Program-made: the position numbers and the translations under genes | Shown: positions 1 through 64,000 of the stretch, one piece after another | Layout of the letters: the number at the start of each line of letters is the position of its first letter | How positions within the stretch are numbered: the stretch's first letter is position 1 | Notes under the pieces: generated by a model | What the model was told of the DNA's origin: nothing | Seen by the model: the letters and a program-made list of their open reading frames with translations, nothing else | Databases searched by the model: none | From: Antedon mediterranea | Lineage: Eukaryota > Echinodermata > Crinoidea > Comatulida > Antedonidae | Length of the DNA: 64,000 bases | Assembly (NCBI RefSeq): GCF_964355755.1 | Contig: NC_092677.1 | Coordinates: forward strand, 7,011,001-7,075,000 | Reading direction: 5' to 3'

Positions 1-296
1 TGAAATTTCGGGAGGTAGATTATTGAATAGTTTAGAACCACTATAGCGAATGTTATGTTTCATTTTAGTTAGTTTAGGTTGAGGAAGATGAAGGTCCCGT
101 GATGCTCTTGTGTTATACGAATGGATTTCAGAGTTAGTTAAAAAATTACAGGAAAAGTTAGAAGGCAGTTTGGAATTAATATGTTCATAAACGAAAATGC
201 ATTGTTGGAGTTTATTAATATCGTGCACAGTTAAGAGTTTAAGGTTATAAAAAAGGATATTAGTATGAGCAAGACGTGAGTTGGCATCAAATGGCA
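1..296 (-). mobile_element. LINE reverse transcriptase C-terminal fragment (CR1/L2/Jockey-like)
   Basis: Read on the minus strand, one frame stays open from about 296 to the window edge. It gives a peptide with the layout typical of the end of non-LTR reverse transcriptases: a segment LKLLTVHDINKLQQCIFVY, then LPSNF, then EIHSYNTR, a basic stretch, and SGSKLFNNLPPEIS. No start codon or 5' part is present, and the element runs out of the window on the left, so its completeness is unknown. The clade is inferred from memory of the motif order only. Confidence 0.75.
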
Positions 297-1062
297 TGTT
301 TCCAATTCAAATAAAAAACCGGATACCGTATTTTTTTACCAATGATATTTTGCCTTTAGAAATTGGTCGTATAGTCGAACCACAACAAAAGAATAACGGT
401 AACAAATTGTTAATAATTATTTTTTAATCGCCAAAAGTACATAAATAATTCTAACATAATTTTAGTTTAGGAAAATATCTACAGAAAATCGTACTTTATC
501 AGGCTTACGTCCACGTTTCTAGTGAACAGCAAAAAAAAAATAAATAAAAAAAATAAAATAAAAAAAAATTTTATATTTAAAAAATATTTGTTCAATAATT
601 ACATAAAGCAATCAGTAATATTAAATATGCGTTCTTGTTTGCGTTCATCCGTTAAGGTATGATTTAAACCACCCTGTTATTGAATTTTTAAGGCCTCCAC
701 ACCTCTCACATTATTTTACAAAATAATAGCTATGCGCACTCTAATTATTTATCTTAGCCACCTACGCTAATAAATTTACGCTGTAATAACAATAATTAAT
801 ATATAAAGTCCTAAAAATAAAGACCCGTATCGATATTAACCTATATATTTTTGTAGTAGGCCTAGCCTTGGATTCATGAACGGATATGATGTTAATAATA
901 TCAATTTATTCATGGAACGCAAAACGGATCAAAGAGAAGATCCAAAAAATTACATTGCGCAATGGAAAATAACCGCTTATTTAAATAATATACGTTATTT
1001 TTGGACTCTGGGGGAACTTTCCCTATTATCAATTATTATGCATAATGAGTTACGACGTGTAA
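297..1062. other. AT-rich intergenic stretch
   Basis: Low-complexity A- and T-rich sequence, including an A-rich run near 530-570. I see no coding exon, RNA gene or repeat here. The short ORF at 876-1127 has no recognisable composition or motif and is treated as noise. Confidence 0.5.
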
Positions 1063-1164
1063 TGACGTCAATTGTATTTGAAAAGCACCGATTGGTGAAT
1101 GGTGATGTAATGTCACACAGCCAATAAAAATGGCCGAAAGCTAAATTGTAGAGAATAAACCAAT
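1063..1164 (+). promoter_or_regulatory. Putative NFAT-gene promoter elements (CRE and CCAAT boxes)
   Basis: A perfect palindromic cAMP-response element TGACGTCA lies at 1063-1070. It is followed by an inverted CCAAT box (1091-1095) and two direct CCAAT boxes (1121-1125 and 1160-1164). All sit 100-210 bp upstream of the first NFAT coding exon at 1271. The clustering is visible in the sequence; promoter function is inferred. Confidence 0.45.
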
Positions 1165-1270
1165 GAAAATCCGTCCCTCGGCACATTCGTCTACAGATCG
1201 TCGAAGGAAGAAGTACGTATAGTTGATAACAGAAAATTTTCGGATAATCACGTTCTTCTGGATTGAAAAT

Positions 1271-4200
1271 ATGGATGCTTCATTATTTGAAGTCTCAAAT
1301 AATTGCTTGAGCTATCTAGATTCACCTGAAAGCTTGTATTCAAGTCAAGGTGCGTTTGTAAAAAATGGCTTGCCTTGTTGTTGGCCGCCATTTTTATGTT
1401 TTGTCTCTTATCGATCTGATCACGGGATCGAATGATGGCGGATTGATATTTGCAAGTTGAAAACTAGTTTTATTTTGTCAATGAAAGTAATTTAGAATTA
1501 AACAGAATGCTCTAATTTTGAGTAAATTATATCGTGTGAATTGTTTGTTATTTCTTCAACAATGTTAGGATGTTTTACATAAAATTATTAATGCTGGATA
1601 AAAGTAGTTCCATAAATACGATTACCTCCGAGTAGTAGTAAAATGTCGTCCCTAGGGCGTGTCCTTGTCACGTGACTATGCAATCGCGCGCATCATCGAG
1701 GCATGTGGTAATAATTTTTTATACAGTATAAATTTTTTGCTGTCAAGTCTAGCTGTACACCTAACTTGTTTTTTTAATATTTGAATATAATTTCACACAT
1801 TTATTATTGGAATAATGATGATAACAGATAAATAAGTGTGACAATAAGAAGACTTATTATAAACAATACAATGTGCTAACAATTTTTTAAAAATTTAGAT
1901 GGAACTGAAAAGATGAAAGAAAACAGATTTTTCCCACAGACTAATCCAAAGGATAATTGTAAGTCAACACATTTTCGTAAAGTTCAATCAAATTATTTGA
2001 TAGCTTATTTATTTTTAATGAATATTTTCTGTACTGTAGTTTATAAATAAAAAATATTTTTCAATTCTTAGATTCTTCATTACTGGATGTAGTTGGTATG
2101 GGTGAATCTATTATGATCGATTCGTTCCCGCACAATGCGGTTGGTTCTCCGTATCAGGAGAGCAACATATCATTTGATGAACTATCAAACTCTCCAGAGA
2201 GTTTTCATCCTGCAACGCCAATGAGCACTACAGAATCGGACATGTCGTCGGACTCACTTCCTCACAGTCCTGCACTAGAACTTCTCGACGAAGACACTGT
2301 GCAGTCTATTGTGTCGATGATTGGGGAGTCTCTCAGCCCAATCTCGCCAACAAACAAACGACCATTTCAGGTTTTTGAGCAGACACCTGTACCATCAAAA
2401 AAGGCCAGAGTGCAGTCTCCAACCATAAGCCCTAAATCTGAAACAAAGTTCAACTTTACACAGTCTCAAACTGGGTTCAGAGAGGATTCGAAAGCAGCCT
2501 CCATTGTAGCCAGGCTAGCTGCAAAGTTATCTGCATCAAATGAAAATGTGCAAGAAACCAAAAAGTAATTATTAGTATATTATATTGATTCAAATTAATG
2601 ATATTATAGGTAGTAAATAAACTTATAAAAAGTGTACAGCATTTTAAATACAGAAATGAGTAATAGGACGACTTGGCACATCTGGACAGTTTAAACATAA
2701 TACTTTACATAAATGTTGTTTTTTTTGTCTCCCATTAGCTTGTTATTACCATCAAAGTTGAAGCAGAAGAAGTTACCAAACTTGAACTTTTGCCCACCAA
2801 GCAAAGAAGATAAGATAGAGTTAAGCATCACATGTCAGCCCGAGAAACAACACAGAGCAAGATACTTAACAGAGGGCAGCAGAGGTTGTGTAAAAGATGA
2901 AAGTCAGCTGGATTACCCATCATTAAAGGTAAGATTGATACATTCAGCAAGTTTCAACAAAGAATACATGTTAAGGTTAAACATGAATCACATGTGATGT
3001 CATGATCTTAACTTGTACAGGTGCCACATATGATACATTAACATTGTATTACAGAATGTGCTTATAATGTTGGAAAGTGGAAATGCAGTAAATAAAGAAC
3101 ATTGTTTTCTTTTAGATGACTGGATGTGTGCAACCAGTAACCTTACAAGTGTTTGTTGGCACAGATCATCAAAAAGTAAAGCCACATGGTTACTACCAGG
3201 CATGTAAGGTGTACGGCAGGACAACAACACCATGTACAGAGGAAGATGTCAGCGGCACAACAGTAATTGAAATTCCATGGGAGCCCAGTGATGACAAAAT
3301 GGAGATTTTGTAAGTACAATTAACTTGTGACTAGGCTAGTGAATTGGTAGCAGTATTGTTTGTTCAACCATGCAGCTAGGCCTTCTGATCAGGGCTATTA
3401 TTTTGCCTAGTATGATGTGTAGTATATAAAGCAAGGAAGTTCAAACGGAAGTGAATAGAGAATGTCTTGGTAGCAAGCAGGCATGACAAGCAAGACATTT
3501 GCTTTGTGCCTGAACTATGGTGACAAAACCCATAGATTTGTGGCTTGCCCTTGGGCACATGACCAGTAAACCCAAAACTTCTTTGTGCTGAATAAAATAA
3601 AAGATATGAATTGAAAATTGTTTTTGTAGTGTTGATTGTGTTGGCATTTTGAAGTTGAGGAATGCCGATGTGGAAAAGCGAATCGGTCTTGCAAGGTGCA
3701 AGAGGAAGAGTACAAATGTTCGATTAGTATTCCGTGTGAACATTCCCAGACCCAATGGCAGCATTTTGACACTACAAGTTGCATCCAGGTCCATCTCATG
3801 TAGTAAGTAAAAGTGACTCTTTATAATATAATAATAATTTTTTAGTTGGCTTGTAACTTTAAATATTACTTTACACAATAACCAGGAGTGAGAATAGTTA
3901 AACGCCCAAATAGATTTTAGGTTCCATCCATTTAAATAAATGATCATATCTTTTTCTAGCCCAACCATTGGGACACCCAGAAATCACAAAAAGAAGCTGC
4001 AGTAGCTGTTCAGTAAAGGGTGGTGAAGATCTGTTCATCATTGGCAAAAACTTCATCAACAAGACGACGGAGGTAAAAATCCAGGAAAGGCATCCAAATG
4101 GAACAGTGATATGGGAAGGCGATTGCAAGATTGACAAATCATTATTCCATGGAGTAAGTTTTAGTATCTAGAATTAGAACTTGGCTTTGCTTTCTCTATT

Positions 4201-7200
4201 TTAGGTGACGAGAAATTAGTCATTCACATTGTTTGGTTGCAATGTATTATAACAAATATTTGTTTTGTTTAGACCCACATTGTTTGCAGCATACCACCAT
4301 ATAAAGACCAGGATGTTGAACATGACATAGAGACCGTAATGTTGGTAACGAGTGGGCCGGGTAAATGCAGTGAGCTGCATTCTTTTACATATACACCGCT
4401 TCCAGGTAAGACTATCGTTTCTATGACTTGATTGTTTGGTTGTGGTTTGAGTTGTGGTCACCAGGGGATGTACCTGTTGGTGCCAAACAGACCTTGGTAC
4501 CTAATGACACTAATCTGGCTAAAAAGAACAACATTTTGCATAAACTATTTGTCAGGCTTGCCTCAATGATATAAATTTATTTTAAATCTATAAAACAATT
4601 TATAATTGATATTAAAAAATTACTATTCTACAAACAAATCAATAATATTTGGGTGGGAACTTTCAAATTTAATTCAAAAGTGTCAAACCAAGTTAATTTA
4701 ATCTGTATAAGAAGAGCATCAACGGGTCTCTCTGTTTCTGCTGAAATACTTTAAAATGTACGTTTTGGTAAGGTACATGTAAATAGCCAAAAAATCTGAC
4801 CGATAATAAATCAAATGTTGCTTAAATATTAATTTCAATTAACATGAAATAGAAAAAAATAAATAAATAAAACCAAGTGAATTTATAACTATTCAAAATA
4901 TAAAAGATTTTTATGAGTTTGTATGTACTTTACCAAATAAAAAATATATTTAAAAAACTGTATGTTCATTACAAATTTCAATTGGTTGGAAAATGATGTG
5001 ACAATGTACCAAATTGATATAATATAGTAATTAATTGAATACATTGCACGCATATAAATGCAGCATGCAATTAACAAATTCAGGTGATTGTGATTGCATG
5101 CGATAAATCTAAAATGAACTGCGTAGTTTTAAAATATATTTTTCTATGTATTCAGCAGATTCGTGTGATCTGAGATTTTGATTTTTAACATAACATGAAG
5201 TTTGTTAAAAAAAGATGACCATGCCTCAAATGCATAGTAGAAATCAGAAATCGTTAATACAATTAAGAACATTAATTAATTTATAATAATTCAAGATTTA
5301 CTGTGTCAGTAAACTAGTAAACTGCCTTGGTTAAAAAAGGACCTTGTCGCAGAAATAATCAAATTTAAATTTTAACTGGATTTCAGTTTTGAACTGCATT
5401 TTAGACATTGTGTAAACTATATATGTCATGACAAGTTAAAGCCACTGTCGTATGTACCAAATTTAGGTAAATAAATAATTCAATTTTTTGGATCATATTG
5501 AATATTCTATAATAAATAATACAATACAATGGCTTTTTCTTTATTGAAATGTATTTTGAGGGAGCTTTTGTTTGTCCTATTTGAAAAAGAAAATCTACTG
5601 AAATTTAACATTAAATTTAAGAGAACAATTGGCTAGTAAAAGTAATTAATAGATAAATGAATTAGAATATATCCAAATTTGAATTTAAATGTTGAAAGTT
5701 TCAGTAAGTTTTTAGTTTCAAATTGCAAGTCCCTAAAGTCTCTAGAAAAGTTAAAACTGGCAAATAGTATAGTAGCTAGAAGTGTATTTTTATACAGCAT
5801 TGATTCACAATGTTATAACCTTCAAATGTTTGTACCTCAATAAATCACTATACTACAAAATTATACTATAAATTTGTATTTATTTGTAATAATTTAGTTT
5901 GAATGTTCAAATTTGATAGAAATACATATTTATTCAAGTGCCAGGTTGGAACTCTTCTAGAAACTTAACATTTTTTGTTACCGATATATTTATGCTCCGT
6001 TCCCCGGGTCGGTGTCCTCTTTCTCCAGTGGGACGGGTCAATAGATTTACAGCAAAATTTGTTTTTCTTCAGATGTCAAAACCAAATGGACGCTTTTGCA
6101 CACTTTGTGCAGTGTAAGCGCAGCACTGGCACGTTAACATGCTTTGAAGGCTGTTAACGCTCGTCATGTTCCTGCGGATTTATGGTAGTACATCGGCAAC
6201 TGTTACTAGAGTACAGTACCGTCAATCTTTTATATTTAAAATCAAACCTCAATTCTTGATTCTATGCCTGCAAGGTGTAAAAATCCAATTGTAACTACAA
6301 TGTAAATGATAAGAAATAAGAGTCAAATTTACAGTTTCCAGTGTGGTAAACTGTGTCTAAAAAGCAACTAAAAATGATGTTCACCCTATATAAGCTGTTT
6401 GGCTTAGGTGACGTTATTGTACGAGCCAGATTAAACTCAATTCTTAATGGATTTGTCAGATGATATTTGGAAGTGGTTTCTTGGCTCTCCATACACATTC
6501 TACATTTATTAGCCAATATTATTATAAATTAGTAATGCTTTTTTGAAAACCGGTTTTTCGTTGTTATTGCAACTTTTAAAAACATTAAAACGTTTAGCAA
6601 TATATGTTTGTATTAGTTTAAGTTGTTTAACCCATGACATTTTTCCCCCAGGAAAGGTACGGACTTGCTGCCTGGAAGTCTGCAAACAACTTTTTCAATT
6701 TATTTCAGAATCATGAAGATAGAAGAAACCTGGTGTTCCCACAACGGATTGACAGACTTAACAGACTGCTTTCAACTGTTTGGTCAATCATTTCTAATCG
6801 AATAAAATTGTTAAAATTCAAATTTATAATTCACTATAAATTCCACTTTCACCACAATTTTATGAAAAACACGTGCAATTTTTTTAACAAATGTTAAACA
6901 GAGAAATACTATACTATATTTATTTAATATTATAGTACAATATTTTGTTTTTTGAATACTTCGGATAACACTTTCTGTAATAATTTTAAACCATATTTGT
7001 TTTCAAACATGCTTTTGCCCAATTCTGGAAACTGGACTCGCAATGATTAACGATTTCAGAACTATTTATCTTAGAGATAAAATATTTTCTGACTTTAATT
7101 TATCACAAGTTAAGTAAATAGTTATACAAGCGTTTGTCAAAGACTAGAGACCAGGCGAAGGAGGAAAGGCATAATTAAAATTTTATAATATTCGAAAACA

Positions 7201-8701
7201 AACATGTTTTTATAAAAAAAATGTTGTGGGGAAAGTGAAGTGAATTTTACGTTAACGGGACCGACTGGACGGGATTGTTATTATCCACAGCCCTTGTTGC
7301 TGTCTGTTGATTGTGAACATTTTAGTCTCACTTGTTACATTTTGCATCCACAGAAAATGAACGACAAACGCTTAAGCTTAGCTCTCGTCCGTCAGTTGCG
7401 CAGTCGTTGAACTGTTCTATTGGTGAGTATTTAAACTCTCAACTATAAGATCAATATTAAGCCCCTTTAAAATACGATTTTATTTCCTACCGATGCCATC
7501 AATACAATATACATAATAGAAACAATTACAATAAGTAATTATATTTTTTCTATGTATTTATTTTGTATTGTCTGTTTATGCAGAGATTTGCCCTTGAATG
7601 GCATTGGTAGCTAATAAAATAAAACTGAATTAAAGAAATAGATGTAGTATTCAGACTTCGTTTTAACTTCACCATGTGAAATTTCAAATGCATCAGCACT
7701 TAATTTTGATAAATTACACAAATTACTAAATATATTTATGGAATTACTTATACTTATGCCTAGTTTCAGTATTTACTACAAGTTCGGATTTCTTTTTCCC
7801 CTTAAACAGGTTTTGACAAGGTTGCCAACAACTTATTACTGAATAATTCACTCAACGATTCACCAAGCCTTGCAAACGAGGAACCGGAGTTGCCCATCAG
7901 TTGCCCTGGAGTCGTCTCCAACAACCAGTCAGAAACAAAGAGCAGCATTGAGTCGCCATTTGAGTTGGCATTGTTCCAAGCTGCTCAGCTCTATGTGGAT
8001 CAAGAACAGACCTTGATGAGCCAATTGCAGATAAATCAAGGTGTGTGCATGTGTATTGTACTTTGCTATAAGCTGTATGAAGCCCAATTGTTTATTTGAA
8101 GTGTAGTGGTATTGTTAGCTGCATCTAGGGACCTGTAAATTCTTTATTATAAGCTCACACGTGAAGCCATTTCTACATAGGATGGAAATGTCACCTTATA
8201 TTCAAGAATTTACAGTGAAGTATAGATGTATTTGATTGAGATTGTGTTTTGTTGCATGATGAAAAGTGTCCTTTATATTAACGGCATATGGATGCGACCA
8301 GGTCGACGTCGGCAATCTCTGAAAAATCCCATTTCATAGATATTTTAGTATTCTAAATACAGTACCATTTTAAACCAATTGTAGGCAATAACGGTGATTG
8401 TGAGAATGAAAAATTGTACGAAGGAATGATGGGCGTAACCGGAGAATTGCAGAACAAGAAAATGAATTCTACCACAGACTTGATGAGTGTATCCTCAGAT
8501 TTGAGTTGCCCTAATAAAGTAGACCTATATGATACCACCACTACCACAGGCCTGAAGGATATGGCTGAAGGGCTGAACTACCCCAGCAACATCATCAGTG
8601 TAACATCTGACTTGACATGCCCTACTAAACAATTTGATGGAAAATATGATGATCTCGCTGGCCTATTTTGTGGCCAGTTGCTAGACGATGGTACAGTATA
8701 G
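1271..8701 (+). CDS. NFAT5-like: NFAT5/TonEBP-like Rel-homology transcription factor
   Basis: Coding exons: 1271-1349, 1899-1958, 2072-2564, 2739-2928, 3116-3309, 3630-3802, 3960-4153, 4273-4405, 7354-7422, 7810-8040, 8385-8701. They join in frame to about 710 residues. The N-terminus has LDSPESLYS, close to the NFAT5 N-terminal segment, then a Ser/Pro-rich region. The Rel-homology DNA-binding domain spans about residues 236-410, with the recognition segment [11 protein letters not shown] (about 250-260), [22 protein letters not shown] and [14 protein letters not shown]. The IPT dimerisation domain follows at about 415-505 ([17 protein letters not shown], then FTYTPLP). The exon order and motifs fit NFAT5, the tonicity-responsive member that lacks the calcineurin-dependent regulatory region. 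The C-terminal tail is about 200 residues, much shorter than the long Gln-rich tail of vertebrate NFAT5. The last exon could instead splice near 8689 to small exons at 8764 or about 8875, giving other C-termini. The start at 1271 is the first ATG giving the conserved N-terminus. Confidence 0.9.
1668..1677. promoter_or_regulatory. Palindromic E-box in NFAT intron 1
   Basis: The 10-bp palindrome GTCACGTGAC is an ideal USF/TFE/MYC-class E-box. It lies in the first NFAT intron about 400 bp after the start codon. Function is only inferred from the motif. Confidence 0.35.
4406..7353. other. Long NFAT intron 8
   Basis: This 2.9-kb AT-rich intron separates the exon ending the IPT domain from the exons of the C-terminal tail. 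A candidate acceptor at about 6652 opens a frame, but in the phase set by the upstream exon it soon meets a stop. It could be an alternative terminal exon, but nothing else supports that. I see no transposon ends or RNA genes here. Confidence 0.5.
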
Positions 8702-9256
8702 AATTTCCTTCAAGTCTGTTTTGAAAAATGATCATTTTTTTCCCCCTCTGTTTCTATTTTCAGGGCATGCGGCTTGCTGGTATATTAACAGTGTATGAAT
8801 GTTAGCTAAGGATGTGGTTTTATAAACCTACAAACAATTTTACTAACTCTCTTTTTTTTTCTTTACTTTTACAGTGGCTGAGGTACTTGGGATTGGAACC
8901 ACGCACTAATTCCACGAGGTATACACAAACTGTACATAATGTAAAAAAGAAAATAATATATTGATAAACAAGAAATATTTTGCCATATATATACAACTTG
9001 TACATAATAGATAAATGTACATAATTGTAAATAAAAATAAGATATTTGTAATTGTTTTGTAGAAATATTTATATTCAGTGATGTCAAGTTTCACTCTAAA
9101 CTGCATTGTGTTTATGGTTTCCTTTTTTAGAGGAAATCAATGTTGGAGTTTCTTTTAAGCTCCGTGTGTACCTTGATGTAACGTAAGCAAATGTTCTGCT
9201 TATTAAAAGGATACTTGAAAATAATTAAGAATTTTGTAATCTACATAATAGAAACA
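8702..9256. other. 3' flank of the NFAT gene
   Basis: This stretch holds two possible alternative acceptor sites (before 8764 and about 8875), each opening a frame that stops within 12 codons, and then AT-rich sequence compatible with a 3' UTR. Nothing else is recognised. Confidence 0.4.
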
Positions 9257-9463
9257 CAGTAGAACCCCTATTAAGTGGACACCTACCAGGACCTAGTTCC
9301 CCTTGCTGGGGATATACCCTGAATAGGGATGGCCGTAGTGTTAAAGCATACATCTTGTTTGTATCACAAAGTATACCCTGAATAGGGATGGCCGTAGTGT
9401 TAAAGCATACATCTTGTTTGTGTCTCCTGAAAAGGGGTGTCCTCAATGAGAAGTTCGACTGTG
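9257..9463. mobile_element. pogo/Tigger-like MITE
   Basis: The left end reads CAGTAGAACCCCTATTAAG, the typical start of pogo-superfamily elements. The right end reads GTTCGACTG, its imperfect inverse complement. No transposase is encoded. The interior contains a tandem direct duplication of about 53 bp: the segment around 9315-9360 recurs at about 9371-9420. A second, related element lies in the last METTL3 intron. Confidence 0.6.
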
Positions 9464-9474
9464 GTAATTTGTTT

Positions 9475-9594
9475 GATGTGCCTATATATGGTAGTGATAT
9501 GCTTAAATATGGTAGTGATATGACATCATCATGTCCATATATGGGCACATCACATTTTTTTGACACATAAAGTTTGATAGTGTAGACAAGGCTT
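9475..9594. mobile_element. Palindromic MITE, copy 1 (5' truncated)
   Basis: This is the first of four copies in the window of a roughly 140-bp family. The family core contains GATGTGCC, a repeated ATGGTAGTGATATG, then GGGCACATCACATTTTT and an end AAAGTTTGATAGTGTAGAC. The left arm of the inverted repeat is missing here; the right arm is intact. No coding capacity. Confidence 0.6.
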
Positions 9595-11398
9595 TAGTTT
9601 TAACTATTCTAGATCAACAATTTTTGTTTAAATTTCTAATATTCAGGGTAGTGTACTTAACATTTGACTAATATATAATGCAATTGTAAATTAAATTGTT
9701 TCACATAATGTTGTAAAGTGATGGAATGATTATTGCGTAGATTTCGTAGTACATCTTGCTCTGTTTTCTGCATTATTTGGAAAGTATAGAACACACAAAT
9801 AAATAAGGTTCACACTTTTATTGCATTGTAAATGCTTACCCAGACAATTAGAGTAGCAGTTTCAACTATTGTACACCCTTTAATACCATCGGCATCAATT
9901 CAAGTCTTGCACTACATATGTTTTAATTTCTTTCACTTTCTAGCCTTCAGTTACACATTTATGGCCCTCACTTCCACCTTTCTCGCCCTAACACATACCC
10001 AGACCTTAATCATTCTTGCCCTCGGTTCTACTTTTCTAGCCCTTCTCCTCAAAGTCAATTTGTTATTTTATAAACAAGTATGTTTGCAGTATTATTCATA
10101 GTCTGAACTGAATATTTATCCCCATTCCATGAAGTTAGTACATTTGATTTGATGTGCCCTAATTTAGTATTATTTCTGGTACAAAGTTTTATCCCTTTTT
10201 GAATTCATAGCATAAATCATGCAAGCACAATTTGTAAAAACTTGATACATTATGACATTTGACATGTTTAAAGTGTTCAAGCCTGCTGGCATTTGACATG
10301 TTTAACATTGTTTAATGCATATCTCTCTTATTTCCAAAATGTACAGTATTTGCATAAATGATGTCTCGGTTTGGCCATATAAGATATGGATACTATAAGA
10401 TACTATAACAGACATTAGCAATTAATCTGTTGAAAGATTTCATTTATTGTAAAGTTTTTTTTTTTATTGTGATAATAAATAATAAAGAAAGAAAAAGAGA
10501 GTTGTTTGGTTTTTATTTATTTTTGTAAAAATGTTGCTTTGCCTTTACACAACACAACTGAATAAATCACCGATGATGAGTTGAACTTATATGCTGAAAT
10601 GAATGAAGATGTGTGGTCTTGATGTGGAATTTGGCACTAGCTAGATGGTTTTATTTTCTGTTTTGAAATATAAGATATATTGTTTCCCACAAGAATAAAC
10701 GATGAGCAAAATCAATTTGAATACAATTTGTTAGATCCAAATTTGATCACACTACTACCTATTCAAAGTTTGATTTTATTTATGTTTATTTTTTAATGTC
10801 ATGTTTTGTGGGACAATACTGTACAGTACATCAAATCAAGAGCTACTCTAGACGGCGATTTGGCTTAATAATAGTAATAAAAAAAAATATTTTTGGCTGA
10901 AATTTGTATTTAAAAAAATAAATGAAAACTCCCGATGGTGGCGCTACGTACGTGCGGGTTCGGGTAAAAAAATACTAACAGCATAAAAGAACATCAAAGC
11001 AACAAAAGCATGCTGCAGATATAATGCACAAAATCAAAATTATAGCTTATGTGTAACTGTTCTTACTGTATTTAAGTATTCATTTAAGTGCACATAAATA
11101 GTACGAACATTATTGCGTTAAAGTCTAGTAGGCTAAACTCATTTTATTAAATAAAGTGTAAGTAGGCTAGGCCTAGCTTTATTATTAGCCTCACCGCCAC
11201 CCTAGCTAGAGAGCCTAGGACCCTTAACCTATTTTGTCGGGGAATTAGGCCTAGCCTACACCTGGTTAAATTGTGCCGTGTCGCGCGTGTCAAAACCAAG
11301 CTGGTGACAGTAAATTAGATTAGGCCTAGACTCGCGGGCCAGCCTTATTTATTGTATTGTAAAAAGTTATTGTTGGTGATCTAACAAGATTAACAGTC
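9595..11398. other. Intergenic region between NFAT and METTL3
   Basis: AT-rich sequence with no supported gene. The small open frame at 9832-10101 reads a pyrimidine-rich repeat (CTTTCT and GCCCT words) and is probably chance. Several AGGCCTA/TAGGCCTA words occur at about 11160-11330, just upstream of METTL3, where the promoter and 5' UTR should lie. No TATA box is obvious. Confidence 0.5.
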
Positions 11399-14300
11399 AT
11401 GTCGGATACATGGAGTGACATTCAGGCTGTCAAAAGGCGTCAAGAAAGCCTCCGTGAACGTGTAAATCGACGGAAAAAAGAACGCCAGAATTTAGCTCTT
11501 GCTGCTGGAGGAGGTGGATCTTCTTCAAGCTCTCCCTCTCAACAGCAGGCTACCCCTGTTGACCACCAAAGCAACTTAGATTCTCATCCAAAGCCTACTA
11601 AAGCGACATCAGATACTGCAGCTATTGGAAAAGAGAGAGTCTCTAATTTACCAACTTTAGTTTCCGCTACAAAACCATCCAAAGTCCAAGATTTATCATC
11701 AGGACGTAAGTTTTTTTTAAAATCGATGTGCCAGTGGATATTTTGTCACTGATTTCACATAGAAATATTTGTTATGTGTAGGCCCAATACCCCTACAGTA
11801 TTGTCGGTTTGAGATATCGGTCGTGTCTGAAATCGAAAAAATAACTTATTAAGTAAAAATGACATCCCTTTAAGTAATTGCGAGTAAAGCCTCTTGTAAT
11901 CAATCACATCAATAAATGTATTAAAAGGATATAGGAACAAAGGTATTAATTTGTAGTGACATTGTATATAAAATGTTATCGCGACTGATTTCATTTAATA
12001 AGAAATAAACTATGCATATTGTACATTTGACCGATGCAAATGACAATGATTTAAGTGTCCACCTAGGACAGTTGCATTAACACTAGACAATTTTTTAAAG
12101 CATTGTCAACTTAGAATTAAGTTTTTAAAAAACTAACATTAAATTGGCACAATATTATAGAAGATATTGGCCCATTCTTAGTTATTTACACGTCTGGTAG
12201 ATTGTTTCCTAACCTCCAAAATCAGCGATAACTGTTCCCATGAAACCGACTTACACAGGTAAATAAATCCGACTAAAATTAATCCAATGTTTTTATAAGG
12301 TAATTAATGTGCATATTCTTTTGCAGAGTCTGGAACTCGAGATGAACCTCTGGTTGTGAGAGGAGACGGTAATGCTGAAAAACCAACAGAAGTAAAACCC
12401 AGTAAAATTAACAAAGCAGCAGAAAATATCATAATTAACCAAGCAATAGAACAGTTACTTCTAGAAACTTTAGGGAGTGATGACATTAATTTACCAATGG
12501 ATTCTACAAGTATACATACACTGCTTTGTAAGGTAAGAGGTGGTGGGTTGAGCTGGAAGGGTTACCCTCTCTACAGTATATAAAGTTGGAATACACATTT
12601 TTGCGGTTACGTTTTTAGATCAAATCTTTATTATCTTACTCTTACTCATGATGGTCGAAGAATATTGATTAAACTCAACAGTTCTTTTCAGAGACATACG
12701 TTGCATACTGCAAACTTTATAACAACATAATCTTACCGGTCAGGGCTAAAATGGCAAAAGATTTCCTACTTTCTAGTTTTTTTATCAGATAATCTATATT
12801 GTTTTGACAACACTTGTAACATGACCACAGTGCTGATTTTGCCATTTTTATTGTGACATCCTTTTACAGAAGCTAAATGAAGAAGTCTCAAAAGTTGGTA
12901 TTGACAGTTTATTACAGAAGTTAGCTGCTCAGGAACTTATAAGGTGAGCATTGAAGACTGAATACAAATTGGTAATAAAGGCTGTGATTATAAAGTGGAG
13001 AGTAGAATGGTTGATGATTCGTGAATGGCAAAACAATAAAAAGAGGGTGCTTAGTATTTTCTATTAGGAATCTTCTCAAAATTATTCTACTGCAGTAACT
13101 ACATCAACAGGTTAAAAGAGTAAACAAAACACAGTCAAAATAACTATAGCGAGGCATTTAATGAATAGGCAAAATGCCTTAAAATGCGACATGTTTCGAG
13201 AAACTATTCTCATCATCAGAAGAACAGAAAACAACGCCTAGAGTACTTATATACCAATAGGACAGGTTGTATGTAAATAAGATGGTAATTAGCTTGATAA
13301 AACAACAAGGAACGTAAGCAACAAACAATCATATGGCTAGCGTGACGCCTAAGTTATAGATTTGTTTGTTCAAGTGATGTGGTAACTGCAGTAGAATTAT
13401 TTTTGACATGTCTCTTAATCGTATTTTCTATATTTATTTTTATAAAGATTTAAGGAGACTCGGGAAACAGACGGCACTGTACACCTTTTGGTCACCTATG
13501 TTGAACACAGCAAGGTATGTATCTTGATTGATTTCTGATTTTAATGTAGATGATATAGGTAATTTTCAGGCCAAGACACACATAACTAGTGCTTGACCAT
13601 GTTCTATCTTTGGCCCATCTTGCCCTCTTATTCTTAAATTCTTTCAACCATTTTTTATTTGATTTTTTATGATTAGATAAAAGCAATGACAAGTCAGGAA
13701 AAAGATGAACAGAATAAGTCGGGATCACGGAAAAGACCGCATGAAAGGTATCCAATTTACATATATTGAAATATTAAAATTTAAAACAAGTCATTCATAA
13801 GCAAGAGCATGTCATAATTGAATATCTTTAAAAAAAAATGTTATTTCTTTTATTAGGCGCCATTTATGTAGAGCTTTGACATAAAAATTGACATACAATA
13901 TTTAAAAAAAAAAGAAAACCAAAAATAAGCAATAAACAATCTCTCTATATGTGCAATTTACAATCAATAATATAGCAGTTGGTCTGTAATGGAATATCGT
14001 TATTATATATACGTTATTATCGTAAGAGCTATATTTTCTCTTAATATAAACCACAGCAAGGTGATGTCTAAAAAGTGTTCAACACGGCAGCTAAGTTAGT
14101 TATTTCAACATGAGGCTTTATTTAGATATGCTTATTCTACAGTATGTGTATGATTGGCACTTAAATGTTTTCCAGGGATGAAAACGATATTGAAAAGGAT
14201 TCTGGGAAGAAGACTTGTCAAGAAGCAGTAGTTGAAGATGATGAAAGCTTTCTTAAAAACTTGTTATCAGTCAAGTCATTCAAAGAGCAAAAGGTCGGAG

Positions 14301-17300
14301 TTCAATAACAATTTTTGTTTTGTAATAAAATAGTGGACGTTAGTTGCAAATAGGTTTATTTGTGAATAAAAAAATCCGAGTAAACTCTGTCAAAGAATGA
14401 TCTTCTTAGTTGTGGTAGTAGTAGTCACAACTAGTCATATTTGGGCGTACCATACTGTCTGTAGTATATGCACGCGCACATTGGGTATCCCGCTTGATGC
14501 GCGTACTGCGCATATGCTCTGGTGATAGGTTAGCCTACGAACGTTCTATACTACTTGTTCATGAATAGTAATAGTTGGTTTCATTAAACACATTCATTGT
14601 TATTATACTCATCTCAGCGTATGTTATTAATTTGTCTCGAACAAACGGGTACGACGATACACGACACTGGCGACGAGGATACAGGCACATTTACATAGAG
14701 AAACGGAAGTATAATAATATTATAAAACTAGGCCTAGGCTAGCAGTTTTTGATTTTCCAACAACGGCAACCGTAACCAAGGAACTGCACAGGCTAATAAC
14801 GATTCTGAGCGCCCTGAACGTACAGAGCGAAGCGCGGTAATGGCAGCGGCTAATACCAGAATTCTATTCGAGGAATTTAACGTCCAGTATGGAGACATAG
14901 ATACGTATGTGGACAGGCTGGAACAATATTTTGTGGCATTAGATATCAATGACGGAGGTAAGAAAAGAGCGATATTATTGAGTAGTTTCGGAGAGACTGG
15001 ATACACAACGATACAAGATTTGTGTTTTCCTGATAAACCAAGTACAAAATCGTACGATACGCTCTCAACCAAGCTCAAAGAGCATTACAAACCTACTCGA
15101 ATAACGATTTCTGAACGATTTATATTCAGAAATGTAAAACAGACACCGGGACAGACTATTTCTCAATTTGTATCACATCTAAAGAAAAAGGCGATACATT
15201 GTGGTTTTGAAGGAGAGGCATTGGAAAACGCACTGCGTGTTCAGTTCGTATGTGGACTAATAAGTCAGAGCATCCAAAAGAAATTATTGACAAAGAACCA
15301 TACGTTCAAGGAAGCAACAGACATAGCCATAGCCTCGGAGGCAGCAACAGCGAATATGAAAAGTATGTCGCACGATGTTGACAAGCCAATCAACCAAGTT
15401 ACGTCTAACAGCAGGAAGTCTACGAAAACTTATCAAGCGTCAAAACTAACACGAACGCAGAAATGTGACCGCTGTGGTATGAACAATCATACAAGAGATA
15501 CGTGTAAATACAAAAACGCTACATGCTTTAAATGCAACAAACAAGGACACCTAAAATCAGAATGCAGGCAGTCGAGTAAATCAACAAAACAATATAAACC
15601 TAAATCCATCAAGCAAGTAGAAGCACCGGATTACGACGAAGGTAATGACGATTTTGTAGATACAATGTTTTGCGTAGGCATTAAGCAGGACAATTCGGTA
15701 CCACCAATAACGGTACAGATGCGAGTTGATGATATAGATATTGATTTTGAAGTAGATACGGGCGCAGCAGTATCGATAATTAGCTTTGACGATTACGAAA
15801 GCAAGCTTAGCCATCTACCATTAAAGTCAGTAAAACGTACACTTCACGCATACACAGGTACTAAGCTCGATATAGCAGGAGAAATTAAAGTCACCGTGAA
15901 CTATAGGGGCCAGAGTAACGTTCTCCCACTGATAGTAGTGAGAACGCAGCGACGAAACTCACCACCCTTGCTTGGAAGAACCTGGTTAGAAGTGATTAAG
16001 TTGGACTGGAAGTCATTATTTCCACCATCGCTTGCTCAGAATTCGGTAGAAATAGATAACGATGTCGGTCAGTCATTCAAACGGAAGTTCCCAGAAGTTT
16101 TCCGAACGGAATTGGGTACGGTTCAGGGACACAAAGCGACATTACATCTAAAAGTGAACGCAATCTCAAAATTCTGCAAAGCTCAAAATGTTCCATTTGC
16201 GCTACGCTCCGCAGTTGAGGTAGAGTTAGACAGAATGCAAAACGAAGGAGATATTTATCCGGTAGACTTTAGTCAGTGGGCAACCCCATTGGTATGTATT
16301 CCAAAGGCCGATGGCAGGGTACGTGTCTGCGGAGATTATAAAGTAACAGTCAACCCGAGTTTAAATTGCGACCAATATCCAATTCCGACCCCAGAGGAAG
16401 TTTTCACCAAGTTGGGAGGTGGAAAGCGATTCTCTAAGATTGATTTGAAATGTGCGTACCAGCAGTTAGTACTGGAAGACGAGGCGCAAGAGTTGGTAAC
16501 GATCAACACGCACCGCGGATTATATCGATACACGAGGTTACCGTTTGGTATTTCGTCCAGTCCAGCCATATGGCAGCGATTTCATAGAACAGGTGATAGC
16601 AGGACTTAAAGGAACATGTGCGATCATGGACGATGTTCTTGTTACAGGTGCGTCTGATAAAGAGCATATTAGTAATCTTGAGAAACTATTTGAGAGATTT
16701 AACAAGTATGGTCTCAGAGTGAAAGCTGAGAAATGCGCGTTTGTAAAAAAAGGAAGTAGTCTACATGGGACGTAAGCTATCAGCAGCAGGAATTCAACCG
16801 ACAAACGATAAAGTGAAAGCCATCAAGGATGCACAAGCACCACAGAATGCAACAGAACTAAGATCCTGGTTAGGACTAGTTAACTATCACGCGTCATTTA
16901 TTCCACGATTATCGACGATGATACATCCTTTGAATGAGCTGTTGGGAAGCAAACCATGGTCATGGACTGTCGACTGTAGTAAAGCGTTTAACGCGGTAAA
17001 GCGAATTATTAGCGAAGACATGATGTTGACGCATTATGACCCATTAAAACCACTGGAACTATACACGGATGCATCACCATACGGAATTGGCGCAGTCATT
17101 TGCCACGTAAACGAGAACAATATCAAAACACCGATCGCGTACGCATCGCGAGGCCTGCATAAACACGAAAAGGGTTATGCACAACTAGACAAGGAAGCCC
17201 TAAGCATCATGTTTGGACTTCAAAGGTTTAGAACATACTTATACGGACGGAAATTCACGATAAGAACTGATCATAAGCCACTTGAACGCATTCTAGGACC

Positions 17301-20300
17301 TAAATCAGCTATTCCGACACTGGCCGCACAGAGATTACAGCGATGGGCAATCGTACTGTCAGCGTTCGAATACGATTTAGAGTTCATTCCTGGAAAACAG
17401 AACGTAATTGCCGACGCACTCTCACGTCTCCCAATGCCAGACGAAGGACGGGAAGACGATGCAGTATACAACATAGCGGGGCATACATTAGACAATTTGC
17501 CAGTCACGAGTACGAACGTACAACAGCATACCAGGAAAGACCCGCTATTGAGCAAAGGGTTATACATGGTACGGACAGGTTTATGGCAGTCAGAAAACGA
17601 CGACGATCTAAAACCATTCCTACACCGAAGAGACGAATTGAGTGTAGAACAGGACTGTTTGCTGTGGGGATACAGGGTAGTGATTCCACCGAAACTCAGA
17701 GGGGCAGTTCTGGAGGAGCTTCATTGTGCTCACCCCGGAATCGTGCGTATGAAAGAGATTGCACGAAGTCATGTCTGGTGGCCCCAGATAGATTCCGACA
17801 TTGAACGATTGGTGAAGCAATGTCAAGCATGTCACCAAACGCAAAGTCGACCAAGCGTAGCACCAATGATGCCCTGGATCTGGCCAAATCAGCCTTGGAC
17901 ACGAATACATATTGACTATGCGCAGAAAGATAAACGAGATTATCTAGTAGTGGTTGACTCATATTCGAAATGGCCAGAAGTCGTTCAGATGAACAGTACG
18001 ACGAGTGCAGCGACCATCAAAGCGATGAGAGAGTTGTTCAGTAGATACGGATTGCCTGTTCAACTTGTAAGCGATAATGGACCTCAATTTGTTAGCGACG
18101 AATTTGAATTCTTCTTAAAGCAAAACGGGGTGAAACATGTAAAGGTTGCACCTTATCACGCCGCAAGCAACGGAGCAGCAGAACGAATGGTTCAATCTTT
18201 CAAAAGATCGTTAGCGGCAAGCCGAGCAAATGGGAAGGATTTCCAACAATGTTTGGACAGATTTCTTTTATCGTATCGCACAACAAAACACGCAACTATG
18301 GGACAAACGCCAGCGAAGTTATTCATGTGCCGTGAGTTGAGAACGCGAGTATCACTTTTACATCCCAGTACAGAAAACAAGGTACTGAACGAGCAGAGTG
18401 ATCAGAAGCTTCATCACGACAAAACGAAAGATCTTTGAGAATTTTACCCAGGTGAAATGGTATTAGTGAAAGATTTCCGACAAGAGGGAAAGTGGTGGCC
18501 AGGTACCGTGATAGAACGTACCGCTCCAAAATCATACGTAATTAGTGTTGAGGATGGCCGAGTGTGGAAAAGACACATTGACCAGTTGAAAGCGACAGAC
18601 GCGGACGCTTACGCGAGTAAAACTCCTACTTCACATAGCGAGTTGGAACACAAGATTAAACAGACAGTACCAATAACGATTGCGAGCGAAACGATTGCGA
18701 ACAAAGAGCAAACATCCACCAACCAACCGGTTGAAGAGGAACATAGATTGTCTTCATCGCCTGAGGTTATTCCACGACGCTCCACGCGACTTCGAAGGAA
18801 GCCAACGCGACTTATCGAAGAGATATAGAACTTGTGAACAATGTTATTATTATGAACGTTAAAGTTATGTTGTTCATGTTTTTACACAAAGTTATAATGG
18901 TGAGAATTACTCACATTTGTTAATTATATGAGGAACCAAATAAGAACTATCTGGAACTATAGAAGCAGTAATTTAATCACGATGATTAACCTATTTGATT
19001 AACAAGATAATTAACGAAAGTTTATTGTGCTTATTGATATAATGTTAACGTTAAAATAAGAAAGGAGGAGTGTAGTATATGCGCACATTGGGTATCCTGC
19101 TTGATGCGCGTACTGCGCATATGCTCTGGCGATAGGTTAGCCTACAAACGTTCTATACTACTTGTTCATGAATAGTACTAGTTGGTTTCATTAAACACAT
19201 TCATTGTTATTATACTCATCTCAGCGTATGTTATTAATTTGTCTCGAACAAACGGGTACGACGATACACGACACTGTCTACATAGGTTTTATCATTGTCT
19301 CTCCACTCTTTCTCTAAATGTTTAAAGTTAGTCGTCAAACAATTGTAGTATGTGTTTATATGTTTCTTCTGTAGAGTAATGAAGTCGGCAAGGAGATCTT
19401 TGATCTGCTCAACATGCCAACAGCTAAGGAGCAATCGCTAGCAGAAAAGTTTAAATCTGCAAGTGGTATGTATCTATCAATTATCAATCTGATCTTCTAT
19501 TTTTATCCTCAGTTCACAACAACAGACCTCCAAAGTCTCCCAATAACTGCTAATAACTAATGATAATTATACATTTTAGGCACAGTCCAGGAGTTCTGTC
19601 CTCATGGTACACGACAGGACTGTGAAAGAGTTGGTAACAACACTGTTCGTTGTAGCAAGGTACGATTTTAAGAAAAATATTTTATTTAGTACAGTACCAT
19701 ATAAGTAAAAAACAAGATCTTAGTGGTGAAATAGGCCCCATCCAGGCTTAGTTATTTACCAAAGTTAGCTATGACACCAACTAATTAAGGGCGTGTGGCG
19801 CAGTGTGTTGGACGTTGGACTATCGATCGTCAGACCTAGGTTCGAATCCAACTCTCGCCGCATTGCTTGTATCCGTAGGCAAGATACTTTACTTACGTTG
19901 CCTCTCTCCACCCAGGTGTATAAATGGGTACCCAGTTAGATCTAGACACAACTTTGCGCTGGTTACCGGCTGCATTATGGGAGTATGTTTCCATACGTGT
20001 TTGATCCCAAAAAAAATACTGGGGTAATAATGCTTGTAAAGCGCCTTTGAGCATGATTACTCATGAAAAGGGCGCTATATAAATGTGGTATTATTATTAT
20101 TATTAAGCCTTAACTGGCCCATAGAAAGATAATAAATAAATATTTTACCTTGATTGAAAATGTTCATCTGGTTTGTAGATATAAGTTATTTTGGAAATAT
20201 TCTTTTTTTCAAACCAACAATTAGTAAACTAACCTTCTTGACAGTTTCGCTGTCCTGATTGGACTGCTTCTTCAGAAATAAATAATAATAATAAATAAAT

Positions 20301-23300
20301 AATAATAAGAAATAATAATTTATTTCTGAATAAGCAGCGAAACTGTCAAAAAGGTTAGTTTACTAATTGTTGGTTTGAAAAAAAGAATATTTCCAAAATA
20401 AATATTTTACCGTTTCTTAAATATTTTACAGCTTCATTTCCGACGGTTGATAAACAAGCATACTGATGGTAGGTGCACAGGATTCATTTGATCAATAAAA
20501 CTTGTAAAACAAATGGAAAAGAAATAAATTATAAAGAAATTGTTCATATTCTTATTCAACATATCTTACTAATCACATAATGTTATAATAATTTACTTAT
20601 TCAAGTTGCTCACAGGTGTACCGTGCGTTTATTATCCCATGCACAAATTGTTCAATCATATTTTGTTTCCAGAAATGTTTGTGTACACCACAGGATTGAT
20701 ATTTAACAGATAGTATTTCTATTTTTAGAATCACTTGGTGATTGCTCCTTTCTAAACACATGTTTCCATATGGACACTTGCAAGGTACATGTCACCTTTT
20801 GTACTTCTTCTATGAGCTCTTTATTGATTAGCTTCAGGATTTAGTAGAACAAAGTTTGAATTGTTAATTTTAATATAATACATAATACAATCCTTCTGGT
20901 TATAGTATGTACATTATGAGATTGAATACCCACCCACATTGGACAAGACAGCTTCCGCCCCTAATAAGGGCCTTCGTGGAGATAACACAATGACTCTTAT
21001 ACAACCTCAGGTAGAATTTCATTTATCTATTTGATTGCATTTTATTCAGTAATTGTTATTTAAAACAAATAGCATTTAAAAATAGCAGTTCATTCGAGTA
21101 GTAATGTATACTGTATCTAAAGTTGTAATGAAAAATAGTGATTACAGGTATTGTTGTAGAATACAGTTTTTTAAAAACCTATTGTAGTGGCTGGTAATCA
21201 TGCTGGTAAGCATGACTACTGTACATTCTCATCATCCTTGGTTGCATTTGTAGTGGGTCCAGTGCGACTTGCGATCCCTTGATATAGATGTACTTGGTAA
21301 GTTTGCTGTCATTATGGCGGATCCTCCGTGGGATATCCACATGGAACTTCCATATGGAACCATGCAAGATGATGAGATGCGGAAGCTTAATGTACCTGGT
21401 CTTCAAGATGATGGATTCATATTCCTTTGGGTCACAGGAAGGTATGTATAAGTAGGTTCTTAACATTGGCTTTTATATTAAAATTGCATGCCTGCTAGGA
21501 AGCTATTAAATAACCACGTACTAAAGACACATGATTGGTGATGATGTTTGTGTAAATCTTTGCCTGCAATCTATCATGAAAATGTATACAAAATAGTATT
21601 GAAATGTTATTTTAGAGCCATGGAACTTGGACGTGAATGCTTACAATTATGGGGATATAAACAAGTTGATGAAATCATCTGGGTAAAGACCAACCAACTT
21701 CAGAGGTTAATCCGAACAGGAAGGACAGGTCATTGGTTGAATCATGGGAAAGAACATTGTTTGGTAAATCAAGCTGTGTTTTCACTTAGTCTGATATGAA
21801 ATGTCAACACAGATTGTTATTGTGAATTCAGTTCTTTTCGTTTGATTTCCTATTGACTTGACTTGTGAATATGCCTTTGTTTATTCAGAAATCATAAGTT
21901 CTGACAATCATAAAGACAATTTGTTTACTCTATAGAAAATCTGTTATGTTTTATATTTATGGAAACTATTTTATCTGTTATATTTCTTCAAATAGGTTGG
22001 GGTCAAAGGTGACCCTGCAGGGTATAATAGAGGCCTTGATTGTGATGTCATTGTAGCCGAAGTGAGAGAGACAAGTCACAAGCCGGATGAAATATATGGA
22101 TTGATTGAACGACTTTCACCAGGAACACGCAAGATTGAGCTGTTTGGAAGGATGCATAATGTACAGCCAAATTGGTATGTTGTTTCACTATACAGTTAGA
22201 AACTCTGTTAACACTTTGACTGCCAAACACGAAGATCTTCGTTTTTGGAAACACAACGCTTGACTGCCAAAAACGAAGATCTTCGTTTTTCGCGTTTTTT
22301 TTACGAAATCCGGTAGATAGGTTAATTATTGGTATATACTATAAATATGAACACTATATTCGGTCTGGACCGTCAATATTTTACAATTTGAAAGTAACTA
22401 ATCTGTTTACGAACGACTGTCAAAATGGTACCTGTCGAAATAACAAACACCGCGCATCACAGTAGCGCGTAGAGCGATGGCTTGGCGCATTGTGTATCGG
22501 TCGCGCGCTAGCTATGCCGCCGAAGCATTACAAAGGTTTTTGTGGATTGACATGTTTGTTTGTTATCTGAATAAAAAATAATGGAGTCATTTTCAATATG
22601 AAGTCTTTAATTTTATTATTGTATGTATACCCTAATTGTTTTGGTGTTTTACTGAAAGTGACCGAGTTTCACGCAACAAACTTGTTTTGAAATGGTATGG
22701 TTATTATCATCAGTTTACTATCTCCTAGGCCTAGGCTAGTAGTACTAGCCTAGGCTAGCCTAGCCCTAGTCGTAAAACGGTTCCGGACCAACTTTAGGCC
22801 TGGTTAACTAGGCCTGGTATCTTTACTATGTGGATTTTGGCGAAACATTGATGTAAGATTTATGATTTATAAAATGTAATACATTTTTCGATAGTGATAA
22901 CTTGTTTTTATAGGCCTATCTGTGCCGTGTAAGTAACTTTTTCGTTGTTTGTTGATCTCACCGGGCGATATTTTCATATTGTGATGTCTTGCACAAAATC
23001 GCGAATATCTCAACTTTCTTGCGCGAAACTACCAAAAATTCAAAAAGTGGGTTACTTTCATTTTACTATTACGATTTACATATTGCGATTTAAAAATCGT
23101 TCTTGGTACCATTGTAAAGCTAAAATCTTTATGATTATTTTAGTCTAAATTACATATAAATCAGATCACATACATGGTTGCAATCAGCTTTAATAAAAAC
23201 ATCGAATTGGGCTAAAAACGCTGGCGGTGGCAGTTTCTAACTGGAAAAACCTCTGGCAGTCAAAGTGTTAAGGGGACACGTTTGAGACCTAACAAATTGT

Positions 23301-23566
23301 CCTCTTAATATAGTCTGTCCGCTGAATAGGTGTTGACTGTTTTAAAATTTCCCCTCATTCGAGTTGTCTCAAAGGACGGGTTTTACTGTCTCAATGGAAT
23401 TTTAACATCTAGTAATACTGTTTATTCCAACAGGACTACGCTTGGAAATCAATTGGATGGAGTGAACCTTGTTGAGCCGGACATTATAGAACGCTTTAAC
23501 ACAGCTTACCCAGATGGCAACTGTATGAAGCCAAGGGAGAAAAAACCAGCAGAAGTGAAGCGGTAA
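11399..23566 (+). CDS. METTL3: METTL3, catalytic subunit of the m6A mRNA methyltransferase
   Basis: Coding exons: 11399-11705, 12327-12532, 12870-12943, 13448-13514, 13677-13747, 14176-14293, 19375-19465, 19580-19659, 20432-20468, 20729-20784, 20906-21010, 21254-21441, 21616-21763, 21996-22174, 23434-23566. They join in frame to about 619 residues (human METTL3 is 580). The enzyme transfers methyl from S-adenosylmethionine to adenosine N6 in mRNA as a heterodimer with METTL14, in the nucleus. The N-terminal helix starts [18 protein letters not shown]. Next come [10 protein letters not shown], a CCCH zinc-finger region (about residues 315-370, with cysteines in [16 protein letters not shown] and TCKYVHYE), and the MT-A70 domain. 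The catalytic DPPW is at about 427-430, followed by [21 protein letters not shown] and [12 protein letters not shown] near the C-terminus. DPPW, rather than EPPL, separates it from METTL14. The coding frame looks intact. The donor after exon 6 (AAG|GTCGGA) is weak and lies about 160 bp upstream of a retrotransposon insertion. Confidence 0.95.
13078..13404 (-). mobile_element. Penelope-type terminal-repeat fragment in METTL3 intron 3
   Basis: A roughly 327-bp insert is bounded by imperfect 29-bp inverted repeats: left arm AAAATTATTCTACTGCAG..., right arm its inverse complement with about three mismatches. The interior contains the word ACATGTTTCGAGAA...CATCATCAG, typical of the hammerhead-bearing ends of Penelope-like retroelements. 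No reverse transcriptase or endonuclease is encoded. It could be a solo terminal repeat, or a MITE that captured such a sequence. Confidence 0.45.
13188..13219 (-). ncRNA. Hammerhead-ribozyme-like core (probably degenerate)
   Basis: On the minus strand the order is CTGATGA (13213-13219), a 5-bp stem GAGAA/TTCTC with a 4-nt loop, GAAAC (13193-13197), then a GTC cleavage-site triplet (13188-13190). The spacing ACATGT between them is palindromic, as in minimal Penelope hammerheads thought to act as dimers. Stem I looks poorly paired, so activity is doubtful. Confidence 0.4.
14460..14666 (+). repeat. 5' LTR of Ty3/Gypsy element
   Basis: A 207-bp LTR starting TGTAGTATATGCACGCGCAC and ending CACGACA. 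It matches the 3' LTR apart from a 4-bp ACGC insertion and about four base changes. It is preceded by the target duplication CTGTC. Confidence 0.93.
14668..14680 (+). other. Primer-binding site, tRNA-Ser type
   Basis: TGGCGACGAGGAT begins one base after the 5' LTR. It is complementary to a 3' end CCTCGTCG plus CCA, which matches metazoan tRNA-Ser(GCT). The tRNA identity comes from memory of that sequence. Confidence 0.7.
14840..16609 (+). pseudogene. Ty3/Gypsy gag-protease-RT frame, broken in RT
   Basis: The frame opens with a capsid-like region ([18 protein letters not shown], then [13 protein letters not shown]). Next come two zinc knuckles of CX2CX4HX4C type (starting CDRCGMNNH and CFKCNKQGH) and an aspartic protease motif DTGAAVSII. 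The start of reverse transcriptase follows ([41 protein letters not shown]). Near 16570-16580 a single-base frameshift moves the rest of RT into another frame, so this frame ends in a short non-homologous tail. Gag and pol therefore appear originally fused in one frame. Confidence 0.9.
16570..16775 (+). pseudogene. Ty3/Gypsy RT middle segment in a shifted frame
   Basis: This short piece carries the RT catalytic box as IMDDVLV, and then [18 protein letters not shown] and KAEKC. It is out of frame with both its upstream and downstream neighbours. The second frameshift lies near 16755-16770, in an A-rich and AGTAGT context. I describe the breaks only. Confidence 0.85.
16765..18828 (+). pseudogene. 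Ty3/Gypsy RT end, RNase H and integrase, with a nonsense codon
   Basis: It contains the RT thumb ([13 protein letters not shown]), RNase H ([12 protein letters not shown] and RTDHKPLE), and the integrase zinc domain ([15 protein letters not shown]). The DDE core follows, with its first Asp in IHIDYA, its second in VSDNGPQF and its Glu in SNGAAERMV. An in-frame TGA at 18436-18438 interrupts the C-terminal part, which continues in the same frame to 18828 ([17 protein letters not shown]). No envelope-like frame follows. Confidence 0.9.
19061..19273 (+). repeat. Polypurine tract and 3' LTR of Ty3/Gypsy element
   Basis: The purine run AAAGGAGGAG (19061-19070) directly precedes the 203-bp 3' LTR (19071-19273), as expected for the plus-strand primer. 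The LTR ends CACGACA and is followed by the target duplication CTGTC. Confidence 0.92.
19787..20105 (+). mobile_element. tRNA-derived SINE with LINE-like tail
   Basis: The head looks like a tRNA, with an A-box-like TGGCGCAGTGTGTTGG and a B-box GGTTCGAATCC. A roughly 180-bp body follows. The end reads AAGCGCCTTTGAGC..., then GGGCGCTATATAAATG and a (TTA)n tail, which resembles the 3' ends of L2/CR1-clade LINEs used for trans-mobilisation. It lies in METTL3 intron 8 in the sense orientation. The family name is not known to me. Confidence 0.75.
20187..20400. mobile_element. Foldback element in METTL3 intron 8
   Basis: Two arms of about 70 bp are near-perfect inverse complements: left 20187-20256, right about 20335-20400. 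They are separated by an AAT-repeat-rich centre. The left arm also holds a hammerhead-like core; the right arm has the same sequence with stem II deleted. The RNA would form a long hairpin in the METTL3 pre-mRNA. Confidence 0.7.
20240..20275 (-). ncRNA. Second hammerhead-like core (Penelope type)
   Basis: On the minus strand: CTGAAGA (20269-20275), a stem with GTCC/GGAC flanked by GC/GC and a 5-nt loop, GAAAC (20244-20248), one U, and a GTC triplet (20240-20242). CTGANGA and GAAA are the invariant hammerhead core. Stem I pairs only over about three bases, so self-cleavage is uncertain. Confidence 0.35.
22193..23388. mobile_element. pogo-like MITE interrupted by a piggyBac-like MITE
   Basis: The left end CAGTTAGAAACTCTG (22193-22207) and the remainder starting GGGGACACG (23272-23388, ending TTTTACTG) are the two halves of one pogo-like element. 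They read through as one when the insertion at 22208-23271 is ignored. It lies in the last METTL3 intron. No transposase frame. Confidence 0.6.
22208..23271. mobile_element. piggyBac-like non-autonomous element
   Basis: TTAA at both borders (22208-22211 and 23268-23271) flanks perfect 14-bp terminal inverted repeats: CACTTTGACTGCCA at 22212-22225 and its inverse complement at 23254-23267. TTAA target use together with TIRs starting CACTTT is typical of piggyBac-superfamily elements. A subterminal palindrome GAAGATCTTC occurs twice near the left end. The interior encodes no transposase. Confidence 0.8.
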
Positions 23567-24401
23567 ACAAAGGCTTGTTGTTGAAGAGTTGATGAGAAAA
23601 TGTTACTGAGCCTGGCTACCTAGCTTGATTGACTGTTTGGCGCCTTGCTAACAAAGTGGGGTGAGAAGAGAAGGCAAGTGAGATCATCTATTGTAGTGGA
23701 TTGGTGGTAGGAAGAGAGCTCCTATCTTCCTAGGGCCCTGTAGCCCTACACATATCAAACTATCTAAAGGAAACATCCTAAGTTAAAAATTCCTATCTAA
23801 CTGAATATCCCTTAAGTGAAATCCATATATTTATTGACTTAAGTGAAATATCTCGGTTAAGTGTATTTCAATTATTGTATAATAATTGTGCAAATCCTGT
23901 GATGCGTTGGATCATGCCAGTATGGCTTAATTTAATAATTCAAATTTTGCTGAATTTTGTTTTTGATAATGAACTAATTTGCTAAAACATCCAATGTTAA
24001 TAAACTTTTTTAAAGTTAAATTAATGTATTTCTTGAGTTCTTTTAGATTTATTCATTTTCTGTTTCAACGTCATCATCTATTTTTCTAGTGGATATTGAA
24101 ATATAATAGTGTATGCATGTACAGTAAATATTATTGATAGTGTCATCATCACCATGGTCATATTCATATATGGTAAAATTCGTAGTCCCAGATGTGAATG
24201 ATCATTGAACACAAAGGCAAATAATAAACGCAAAGGCAATATTTTTGAAAATTTTTTAAATCTTATATTTAAGCATTTGATATAATATGAGACATAATAA
24301 TATATATCATTCTGGTTATAAAATATAATATATAGTTATAAAATCCAATGGTTTTGCAGTAATATTGATAAGTAGTTGATTCTGTATAATATTGCACTTG
24401 A
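23567..24401. other. Convergent 3' intergenic region
   Basis: This region separates the METTL3 stop codon (+) from the stop codon of the repeat-protein gene (-). It is AT-rich and should hold both 3' UTRs. Candidate poly(A) signals AATAAA are scattered on both strands. No gene is seen. Confidence 0.5.
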
Positions 24402-27400
24402 TTAGTGTTTGCAGCATAACAATGCAGAGAGGAATCTGTGGCGTGAAGTATTGTGAACAAGATCATCATTTGCCGCAAGATCAGTGACGTCATTGGCACT
24501 GGCGTCATTGGCACTGGCATCATTGGTACAGGCATCATTAGCACTGGGGTCTGTGCTGTCGATTTCTTCACCGGTAGTATCCTGGATTTCCTCTGTCAGT
24601 GTTGTTCTGTGGCGACCGATATTACGGATGCCTCTTCTAAGTCTGCGGAAAAGCCGTCTGAAAATACCTGCTCGTGGTACATCTGTAGAATTCTGGTTAG
24701 CAGGGACATCACCAGCTAAATTGTCTGTAAGGAATAAATGCAATGTTTGTTTTTAATAATATAGTACTATTTGTATTAGTAATTAAAAAAACATAATACA
24801 ATGCATGTTTAATTTTATGTAATAAAATAAATCACCTTCGCTTTGCTTGCATGTTGGAACAGCGTTTGCAGAGACATACTGTCTGACTGCATTGATGTCA
24901 ACCTCAACATCAGGGATGGTGTCGTCAATTTCAACATCAAGGATAGTGTTGTCAATCTTGCCATCGGAGAGGGTGTCATCAATCTTTATATCAGAGACAG
25001 TGTTGTCAATCTTGGCATTTGAGACGGTGTGGTTAATTATGGCATCGGAGAGGGGGTCATCAATCTTGGACAAAGTGTCGTCAATATCAATTTCAGAGAT
25101 GGTGTTGTCAATCAAGGTGTTGGTTACATCGACAGTCTTCATGCTGGTTGAGATAATGCTGGAGATGTACTCATTCACAGCATTTTTGTCAATGCCATTG
25201 GTGATATCATTGGAAGTGGTGATGTTTTCTGAGATTACAAAATCCTTTGGGACGACTTCGCTAACTTTATCCCTATTGATGATGGCAAGGCTATTAGGGA
25301 CGACATCTCCAATGTAATCCTTCACTTTTGTAGTGACTGCGACGGCATCTTGGGTACTATCGTCAAGGAGCATGTTATTGTCAAAGACTTCAATAATGGC
25401 TGCAGCTGCTGCCTTGGTGCTAACATCCAGGTCACTGACCTTTCTTATGCTTTCTACATCTTGCACATGATTCTTAATATCTTCAGAACCACTGATGCAT
25501 TGAGGTTCATCAATAATGTCATTCAAGTCTGTAAAATGCAAACATTGTGTCACATTTTGTACATTATTACATTCATGTAGGGTTTAAAAAAAACTTGTGA
25601 AAATAATAGAAATTGATTGATTGATTGTAATAAGTACCTGAAAGTGCATCATAGAATATCTCATCCTCATCGTCGCTCCAATAATCCAATCCATTGTTGT
25701 CCTGCATAAAGTTCTGGGTCATATTTTTCACAGATGCACCGCTTGTTTCGGTGTTGCCAAGGAGTTTCGCCCAGCCGATTATTTTGGGTGGCTTTTTCAA
25801 CTTGTCTTCTTTTACAATATTGCCATCACCTTGGATTGAATGCGCCATCTTTTTTTCATTTTTCTTCGCTGGTTTTGGTGCAACTGGTGGCTTAATTTGG
25901 TGAAACTTGTCCTCTTTTACAATATTGTCATCACCTTGGTTTGAATGCGCCATCTTTTTTACACTAGATTGATTGTAATAAGTACCTGAAAGTGCATCAT
26001 AAAATATCTCATCCTCATCATCGCTCTCATCACCAGCAAGTGATGGTTTTGACTTATTCAGCATATATTCAACCTTTTTCTCAACAAAACTATCTATCAT
26101 ATTTCGAGTTGATTTTCGTGGAACTGGGATGCCTTGAACATGAGAAGCCTGTAAAATTAAACGATGAATATGGGTATAATTAAAGCAACTTGCAGTACTA
26201 AAAAATGTCCATGTTCTTCTTGGGAAAGAATCGTTAGTTGTTTACCACACAACAATTGAATTACATTACACTATGTAAAATTACTTGTAAAATGTATATA
26301 AAATTCACAAAACAGTCAAATGAGGCATTAAAAAATCAACTTTAGGATATGGCTACCACCAGTTGAGAAAAATCATGCTGATTGTGAGAGATGTAGTAAA
26401 TCCTGTGAATAACAAACAAAAAAAGAAATAGCACTATTGTATGTCCGTACAGTTACCTGTCTATTGTTGTCCTGCATAAAGTTCTGTGTCATATTTTTCA
26501 CAGATGCACCTCTTGTTTTGGTGTTGCCAAGGAGTTTTGCCCAGCCGATTATTTTGGGTGGCTTTTTCAACTTGTCCTCGTTTACAACATCACCTTGAAT
26601 TGAATGTGCCATCTTTTTTACACTTTTCTTTGCTGGTTTTGGTGCAGCTGGTGGCTTAATCTGATGAGACTTGTCCTCTTTTACAATATTGCCATCACCT
26701 TGGATTGAATGCGCCATCTTTTTTACACTTTTCTTTGATGGTTTTGGTGCAACTGGTGGCTTAATCTGATGAGACTTGTCATCTTTTACAATATTGCCAT
26801 CACCTTGGATTGAATGCGCCATCTTTTTTACACTTTTCTTTGATGGTTTTGGTGCAACTGGTGGCTTAATCTGATGAGACTTGTCCTCTTTTACAATATT
26901 GTCATCACCTTGGGTTGAATGTGCCATCTTGTTTACACTTTTCTTTGCTGGTTTTGGTGCAACTGGTGGCTTAATCTGATGAGACTTGTCCTCGTTTACA
27001 ATATTGACATCATCTTGGATTGAATGCGCCATCTTTTTTACACTCTTCTTTGCTGGTTTTGGTGCAACTGGTGGCTTAATCTGATGAGACTTGTCCTCTT
27101 TTACAATATTGTCATCGTCTTGGATTGAATGCGCCATCTTTTTTACACTTTTCTTTGCTGGTTTTGGTGCAACTGGTGGCTTAATCTGATGAAACTTGTC
27201 CTCTTTTACAATTTCATCACCTTGGCTTGAATGCGCCATCTTTTTTACACTCTTCTTTGCTGGTTTTGGTGCAACTGGTGGCTTAATCCTGTGCCGAGGA
27301 CGTTCAACCTTTGGGTTAACTGCCAAATCATTGATGCTGTTCTTTGTAGCATCGTCTCCTTGTGCCTTTGTCTTCCCACTGAAACACGATATTGGTTTTA

Positions 27401-27675
27401 GTCCTTGGATGACAGGCCCGAACGTTTCGTTGACAATTATGCCTGAAAATATTACAAAAGAAGTACACTGTAAAGCTACCTAGAAAATGTATCTTCTGGC
27501 CACACACAATTAATATAGGTATATCCTAATGTAGTAATGGGTGAATATTTCCACAGTGAAGAAATTGATCGTGTCCACAAAAAAAATGTCATTCATTTCA
27601 ACTATTATTTCTATTTATATAAAAAGTTTCTAAATGATTTATCCACTCACCACGGTTCGTTGGAACCCTTTCCAT
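24402..27675 (-). CDS. Unrecognised repeat protein with PPVAPKP arrays
   Basis: Minus-strand coding exons: 27675-27651, 27442-26457, 26148-25638, 25528-24836, 24724-24402. All have GT-AG boundaries and join in frame to 845 residues. I do not recognise the family. Exon 2 holds seven full and one partial copies of a roughly 34-residue unit built on KPPVAPKPAKKSVKKMAHS with an acidic/polar second half. Exon 3 holds two more, plus two copies of DDEDEIFYDALSG. The PxxPxK cores look like SH3-domain ligands. Both exons carry KPPKIIGWAKLLGNT and ASVKNMTQNFMQDNN. Exon 4 is rich in Asp, Ile, Val and Ser, with a roughly 9-residue repeat (IDNTVSDIK, IDDTLSDGK, IDNTILDVE, IDDTIPDVE). Exon 5 has an Arg-rich patch (RRLFRRLRRG) and an ANDAS repeat before the stop. 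I see no signal peptide or membrane segment. It may be an adaptor or scaffold; this is inference from the PxxP repeats only. Confidence 0.7.
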
Positions 27676-28215
27676 TGTTTGTACGCAATAGCTTAATTAA
27701 ATTGATAATAATTACTAAGATAATTCAGAATTTATCGCTCAGTATTTCATACACAGTTGATATATCAAGCTGTAGATGATTTGTGTTGTTACGTTGCTAT
27801 AGCTATAATTGTGCTGGATACCTAGCGCGCAATTATGCTACCATGCGACGCGATGAACGCGTTACGCGGTAATTAAGTAGGCCTTCTATTTACATGTAAC
27901 CTTGCCACACTCTGTTGTGTGATGATACGGCGAAGATCTCATGAAAGATAATAGGCCCTAGGCCTATGTCATATTGGGTGGATTTGAAGGTAAGTAATGG
28001 TCTACTTTTAAAGCTTCGTTAATCGTTATCTATTATCATAGATATTGTATCTATTGGCCTAAAGACCCGCTTAAAGATAGCAATCATACCGATTGCTCCG
28101 TTTTTTTAAAAGTTCCCGCCCTCTTTCGAGCGATCTTGCCAGCACGTGCATCCTCTCTCTGCACAAGCCTGCAGTGTTTTGTTTTGATCGCCTCGATTTA
28201 TAAAACAATTAAACA
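27676..28215. promoter_or_regulatory. Head-to-head promoter region, repeat-protein gene and ADAT1
   Basis: Only 540 bp separate the start codons of two divergent genes. The interval has less A+T than its surroundings in parts (about 27820-27860 and 28100-28200) and includes CG-containing words such as CTAGCGCGC, ACGCGTTACGCG and AGCACGTGC. No TATA box is evident on either side. The layout fits a shared bidirectional promoter, which is inferred. Confidence 0.5.
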
Positions 28216-31200
28216 ATGGATCACGAAGTCAAGAACATGATAGCTAGATTATGTATAAATCACTACGAGCAAGGTTTGCCCAAACGAGGAAAGCCTCAAG
28301 CTAATCGTGAATGGACTATTTTAGCTGGAATTGTTCAGGCTAGGCCTAGGCATAGGCCATGCAGGCCCAATCTCCCTAATCCGACGAGATGCATTCGGCA
28401 GACACAGAGTGTACAACAAGGTAAGAGAACGGCTTGGACATTGTAGTGTTGTGCATGTTTGTAGTGAGTGTAATGTAAACAAACCTGACAACTTTGTACT
28501 TGTTTGCAGATGCAAAGAGAGAGCTGAGTCTCAACTCCCCCACCCCCATAATAATAATATACATTTAGGCAGATCCTTAGGAAAAGTCAACACCCCCCCC
28601 CCCCCCAATTATGAAATATAGATCTGCTACCACTGATATAGATTCTTTTCTATGTTATGGTGTAGAACTTTACAAGGGATTGGTATATGAAGTTGTTGCC
28701 CTTGGCACTGGTTCTAAATGTGTTGGGCGTGATAAACTTAGCAAATCTGGCAAGTATCTTTTTAATCATTAATCTGTAATAAAGCCAAAATGTTTGTATT
28801 TTTTAGTATATAACAATTTATGAGTGTAAAAGCTCCAGTTCTATTTATTAGTATTACATACAAATGTAAGCCATCTCAAGAAGGGTTAGTTGTGGTCAAG
28901 TATCAATGACAAATGGAATAATTCTTTTATTTTGAGCCCTATACTATAACGCCAAAAGTGTTAAAGCTTACATATTGGTGCTAAAGCTAAGTGATATATA
29001 AGCTCATCATCAGTTGCTTGTTTCAACTGTAATAAAGACTAACTTTCTGTTTATATTTACTGTATATCAGGTGATGTAATTCATGATTACCATTCAGAGG
29101 TTGTTACTAGACGAGCATTTTTGAGGTAAGCCTACAGTACTATAACTATAATATTTTAATTACTCATTCTTAATAACTGTACGTAGCCTAGTGCACCTAC
29201 GTTAGGCCTATATCTATATTTCAAAGGTGAAGAATAGGTTCATTCATCACTATTAATACATGACTTGCATTTCAGAGGTTTTGTCAAGGTGGTAATTTAT
29301 GCATTGTTTACAGCTTTTGATTGTTTTTGTCACCTGCTATTAACAAAACCTCTGTTCGGGATGCGATTTTTTTTTTCGTACATAAGTTGGGGACCCCCTC
29401 ATGAAACGTCACAAAATAAACATGAATAATTCATCAGTTAAATTTGTTGTTCCGTGTGCACCCAAGCGTATAGCAACAAGAAGTGATTACACGCACAACT
29501 AAACTGCGATACGATTCTTTCTACAGTAGGCCTAGGATTCTAGGTCAATTCACGTGATTGCCTTCGCGCACTCTTCTTCACACACACCACTATGCAAAAT
29601 GTGTCGAGGCTAATCGACAGCTAGGCAAGACATTAAACTAAGTAGTAATTGGACATAGCCCAAAGAAAGCTTAGACCCACAAGAATAAAAAATGTGTATA
29701 ATTTGTGTAGGCCTACTGTAATTTTTTAATTCTGCTATTTTATTATCAAACAATATGCATGTACTCAAAGGAACTTTAAAAATGCGCGTATATGAACACA
29801 TGAGATGGGAAGATTAGACCCACGAGAATAAAAAATGTATTTTTGTGTAATGTTTATTGTTTAATTTTGCTGACTTATTACTCGGACTGTGTCATAACTA
29901 ACACACACACCTCACACACACCATGGAGTAAACTCCATGCACACACCCACACTACTAGAATAGAAATGGGTTTAGAGACTAATAATTAGGCCTAATAGTA
30001 TTAATAGAAACTATAGTTTTAACACGTAATTCTTTAGTAATAAATTATATTAAAAACACCATAAACTAAAGGCTGATTATTTCGACAATCCACACAAAAC
30101 GTTGCTATTCTTTTATGAAATCCCACGCGGCAACAACCACAGCGGAGATTAGGCCTAGAATCGTACCGCACTTGTGTAATCACTTCTTGTTGCTATACGC
30201 TTGGGTGCACACGGAACAAGAAAATTTAACTGATGAATTATTCATGTTTATTTTGTGACGTTTCATGAGGGGGTCCCCAACTTATGTACGAAAAAAAAAA
30301 TCGCGTTCGGGATGGGATACCTTTAGTAAAAATACTTACATACCCGACACGTTACTGTTTGGAATTTACTATTTAAAGATGTATTGTCCTTTTGACTAAT
30401 TCCAAAAAGAATAAAAAATAACAGATTTCAAAAAAAGGTGGGTCATTCTGAAGTATCATAATAGTTATTACGTACCTATCACCAAAAATTTGTCGAAAAA
30501 AAAAATCATTTAACTAAAATACAGACGTTTTTTTGTTAAAAAAATAACTTTGACTTCCAGTCAAAGTTTTCGATCAAAACATATCCCATAATGAAACGCG
30601 CTTGTTTGGCTACTCTGTATGCATAATCATAAACTTTCTCGTGATCTGTGTGAAAATACCTTCTCAACCGTGACGAGTTGTAAACAATCCTAATTAGCAT
30701 ATGCGTACTCGTGGTTTGAAATCTTTGTTTACTTTCGCTCGCGACGATTTTTCAGACGAAATGTAATCCAACTAATTTACCTGTTAATTACGTAAACTTG
30801 TTGGTTTTGGCTCAAATTTTCGACTTAAAGTGAATAACTTTAATATTACTTTGATATGGCCAATTTAAATTTAGAACATTTTGACCTTCATTTTTTTGTG
30901 TTTCAAGGGACAATACATCTTTAACTATGTTTATTATTTATATAATATATATATATAAAAGTAGACATTTTGTTTTCGTGTTGCTATTACAGGTATTTAT
31001 ATCATCAAATAAAGAAGAGCATTCTAAAAGAAGAAAGCATTTTCTGTGATATCAATACCAATGGAGAATTCCAGTTAAAACCAGATGTGACATTCCACTT
31101 TTTTACCAGCCAAACACCTTGTGAGTGTATTTAGGCTAAGCGAGAACAACTTTCACTTGTAAATCCCCTATCTATTTGAAGTGAATGTTTATAATAAATA

Positions 31201-33386
31201 TAAATAAAACATAAACATTCTTTTTTTCACTTCTGTGAAAACAGCCCACTTTTATTCTTCATTGTTCACAATCCCATTACTGTAACATACAATACATCAT
31301 GTGTTATATGTCATTTATTTAATTTTGTTTTTTTACATAACACAATTTCTACTTAGTATCATTAGCTAATTGTACTATATATCATCAGCTAATTGTATTA
31401 TATAATATTTATAATAGGTTATATCATTTTTCCATTAGTCATTAGCCTATTTTTCTAGTTAACTAATCAATAGCATACAAATATTTTAGAACCATTATTT
31501 CCCTTTTTCTTTTGACAGAAATCCTGTATTTTAATTTTGTTTGTGTTTTGTGGGAGTATCCACTCTTTATATTGGTGTTTTCATATTTACATGTTTTAAT
31601 CAAACAATTGTTTTTTCCTTCAAAGGTGGTGATGCTTCAATTTTTGATACAGCAGATAGTGATAGTATACAGACAACACATGATCCAATGCCCAACTTTG
31701 AACGGAGTAATATAGAGCAAAGTTCCTGCCATAAATGTCTCCCTTTAAATTGTAAGTTTATGGAGGCATGTACAAGTACTGAATGTAGTAATAGACTTGG
31801 AGACAACTGTGATGCCAACGTTAGGAGTCGTAAAAGAAAAGCATCACCTGTACGCTGCGAATTGAAGTCAGCCAAAATCTGCTCATCAGAAGTTGTTTCA
31901 AATACTGATGAAGATCAAGAAACTACTGATGAAATCAGTTTAACCAAAGAGCAATGTGAAAGTATTGGTTTTGGTGAAAACAAGAGGTTTGAAGATCATC
32001 GAACTGGGGCCAAATGTGTGCCAGGAGACACTCAAGATCCCAAAGATTCCAGTGGTTACCATGCCGTTGGGGTTCTGCGCCTGAAGCCAGGCAGAGGAAG
32101 TCGGAGTCTCTCAATGAGCTGTAGTGACAAGTTTGCCAAGTGGAACATTCTTGGTTGTCAGGGAGCACTCCTCTCTCACTTCCTCTCTCATCCGATAAAG
32201 TTCAAGAGCATTGTTATTGGAAAATGTAACTTCAACGAAGAGGCTGCAAAAAGAGCCTTGCTGAAAAGAATCGATGGTATTCATGAAAAACTAAGTTTTG
32301 CAGTACATGATAGTGTTTCTATATATCATTCTAATGTTGAATTTAAACATTCAAAAGAGTACATCGTACAGAATCATATTAAGGCTCTTGGTAAAATGTC
32401 ACCATGTGGATCAGGTATGAACAGATGTTCTTTTTAAGCATCAATTTATCAAAATATTTCAAGCCAAGTCATTTTAATTATTAAAATGTGTATATATTTA
32501 TATTAAGTTATGATTAATTTAATTGCAACGTCTTACATATTTCCAGCTATTGTCTGGTCAGCAGTTCCCGATTGTCCACTTGAAGTCTCTGTAAAGGGAA
32601 TCAAACAAGGTGTTACAACCAAGGATGTAGATCAAAGAAATGCAAGGTAGAAATTTGATATGATTTGTGTATCAGAATTCTACGCCATAATGTAATTTGC
32701 AGATAGTACTTTGACTAATTAAAACTTATTTTATAAATAGTACTAGTAGGCCTAATTTACATCATTGTCATCATGTAATAATAGTTTGTCTGTCACATCA
32801 GCACAGAATACAATTAATAATACAAAAACATTTTAACCAACATTTCTTGCCTCTAACAGGTGTAACATATGCAAATCAAAGTTATTTGAAACCTTCAAGG
32901 AAATCGTCGCTCTCATTAAATCAGAGAATCTTCCAAATAGTTTAAAGTAAGTTTTATGTTACCTTCATTTTGTAATTAATATGTATCAGAATGTACCAAC
33001 TTTTTGTTTGCAAACTTGGATTTTTCTTGAGTTTCTTTGTATAGTTTCCTTGTATGTACAATTCTACAAACTTTTTTCCTGCAGTTTGCTGAAGTCAATT
33101 GACCTACAAACTTTTCTTGACAAATTCCTTGCTTTGCTCCAGTTTGCTAACAAAAGTTTGTCATTGTAGACTAGTATAAGAAGAAGTCTATGTTACATAA
33201 CCTTTTGCTTGCTATGATAACATCCATTGTACTCGTTTTTTTGTTATTTTCCCTAGAAGCAACACACTGAATACATATTGGGACTACAAGCAAGCATGTG
33301 TAAAATATCAAGATTCTTGGAAGAGGTTTTTGGAATACTTTCCCACCTGGATAAGGACACCTATTGAGTATTCTCAGTTCTCATAG
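28216..33386 (+). CDS. ADAT1: ADAT1, tRNA-specific adenosine deaminase 1
   Basis: Coding exons: 28216-28420, 28666-28749, 29071-29125, 30993-31120, 31626-32414, 32547-32646, 32860-32946, 33257-33386, joining to about 525 residues (human 502). ADAT1 converts adenosine 37 of eukaryotic tRNA-Ala to inosine. The N-terminus has GLPKRGKPQANREWTILAGI. The deaminase motif reads DYHSEVVTRRAF, with zinc ligand His at about 104 and catalytic Glu at about 106; the usual Ala between them is Ser. TPCGGDASIF carries the second zinc ligand (Cys about 158). RTGAKCVPGDTQD and LRLKPGRGSRSLSMSCSDKFAKWN (third zinc Cys about 323) follow, as do GCQGALLS and a C-terminal WIRTPIEYSQF. Exon 2 ends at a GC donor (CTG|GCAAGT) rather than GT. 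Exon 1 runs about 30 codons past the conserved part through an AGGCCTA-rich, poorly conserved stretch before a good donor. Confidence 0.93.
28593..28606. repeat. Poly-C tract in ADAT1 intron 1
   Basis: Fourteen consecutive cytosines on the plus strand, preceded by CAACA. Such a tract is prone to length change and to sequencing error. Confidence 0.8.
29363..30304. mobile_element. Mutator-like non-autonomous element with long TIRs
   Basis: A 942-bp element in ADAT1 intron 3. Terminal inverted repeats of about 155-165 bp (from 29363 rightwards and from 30304 leftwards) begin GCGATTTTTTTTTTCGTAC and stay nearly identical past GTGTGCACCCAAGCG. A perfect 9-bp direct repeat GTTCGGGAT flanks it (29354-29362 and 30305-30313). 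Long TIRs plus a 9-bp target duplication are the hallmarks of Mutator-like elements. The interior has a repeated GAGAATAAAAAATGT motif and no transposase. Confidence 0.8.
30373..30924. mobile_element. MITE with TTAAAGATGTATTGTCC ends
   Basis: A roughly 552-bp element in ADAT1 intron 3, directly right of the Mutator-like element. Its 17-bp terminal inverted repeats TTAAAGATGTATTGTCC (30373-30389) and inverse complement (30908-30924) match perfectly. The interior holds a small palindrome around TTTGACTTCCAGTCAAA near 30550-30567. Related sequence occurs around 60500-61480. The superfamily is not recognised. Confidence 0.65.
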
Positions 33387-33718
33387 GAATGTGATATTTT
33401 ATCTTTTAGTGTACGTGAATTCTGTAATCCGATTGGTCAATATGTATGAAATATAATTCCGTATTACGCCCATTTACTCAGTCAAGCGGATCAGAAGGGT
33501 AATATATCCCGTATTACCTGTTTGATGTTTCTACGCGTGCGTTGTTTATGTATTGTATTTTTATCGTTAAGCGTATGCGTAGCTGTGATTTCAACCATCG
33601 AATATGACACAAAATACTGTATATATTTGGGGTTTTTTTTCTTTGTTTCTTGTCTAATTGCTTATATGTGTACACTAAGAGATATAATCGTTGCACCCTG
33701 CAACGTAGGTATTTCCCA
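33387..33718. other. ADAT1 3' flank up to the tRNA array
   Basis: AT-rich sequence that should contain the ADAT1 3' UTR. The short overlapping frames at 33514-33738 show no conserved motif. It ends where the first truncated array unit begins. Confidence 0.4.
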
Positions 33719-33785
33719 TTTGGCCTGAATAATGGCAAAGGTTGAACCTTGAGTGTGGCTCTTTAGAACGCTCGGCAATCCGGAC
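33719..33785 (-). pseudogene. Truncated tRNA-Leu at the left edge of the array
   Basis: Only the 5' exon and most of the intron of the array tRNA are present, with several substitutions (such as GTGTGG for GTCTGG on the plus strand). The 3' exon is missing and unrelated sequence lies on that side. A second tRNA-free piece of the spacer follows at about 33850-33910. Confidence 0.75.
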
Positions 33786-33970
33786 AACTGATAGAGTTGC
33801 ATATAAACTTAATTATATTTTTAATATAGCCTACAGTGGTCTGAAATTATAGACAACTGATAGATGGACGAGTTGCAAATAAACTTAATTACATTTTGAA
33901 TATACAGTGGTCTCAATTTATAGACTAAAATTTGATGAGTGGAGATACGAAAACTTAATTTTAGAAAGTC

Positions 33971-34087
33971 TGTCAGAAGTGGGATTCGAACCCACGCCTC
34001 CATTCGGAGACCAGAATACCCGTTTGCCTGAATAGTGGCAAGGTTAAACCTTGAGTCTGGCGCCTTAGACCGCTCGGCCATCCTGAC
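33971..34087 (-). tRNA. tRNA-Leu-CAA: tRNA-Leu(CAA) unit 1
   Basis: Consensus exons, intron I2, 3' tract TTTCT. First full-length unit beside ADAT1. Confidence 0.9.
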
Positions 34088-34210
34088 AACTGATATCTGA
34101 ATGAGTTGCAAATAAACTTAATTACATTTTGAATATACAGTGGTCTGAAATTATAGACTAAAATTTGATTAGTGGAGATATATGGTACGAAAAATTAATT
34201 TTAAAAAGTC

Positions 34211-34327
34211 TGTCAGAAGTTGGATTTGTACCCACGCCTCCATTCGGAGACCAGAATACCCTTTTGCCTGAATAGTGGCAAGGTTGAACCTTGAGTCTGG
34301 CGCCTTAGACCGCTCGGCCATCCTGAC
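34211..34327 (-). pseudogene. tRNA-Leu(CAA) unit 2, T arm degenerate
   Basis: The T-stem has a mismatch and the T-loop reads TACAAAT, losing U55 and G57. Intron I1, T5. Confidence 0.7.
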
Positions 34328-34450
34328 AACTGATAGATGGACGAGTTGCAAATAAATTTAATTATGTTTTGAATATACAGTGGTCTCAATTTATAGACTA
34401 AAATTTGATGAGTGGAGATATAAAGTACGAAAACTTAATTTTAGAAAGTC

Positions 34451-34567
34451 TGTCAGATGTGGGATTCGAACCCACGCCTCCATTCGGAGACCAGAGTACC
34501 CGTTTGCCTGAATAGTGGCAAGGTTAAACCTTGAGTCTGGTGCCTTAGACCGCTCGGCCATCCTGAC
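34451..34567 (-). tRNA. tRNA-Leu-CAA: tRNA-Leu(CAA) unit 3, variant
   Basis: Acceptor pair 7:66 becomes A:A, loop base 38 is C, and one D-arm-adjacent G is A. Intron I2, TTTCT. First unit of the 3318-bp duplication. Confidence 0.65.
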
Positions 34568-34685
34568 AACTGATATCTGAATGAGTTGCAAATAAACTTA
34601 ATTACATTTTGAATATACAGTGGTCTCAAATTATAGACTAACCTTTTTTATGAGTGAAGATATGAAAACTTAATTTTAAAAAGTC

Positions 34686-34794
34686 TGTCAGAAGTGGGTT
34701 TCGAACCCACGCCTCCATTCGGAGACCAGAATACCCTTTTACCTGAATAGTGGCAAGGTTGAACCTTGAGTCTGCCGCCTTAGACCATCCTGAC
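34686..34794 (-). pseudogene. tRNA-Leu unit 4, class B
   Basis: 109 bp: the 8-nt D-arm deletion removes most of the A-box. The T arm also has one loop change. Intron I3, T5. Confidence 0.8.
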
Positions 34795-34912
34795 AACTGA
34801 TAGCTGAACGAGTTGCAAATAAACTTAATTATATTTTGAATATACAGTGGTCTCAAATTATAGAGTAACCTCTTTTATGAGTGAAGATATGAAAACTTAA
34901 TTTTAAAAAGTC

Positions 34913-35029
34913 TGTCAGAAGTGGGATTCGAACCCACGCCTCCATTCGGAGACCAGAATACCCTTTTGCCTGAATAGTAGCAAGGTTGAACCTTGAGTCT
35001 GGCGCCTTAGACCGCTCGGCCATCCTGAC
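34913..35029 (-). tRNA. tRNA-Leu-CAA: tRNA-Leu(CAA) unit 5
   Basis: Consensus exons, intron I1 with one change (tagtag), T5. Confidence 0.9.
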
Positions 35030-35152
35030 AACTGATATCTGAACGAGTTGCAAATAAACTTAATTATATTTTGAATATACAGTGGTCTAAAATTATAGAC
35101 TAAAATTTTATGAATGAAGATATAAAGTACGAAAACTTAATTTAAAAAAGTC

Positions 35153-35269
35153 TGTCAGAAGTGGGATTCGAACCCACGCCTCCATTCGGAGACCAGAATA
35201 CCCGTTTGCCTGAATAGTGGCAAGGTTAAACCTTGAGTCTGGCGCCTTAGACCGCTCGGCCATCCTGAC
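35153..35269 (-). tRNA. tRNA-Leu-CAA: tRNA-Leu(CAA) unit 6
   Basis: Consensus exons, intron I2, T6. Confidence 0.9.
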
Positions 35270-35394
35270 AACTGATATCTGAATGAGTTGCAAATAAACT
35301 TAATTACATTTTGAATATACACAGTGGTCTGAAATTATAGACAAAAATTTGATGAGTGAAGATATAAGGTACGAGAACTTAATTTTAAAAAGTC

Positions 35395-35511
35395 TGTCAG
35401 AAGTGGAATTCGAACCCACGCCTCCATTCGGAGACCAGAATACCCTTTTACCTGAATAGTGGCAAGGTTGAACCTTGAGTCTGGCGCCTTAGACCGCTCG
35501 GCCATCCTGAC
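35395..35511 (-). tRNA. tRNA-Leu-CAA: tRNA-Leu(CAA) unit 7
   Basis: One change makes a G:U pair in the T-stem; otherwise intact. Intron I3, T5. Founder of a subtype seen again in units 21, 30, 41, 48 and 53. Confidence 0.85.
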
Positions 35512-35634
35512 AACTGATATCTGAACGAGTTGCAAATAAACTTAATTATATTTTGAATATACAGTGGTCTAAAATTATAGACAAAAATTTGATGAGTGAA
35601 GATATAAATTACGAAAACTTAATTTTAGAAAGTC

Positions 35635-35751
35635 TGTCAGAAGTGGGATTCAAACCTACGCCTCCATTAGGAGACCAGAATATCCTTTTTTCTGAAAAAT
35701 GGCAAGGTTAAACCTTGAGTCTGGCGCCTTAGACCGCTCGACCATCCTGGC
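35635..35751 (-). pseudogene. tRNA-Leu unit 8, class C
   Basis: All class C changes are present, with tract TTTCT. The anticodon is still CAA. Confidence 0.7.
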
Positions 35752-35874
35752 AACTGATAGATGGACGAGTTGCAAATAAACTTAATTACATTTTGAATAT
35801 ACAGTGGTTTGAAATTATAGACTAACATTTGATGAGTGAAGATATAAAGTAGGAAAACTTAATTTTAAAAAGTC

Positions 35875-35983
35875 TGTCAGAAGTGGTATTCAAACCCACC
35901 CCTCCATTCGGAGACCAGAATACCATTTTGCCTGAATAGTGGCGAGGTTGAACCTTGAGTCTGCCGCCTTAGACCATCCTGAC
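35875..35983 (-). pseudogene. tRNA-Leu unit 9, class B'
   Basis: D-arm deletion plus T-loop and T-stem changes (ggtattcaaacccaccc on the plus strand). T5. Confidence 0.8.
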
Positions 35984-36101
35984 AACTGATAGCTGAACGA
36001 GTTGCAAATAAACTTCATTATATTTTGAATATACAGTGGTCTCAAATTATAGACTAACCTTTTTTATGAGTGAAGATATGAAAACTTAATTTTTAAAAGT
36101 C

Positions 36102-36218
36102 TGTCAGAAGTGGGATTCGAACCCACGCCTCCATTCGGAGACCAGAATACCCTTTTGCCTGAATAGTGGCAAGGTTGAACCTTGAGTCTGGCGCCTTAGA
36201 CCGCTCGGCCATCCTGAC
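36102..36218 (-). tRNA. tRNA-Leu-CAA: tRNA-Leu(CAA) unit 10
   Basis: Consensus exons, intron I1, minimal T4 terminator. Confidence 0.9.
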
Positions 36219-36341
36219 AACTGATAGATGGACGAGTTGCAAATAAATTTAATTATGTTTTGAATATACAGTGGTCTCAATTTATAGACTAAAATTTGAT
36301 GAGTGGAGATATAAAGTACGAAAACTTAATTTTAGAAAGTC

Positions 36342-36458
36342 TGTCAGAAGTGGGATTCGAACCCACGCCTCCATTCGGAGACCAGAATACCCGTTTGCCT
36401 GAATAGTGGCAAGGTTGAACCTTGAGTCTGGCGCCTTAGACCGCTCGGCCATCCTGAC
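36342..36458 (-). tRNA. tRNA-Leu-CAA: tRNA-Leu(CAA) unit 11
   Basis: Consensus exons. The intron is a mix of I2 (cgtttgcc) and I1 (gttgaacc). TTTCT. Confidence 0.9.
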
Positions 36459-36581
36459 AACTGATAGATGGACGAGTTGCAAATAAACTTAATTATGTTT
36501 TGAATATAAAGTGGTCTCAATTTATAGACTAAAATTTGATGAGTGAAGATATAAAGTACGAAAACTTAATTTTAGAAAGTC

Positions 36582-36698
36582 TGTCAGAAGTGGGATTCGA
36601 ACCCACGCCTCCATTCGGAGACCAGAATACCCGTTTGCCTGAATAGTGGCAAGGTTAAACCTTGAGTCTGGCGCCTTAGACCGCTCGGCCATCCTGAC
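36582..36698 (-). tRNA. tRNA-Leu-CAA: tRNA-Leu(CAA) unit 12
   Basis: Consensus exons, intron I2, TTTCT. Confidence 0.9.
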
Positions 36699-36821
36699 AA
36701 CTGATATCTGAACGAGTTGCAAATAAATTTAATTATATTTTGAATATACAGTGGTCTAAAATTATAGACTAAAATTTGATGAGTGAAGATATAAAGTACG
36801 AAAACTTAATTTAAAAAAGCC

Positions 36822-36930
36822 TGTCAGAAGTGGGATTCGAACCCACGCCTCCATTCGGAGACCAGAATACCCTTTTGCCTGAATAGTGGCAAGGTTGAAC
36901 CTTGAGTCTGCCGCCTTAGACCATCCTGAC
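36822..36930 (-). pseudogene. tRNA-Leu unit 13, class B
   Basis: D-arm deletion with an otherwise intact T arm. Intron I1, T6. Confidence 0.8.
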
Positions 36931-37048
36931 AACTGATAGCTGAACGAGTTGCAAATAAACTTCATTATATTTTGAATATACAGTGGTCTCAAATTATAGA
37001 CTAACCTTTTTTATGAGTGAAGATATGAAAACTTAATTTTAAAAAGTC

Positions 37049-37165
37049 TGTCAGAAGTGGGATTCGAACCGACGCCTCCATTCGGAGACCAGAATACCCT
37101 TTTGCCTGAATAGTGGCAAGGTTGAACCTTGAGTCTGGCGCCTTAGACCGCTCGGCCATCCTGAC
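37049..37165 (-). tRNA. tRNA-Leu-CAA: tRNA-Leu(CAA) unit 14, T-stem mismatch
   Basis: A single change gives a C:C mismatch in the T-stem. Its duplicate, unit 28, lacks the change. Intron I1, T5. Confidence 0.7.
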
Positions 37166-37288
37166 AACTGATAGATGGACGAGTTGCAAATAAATTTAAT
37201 TATGTTTTGAATATACAGTGGTCTCAATTTATAGACTAAAATTTGATGAGTGAAGATATAAAGTACGAAAACTTAATTTTAGAAACTC

Positions 37289-37405
37289 TGTCAGAAGTGG
37301 GATTCAAACCTACGCCTCCATTAGGAGACCAGAATATCCTTTTTTCTGAAAAATGGCAAGGTTAAACCTTGAGTCTGGCGCCTTAGACCGCTCGACCATC
37401 CTGGC
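37289..37405 (-). pseudogene. tRNA-Leu unit 15, class C
   Basis: Class C with an extra change just 3' of the gene (actctgtc on the plus strand). TTTCT. Confidence 0.7.
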
Positions 37406-37528
37406 AACTGATAGATGGACGAGTTGCAAATAAACTTAATTACATTTTGAATATACAGTGGTTTGAAATTATAGACAAAAATTTGATGAGTGGAGATATA
37501 AGGTACGAGAACTTAATTTTAAAAAGTC

Positions 37529-37645
37529 TGTCAGAAGTGGGATTCGAACCCACGCCTCCATTCGGAGACCAGAATACCCTTTTGCCTGAATAGTTGCAAG
37601 GTTGAACCTTGAGTCTGGCGCCTTAGACCGCTCGGCCATCCTGAC
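37529..37645 (-). tRNA. tRNA-Leu-CAA: tRNA-Leu(CAA) unit 16
   Basis: Consensus exons, I1 intron with tagttgc, T5. Sits at the join of the two 3318-bp blocks. Confidence 0.9.
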
Positions 37646-37768
37646 AACTGATAGATGGACGAGTTGCAAATAAATTTAATTATGTTTTGAATATACAGTG
37701 GTCTCAATTTATAGACTAAAATTTGATGAGTGGAGATATAAAGTACGAAAACTTAATTTTAGAAAGTC

Positions 37769-37885
37769 TGTCAGATGTGGGATTCGAACCCACGCCTCCA
37801 TTCGGAGACCAGAGTACCCGTTTGCCTGAATAGTGGCAAGGTTAAACCTTGAGTCTGGTGCCTTAGACCGCTCGGCCATCCTGAC
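37769..37885 (-). tRNA. tRNA-Leu-CAA: tRNA-Leu(CAA) unit 17, variant
   Basis: Copy of unit 3 at +3318, with the same 7:66 mismatch and base-38 change. Confidence 0.65.
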
Positions 37886-38003
37886 AACTGATATCTGAAT
37901 GAGTTGCAAATAAACTTAATTACATTTTGAATATACAGTGGTCTCAAATTATAGACTAACCTTTTTTATGAGTGAAGATATGAAAACTTAATTTTAAAAA
38001 GTC

Positions 38004-38112
38004 TGTCAGAAGTGGGTTTCGAACCCACGCCTCCATTCGGAGACCAGAATACCCTTTTACCTGAATAGTGGCAAGGTTGAACCTTGAGTCTGCCGCCTTA
38101 GACCATCCTGAC
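38004..38112 (-). pseudogene. tRNA-Leu unit 18, class B
   Basis: Copy of unit 4 at +3318. Confidence 0.8.
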
Positions 38113-38230
38113 AACTGATAGCTGAACGAGTTGCAAATAAACTTAATTATATTTTGAATATACAGTGGTCTCAAATTATAGAGTAACCTCTTTTATGAGT
38201 GAAGATATGAAAACTTAATTTTAAAAAGTC

Positions 38231-38347
38231 TGTCAGAAGTGGGATTCGAACCCACGCCTCCATTCGGAGACCAGAATACCCTTTTGCCTGAATAGTAGCA
38301 AGGTTGAACCTTGAGTCTGGCGCCTTAGACCGCTCGGCCATCCTGAC
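38231..38347 (-). tRNA. tRNA-Leu-CAA: tRNA-Leu(CAA) unit 19
   Basis: Copy of unit 5 at +3318; consensus exons, T5. Confidence 0.9.
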
Positions 38348-38470
38348 AACTGATATCTGAACGAGTTGCAAATAAACTTAATTATATTTTGAATATACAG
38401 TGGTCTAAAATTATAGACTAAAATTTTATGAATGAAGATATAAAGTACGAAAACTTAATTTAAAAAAGTC

Positions 38471-38587
38471 TGTCAGAAGTGGGATTCGAACCCACGCCTC
38501 CATTCGGAGACCAGAATACCCGTTTGCCTGAATAGTGGCAAGGTTAAACCTTGAGTCTGGCGCCTTAGACCGCTCGGCCATCCTGAC
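38471..38587 (-). tRNA. tRNA-Leu-CAA: tRNA-Leu(CAA) unit 20
   Basis: Copy of unit 6 at +3318; consensus exons, T6. Confidence 0.9.
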
Positions 38588-38712
38588 AACTGATATCTGA
38601 ATGAGTTGCAAATAAACTTAATTACATTTTGAATATACACAGTGGTCTGAAATTATAGACAAAAATTTGATGAGTGAAGATATAAGGTACGAGAACTTAA
38701 TTTTAAAAAGTC

Positions 38713-38829
38713 TGTCAGAAGTGGAATTCGAACCCACGCCTCCATTCGGAGACCAGAATACCCTTTTACCTGAATAGTGGCAAGGTTGAACCTTGAGTCT
38801 GGCGCCTTAGACCGCTCGGCCATCCTGAC
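38713..38829 (-). tRNA. tRNA-Leu-CAA: tRNA-Leu(CAA) unit 21
   Basis: Copy of unit 7 at +3318; T-stem G:U, I3, T5. Confidence 0.85.
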
Positions 38830-38952
38830 AACTGATATCTGAACGAGTTGCAAATAAACTTAATTATATTTTGAATATACAGTGGTCTAAAATTATAGAC
38901 AAAAATTTGATGAGTGAAGATATAAATTACGAAAACTTAATTTTAGAAAGTC

Positions 38953-39069
38953 TGTCAGAAGTGGGATTCAAACCTACGCCTCCATTAGGAGACCAGAATA
39001 TCCTTTTTTCTGAAAAATGGCAAGGTTAAACCTTGAGTCTGGCGCCTTAGACCGCTCGACCATCCTGGC
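38953..39069 (-). pseudogene. tRNA-Leu unit 22, class C
   Basis: Copy of unit 8 at +3318. Confidence 0.7.
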
Positions 39070-39192
39070 AACTGATAGATGGACGAGTTGCAAATAAACT
39101 TAATTACATTTTGAATATACAGTGGTTTGAAATTATAGACTAACATTTGATGAGTGAAGATATAAAGTAGGAAAACTTAATTTTAAAAAGTC

Positions 39193-39301
39193 TGTCAGAA
39201 GTGGTATTCAAACCCACCCCTCCATTCGGAGACCAGAATACCATTTTGCCTGAATAGTGGCGAGGTTGAACCTTGAGTCTGCCGCCTTAGACCATCCTGA
39301 C
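39193..39301 (-). pseudogene. tRNA-Leu unit 23, class B'
   Basis: Copy of unit 9 at +3318. Confidence 0.8.
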
Positions 39302-39419
39302 AACTGATAGCTGAACGAGTTGCAAATAAACTTCATTATATTTTGAATATACAGTGGTCTCAAATTATAGACTAACCTTTTTTATGAGTGAAGATATGAA
39401 AACTTAATTTTTAAAAGTC

Positions 39420-39536
39420 TGTCAGAAGTGGGATTCGAACCCACGCCTCCATTCGGAGACCAGAATACCCTTTTGCCTGAATAGTGGCAAGGTTGAACCT
39501 TGAGTCTGGCGCCTTAGACCGCTCGGCCATCCTGAC
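39420..39536 (-). tRNA. tRNA-Leu-CAA: tRNA-Leu(CAA) unit 24
   Basis: Copy of unit 10 at +3318; consensus exons, T4. Confidence 0.9.
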
Positions 39537-39659
39537 AACTGATAGATGGACGAGTTGCAAATAAATTTAATTATGTTTTGAATATACAGTGGTCTCAATT
39601 TATAGACTAAAATTTGATGAGTGGAGATATAAAGTACGAAAACTTAATTTTAGAAAGTC

Positions 39660-39776
39660 TGTCAGAAGTGGGATTCGAACCCACGCCTCCATTCGGAGAC
39701 CAGAATACCCGTTTGCCTGAATAGTGGCAAGGTTGAACCTTGAGTCTGGCGCCTTAGACCGCTCGGCCATCCTGAC
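39660..39776 (-). tRNA. tRNA-Leu-CAA: tRNA-Leu(CAA) unit 25
   Basis: Copy of unit 11 at +3318; consensus exons, TTTCT. Confidence 0.9.
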
Positions 39777-39899
39777 AACTGATAGATGGACGAGTTGCAA
39801 ATAAACTTAATTATGTTTTGAATATAAAGTGGTCTCAATTTATAGACTAAAATTTGATGAGTGAAGATATAAAGTACGAAAACTTAATTTTAGAAAGTC

Positions 39900-40016
39900 T
39901 GTCAGAAGTGGGATTCGAACCCACGCCTCCATTCGGAGACCAGAATACCCGTTTGCCTGAATAGTGGCAAGGTTAAACCTTGAGTCTGGCGCCTTAGACC
40001 GCTCGGCCATCCTGAC
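39900..40016 (-). tRNA. tRNA-Leu-CAA: tRNA-Leu(CAA) unit 26
   Basis: Copy of unit 12 at +3318; consensus exons, TTTCT. Confidence 0.9.
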
Positions 40017-40139
40017 AACTGATATCTGAACGAGTTGCAAATAAATTTAATTATATTTTGAATATACAGTGGTCTAAAATTATAGACTAAAATTTGATGA
40101 GTGAAGATATAAAGTACGAAAACTTAATTTAAAAAAGCC

Positions 40140-40248
40140 TGTCAGAAGTGGGATTCGAACCCACGCCTCCATTCGGAGACCAGAATACCCTTTTGCCTGA
40201 ATAGTGGCAAGGTTGAACCTTGAGTCTGCCGCCTTAGACCATCCTGAC
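40140..40248 (-). pseudogene. tRNA-Leu unit 27, class B
   Basis: Copy of unit 13 at +3318. Confidence 0.8.
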
Positions 40249-40366
40249 AACTGATAGCTGAACGAGTTGCAAATAAACTTCATTATATTTTGAATATACA
40301 GTGGTCTCAAATTATAGACTAACCTTTTTTATGAGTGAAGATATGAAAACTTAATTTTAAAAAGTC

Positions 40367-40483
40367 TGTCAGAAGTGGGATTCGAACCCACGCCTCCATT
40401 CGGAGACCAGAATACCCTTTTGCCTGAATAGTGGCAAGGTTGAACCTTGAGTCTGGCGCCTTAGACCGCTCGGCCATCCTGAC
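40367..40483 (-). tRNA. tRNA-Leu-CAA: tRNA-Leu(CAA) unit 28
   Basis: Duplicate of unit 14 with the T-stem mismatch absent; consensus exons, I1, T5. Confidence 0.9.
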
Positions 40484-40606
40484 AACTGATAGATGGACGA
40501 GTTGCAAATAAATTTAATTATGTTTTGAATATACAGTGGTCTCAATTTATAGACTAAAATTTGATGAGTGAAGATATAAAGTACGAAAACTTAATTTTAG
40601 AAACTC

Positions 40607-40723
40607 TGTCAGAAGTGGGATTCAAACCTACGCCTCCATTAGGAGACCAGAATATCCTTTTTTCTGAAAAATGGCAAGGTTAAACCTTGAGTCTGGCGCC
40701 TTAGACCGCTCGACCATCCTGGC
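40607..40723 (-). pseudogene. tRNA-Leu unit 29, class C
   Basis: Copy of unit 15 at +3318; TTTCT. Confidence 0.7.
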
Positions 40724-40846
40724 AACTGATAGATGGACGAGTTGCAAATAAACTTAATTACATTTTGAATATACAGTGGTTTGAAATTATAGACAAAAAT
40801 TTGATGAGTGGAGATATAAGGTACGAGAACTTAATTTTAAAAAGTC

Positions 40847-40963
40847 TGTCAGAAGTGGAATTCGAACCCACGCCTCCATTCGGAGACCAGAATACCCTTT
40901 TACCTGAATAGTGGCAAGGTTGAACCTTGAGTCTGGCGCCTTAGACCGCTCGGCCATCCTGAC
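40847..40963 (-). tRNA. tRNA-Leu-CAA: tRNA-Leu(CAA) unit 30
   Basis: Unit-7 subtype (T-stem G:U, I3, T5). Here the correspondence with unit 16 breaks, marking the end of the 3318-bp duplication. Confidence 0.85.
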
Positions 40964-41086
40964 AACTGATATCTGAACGAGTTGCAAATAAACTTAATTA
41001 TATTTTGAATATACAGTGGTCTAAAATTATAGACTAAAATTTGATGAGTGAAGATATAAATTACGAAAACTTAATTTTAGAAAGTC

Positions 41087-41203
41087 TGTCAGAAGTGGGA
41101 TTCAAACCTACGCCTCCATTAGGAGACCAGAATATCCTTTTTTCTGAAAAATGGCAAGGTTAAACCTTGAGTCTGGCGCCTTAGACCGCTCGACCATCCT
41201 GGC
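41087..41203 (-). pseudogene. tRNA-Leu unit 31, class C
   Basis: Class C, TTTCT. Confidence 0.7.
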
Positions 41204-41326
41204 AACTGATAGATGGACGAGTTGCAAATAAACTTAATTACATTTTGAATATACAGTGGTTTGAAATTATAGACTAACATTTGATGAGTGAAGATATAAA
41301 GTAGGAAAACTTAATTTTAAAAAGTC

Positions 41327-41435
41327 TGTCAGAAGTGGTATTCAAACCCACCCCTCCATTCGGAGACCAGAATACCCTTTTGCTTGAATAGTGGCGAGGT
41401 TGAACCTTGAGTCTGCCGCCTTAGACCATCCTGAC
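41327..41435 (-). pseudogene. tRNA-Leu unit 32, class B'
   Basis: Class B' with one extra intron change (gcttgaat). T5. Confidence 0.8.
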
Positions 41436-41553
41436 AACTGATAGCTGATCGAGTTGCAAATAAACTTCATTATATTTTGAATATACAGTGGTCTCAAATT
41501 ATAGACTAACCTTTTTTATGAGTGAAGATATGAAAACTTAATTTTAAAAAGTC

Positions 41554-41670
41554 TGTCAGAAGTGGGATTCGAACCCACGCCTCCATTCGGAGACCAGAAT
41601 ACCCGTTTGCCTGAATAGTGGCAAGGTTAAACCTTGAGTCTGGCGCCTTAGACCGCTCGACCATCCTGAC
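41554..41670 (-). tRNA. tRNA-Leu-CAA: tRNA-Leu(CAA) unit 33, D-stem variant
   Basis: C11 to T in the D-stem leaves a possible G:U pair; otherwise consensus. Intron I2, T5. Confidence 0.8.
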
Positions 41671-41795
41671 AACTGATATCTGAATGAGTTGCAAATAAAC
41701 TTAATTACATTTTGAATATACACAGTGGTCTGAAATTATAGACAAAAATTTAATGAGTGAAGATATAAAGTACAAAAACTTAATTTTAAAAAGTC

Positions 41796-41912
41796 TGTCA
41801 GAAGTGGGATTCGAACCCACGCCTCCATTCGGAGACCAGAATACCCTTTTGCCTGAATAGTGGCAAGGTTGAACCTTGAGTCTGGCGCCTTAGACCGCTC
41901 GGCCATCCTGAC
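41796..41912 (-). tRNA. tRNA-Leu-CAA: tRNA-Leu(CAA) unit 34
   Basis: Consensus exons, I1, T5. Within the block repeated at +5705. Confidence 0.9.
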
Positions 41913-42035
41913 AACTGATATCTGAACGAGTTGCAAATAAATTTAATTATATTTTGAATATACAGTGGTCTAAAATTATAGACTAAAATTTGATGAGTGA
42001 AGATATAAGGTACGAAAACTTAATTTAAAAAAGCC

Positions 42036-42152
42036 TGTCAGAAGTGGGATTCGAACCCACGCCTCCATTCGGAGACCAGAATACCCTTTTGCCTGAATAG
42101 TGGCAAGGTTGAACCTTGAGTCTGGCGCCTTAGACCGCTCGGCCATCCTGAC
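42036..42152 (-). tRNA. tRNA-Leu-CAA: tRNA-Leu(CAA) unit 35
   Basis: Consensus exons, I1, T6. Confidence 0.9.
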
Positions 42153-42275
42153 AACTGATAGATGGACGAGTTGCAAATAAACTTAATTATATTTTGAATA
42201 TACAGTGGTCTAAAATTATAGACTAAAATTTGATGAGTGGAGATATAAAGTACGAAAACTTAATTTTAAAAAGTC

Positions 42276-42392
42276 TGTCAGAAGTGGGATTCGAACCCAC
42301 GCCTCCATTCGGAGACCAGAATACCCTTTTGCCTGAATAGTGGCAAGGTTGAACCTTGAGTCTGGCGCCTTAGACCGCTCGGCCATCCTGAC
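42276..42392 (-). tRNA. tRNA-Leu-CAA: tRNA-Leu(CAA) unit 36
   Basis: Consensus exons, I1, T5. Confidence 0.9.
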
Positions 42393-42515
42393 AACTGATA
42401 GATGCACGAGTTGCAAATAAACTTAATTATATTTGGAATATACAGTGGTCTCAAATTATAGACTAACATTTGATGAGTGAAGATATAAAGTACAAAAACT
42501 TAAGTTTAAAAAGTC

Positions 42516-42632
42516 TGTCAGAAGTGGGATTCGAACCCACGCCTCCATTCGGAGACCAGAATACCCTTTTGCCTGAATAGTGGCAAGGTTGAACCTTGAG
42601 TCTGGCGCCTTAGACCGCTCGGCCATCCTGAC
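42516..42632 (-). tRNA. tRNA-Leu-CAA: tRNA-Leu(CAA) unit 37
   Basis: Consensus exons, I1, T5. The spacer carries the taagttt variant. Confidence 0.9.
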
Positions 42633-42755
42633 AACTGATATCTGAACGAGTTGCAAATAAATTTAATTATATTTTGAATATACAGTGGTCTAAAATTATA
42701 GACTAAAATTTGATGAGTGAAGATATAAAGTACGAAAACTTAATTTAAAAAAGCC

Positions 42756-42864
42756 TGTCAGAAGTGGGATTCGAACCCACGCCTCCATTCGGAGACCAGA
42801 ATACCCTTTTGCCTGAATAGTGGCAAGGTTGAACCTTGAGTCTGCCGCCTTAGACCATCCTGAC
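42756..42864 (-). pseudogene. tRNA-Leu unit 38, class B
   Basis: D-arm deletion, T arm intact, T6. Confidence 0.8.
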
Positions 42865-42982
42865 AACTGATAGCTGAACGAGTTGCAAATAAACTTCATT
42901 ATATTTTGAATATACAGTGGTCTCAAATTATAGACTAACCTTTTTTATGAGTGAAGATATGAAAACTTAATTTTAAAAAGTC

Positions 42983-43099
42983 TGTCAGAAGTGGGATTCG
43001 AACCCACGCCTCCATTCGGAGACCAGAATACCCTTTTGCCTGAATAGTTGCAAGGTTGAACCTTGAGTCTGGCGCCTTAGACCGCTCGGCCATCCTGAC
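42983..43099 (-). tRNA. tRNA-Leu-CAA: tRNA-Leu(CAA) unit 39
   Basis: Consensus exons, intron with tagttgc, T5. Confidence 0.9.
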
Positions 43100-43222
43100 A
43101 ACTGATAGATGGACGAGTTGCAAATAAATTTAATTATGTTTTGAATATACAGTGGTCTCAATTTATAGACTAAAATTTGATGAGTGAAGATATAAAGTAC
43201 GAAAACTTAATTTTAGAAACTC

Positions 43223-43339
43223 TGTCAGAAGTGGGATTCAAACCTACGCCTCCATTAGGAGACCAGAATATCCTTTTTTCTGAAAAATGGCAAGGTTAAA
43301 CCTTGAGTCTGGCGCCTTAGACCGCTCGACCATCCTGGC
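43223..43339 (-). pseudogene. tRNA-Leu unit 40, class C
   Basis: Unit-15 subtype of class C; TTTCT. Confidence 0.7.
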
Positions 43340-43462
43340 AACTGATAGATGGACGAGTTGCAAATAAACTTAATTACATTTTGAATATACAGTGGTTTGA
43401 AATTATAGACAAAAATTTGATGAGTGGAGATATAAGGTACGAGAACTTAATTTTAAAAAGTC

Positions 43463-43579
43463 TGTCAGAAGTGGAATTCGAACCCACGCCTCCATTCGGA
43501 GACCAGAATACCCTTTTACCTGAATAGTGGCAAGGTTGAACCTTGAGTCTGGCGCCTTAGACCGCTCGGCCATCCTGAC
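43463..43579 (-). tRNA. tRNA-Leu-CAA: tRNA-Leu(CAA) unit 41
   Basis: Unit-7 subtype (T-stem G:U, I3, T5). Confidence 0.85.
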
Positions 43580-43702
43580 AACTGATATCTGAACGAGTTG
43601 CAAATAAACTTAATTATATTTTGAATATACAGTGGTCTAAAATTATAGACTAAAATTTGATGAGTGAAGATATAAATTACGAAAACTTAATTTTAGAAAG
43701 TC

Positions 43703-43819
43703 TGTCAGAAGTGGGATTCAAACCTACGCCTCCATTAGGAGACCAGAATATCCTTTTTTCTGAAAAATGGCAAGGTTAAACCTTGAGTCTGGCGCCTTAG
43801 ACCGCTCGACCATCCTGGC
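43703..43819 (-). pseudogene. tRNA-Leu unit 42, class C
   Basis: Class C, TTTCT. Confidence 0.7.
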
Positions 43820-43942
43820 AACTGATAGATGGACGAGTTGCAAATAAACTTAATTACATTTTGAATATACAGTGGTTTGAAATTATAGACTAACATTTGA
43901 TGAGTGAAGATATAAAGTAGGAAAACTTAATTTTAAAAAGTC

Positions 43943-44051
43943 TGTCAGAAGTGGTATTCAAACCCACCCCTCCATTCGGAGACCAGAATACCCTTTTGCC
44001 TGAATAGTGGCGAGGTTGAACCTTGAGTCTGCCGCCTTAGACCATCCTGAC
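43943..44051 (-). pseudogene. tRNA-Leu unit 43, class B'
   Basis: Class B', T5. Confidence 0.8.
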
Positions 44052-44169
44052 AACTGATAGCTGAACGAGTTGCAAATAAACTTCATTATATTTTGAATAT
44101 ACAGTGGTCTCAAATTATAGACTAACCTTTTTTATGAGTGAAGATATGAAAACTTAATTTTAAAAAGTC

Positions 44170-44286
44170 TGTCAGAAGTGGGATTCGAACCCACGCCTCC
44201 ATTCGGAGACCAGAATACCCTTTTGCCTGAATAGTGGCAAGGTTGAACCTTGAGTCTGGCGCCTTAGACCGCTCGGCCATCCTGAC
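44170..44286 (-). tRNA. tRNA-Leu-CAA: tRNA-Leu(CAA) unit 44
   Basis: Consensus exons, I1, T5. Confidence 0.9.
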
Positions 44287-44409
44287 AACTGATAGATGGA
44301 CGAGTTGCAAATAAATTAAATTATGTTTTGAATATACAGTGGTCTCAATTTATAGACCAAAATTTGATGAGTGGAGATATAAAGTACGAAAACTTAATTT
44401 TAGAAAGTC

Positions 44410-44526
44410 TGTCAGAAGTGGGATTCGAACCCACGCCTCCATTCGGAGACCAGAATACCCGTTTGCCTGAATAGTGGCAAGGTTAAACCTTGAGTCTGGC
44501 GCCTTAGACCGCTCGACCATCCTGAC
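44410..44526 (-). tRNA. tRNA-Leu-CAA: tRNA-Leu(CAA) unit 45, D-stem variant
   Basis: C11 to T as in unit 33. Intron I2, TTTCT. Confidence 0.8.
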
Positions 44527-44644
44527 AACTGATAGCTGAACGAGTTGCAAATAAACTTCATTATATTTTGAATATACAGTGGTCTCAAATTATAGACTAA
44601 CCTTTTTTATGAGTGAAGATATGAAAACTTAATTTTAAAAAGTC

Positions 44645-44761
44645 TGTCAGAAGTGGGATTCGAACCCACGCCTCCATTCGGAGACCAGAATACCCTTTTG
44701 CCTGAATAGTTGCAAGGTTGAACCTTGAGTCTGGCGCCTTAGACCGCTCGGCCATCCTGAC
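44645..44761 (-). tRNA. tRNA-Leu-CAA: tRNA-Leu(CAA) unit 46
   Basis: Consensus exons, intron with tagttgc, T5. Start of the 1187-bp repeat. Confidence 0.9.
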
Positions 44762-44884
44762 AACTGATAGATGGATGAGTTGCAAATAAATTTAATTATG
44801 TTTTGAATATACAGTGGTCTCAATTTATAGACTAAAATTTGATGAGTGAAGATATAAAGTACGAAAACTTAATTTTAGAAACTC

Positions 44885-45001
44885 TGTCAGAAGTGGGATT
44901 CAAACCTACGCCTCCATTAGGAGACCAGAATATCCTTTTTTCTGAAAAATGGCAAGGTTAAACCTTGAGTCTGGCGCCTTAGACCGCTCGACCATCCTGG
45001 C
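44885..45001 (-). pseudogene. tRNA-Leu unit 47, class C
   Basis: Unit-15 subtype; matches unit 40 at +1662. Confidence 0.7.
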
Positions 45002-45124
45002 AACTGATAGATGGACGAGTTGCAAATAAACTTAATTACATTTTGAATATACAGTGGTTTGAAATTATAGACAAAAATTTGATGAGTGGAGATATAAGGT
45101 ACGAGAACTTAATTTTAAAAAGTC

Positions 45125-45241
45125 TGTCAGAAGTGGAATTCGAACCCACGCCTCCATTCGGAGACCAGAATACCCTTTTACCTGAATAGTGGCAAGGTTG
45201 AACCTTGAGTCTGGCGCCTTAGACCGCTCGGCCATCCTGAC
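45125..45241 (-). tRNA. tRNA-Leu-CAA: tRNA-Leu(CAA) unit 48
   Basis: Unit-7 subtype; T-stem G:U, I3, T5. Confidence 0.85.
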
Positions 45242-45364
45242 AACTGATATCTGAACGAGTTGCAAATAAACTTAATTATATTTTGAATATACAGTGGTCT
45301 AAAATTATAGACTAAAATTTGATGAGTGAAGATATAAATTACGAAAACTTAATTTTAGAAAGTC

Positions 45365-45481
45365 TGTCAGAAGTGGGATTCAAACCTACGCCTCCATTAG
45401 GAGACCAGAATATCCTTTTTTCTGAAAAATGGCAAGGTTAAACCTTGAGTCTGGCGCCTTAGACCGCTCGACCATCCTGGC
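45365..45481 (-). pseudogene. tRNA-Leu unit 49, class C
   Basis: Class C, TTTCT. Confidence 0.7.
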
Positions 45482-45604
45482 AACTGATAGATGGACGAGT
45501 TGCAAATAAACTTAATTACATTTTGAATATACAGTGGTTTGAAATTATAGACTAACATTTGATGAGTGAAGATATAAAGTAGGAAAACTTAATTTTAAAA
45601 AGTC

Positions 45605-45713
45605 TGTCAGAAGTGGTATTCAAACCCACCCCTCCATTCGGAGACCAGAATACCCTTTTGCCTGAATAGTGGCGAGGTTGAACCTTGAGTCTGCCGCCTT
45701 AGACCATCCTGAC
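45605..45713 (-). pseudogene. tRNA-Leu unit 50, class B'
   Basis: Class B', T5. Confidence 0.8.
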
Positions 45714-45831
45714 AACTGATAGCTGAACGAGTTGCAAATAAACTTCATTATATTTTGAATATACAGTGGTCTCAAATTATAGACTAACCTTTTTTATGAG
45801 TGAAGATATGAAAACTTAATTTTAAAAAGTC

Positions 45832-45948
45832 TGTCAGAAGTGGGATTCGAACCCACGCCTCCATTCGGAGACCAGAATACCCTTTTGCCTGAATAGTTGC
45901 AAGGTTGAACCTTGAGTCTGGCGCCTTAGACCGCTCGGCCATCCTGAC
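45832..45948 (-). tRNA. tRNA-Leu-CAA: tRNA-Leu(CAA) unit 51
   Basis: Consensus exons, tagttgc intron, T5; copy of unit 46 at +1187. Confidence 0.9.
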
Positions 45949-46071
45949 AACTGATAGATGGATGAGTTGCAAATAAATTTAATTATGTTTTGAATATACA
46001 GTGGTCTCAATTTATAGACTAAAATTTGATGAGTGAAGATATAAAGTACGAAAACTTAATTTTAGAAACTC

Positions 46072-46188
46072 TGTCAGAAGTGGGATTCAAACCTACGCCT
46101 CCATTAGGAGACCAGAATATCCTTTTTTCTGAAAAATGGCAAGGTTAAACCTTGAGTCTGGCGCCTTAGACCGCTCGACCATCCTGGC
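46072..46188 (-). pseudogene. tRNA-Leu unit 52, class C
   Basis: Unit-15 subtype; copy of unit 47 at +1187. Confidence 0.7.
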
Positions 46189-46311
46189 AACTGATAGATG
46201 GACGAGTTGCAAATAAACTTAATTACATTTTGAATATACAGTGGTTTGAAATTATAGACAAAAATTTGATGAGTGGAGATATAAGGTACGAGAACTTAAT
46301 TTTAAAAAGTC

Positions 46312-46428
46312 TGTCAGAAGTGGAATTCGAACCCACGCCTCCATTCGGAGACCAGAATACCCTTTTACCTGAATAGTGGCAAGGTTGAACCTTGAGTCTG
46401 GCGCCTTAGACCGCTCGGCCATCCTGAC
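46312..46428 (-). tRNA. tRNA-Leu-CAA: tRNA-Leu(CAA) unit 53
   Basis: Unit-7 subtype; T-stem G:U, I3, T5. Confidence 0.85.
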
Positions 46429-46551
46429 AACTGATATCTGAACGAGTTGCAAATAAACTTAATTATATTTTGAATATACAGTGGTCTAAAATTATAGACT
46501 AAAATTTGATGAGTGAAGATATAAATTACGAAAACTTAATTTAAAAAAGCC

Positions 46552-46668
46552 TGTCAGAAGTGGGATTCGAACCCACGCCTCCATTCGGAGACCAGAATAT
46601 CCTTTTTTCTGAAAAATGGCAAGGTTAAACCTTGAGTCTGGCGCCTTAGACCGCTCGACCATCCTGGC
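46552..46668 (-). pseudogene. tRNA-Leu unit 54, class A/C recombinant
   Basis: The 3' exon is consensus with T6, but the intron, D-stem and acceptor 5' strand are class C. The switch falls near the 3' splice site, which suggests recombination or gene conversion between classes. Confidence 0.7.
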
Positions 46669-46791
46669 AACTGATAGATGGACGAGTTGCAAATAAACTT
46701 AATTACATTTTGAATATACAGTGGTTTGAAATTATAGACTAACATTTGATGAGTGAAGATATAAAGTAGGAAAACTTAATTTTAAAAAGTC

Positions 46792-46900
46792 TGTCAGAAG
46801 TGGTATTCAAACCCACCCCTCCATTCGGAGACCAGAATACCCTTTTGCCTGAATAGTGGCGAGGTTGAACCTTGAGTCTGCCGCCTTAGACCATCCTGAC
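46792..46900 (-). pseudogene. tRNA-Leu unit 55, class B'
   Basis: Class B', T5. Confidence 0.8.
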
Positions 46901-47018
46901 AACTGATAGCTGAACGAGTTGCAAATAAACTTCATTATATTTTGAATATACAGTGGTCTCAAATTATAGACTAACCTTTTTTATGAGTGAAGATATGAAA
47001 ACTTAATTTTAAAAAGTC

Positions 47019-47135
47019 TGTCAGAAGTGGGATTCGAACCCACGCCTCCATTCGGAGACCAGAATACCCTTTTGCCTGAATAGTGGCAAGGTTGAACCTT
47101 GAGTCTGGCGCCTTAGACCGCTCGGCCATCCTGAC
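47019..47135 (-). tRNA. tRNA-Leu-CAA: tRNA-Leu(CAA) unit 56
   Basis: Consensus exons, I1, T5. Confidence 0.9.
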
Positions 47136-47258
47136 AACTGATAGATGGACGAGTTGCAAATAAATTTAATTATGTTTTGAATATACAGTGGTCTCAATTT
47201 ATAGACCAAAATTTGATGAGTGGAGATATAAAGTACGAAAACTTAATTTTAGAAAGTC

Positions 47259-47375
47259 TGTCAGAAGTGGGATTCGAACCCACGCCTCCATTCGGAGACC
47301 AGAATACCCGTTTGCCTGAATAGTGGCAAGGTTAAACCTTGAGTCTGGCGCCTTAGACCGCTCGACCATCCTGAC
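47259..47375 (-). tRNA. tRNA-Leu-CAA: tRNA-Leu(CAA) unit 57, D-stem variant
   Basis: C11 to T. Intron I2, TTTCT. Corresponds to unit 33 at +5705. Confidence 0.8.
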
Positions 47376-47500
47376 AACTGATATCTGAATGAGTTGCAAA
47401 TAAACTTAATTACATTTTGAATATACACAGTGGTCTGAAATTATAGACAAAAATTTGATGAGTGAAGATATAAAGTACAAAAACTTAATTTTAAAAAGTC

Positions 47501-47617
47501 TGTCAGAAGTGGGATTCGAACCCACGCCTCCATTCGGAGACCAGAATACCCTTTTGCCTGAATAGTGGCAAGGTTGAACCTTGAGTCTGGCGCCTTAGAC
47601 CGCTCGGCCATCCTGAC
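47501..47617 (-). tRNA. tRNA-Leu-CAA: tRNA-Leu(CAA) unit 58
   Basis: Consensus exons, I1, T5; unit 34 at +5705. Confidence 0.9.
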
Positions 47618-47740
47618 AACTGATATCTGAACGAGTTGCAAATAAATTTAATTATATTTTGAATATACAGTGGTCTAAAATTATAGACTAAAATTTGATG
47701 AGTGAAGATATAAGGTACGAAAACTTAATTTAAAAAAGCC

Positions 47741-47857
47741 TGTCAGAAGTGGGATTCGAACCCACGCCTCCATTCGGAGACCAGAATACCCTTTTGCCTG
47801 AATAGTGGCAAGGTTGAACCTTGAGTCTGGCGCCTTAGACCGCTCGGCCATCCTGAC
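47741..47857 (-). tRNA. tRNA-Leu-CAA: tRNA-Leu(CAA) unit 59
   Basis: Consensus exons, I1, T6; unit 35 at +5705. Confidence 0.9.
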
Positions 47858-47980
47858 AACTGATAGATGGACGAGTTGCAAATAAACTTAATTATATTTT
47901 GAATATACAGTGGTCTAAAATTATAGACTAAAATTTGATGAGTGGAGATATAAAGTACGAAAACTTAATTTTAAAAAGTC

Positions 47981-48097
47981 TGTCAGAAGTGGGATTCGAA
48001 CCCACGCCTCCATTCGGAGACCAGAATACCCTTTTGCCTGAATAGTGGCAAGGTTGAACCTTGAGTCTGGCGCCTTAGACCGCTCGGCCATCCTGAC
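47981..48097 (-). tRNA. tRNA-Leu-CAA: tRNA-Leu(CAA) unit 60
   Basis: Consensus exons, I1, T5; unit 36 at +5705. Confidence 0.9.
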
Positions 48098-48220
48098 AAC
48101 TGATAGATGCACGAGTTGCAAATAAACTTAATTATATTTGGAATATACAGTGGTCTCAAATTATAGACTAACATTTGATGAGTGAAGATATAAAGTACAA
48201 AATCTTAAGTTTAAAAAGTC

Positions 48221-48337
48221 TGTCAGAAGTGGGATTCGAACCCACGCCTCCATTCAAAGACCAGAATACCCTTTTGCCTGAATAGTGGCAAGGTTGAACC
48301 TTGAGTCTGGCGCCTTAGACCGCTCGGCCATCCTGAC
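48221..48337 (-). tRNA. tRNA-Leu-CAA: tRNA-Leu(CAA) unit 61, variable-arm variant
   Basis: Two changes (cattcaaag on the plus strand) weaken the long variable-arm stem; the rest is consensus. T5. Unit 37 at +5705. Confidence 0.75.
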
Positions 48338-48460
48338 AACTGATATCTGAACGAGTTGCAAATAAATTTAATTATATTTTGAATATACAGTGGTCTAAAA
48401 TTATAGACTAAAATTTGATGAGTGAAGATATAAAGTACGAAAACTTAATTTAAAAAAGCC

Positions 48461-48569
48461 TGTCAGAAGTGGGATTCGAACCCACGCCTCCATTCGGAGA
48501 CCAGAATACCCTTTTGCCTGAATAGTGGCAAGGTTGAACCTTGAGTCTGCCGCCTTAGACCATCCTGAC
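48461..48569 (-). pseudogene. tRNA-Leu unit 62, class B
   Basis: D-arm deletion, T6; unit 38 at +5705. Confidence 0.8.
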
Positions 48570-48687
48570 AACTGATAGCTGAACGAGTTGCAAATAAACT
48601 TCATTATATTTTGAATATACAGTGGTCTCAAATTATAGACTAACCTTTTTTATGAGTGAAGATATGAAAACTTAATTTTAAAAAGTC

Positions 48688-48804
48688 TGTCAGAAGTGGG
48701 ATTCGAACCCACGCCTCCATTCGGAGACCAGAATACCCTTTTGCCTGAATAGTGGCAAGGTTGAACCTTGAATCTGGCGCCTTAGACCGCTCGGCCATCC
48801 TGAC
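48688..48804 (-). tRNA. tRNA-Leu-CAA: tRNA-Leu(CAA) unit 63
   Basis: C32 to T in the anticodon loop, otherwise consensus. T5. Confidence 0.85.
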
Positions 48805-48927
48805 AACTGATAGATGGACGAGTTGCAAATAAATTTAATTATGTTTTGAATATACAGTGGTCTCAATATATAGACTAAAATTTGATAAGTGGAGATATAA
48901 AGTACGAAAACTTAATTTTAGAAAGTC

Positions 48928-49044
48928 TGTCAGAAGTGGGATAAGAACCCACGCCTCCAGTCGGAGACCAGAATACCCGTTTGCCTGAATAGTGGCAAGG
49001 TTAAACCTTGAGTCTGGCGCCTTAGACCGCTCGACCATCCTGAC
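48928..49044 (-). pseudogene. tRNA-Leu unit 64, T-loop degenerate
   Basis: The T-loop reads TTCTTAT, losing G57 and A58 of the B-box. A variable-arm change and C11 to T are also present. TTTCT. Confidence 0.7.
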
Positions 49045-49169
49045 AACTGATATCTGAATGAGTTGCAAATAAACTTAATTACATTTTGAATATACACAGT
49101 GGTCTGAAATTATAGACAAAAATTTGATGAGTGAAGATATAAAGTACAAAAACTTAATTTTAAAAAGTC

Positions 49170-49286
49170 TGTCAGAAGTGGGATTCGAACCCACGCCTCC
49201 ATTCGGAGACCAGAATACCCTTTAGCCTGAATAGTGGCAAGGTTGAACCTTGAGTCTGGCGCCTTAGACCGCTCGGCCATCCTGAC
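49170..49286 (-). tRNA. tRNA-Leu-CAA: tRNA-Leu(CAA) unit 65
   Basis: Consensus exons, intron with ctttagcc, T5. Confidence 0.9.
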
Positions 49287-49409
49287 AACTGATATCTGAA
49301 CGAGTTGCAAATAAATTTAATTATATTTTGAATATACAGTGGTCTAAAATTATAGACTAAAATTTGATGACTGAAGATATAAAGTACGAAAACTTAATTT
49401 AAAAAAGCC

Positions 49410-49526
49410 TGTCAGAAGTGGGATTCGAACCCACGCCTCCATTCGGAGACCAGAATACCCTTTTGCCTGAATAGTGGCAAGGTTGAACCTTGAGTCTGGC
49501 GCCTTAGACCGCTCGGCCATCCTGAC
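49410..49526 (-). tRNA. tRNA-Leu-CAA: tRNA-Leu(CAA) unit 66
   Basis: Consensus exons, I1, T6. Start of the 960-bp repeat. Confidence 0.9.
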
Positions 49527-49649
49527 AACTGATAGATGGACGAGTTGCAAATAAACTTAATTATATATTGAATATACAGTGGTCTAAAATTATAGACTAA
49601 AATTTGATGAGTGGAGATATAAAGTACGAAAACTTAATTTTAGAAAGTC

Positions 49650-49766
49650 TGTCAGAAGTGGGATTCGAACTCACGCCTCCATTCGGAGACCAGAATACCC
49701 TTTTACCTGAATAGTGGCAAGGTTGAACCTTGAGTCTGGCGCCTTAGACCGCTCGGCCATCCTGAC
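49650..49766 (-). tRNA. tRNA-Leu-CAA: tRNA-Leu(CAA) unit 67, T-stem mismatch
   Basis: An A:C mismatch in the T-stem (gaactcac on the plus strand). I3, TTTCT. Confidence 0.7.
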
Positions 49767-49889
49767 AACTGATAGATGGACTAGTTGCAAATAAACTTAA
49801 TTATATTTTGAATATACAGTGGTCTCAAATTATAGACTAAAATTTGATGAGTGAAGATATAAAGTACGAAAACTTAATTTTAAAAAGTC

Positions 49890-50006
49890 TGTCAGAAGTG
49901 GGATTCGAACCCACGCCTCCATTCGGAGACCAGAATACCCTTTTGCCTGAATAGTGGCAAGGTTGAACCTTGAGTCTGGCGCCTTAGACCGCTTGGCCAT
50001 CCTGAC
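49890..50006 (-). tRNA. tRNA-Leu-CAA: tRNA-Leu(CAA) unit 68
   Basis: One D-arm change (gcttggcc on the plus strand), otherwise consensus. I1, T5. Confidence 0.85.
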
Positions 50007-50129
50007 AACTGATAGATGCACGAGTTGCAAATAAACTTAATTATATTTGGAATATACAGTGGTCTCAAATTATAGACTAACATTTGATGAGTGAAAATAT
50101 AAAGTACAAAAACTTAAGTTTAAAAAGTC

Positions 50130-50246
50130 TGTCAGAAGTGGGATTCGAACCCACGCCTCCATTCGGAGACCAGAATACCCTTTTGCCTGAATAGTGGCAA
50201 GGTTGAACCTTGAGTCTGGCGCCTTAGACCGCTCGGCCATCCTGAC
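50130..50246 (-). tRNA. tRNA-Leu-CAA: tRNA-Leu(CAA) unit 69
   Basis: Consensus exons, I1, T5. Confidence 0.9.
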
Positions 50247-50369
50247 AACTGATATCTGAACGAGTTGCAAATAAATTTAATTATATTTTGAATATACAGT
50301 GGTCTAAAATTATAGACTAAAATTTGATGACTGAAGATATAAAGTACGAAAACTTAATTTAAAAAAGCC

Positions 50370-50486
50370 TGTCAGAAGTGGGATTCGAACCCACGCCTCC
50401 ATTCGGAGACCAGAATACCCTTTTGCCTGAATAGTGGCAAGGTTGAACCTTGAGTCTGGCGCCTTAGACCGCTCGGCCATCCTGAC
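50370..50486 (-). tRNA. tRNA-Leu-CAA: tRNA-Leu(CAA) unit 70
   Basis: Consensus exons, I1, T6; copy of unit 66 at +960. Confidence 0.9.
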
Positions 50487-50609
50487 AACTGATAGATGGA
50501 CGAGTTGCAAATAAACTTAATTATATATTGAATATACAGTGGTCTAAAATTATAGACTAAAATTTGATAAGTGGAGATATAAAGTACGAAAACTTAATTT
50601 TAGAAAGTC

Positions 50610-50726
50610 TGTCAGAAGTGGGATTCGAACTCACGCCTCCATTCGGAGACCAGAATACCCTTTTACCTGAATAGTGGCAAGGTTGAACCTTGAGTCTGGC
50701 GCCTTAGACCGCTCGGCCATCCTGAC
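50610..50726 (-). tRNA. tRNA-Leu-CAA: tRNA-Leu(CAA) unit 71, T-stem mismatch
   Basis: Same A:C mismatch as unit 67, at +960. TTTCT. Confidence 0.7.
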
Positions 50727-50849
50727 AACTGATAGATGGACTAGTTGCAAATAAACTTAATTATATTTTGAATATACAGTGGTCTCAAATTATAGACTAA
50801 AATTTGATGAGTGAAGATATAAAGTACGAAAACTTAATTTTAGAAAGTC

Positions 50850-50966
50850 TGTCAGAAGTGGGATTCGAACCCACGTCTCCATTAGGAGACCAGAATATCC
50901 TTTTTTCTAAAAAATGGCAAGGTTAACCCCTGAGTCTGGCGCCTTAGACCGCTCGGCCATCCTGAC
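50850..50966 (-). tRNA. tRNA-Leu unit 72, anticodon CAG
   Basis: The anticodon loop reads CTCAGG, so the anticodon is CAG (codon CUG) instead of CAA. The intron is class C-like but the T arm, D arm and acceptor stem are near consensus. The change alters the CCTTG/CAAGG intron pairing. TTTCT. Confidence 0.6.
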
Positions 50967-51089
50967 AACTGATAGAGGGAAGAGTTGCAAATAAACTTAA
51001 TTACATTTTGAATATACAGTGGTTTGAAATTATAGACTAACGTTTGATGAGTGAAGATATAAAGTAGAAAAACTTAATTTTAAAAAGTC

Positions 51090-51198
51090 TGTCAGAAGTG
51101 GGATTCAAACCCACCCCTCCATTCGGTGACCAGAATACCCTTTTGCCTGAATAGTGGCAAGGTTGAACCTTGAGTCTGCCGCCTTAGACCATCCTGAC
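51090..51198 (-). pseudogene. tRNA-Leu unit 73, class B'
   Basis: D-arm deletion, T-loop change and a variable-arm change (cggtgacc). T5. Confidence 0.8.
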
Positions 51199-51323
51199 AA
51201 CTGATAGCTGAACGAGTTGCAAATAAACTTAATTATATTTTGAATATACAGTGGTCTCAAATTATAGACTAACCTTTTTTATGAGTGAAGATATGAAGTA
51301 CGAAAACTTAATTTTAAAAAGTC

Positions 51324-51440
51324 TGTCAGAAGTGGGATTCGAACCCATGCCTCCATTCGGAGACCAGAATACCCTTTTACCTGAATAGTGGCAAGGTTGA
51401 ACCTTGAGTCTGGCGCCTTAGACCGCTCGGCCATCCTGAA
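51324..51440 (-). pseudogene. tRNA-Leu unit 74, acceptor end mutated
   Basis: G1 is changed to T and the T-stem has an A:C mismatch. I3, T5. Confidence 0.65.
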
Positions 51441-51563
51441 AACTGATATCTGAATGAGTTGCAAATAAACTTAATTACATTTTGAATATACAGTGGTCGG
51501 AAATTATAGACTAAAATTTGATGAGTTAAGATATAAGGTACAAAATCTTAATTTTAAAAAGTC

Positions 51564-51680
51564 TGTCAGAAGTGGGATTCGAACCCACGCCTCCATTCGG
51601 AGACCAGAATACCCTTTTGCCTGAATAGTGGCAAGGTTGAACCTTGAGTCTGGCGCCTTAGACCGCTCGGCCATCCTGAC
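51564..51680 (-). tRNA. tRNA-Leu-CAA: tRNA-Leu(CAA) unit 75
   Basis: Consensus exons, I1, T5. Confidence 0.9.
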
Positions 51681-51803
51681 AACTGATAGATGCACGAGTT
51701 GCAAATAAACTTAATTATGTTTTGAATATACAGTGGTCTCAAATTATAGACTAAAATTTGATGAGTGAAGATATAAAGTACGAAAACTTAATTTTAAAAA
51801 GTC

Positions 51804-51920
51804 TGTCAGAAGTGGGATTCGAACCCACGCCTCCATTCGAAGACCAGAATACCCTTTTGCCTGAATAGTGGCAAGGTTCAACCTTGAGTCTGGCGCCTTA
51901 GACCGCTCGGCCATCCTGAC
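51804..51920 (-). tRNA. tRNA-Leu-CAA: tRNA-Leu(CAA) unit 76
   Basis: One variable-arm transition and one intron change (gttcaacc). T5. Confidence 0.85.
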
Positions 51921-52043
51921 AACTGATAGATGCACGAGTTGCAAATAAACTTAATTATATTTGGAATATACAGTGGTCTCAAATTATAGACTAACATTTG
52001 ATGAGTGAAGATATAAAGTACAAAAACTTAAGTTTAAAAAGTC

Positions 52044-52160
52044 TGTCAGAAGTGGGATTCGAACCCACGCCTCCATTCGGAGACCAGAAAACCCGTTTGC
52101 CTGAATAGTGGCAAGGTTAAACCTTGAGTCTGGCGCCTTAGACCGCTCGGCCATCCTGAC
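52044..52160 (-). tRNA. tRNA-Leu-CAA: tRNA-Leu(CAA) unit 77
   Basis: Consensus exons, I2 with one change near the 3' splice site, T5. Confidence 0.9.
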
Positions 52161-52283
52161 AACTGATATGTGAATGAGTTGCAAATAAACTTAATGACAT
52201 TTTGAATATACAGTGGTCTCAAATTATAGACTAAAATTTGATGAGTGAAGATATAAAGTACGAAAACTTAATTTTAAAAAGTC

Positions 52284-52399
52284 TGTCAGAAGTGGGATTC
52301 GAACCCACGCCTCCATTCGGAGACCAGAATACCCTTTACCTGAATAGTGGCAAGGTTGAACCTTGAGTCTGGCGCCTTAGACCGCTCGGCCATCCTGAC
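52284..52399 (-). tRNA. tRNA-Leu-CAA: tRNA-Leu(CAA) unit 78
   Basis: Consensus exons; the intron is one base shorter (32 nt). T5. Confidence 0.88.
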
Positions 52400-52522
52400 A
52401 ACTGATATCTGAATGAGTTGCAAATAAACTTAATTACATTTTGAATATACAGTGGTCTCAAATTATAGACTAAAATTTGATGAGTGAAGATATAAAGTAC
52501 GAAAACTTAATTTTAAAAAGTC

Positions 52523-52639
52523 TGTCAGAAGTGGGATTCGAACCCACGCCTCCATTCGGAGACCAGAACACCCTTTTACCTGAATAGTGGCAAGGTTGAA
52601 CCTTGAGTCTGGCCCCTTAGACCGCTCGGCCATCCTGAC
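52523..52639 (-). tRNA. tRNA-Leu-CAA: tRNA-Leu(CAA) unit 79, D-stem mismatch
   Basis: C25 to G breaks a D-stem pair. I3-like intron, T5. Confidence 0.7.
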
Positions 52640-52762
52640 CACTGATAGATGCACGAGTTGCAAATAAACTTAATTATATTTGGAATATACAGTGGTCTCA
52701 AATTATAGACTAACATTTGATGAGTGAAGATATAAAGTACAACAACTTAAGTTTAAAAAGTC

Positions 52763-52882
52763 TGTCAGAAGTGGGATTCGAACCCACGCCTCCATTCGGA
52801 GACCAGAATACCCTTTTGCCTGAATAGTAGCAAGGTTGAACAACCTTGAGTCTGGCGCCTTAGACCACTCGGCCATCCTGAC
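52763..52882 (-). tRNA. tRNA-Leu-CAA: tRNA-Leu(CAA) unit 80, longer intron
   Basis: 120 bp, with a 3-nt insertion near the 5' end of the intron. A D-loop C to T makes the loop GAGTGG, as in vertebrate tRNA-Leu. T5. Confidence 0.85.
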
Positions 52883-53006
52883 AACTGATAGATGGATGAG
52901 TTGCAAATAAACTTAATTATGTTTTGAATATAAAGTGGTCTCAATTTATAGACTACAATTTTGATGAGTGAAGATATAAAGTACGAATACTTAATTTTAG
53001 AAAGTC

Positions 53007-53123
53007 TGTCAGAAGTGGGATTCGAACCCACGCCTCCATTCGGAGACCAGAATACCCGTTTGCCTGAATAGTGGCAAGGTTAAACCTTGAGTCTGGCACC
53101 TTAGACCGCTCGGCCATCCTGAC
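53007..53123 (-). tRNA. tRNA-Leu-CAA: tRNA-Leu(CAA) unit 81
   Basis: C25 to T leaves a G:U D-stem pair. I2, TTTCT. Confidence 0.8.
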
Positions 53124-53246
53124 AACTGATATATGAATGAGTTGCAAATAAACTTAATGACATTTTGAATATACAGTGGTCTCAAATTATAGACTAAAAT
53201 TTGATGAGTGAAGATATAAAGTACGAAAACTTAATTTTAAAAAGTC

Positions 53247-53362
53247 TGTCAGAAGTGGGATTCGAACCCACGCCTCCATTCGGAGACCAGAATACCCTTT
53301 ACCTGAATAGTGGCAAGGTTGAACCTTGAGTCTGGCGCCTTAGACCGCTCGGCCATCCTGAC
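53247..53362 (-). tRNA. tRNA-Leu-CAA: tRNA-Leu(CAA) unit 82
   Basis: Consensus exons, intron one base shorter, T5. Sibling of unit 78. Confidence 0.88.
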
Positions 53363-53485
53363 AACTGATATCTCAATGAGTTGCAAATAAACTTAATTAC
53401 ATTTTGAATATACAGTGATCTCAAATTATAGACTAAAATTTGATGAGTGAAGATATAAAGTACGAAAACTTAATTTTAAAAAGTC

Positions 53486-53602
53486 TGTCAGAAGTGGGAT
53501 TCGAACCCACGCCTCCATTCGGAGACCAGAATACCCTTTTACCTGAATAGTGGCAAGGTTGAACCTTGAGTCTGGCGCCTTAGACCGCTCGGCCTACCTG
53601 AC
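53486..53602 (-). tRNA. tRNA-Leu-CAA: tRNA-Leu(CAA) unit 83, U8 lost
   Basis: Adjacent changes at 7 and 8 (ggcctacctgac on the plus strand) replace the near-invariant U8 with A. I3, T5. Function doubtful. Confidence 0.6.
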
Positions 53603-53725
53603 AACTGATATCTGAATGAGTTGCAAATAAATTTAATTACATTTTGAATATACAGTGGTCTCAAATTATAGACTAAAATTTGATGAGTGGAGATATAAGG
53701 TACGAAAACTTAATTTTAAAAAGTC

Positions 53726-53842
53726 TGTCAGAACTGGGATTCGTACCCACGCCTCCATTCGGAGACCAAAATACCCTTTTGCCTGAATAGTGGCAAGGTT
53801 GAACTTTGAGTCTGGCGGCTTAGACCGCTCGGCCATCCTGAC
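53726..53842 (-). pseudogene. tRNA-Leu unit 84, multiply mutated
   Basis: T-loop U55 to A, a D-stem change, and G37 to A. The anticodon is still CAA. T5. Confidence 0.65.
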
Positions 53843-53965
53843 AACTGATAGATGGACGAGTTGCAAATAAACTTAATTATGTTTTGAATATACAGTGGTC
53901 TCAAATTATAGACTAAAATTTGATGAGTGGAGATATAAAGTACGAAAACTTAATTTTAGAACGTC

Positions 53966-54082
53966 TGTCAGAAGTGGGATTCGAACCCACGCCTCCATTC
54001 GGAGACCAGAATACCCGTTTGCCTGAATAGTGGCAAGGTTGAACCTTGGGTCTGGCGCCTTAGACCGCTCGGCCATCCTGAC
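53966..54082 (-). tRNA. tRNA-Leu-CAA: tRNA-Leu unit 85, U33 lost
   Basis: The near-invariant U33 before the anticodon is C, and the 3' T run is broken (GTTCT). The arms are otherwise intact. Function doubtful. Confidence 0.6.
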
Positions 54083-54207
54083 AACTGATAGCTAAACGAG
54101 TTGCAAATAAACTTAGTTATATTTTGAATATACAGTGGTCTCAAATTATAGACTAACCTTTTTTATGAGTGAAGATATGAAGTACGAAAACTTAATTTTA
54201 AAAAGTC

Positions 54208-54324
54208 TGTCAGAAGTGGGATTCGAACCCACGCCTCCATTCGGAGACCAGAATACTCTTTTGCCTGAATAGTAGCAAGGTTGAACCTTGAGTCTGGCGC
54301 CTTAGACCGCTCGGCCATCCTGAC
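54208..54324 (-). tRNA. tRNA-Leu-CAA: tRNA-Leu(CAA) unit 86
   Basis: Consensus exons with one intron change, T5. Last full-length unit. Confidence 0.88.
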
Positions 54325-54472
54325 AACTGATAGAAGAATGTGTTGCAAATAAACTTAATTATATTTTGATTATACCAGGGAGTACAACTCCCTGATTATA
54401 CAGTGGTCTCAAATTATAGACTAACTTTTGATGATGAGTAAAAAAAACCGGTACGAAAAAGTAATAAGGAGA

Positions 54473-54530
54473 ATTTGTAAGAAGTAAGATTCGAACCCAC
54501 GTCTCCTTTTACTAAATAGTGGAAATGTCG
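54473..54530 (-). pseudogene. Decayed tRNA-Leu fragment at the right edge of the array
   Basis: Only the T-arm part (AAGATTCGAACCCACGTCTCC on the plus strand) and a trace of the intron (AATAGTGG) remain. The preceding spacer contains an insertion with CAGGGAGT...ACTCCCTG dyad symmetry (54376-54395). Confidence 0.7.
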
Positions 54531-54836
54531 TCGGTTGTTCTTCGTTACATCCAGTTAAATTCTTTATATTCAGTGATGACCAATGACACAATTACCAGTT
54601 GCAAATAAATACCAGCTGTATTTTCTGTCAAAGGTTAAGTCTCAAGTTATGCATGAAATAAGTATGCGGGCAGGTGGTAAAGTTAGCGCGTGTGCGTCAT
54701 TGGTGCGTTGGAGTTCTTTCAGATAAATTCTAAATGCAAAGGAAATTACGTTGATCTTGGTTACTGGGGTTAGCAGCTGTGTGCTATATGAAAATAGTGT
54801 ATCACTTTAATATAATATAGGGTAGTAATACACATC
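54531..54836. promoter_or_regulatory. Upstream region of the SHCBP1-like gene
   Basis: About 300 bp between the array edge and the start codon at 54837. It holds no repeat of the array. It should contain the promoter, but no TATA or CCAAT box stands out. Confidence 0.35.
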
Positions 54837-57800
54837 ATGGAAGGGGACAATTCTTTTTCCAAACCCGAGGATTGCTCTCTTAATGACGAAACGATTGTGA
54901 ATAGTAGCGCTAGTACCAACGAAGAAGGAAATGAATCCATGCAATGTGACTTAACCCCAGAGAAACCGATTGTCGGTACACCGAACATTTATCAACTTGT
55001 AAGCCCTTCGTTTGATGATCATTTCAATGAAATTTCTTCCATTTTAACTTTTCATAAACCATTTGAAATCGAAGATAGATTAATTGAGTTTCTAGAAAGT
55101 AAGCCTCTACGATGTGATTGGAATGCTGTTTGGAGGTGTGAAAATCCCGAAGTAGACATACTTGTCAAGGTAGGCCTAACTAAACAAAAATATGTAGGTG
55201 ATTTTTAAAGGGTAAATCACTACGCTAGGCCTATTAGCCTAGTTATTGTTCTTGTATTGATGATGGACAAAATTTGGTTTTTCATCTTTTTCAGGTAGTT
55301 AAAATTTATACACGCAAGTTTATGACTGCAAGTATTAAGATACATGACTGTTTTGATTTTGGTGACGATTCTGAGAATTTGCGTCAACAAGTACATGAAT
55401 ACATACAGGCCACTAATAATAAGGTGCTGTTATTGGATCTATACCCAGTCTGTAGCGACAACGATGATGGACACCTACGAGAACTTGCATCGGCTATAGA
55501 ACAATTTAGGTAACAATTTATTTAGGGTAAAAACGTATCTAGAGGATATGAGTATTTTATAATATCGTTCCTTCATCAAAAAGTATAAACCACAGTTGAC
55601 GTCTCATGTGTATTGTATTTCAGTGTGCGGGTTTAAATCATTTTAAACTAGGCCTAAACTCTGAATCTGAGGTTTTAATTAATAATTCAATTTGTATTGT
55701 TTAAGGTTTTTCTATGATTTCGTATGGAGAGTTACCGACGAGGAAGATAACGATGAATGTGTTTATGCAACAAGAAGCCTTCATCCTAGATTGAAGTTGT
55801 AAGTAAATCGTTAAAAAAAAACATGGAAGAAGCATTGAATAAAGGCCCGTTTGTACTAGGACGATAATTGATTGATTACGATACACTATACTAGATAGGC
55901 TCTAAGTACCGTCATGCATGTCGTCTTTTTTTTTGGTTTATGTAGGAAAAATGTATGTTTATCGCCAATTGTATATAGTGTGTAGCAACTTTAAACGAAG
56001 TCACAAAAATTCCCTTTTGAAATCTAGATTTATTAAGCTTTGTCTATACACTATCAAACTAGTTTGTCAAAAAAAGTGATGTGCCCAAATATGGTAGTGA
56101 TATGACATCATCATGTCCATAAGTGGGCACATCACATTTTTTTTCACATAAAGTTTGATAGTAAAGACAAAGCTTTATGCACGCTATATTAATTTTTCGA
56201 TAGATACTACGAAATGAAGATGAATGCAACTTCTGTGGATGCGAAGAAGTATACAGAAGTGATACACGAGTATCAAACGGTGTATCGGGAGCTGCTGCGC
56301 CGACGTCTAGCCCTCGTAGAAAACGAAGGCTCAGACTCTGAATTAAGTGAACTTGATTTGATAGAAATAACCAATCTATATGAATGCTTAGTGCGCCTAA
56401 GCCAAACGTTGTCGGTGATGGAGACCCCTGCTCTAAGGTTAGTTTGTTTTTCAATAACCGGGAACAGCACGTATTTTAGTGGCAGCTATCACGAGCGTTG
56501 TCCGTTTAGTATGACATTTTTCGACAATGCAACAGTATTGTTAAATTTATAGTATGTTGTGCGTGTGTTTTGTAGAATGTTATTCTCGTCTGGAGGAACA
56601 AAAAGTGCGACGTACCCTAGTTGTGAAGCAAGAGGTGCAAGGTCTGATAGGTCCACGGTGACACATATAGTCTGCGACAAGTTAAAGGCTTATATGGTGC
56701 AGGTAATTAAACCATAACTATTGACATCGCCTAACAGAAGTATTAGTTTACACTCGTACAAGGCATCCAACATCCGCGCCCTTCCAAAATATTATAATGT
56801 AATGTAAAACTCTGTCTACACTATATTAAACTAGTTAGGGGAAAAAAGTGTGATGTGCCCAAATATGGTAGTGATATGACATCGTCATGTCCATATGTGC
56901 GCATCACATTTTGTTCTTGTGACATAAAGTTTGATAGTGGAGACTAAACTTAACTTTTAACTTATATTGTATTTGAAACTTGAAACTTAAACTCATTGTA
57001 TTAACAGAGTTTACAAAGTGATACAGAAATAATGCATCACAAGTCATTGGATGCTGCTTTACAGAGCAGCTTTGATGGCGATGACGTCATGCTTTATCCA
57101 GGTACTTACTCTTCGTGGGCTCTTTCGAACATGCATCAGTCCATTTCAATTAAAGGTAATCCTTTCTAACTTATGTTAATTCTGATACTACTGCTCTTTT
57201 TTGTTTTGCTGTGCAGTCTGTTACTACTCTTGTGTTGGGTACGCTACACTGGTTGGTGGTCAGTCGCCCTATTTTCATCGGCTTCTAAAGTGAAGTGTTT
57301 AAATGTCTTTTATTTCTTCATATCACGACGCGATGTATTGACACATTACAAATGATGATGCGATACAGCACTAAATTAAATTTTTGTCATGTTCATGCAT
57401 AATACACCGTCACTTGTTGATCGTTCGCGCCAAAATAAATTTAGATATTGAAAACGTGTCCTCTCGCACTGTATGTACTAGTACTATTTTATTTTATTCT
57501 CATTTCCGAAGGTGTTGGGGAGACCGCCCTCGTCGTCATCGACACAGAAGACATTCCTGTAGAAATCTCGTCGTACAAATTTGTTATGGAGAACGTCATG
57601 CTCACCTGCGATTCTTCCGCCAGTTCAGAGCCGGTGCTCGGTGTCAAGAGAGGTACTAGCGAGCTACGAAGGTGCATGCTGCAAGGTGGAACTGTGGGAG
57701 TTCTTGCTCATAGTCCGTGTTCGCTCATCATAAAAAATTGCAGCATACAGGGAGCAACTGTAAGGGTTTTAAAAATTTAGACCTATAAAGCTTGGTTACC

Positions 57801-58846
57801 ACTAGTCCGCAACGCAAGGAGGTAGCGCGGTGCACGTCATTGTGACCAATCACGACGTGATGGATATTCACAGGAGATGTCGCTTGCGTTTCTCCTACGT
57901 TGTTTCGTACAAGTGTGGTCAACCTTGAAATGCAGTGCTCATTTCTATGAATCTGTGTTATATATTGTCTATCAACCATTGTTGTTTTATTTTTTCTTTT
58001 TTTCTATATTAAGTTGTATCTGAAGCCCCGTCTACACTATAAAACGTTATGTGACAACAAATGTGATGTGGCCATATAATTATATATAGTGTATCACTAC
58101 CATAATTTGGATAGTCTAGACAATGCTTATTGGTTCCGTAAAAGCGATTTGACCATACGCCGCCATGAACCATTCCACTGTGAGATGGTTGTGCCTCACC
58201 TTGCTGCATTGCAATCACGTGGAAATCGAGCTTAATGCGTGCGCAGAGGCATGTTTGTTCTGTGAAACCTGGATGTCGTATTCGTTTTAACTACAAATGG
58301 CGATTGATATCACATAATTTTATTTTCAATTTACTTGTTTTATGATAATTATTTAGAAAGCTGGTTTACTTATTAAGCAAGGCTGTTCCGTTGAGTTGAC
58401 CGATAGTACGATTGTCCAGTGTGGCTCAGGCCAGCAGCTTAAAGGCGCTGACCAAGCAAAAACCGGTGGAATTATGATAGAAGTGAGTACAATAGTTTGG
58501 TTTTAATTGTTTTTTGGAGTTTTGTGCGTTGTCGTGACGGATACTAATCTGGATATGGATTTTCCATATTATTTATACTGTATATTTTATGGTATCAACC
58601 CTGTATATTTTGTTCTTCCTATAGATGAATGATACCAACGACGGTGATGAGAAGGCCACGATCAGTTGGAAGAACAACAAAATGATCGAGAACTACGACT
58701 ATGACATCTGTTTGGTTTCTGACGACGCGACAGAGCGCGTGATGACGTGTCGACAATTTCTTAACTACCCTCAACTTAACGTAGATTTGGCCCAAGACAA
58801 CGATTTAAAAGAACACAAGATTGGCATAGTTGGCTCCAGGCTTTAG
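54837..58846 (+). CDS. SHCBP1-like: SHCBP1/SHCBP1L-like protein (SHC SH2-binding family)
   Basis: Coding exons: 54837-55169, 55295-55509, 55706-55798, 56204-56437, 56576-56702, 57008-57155, 57512-57759, 58357-58482, 58625-58846, joining to about 581 residues (human SHCBP1 is 672). Family landmarks appear in order: CDWNAVWRCENPEVDILVKV, SAIEQFRFFYDFVWRV, an acidic run, then HPRLKLYYEMK. A C-terminal parallel beta-helix-like region follows (GDDVMLYPGTYSSW, LRRCMLQGGTVGVLAHS, SLIIKNCSIQGA, AGLLIKQGCSVELTDSTI), and the end EHKIGIVGSRL matches the conserved GIVG tail. Family members bind the SHC1 adaptor (SHCBP1) or act in midbody, spindle and germline cytokinesis (Drosophila nessun dorma). The beta-helix is shorter than in human, perhaps lacking one or two rungs before the last exon. 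Three introns carry copies of one MITE family. Confidence 0.85.
56035..56175. mobile_element. Palindromic MITE, copy 2 (complete)
   Basis: A complete copy of about 141 bp between SHCBP1-like exons 3 and 4. The ends AAGCTTTGTCTATACACTAT and AGTTTGATAG...GACAAAGCTT are inverse complements. The core GATGTGCCCAAATATGG...GGGCACATCAC is palindromic too. It stops about 30 bp before exon 4. Confidence 0.7.
56807..56951. mobile_element. Palindromic MITE, copy 3
   Basis: Same family as copy 2, in the intron after exon 5. It has a few substitutions in the left arm (CTATATTAAAC) and the centre (GACATCGTCATG). Confidence 0.65.
58022..58129. mobile_element. Palindromic MITE, copy 4 (diverged)
   Basis: A shorter, more diverged copy in the intron before exon 8. 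It keeps GTCTACACTATAAAAC, GATGTGGCCATATAAT and the end GATAGTCTAGACAATGC. Confidence 0.5.
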
Positions 58847-60305
58847 AAATGTTTCTTTAATCATGATTATGACGCGAGTTTGATGACTGACGACTGAATT
58901 TACCTAATAATGACGTGACCATCTTCTCTCAACTTTTTTTCGCGATTTAAAAGAATATTTTTTTTCGATAAAACAAAACAAATCATGATATTTTTATTTT
59001 TTGTTAGTAGTAGAAGACGATGCGAAATCGACTAATGGTTTAAAGTGTTCTCAAATACCATCAATGTGGAAAATGTAATTATTTGAAAAGATCATAACAT
59101 TGACTTATATTATAGACTAATTTTTTTGTATGGCTTTTTGATAAAAAAAAAATCTAATAAATCATGACTGCAGCAGCACGCGGGCGCAGGTATTACGTGT
59201 TTTGTCCTGAGACCCGTAATACGATACGGCCCCCTGCTATGGGCATGGCCATGTTGTAGAGCTATCGTAATTAACGTACTTTATGTTGTTTGTGATGAAT
59301 TGTTTGTGCATATAGACTGGTAATTTATAGATATATATTAAATGCTCTATTTTGGTGAAATACTGTCTGTTTAACTGTATTTAATATATTGAAAAAAAAG
59401 TAACATTCTATAAATTCTACTTTTGTTTCCAACAGGCATAGATAGCCGCACTTTTAAGTTTCACTCATAAAAATTAGAATAATTACCGTACATTATGCTG
59501 CAAGAATAAACATTTCTAGCTCGAGAGTGTTTTTCACCGATAAAAAATTAATGTTTGTCATACTGTAAAAGTAGGCTAGTCATTAGTGGCCCAGCAGTCC
59601 CAATATTGCGCATAACCGCGCGTTCATCGTTGTGCGAAAGAATTCTGCAGCACAAAAACAGCGTGGCGGAAACATATATCAACACAAATAATCTATTAGT
59701 TGATACATCAACTGTGTATGAAATACTGAGCGATAAAATTCGACATTTTTCGATTATTTATTATTATTATTGAAGCCGTATCTGCGAGCACCTCAGCTCG
59801 ACGCTGGAGTTTTATCCACGAATTGGTGAAACTTATTCCGGCGGAGTGTGTGGCGAGAGTGTCACCAAACCAAAGCAACAAAGCAGTCACACTACCGAGG
59901 GAAAAAATCCAACCTAGATTTTTCTTTAAGAAGGCATTTTTTCTGGTGGCCAGAGCCACTAAGGATAATATTAATAAAGAGGGCACTCGAGGAGCTATGC
60001 CAGAGGTATGGTAGGCCTACATCATCGGAGTCCAGACGCCGTCATTTCCCTACCAACCGGACCATCACCGCGTCAAGTAGAGTGCCAGCCACAGAACGTG
60101 GAAAATGATCACCCAACTCCTTTGCTCGGTCAGTGTGGCGTGCAGTCTAGTCAGAGGCTGAATGTTCTCAGTTAAATGCAAAGGTATGTTATATGTTTTT
60201 ACTTCGCTATGTTGATTCAAACGGTTATTTCAAATGTTTAATAATTCGATACGTCAGTTTAATTTGTTGCTATTATTTTTTAAGACTGATCACAGTATCT
60301 TCAGG
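58847..60305. other. Intergenic region right of SHCBP1-like
   Basis: AT-rich flank followed by a less AT-rich stretch with one open frame at 59823-60014 (PREKIQPRFFFKKAFFLVARATKDN after a first half). It is followed by a possible donor at about 60006. It may be an upstream exon of the decayed paralog at 60306-60944, but I cannot match it to any exon of the minus-strand gene. Confidence 0.4.
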
Positions 60306-60428
60306 ATTAATATCAATGCCGTCAAAGAGTATGTCTCTGATATCATCGCATACAGCGTTAATATCGTCACCAACAAAAGTGCCACGAAGAAGACAACATT
60401 GATACAGCAACTACTGCAGATGCACTAA
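60306..60428 (+). pseudogene. Fragment paralogous to repeat-protein exon 4
   Basis: After a plausible acceptor (ATCTTCAG), the frame reads INAVKEYVSDIIAYSVNIV. This resembles two parts of exon 4 of the minus-strand gene: DINAVRQYVSANAV and KNAVNEYISSIIST. It ends at a stop at 60428. Confidence 0.55.
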
Positions 60429-60677
60429 AATCAGGAATCTTCCGACGACTTTTATAAACAAAATCAAATAATCTTTTCATTTATAAAAAGACAAAATAAA
60501 CTGTTATTCAACCAAAACCCATTGACCTCCAGTCAATTTGACTACTTTGACAGTTTTTTCAAAGAAAACCATTTTTAAAAATCTCATTTTTGGTCAAAGT
60601 GAAAAACTATTATGTGACATTAAAATGGCATATTGAACAAAAACAGTAAAAAATAATTATTTTTTAAATGTTGCATA

Positions 60678-60944
60678 CTACGCAAACTTCGACGAGGCTT
60701 TCGTAACACCAGACGCCATGAAACTGACGCAGTGGCCGAGCAAACAGAAATAATCAAAGACACTACTAATGGCATAAGCACAGATACCAATGCAAATGAT
60801 GCCAGCAATGGCAGTGATCTTCAGCAACTGATGAAGAAGAAAGAGTTTCAGACACCATTGATCTTGTTCACAATACTTCACGGCACAAGTAATTCCTCTC
60901 AGCGTTTTTATGCTACAAACACTAACCAACGTGCAGTTACATGA
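60678..60944 (+). pseudogene. Fragment paralogous to repeat-protein exon 5
   Basis: The frame reads LRKLRRGFRNTRRHET..., then IIKDTTNGISTDTNANDAS, matching the exon 5 order RRLRRGIRNIGRHRT, IQDTTGEEIDSTD and ANDAS. DNA identity is highest around GATCTTGTTCACAATACTTC (from about 60860), where the paralog now reads another frame. This is a related gene copy in opposite orientation about 35 kb away. Exons equal to the PPVAPKP arrays are not seen. Confidence 0.65.
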
Positions 60945-60949
60945 ACTAT

Positions 60950-61001
60950 TTATTATTATTATTATTATTATTATTGTTGTTATTATTATTATTATTATTT
61001 T
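60950..61001. repeat. (TTA)n microsatellite
   Basis: About 50 bp of TTA/ATT repeat with two TTG/TTGTTG interruptions, just after the paralog fragment. Confidence 0.8.
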
Positions 61002-61480
61002 GTATTTAGGATCGATATAGCAGTATTATGTTTTAAAACAATAATTATATATTATACTATGTCTCATATTTTGTCAAGTTGAATAATTCAAGGATTAATT
61101 TTTACATATTGGTTTAAGTTGTGTTCTTTTGATAGGAAAAGTTGGTATAATTGCTGGCTATTTTTTTTTAGATTAAAGAGTTAAAGAAACAAATTAATTT
61201 ATTAACCAAATTTTGTTTTATTTCTCGATACCGACATTATATCGATACAAGTAAAAACTGTGGAAATGCTAGTGTGTTGGTTTTGCAAATTTGTATTACT
61301 TAAAGATGTATAGTACCCTGAAAAAATATTAGTAATGTCACATAATAGTTATTTAATTTCACCGAAAATTGGATAGGAAAAAAATTATTCACCTAAAAAA
61401 ACTAATTTAAAGCAAAAAAATAGTCAAACTGGCTGCCAGCCAATGGGTTTTTGGTTAATTAAACCATGGAACTATAATAG

Positions 61481-62121
61481 TTCCCTGATTAAACCAAGTT
61501 CATGATTAAATCGTTTGTTTTATCATTTTATAAGTCAAAACATTATTTTTTCGGTGTTTTTTTTTTAAATTACAAAATGGCCTATTCAAAGTGTGATTTT
61601 ATTAATCTTCATTTTGGCACAAAATTGAAAAAAACAAATCGGTAACGTACGCCTGGATATATAAGACCATTGTTTCTTTCTATGACTGTAGAGGGGGTAA
61701 ATAAATGCAAACTCACGCTGAAATCGAGCTATATATCCAATACCAAATTGGCGAGTAAATCATGTTTTACTTTAAATTAAATGTATACGCTCTTCCACAA
61801 GGTCAATTGTTAGTTATACATACAGACTATATTAAAACAATGATTTTGAACACGTAGGGCATTTCTTTGAATTCTTTCCTATTGTCGTTTTGTGGTAATT
61901 TACAGCTTTTTATATATTTAACAAACGTACATAATCAATTGCGTCTGCATCATGCTAGACTACAACTTCCGGTAGTGACGTAATCAGCATATTTTTGGTA
62001 ATAAAACTTTTTCACTAAGCTAGGGAATCTTCTAATATCAATATTCATTAGACCGTACTTTAGTTAGCCAATCAAAATAAACGTATAAACAATTTTGCGG
62101 CGATGTTACATGTTGTTGAGG
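61481..62121. other. AT-rich intergenic stretch
   Basis: No gene, RNA or clear repeat is recognised between the MITE arm and the satellite. Confidence 0.4.
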
Positions 62122-64000
62122 TAAAATATACTGTGTTTTACAATAACCAATTTGGTTAGAGTAAAACACAATGATAAAGAATAGGAAACATTTAATAATA
62201 TGATAAATGACATTTACATAGCAATTTATCACTGTGTTTTACTATAACCAATTTGGTTAGAGTAAAACACAATGATAAAGAATAGGAAACGTTTAATAAT
62301 ATGATAAATGTCATTACATAGCAATTTATCACTGTGTTTTACTATAACCAATTTGGTTAGAGTAAAACACAATGATATAGAATAGGAAACATTTAATAAT
62401 ATGATAAATGACATTCACATAGCAATTTAGCACTGTGTTTTACTATAAACAATTTGGTTAAAGTAAAGCAGAATGATAAAGAATAGGAATTTAATAATAT
62501 GATATATGACATTTACATAGCAATTTAGCACTGTGTTTTACTATAACCAATTTGGTTAGAGTAAAACACAATGATAAAGAATAGGAAACATTTAATAATA
62601 TGATATATGACATTCACATAGCAATTTAGCACTGTGTTTTACTATAACCAATTTGGTTAGAGTAAAACACAATGATATAGAATAGGAAACATTTAATAAT
62701 TTGATAAATGACATTTACATAGCAATTTAGCACTGTGTTTTACTATAACCAATTTGGTTAAAGTAAAACACAATGATAAAGAATAGGAAACATTTAATAA
62801 TATGATAAATGACATTTACATAGCAATTTAGCACTGTGTTTTACTATAACCAATTTGGTTAAAGTAAAGCAGAATGTTAAAGAATAGGAATTTAATAATA
62901 TGATATATGACATTTACATAGCAATTTAGCACTGTGTTTTACTATAACCAATTTGGTTAGAGTAAAACACAATGATAAAGAATAGGAAACATTTAATAAT
63001 AATGATTATTTACATAGCAATTTAGCACTGTGTTTTACTATAACCAATTTGGTTATAGTAAAACACAATGATATAGAATAGGAAACATTTAATAATATGA
63101 TAAATGACATTTACATAGCAATTTATCACTGTGTTTTACTATAACCAATTTGGTTATGGTAAAGCACAATGATATAGAATAGGAAACATTTAATAATATG
63201 ATAAATGACATTTACATAGCAATTTATCACTGTGTTTTACTATAACCAATTTGGTTATGGTAAAGCACAATGATATAGAATAGGAAACATTTAATAATAT
63301 GATAAATGACATTTACATAGCAATTTAGCACTGTGTTTTACTATAACCAATTTGGTTAGAGTAAAACACAATGATAAAGAATAGGAAACATTTAATAATA
63401 TGATAAATGACATTTACATAGCAATTTATCACTGTGTTTTACTATAACCAATTTGGTTATGGTAAAGCACAATGATATAGAATAGGAAACATTTAATAAT
63501 ATGATAAATGACATTTACATAGCAATTTAGCACTGTGTTTTACTATAACCAATTTGGTTAGAGTAAAACACAATGATAAAGAATAGGAAACATTTAATAA
63601 TATGATAAATGACATTTACATAGCAATTTATCACTGTGTTTTACTATAACCAATTTGGTTAAAGTAAAACATAATGATAAAGAATAGGAAACATTTAATA
63701 ATTTGATAAATGACATTTACATAGCAATTTAGCACTGTGTTTTACTATAACCAATTTGGTTATGGTAAAGCACAATGATATAGAATAGGAAACATTTAAT
63801 AATATGATAAATGACTTACATAGCAATTTAGCACTGTGTTTTACTATAAACAATTTGGTTATGGTAAAGCACAATGATATAGAATAGGAAACATTTAATA
63901 ATATGATAAATGACTTACATAGCAATTTAGCACTGTGTTTTACTATAAACAATTTGGTCAAAGTAAAACACAATGATAAAGAATATGAAACATTTAATAA
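62122..64000. repeat. 101-bp satellite with a palindrome in each unit
   Basis: About 19 tandem units of 95-103 bp, running off the right edge. Each unit contains GTGTTTTACTATAACCAA, one or two central bases, and the inverse complement TTGGTTAxAGTAAAACAC, a 37-bp near-palindrome. The linker reads AATGATAAAGAATAGGAAAC...TTTAATAATATGATAAATGACATTTACATAGCAATTTAGCAC. The copy at about 63028-63064 is a perfect palindrome; others vary (GGTTATGGTAAAGCAC, GGTTAAAGTAAAGCAG). No coding capacity. Confidence 0.92.

Follow-up and report, generated by a model that had tools for sequence, protein, structure and literature searches.

A tandem array of intron-bearing tRNA-Leu(CAA) genes in the crinoid Antedon mediterranea

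Between the genes ADAT1 and SHCBP1 of Antedon mediterranea lie 86 tRNA units of about 240 bp, all on the minus strand and arranged head-to-tail (Table 1). Judged by its sequence, the locus is a genuine nuclear array of tRNA-Leu(CAA) genes, in which about half of the copies retain the sequence features for RNA polymerase III (Pol III) transcription and intron removal. The reading that we favour, with middling confidence, is that of a tRNA-Leu(CAA) dosage array whose copies would be subject to birth and death. The array is a large example of the tRNA gene arrays already known in animals and plants.

Table 1. Positions of the array, of representative units and of the neighbouring genes in the window (the whole stretch of 64,000 nucleotides that was analysed)
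Feature	Position	Strand	Remark
ADAT1 gene, left neighbour	28216..33383	+	
Entire array of 86 units, each about 240 bp long, with a broken tRNA copy at either edge	33719..54520	-	
Degenerate left-edge copy (U87)	33719..33795	-	5′ exon and part of the intron
Unit U86, last full copy toward ADAT1	33971..34087	-	structurally intact
Block copy, lag of about 14 units	34036..41131		34036-37813 vs. 37354-41131, 33 mismatches in 3778 bp
Unit U79, example of a 10-unit class	35635..35751	-	acceptor stem, A box, B box and anticodon-intron pair changed
Unit U76, example with modal exon sequence and intron	36342..36458	-	
Unit U74, representing the 13 units that lack 8 nt of the D arm/A box	36822..36930	-	109 vs. 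117 nt
Unit U01, first full copy toward SHCBP1	54208..54324	-	structurally intact; insertion of about 26 bp with a hairpin-like repeat in the upstream spacer
Degenerate right-edge remnant	54470..54520	-	tRNA 3′ half; read by eye from the sequence
SHCBP1-like gene, right neighbour	54837..58500	+	start codon ATG at 54837; exon pieces were joined by eye and the right end is approximate

Extent and anatomy of the array

Tandem Repeats Finder delimits the array at 33852-54375, with a period of 240, 86.2 copies and a score of 33497, so that chance is of no concern here. A fuzzy scan with the 5′ exon finds 87 copies, that is, 86 units spaced by 226-244 bp and a degenerate copy near 33.79 kb, U87, which was left out before every unit count. 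A search of the window against Rfam gives 76 RF00005 matches that reach the gathering score, each of them on the minus strand and within the array; at this score, the rest of the window has no tRNA match. ARAGORN finds no tRNA gene when introns are disallowed. When introns are allowed, it makes 70 predictions in the array, some of them bridging two copies; only one prediction is labelled Leu(CAA), because the program misplaces the anticodon. The anticodon was instead read from the alignment of the units. The 86 tandem copies, their single orientation, their identity as intron-bearing tRNA-Leu(CAA) genes and the two flanking genes, all put forward in an earlier note on this DNA, are borne out. 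With the same tRNA on the same strand and neighbours less than 1000 nt apart, the array is a homogeneous tandem tDNA cluster according to the definition in the available text of PMC2888827.

The copy number of 86 is that of the assembly. A stretch of 2793 bp beginning at 34278 is repeated exactly from 37596, 3318 bp further on, and read length therefore matters for the copy number. Nevertheless, an inflated number or misjoined blocks would be a scarcely probable explanation. Indeed, neighbouring units have diverged (mean identity of adjacent units 0.913), each of the 20 longest near-matches listed has between 11 and 106 differing sites, and the closest ADAT1 protein is on a 28.6-Mb contig, which suggests a long-read chromosome assembly.

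Each unit is made up of an intron-containing class-II tRNA-Leu(CAA) gene followed by a T-run terminator and an AT-rich spacer. The exons measure 38 and 46 nt in 73 units; the intron, placed after position 37, is present in 86/86 units and measures 33 nt in 83 of them. The remaining 13 units carry an identical 8-nt deletion in the D arm and A box, and "full-length", as the earlier note called all copies, is thus loose wording. Units were counted as intact if they had 24 stem pairs, an A box, a B box, the CAA anticodon and A73, with A- and B-box consensus patterns that we take to be the standard ones. By these criteria, 41/86 units are intact and 45 are not, 32 of the latter having lesions other than the 8-nt deletion. 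Among the 73 full-length units, all 24 pairs are formed in 52, the anticodon is kept in 72, and the A and B boxes are matched in 57 and 52, respectively. The modal exon pair is common to 34/86 units, in agreement with the approximately 34 consensus copies first reported; the number of competent copies is 41 rather than 34 because the structural test tolerates harmless changes.

The sequence of the intron also bears on splicing. C32 can form the anticodon-intron pair with the third-last base of the intron, which is a G in 74/86 units. The 12 units devoid of this G are all non-intact by other tests, and the pair is kept in 41/41 intact units. If the cloverleaf is imposed, three of the four intron variants folded adopt a form resembling a bulge-helix-bulge, and the fourth, carried by 4/41 intact units, adopts a different fold. 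Unconstrained folding of five precursors yields no cloverleaf (z from -1.3 to -2.3). The case for a splice structure thus comes from pairing and comparison rather than from free energy, because only the folds with an imposed cloverleaf show it. The 41 intact copies contain 11 intron variants. Finally, a terminator of at least four T residues occurs within 60 nt in 85/86 units and within 30 nt in 40/41 intact ones.

The earlier note had also envisaged a chromatin boundary element separating ADAT1 from SHCBP1. Such a boundary or insulator would be built of TFIIIC-binding tRNA genes. The array does sit between two genes, its first copy and the start codon of SHCBP1 being about 0.5 kb apart, it contains many A and B boxes, and the human tRNA repeat at 1q23.3 has been proposed as a boundary (PMC4041453, in the available text). 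However, apart from position, nothing specific points to this role, which we regard as highly improbable. Where the A box is deleted, the B box is still intact in only 4/13 copies. With a core motif that we presume to be that of CTCF, no match with two mismatches or fewer is found in the array, and one is found in the window (at 9296) vs. 2.94 expected by chance.

Growth of the array and diversity of its units

The array grew through duplication, at the DNA level, of blocks of several units, and dead genes were multiplied too. Exact-repeat extension shows nearly identical stretches, about 6 to 16 units long, that recur at several lags, a pattern that would be expected from unequal crossing-over; the similarity groups of units depend on the 98% cut-off. 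The 13 units with the 8-nt deletion have the same 5′ exon in all cases, and their spacers show an identity of 0.988 within the class vs. 0.884 to the remaining units. The deletion thus looks like one event, later amplified. The presence of the intron in every unit and the absence of an encoded CCA in the unit consensus also speak for DNA-level copying. A tRNA-derived SINE was rejected in view of the intron in 86/86 units, the head-to-tail arrangement and the lack of tRNA matches elsewhere in the window at the Rfam gathering score.

Diversity is lower in the exons than in the remainder of the unit. Mean diversity over the 86 units is 0.034 in exons vs. 0.080 in spacer and intron (permutation p 0.002). 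With 35 non-redundant units, no two of which are 98% alike, the values are 0.033 and 0.085 (p 0.0007). The contrast, 2.4-2.5-fold, is therefore left standing by the removal of near-duplicates. Sites with common variants behave in the same way, with 3/84 in exons vs. 28/137 elsewhere in the 35 units (one-sided p 0.0002) and 8/84 vs. 32/137 in all 86 (p 0.0065). Leaving out two dead classes (62 units) strengthens the contrast, 2/84 vs. 24/137; the 35-unit result is preferred because dropping these classes is a choice biased by exon lesions. Exon variants are also skewed toward rarity, with 31 rare and 9 common ones vs. 43 and 36 elsewhere in the unit (one-sided p 0.011). In contrast, the count of variable sites is alike, both in all units (36/84 vs. 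63/137, one-sided p 0.38) and in the non-redundant ones (34/84 vs. 57/137). Rare exon variants break the structure at about the rate of random changes, 18/31 vs. 168/252 possible ones (p 0.20), and 7/9 common exon variants are damaging, the damaging variants being present in 6 to 17 units. Single copies are therefore weakly protected, and damage spreads. Alternatively, Leu(CAA) genes located elsewhere could keep the exons uniform through gene conversion.

These data bear on a satellite reading, also raised in the earlier note. In a mostly inert tRNA satellite, unequal crossing-over would shift the copy number without benefit, intact copies would be young or lucky, and tRNA-Leu(CAA) would be made elsewhere. 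This holds for the dead half of the array, spread in duplicated blocks. Non-intact units make up more than half of the array, the 8-nt deletion and other damaging variants were amplified as described above, further tandem repeats of 105 bp and 101 bp share the window (Tandem Repeats Finder), and a comparable plant array, SYY of Arabidopsis, is silent in the majority of tissues (PMC12308677, in the available text). The lower diversity of exons, non-redundant units included, and the 41 copies that combine boxes, stem pairs and splice pair argue against it, and we consider that it has a real but somewhat lesser chance of accounting for the array as a whole.

Possible function of the array

The dosage reading fits the anatomy of the array, with its 41/86 competent copies, less diverse exons, terminators and splice structure, and the interpretation in the earlier note is overall partly supported. 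One 240-bp unit was multiplied at the DNA level, live and dead copies alike. According to the favoured reading, competent copies would bind TFIIIC and TFIIIB via their internal A and B boxes, and each would be transcribed singly from the minus strand up to its own T-run. The tRNA splicing endonuclease would then cut the intron from the precursors, and the array would supply tRNA-Leu(CAA) to read UUG codons. It may have been retained because the total dose counts and no single copy does. As the most speculative step, use may be highest during oogenesis and in early embryos, by analogy with the zebrafish tRNAs encoded in repetitive regions. Counted against the dosage reading are the similar totals of variable sites, the random-like damage of rare variants, the unconstrained folds without a cloverleaf and the silence of the SYY array, together with codon usage. 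UUG usage, which the earlier note had proposed to test, shows no excess in the coding pieces read from two genes, where 11/73 Leu codons are UUG, with approximate exon ends.

In zebrafish, highly repetitive regions contain the isodecoders of the egg and early embryo, and the groups named as switching isodecoder include Leu-CAA (PMC11417395, in the available text). By analogy, a role of the array in oogenesis is plausible. That it is, in crinoids, a dedicated egg and early-embryo source of tRNA-Leu(CAA), separate from dispersed somatic genes, is an unlikely extension of this idea. If true, the zebrafish early/late split would have arisen independently or be deuterostome-wide, and the intron variants of the intact copies would be natural barcodes for the units used.

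More generally, with one isoacceptor, one strand and one unit type, the array amounts to a clean natural experiment in tRNA gene dosage. Since live and dead copies adjoin and intron variants distinguish copy groups before splicing, the use of giant tRNA arrays, and its timing, becomes directly testable, and so does the question of whether the total, and not the single copy, is what selection acts upon.

Relationships with known tRNA arrays

The comparisons below refer to the available parts of the cited papers. Among the matches listed, judged by title or start of abstract, none concerns a nuclear tRNA array of an echinoderm or crinoid; the available text of a sea cucumber paper on tRNA counts (PMC8580430) has no mention of "tandem" or "cluster", and a literature search for Xenopus oocyte tRNA repeats gave no match. 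In other lineages, tDNA clusters of Nematostella and teleosts have fifty and more members, and plant tandem clusters contain two to 110 genes, so that the Antedon array belongs to a known type (PMC2888827; PMC12652284). As in zebrafish, many tRNA genes lie in repeats (PMC11417395; PMC2888827), and parallel orientation prevails in several species (PMC2888827). In contrast, neighbouring tRNA pairs of Nematostella and zebrafish are mostly heterogeneous (PMC2888827), whereas the Antedon array is intron-bearing and homogeneous, with a single isoacceptor. Same-anticodon tandem copies are common in plants (PMC12652284), but the Antedon array is animal and bears an intron in every unit.

The Arabidopsis SYY cluster of tRNA-Ser/Tyr/Tyr genes also shows tandem duplication, better and worse copies, pseudogenes, and intron-bearing tRNA-Tyr genes with intron variants. 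It differs in being of plant origin, with three genes per unit, in meeting heterochromatin, and in its use in root-cap cells (PMC12308677). The human variable tandem repeat at 1q23.3 has GC-rich units of 7.3 kb with five tRNA genes and CTCF sites (PMC4041453). The Antedon units are AT-rich, measure 240 bp and hold a single gene, and the search for CTCF-like sites found none in the array. The arrays of Entamoeba are tandem and some hold a single tRNA; however, almost every tRNA gene of Entamoeba belongs to an array, the copies are for the most part uniform, and clear pseudogenes are not reported (PMC2652664), whereas about half of the Antedon array is broken. Finally, the tandem tRNA-Ala cluster of the Bombyx silk gland is, likewise, animal and devoted to a single amino acid, but it is tied to the output of silk protein (as cited in PMC12308677).

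Organization of the array and its surroundings

The tRNA-Leu(CAA) genes form a single array of period 240 at positions 33852-54375, with 86.2 copies as assembled (Tandem Repeats Finder). All 76 tRNA matches reaching at least the Rfam gathering score are on the minus strand and lie within the array. A fuzzy scan gives 87 copy starts, of which 85 spacings are 226-244 bp; the final one, preceding a degenerate copy at the left edge, is 307 bp. Since broken tRNA copies are found at both edges, the bounds proposed in the earlier note, 33719-54520, are correct. The tRNA genes are oriented opposite to both neighbouring genes, ADAT1 and an SHCBP1-like gene (see table). The former matches Antedon mediterranea ADAT1 at 99% over 88% of the query, the next match being Anneissia japonica (47%); this places the host, a crinoid echinoderm, in Antedon mediterranea or a species very close to it. 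For the latter, the SHCBP_N match has an E value of 2e-23 on the joined exon reading and only 0.0023 on the first exon alone.

Features of the window other than the tRNA genes
Feature	Position	Strand	Description
Gypsy-type LTR retrotransposon	14460-19276	plus	paired repeats (~210 bp, 96% alike: 14460-14669 and 19071-19276); RT, RNase H, integrase domains
105-bp tandem repeat	26588-27288	open on minus	6.7 copies
ADAT1, left neighbour	28216-33383	plus	Pfam A_deamin and protein match, exons mapped
~26-bp insertion	54374-54400		hairpin-like repeat AGGGAGT...ACTCCCT, in spacer upstream of outermost full unit
SHCBP1-like, right neighbour	ATG at 54837	opposite to tRNA genes	SHCBP_N match
Short dispersed repeat	9493-9605, 56035-56177, 56807-56962, 58012-58107	both	77-90% alike
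AT-rich satellite, period 101	62130-64000		18.7 copies; extends to window end

In the Gypsy-type element, gag and protease matches are weaker than those of the other domains and the coding part is split over more than one open stretch. The 105-bp repeat encodes a recurring KPPVAPKP-containing stretch, with related copies at 25.7-26.0 kb; the corresponding ORF (26376-27479) has no Pfam match. By eye, the period-101 satellite unit contains an inverted repeat. Given the spacings of the other units, the array has no room for a second ~26-bp insertion.

Unit anatomy and intron splicing

In gene orientation, each unit consists of an AT-rich spacer, a 38-nt 5' exon, an intron after position 37, a 46-nt 3' exon encoding the long variable arm, and a T-run. 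The intron has 33 nt in 83 of 86 units (32 nt in two, 36 nt in one), and all but one of the 73 full-length copies carry the anticodon CAA. The first run of at least four T begins 3 nt past the gene in 61/86 units and 17 nt past it in 24/86, so that two trailer lengths are predicted across the array; in one of the 86 it is absent within 60 nt. The sea urchin sperm nucleosome repeat is long, about 240 bp; its likeness to the unit length may be coincidence.

Four intron variants were folded with the cloverleaf imposed. In three of them, the CUC opening the anticodon loop is predicted to pair with GGG near the 3' splice site, where a three-base bulge is formed; the fourth, carried by 4 of 41 intact units, folds differently. 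As is known from splicing endonuclease work, position 32 pairs with the intron base third from the 3' end. This intron base is G in 74 of 86 units, and all 12 units lacking it are also non-intact by other tests.

Growth and decay of the array

At 98% identity, the 87 copies fall into 30 groups, 14 with more than one member, which recur along the array mostly in the same order. An exact repeat of 2793 bp, its copies 3318 bp (about 14 units) apart, sits within a near-identical stretch (33 mismatches in 3778 bp), and further stretches of 1.5-2.8 kb repeat at lags of about 4, 5, 7, 11, 12 and 23 to 25 units, among others. Ungrouped copies represent 11 of the first 15 units, on the SHCBP1 side, versus 5 of the remaining 72 copies; as expected, this concentration fits unequal crossing-over that would homogenise the interior. 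The kept intron, the head-to-tail order and the lack of any tRNA match outside the array within the 64-kb window (Rfam, gathering score) argue against retroposition.

Intact units, having all 24 stem pairs, consensus A and B boxes, CAA and the final A, number 41 of 86 and comprise eight exon types; the modal exon sequence is common to 34 of the 86. In 13 units the same 8 nt of the D arm and A box are deleted, and 32 carry other lesions. The B box is intact in four of the 13. Their 5' exons are identical and their spacers are 0.988 identical within the class versus 0.884 to the remaining units, which makes it most likely that the deletion arose once and was then multiplied.

Exon constraint and possible function

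Mean diversity is lower in exons than in spacer plus intron, both for all 86 units (0.034 vs. 0.080; permutation p 0.002) and for 35 units none of which are 98% alike (0.033 vs. 0.085; p 0.0007), the units not being independent of each other. In the 35-unit set, variants present in at least three units occupy 3/84 exon sites vs. 28/137 others (p 0.0002). Exon variants are also skewed towards rarity (31 rare, 9 common, vs. 43 and 36; p 0.011). Other counts go against constraint: the number of variable sites is no different (36/84 vs. 63/137; 34/84 vs. 57/137 in the 35-unit set), damaging changes among rare exon variants are close to random expectation (18/31 vs. 168 of the 252 changes possible; p 0.20), and most of the common exon variants (7 of 9) are damaging. 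We read this pattern as constraint that would act on the gene set, not on each copy. Gene conversion with genes outside the array would produce a similar exon uniformity.

There is about an even chance, in our view, that this is a dosage array, kept for its total tRNA-Leu(CAA) supply; a peak of use in oogenesis is the least certain part of this proposal. A mostly inert tRNA satellite, with copies amplified without benefit, is a possible but more doubtful reading. Of 73 Leu codons counted in parts of ADAT1 and the SHCBP1-like gene, 11 are UUG; this very small sample gives no sign of special demand. In a zebrafish study, tRNA dynamics and codon frequency are hardly linked across time (PMC11417395). 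In Arabidopsis, the SYY array is used in root-cap cells and is silent in the majority of tissues (PMC12308677), which is a warning for the dosage reading of the feather-star array.

No other single-isoacceptor, intron-bearing animal array this large was found in the open-access literature searched, mostly by listing. Clusters of fifty or more tDNAs occur in Nematostella and teleosts (PMC2888827), and plant tandem tRNA clusters reach 110 genes (PMC12652284). Thus, array size by itself is not new. Cluster pairs in Nematostella and zebrafish are mostly heterogeneous in the same source (PMC2888827), whereas a single isoacceptor makes up the array described here.
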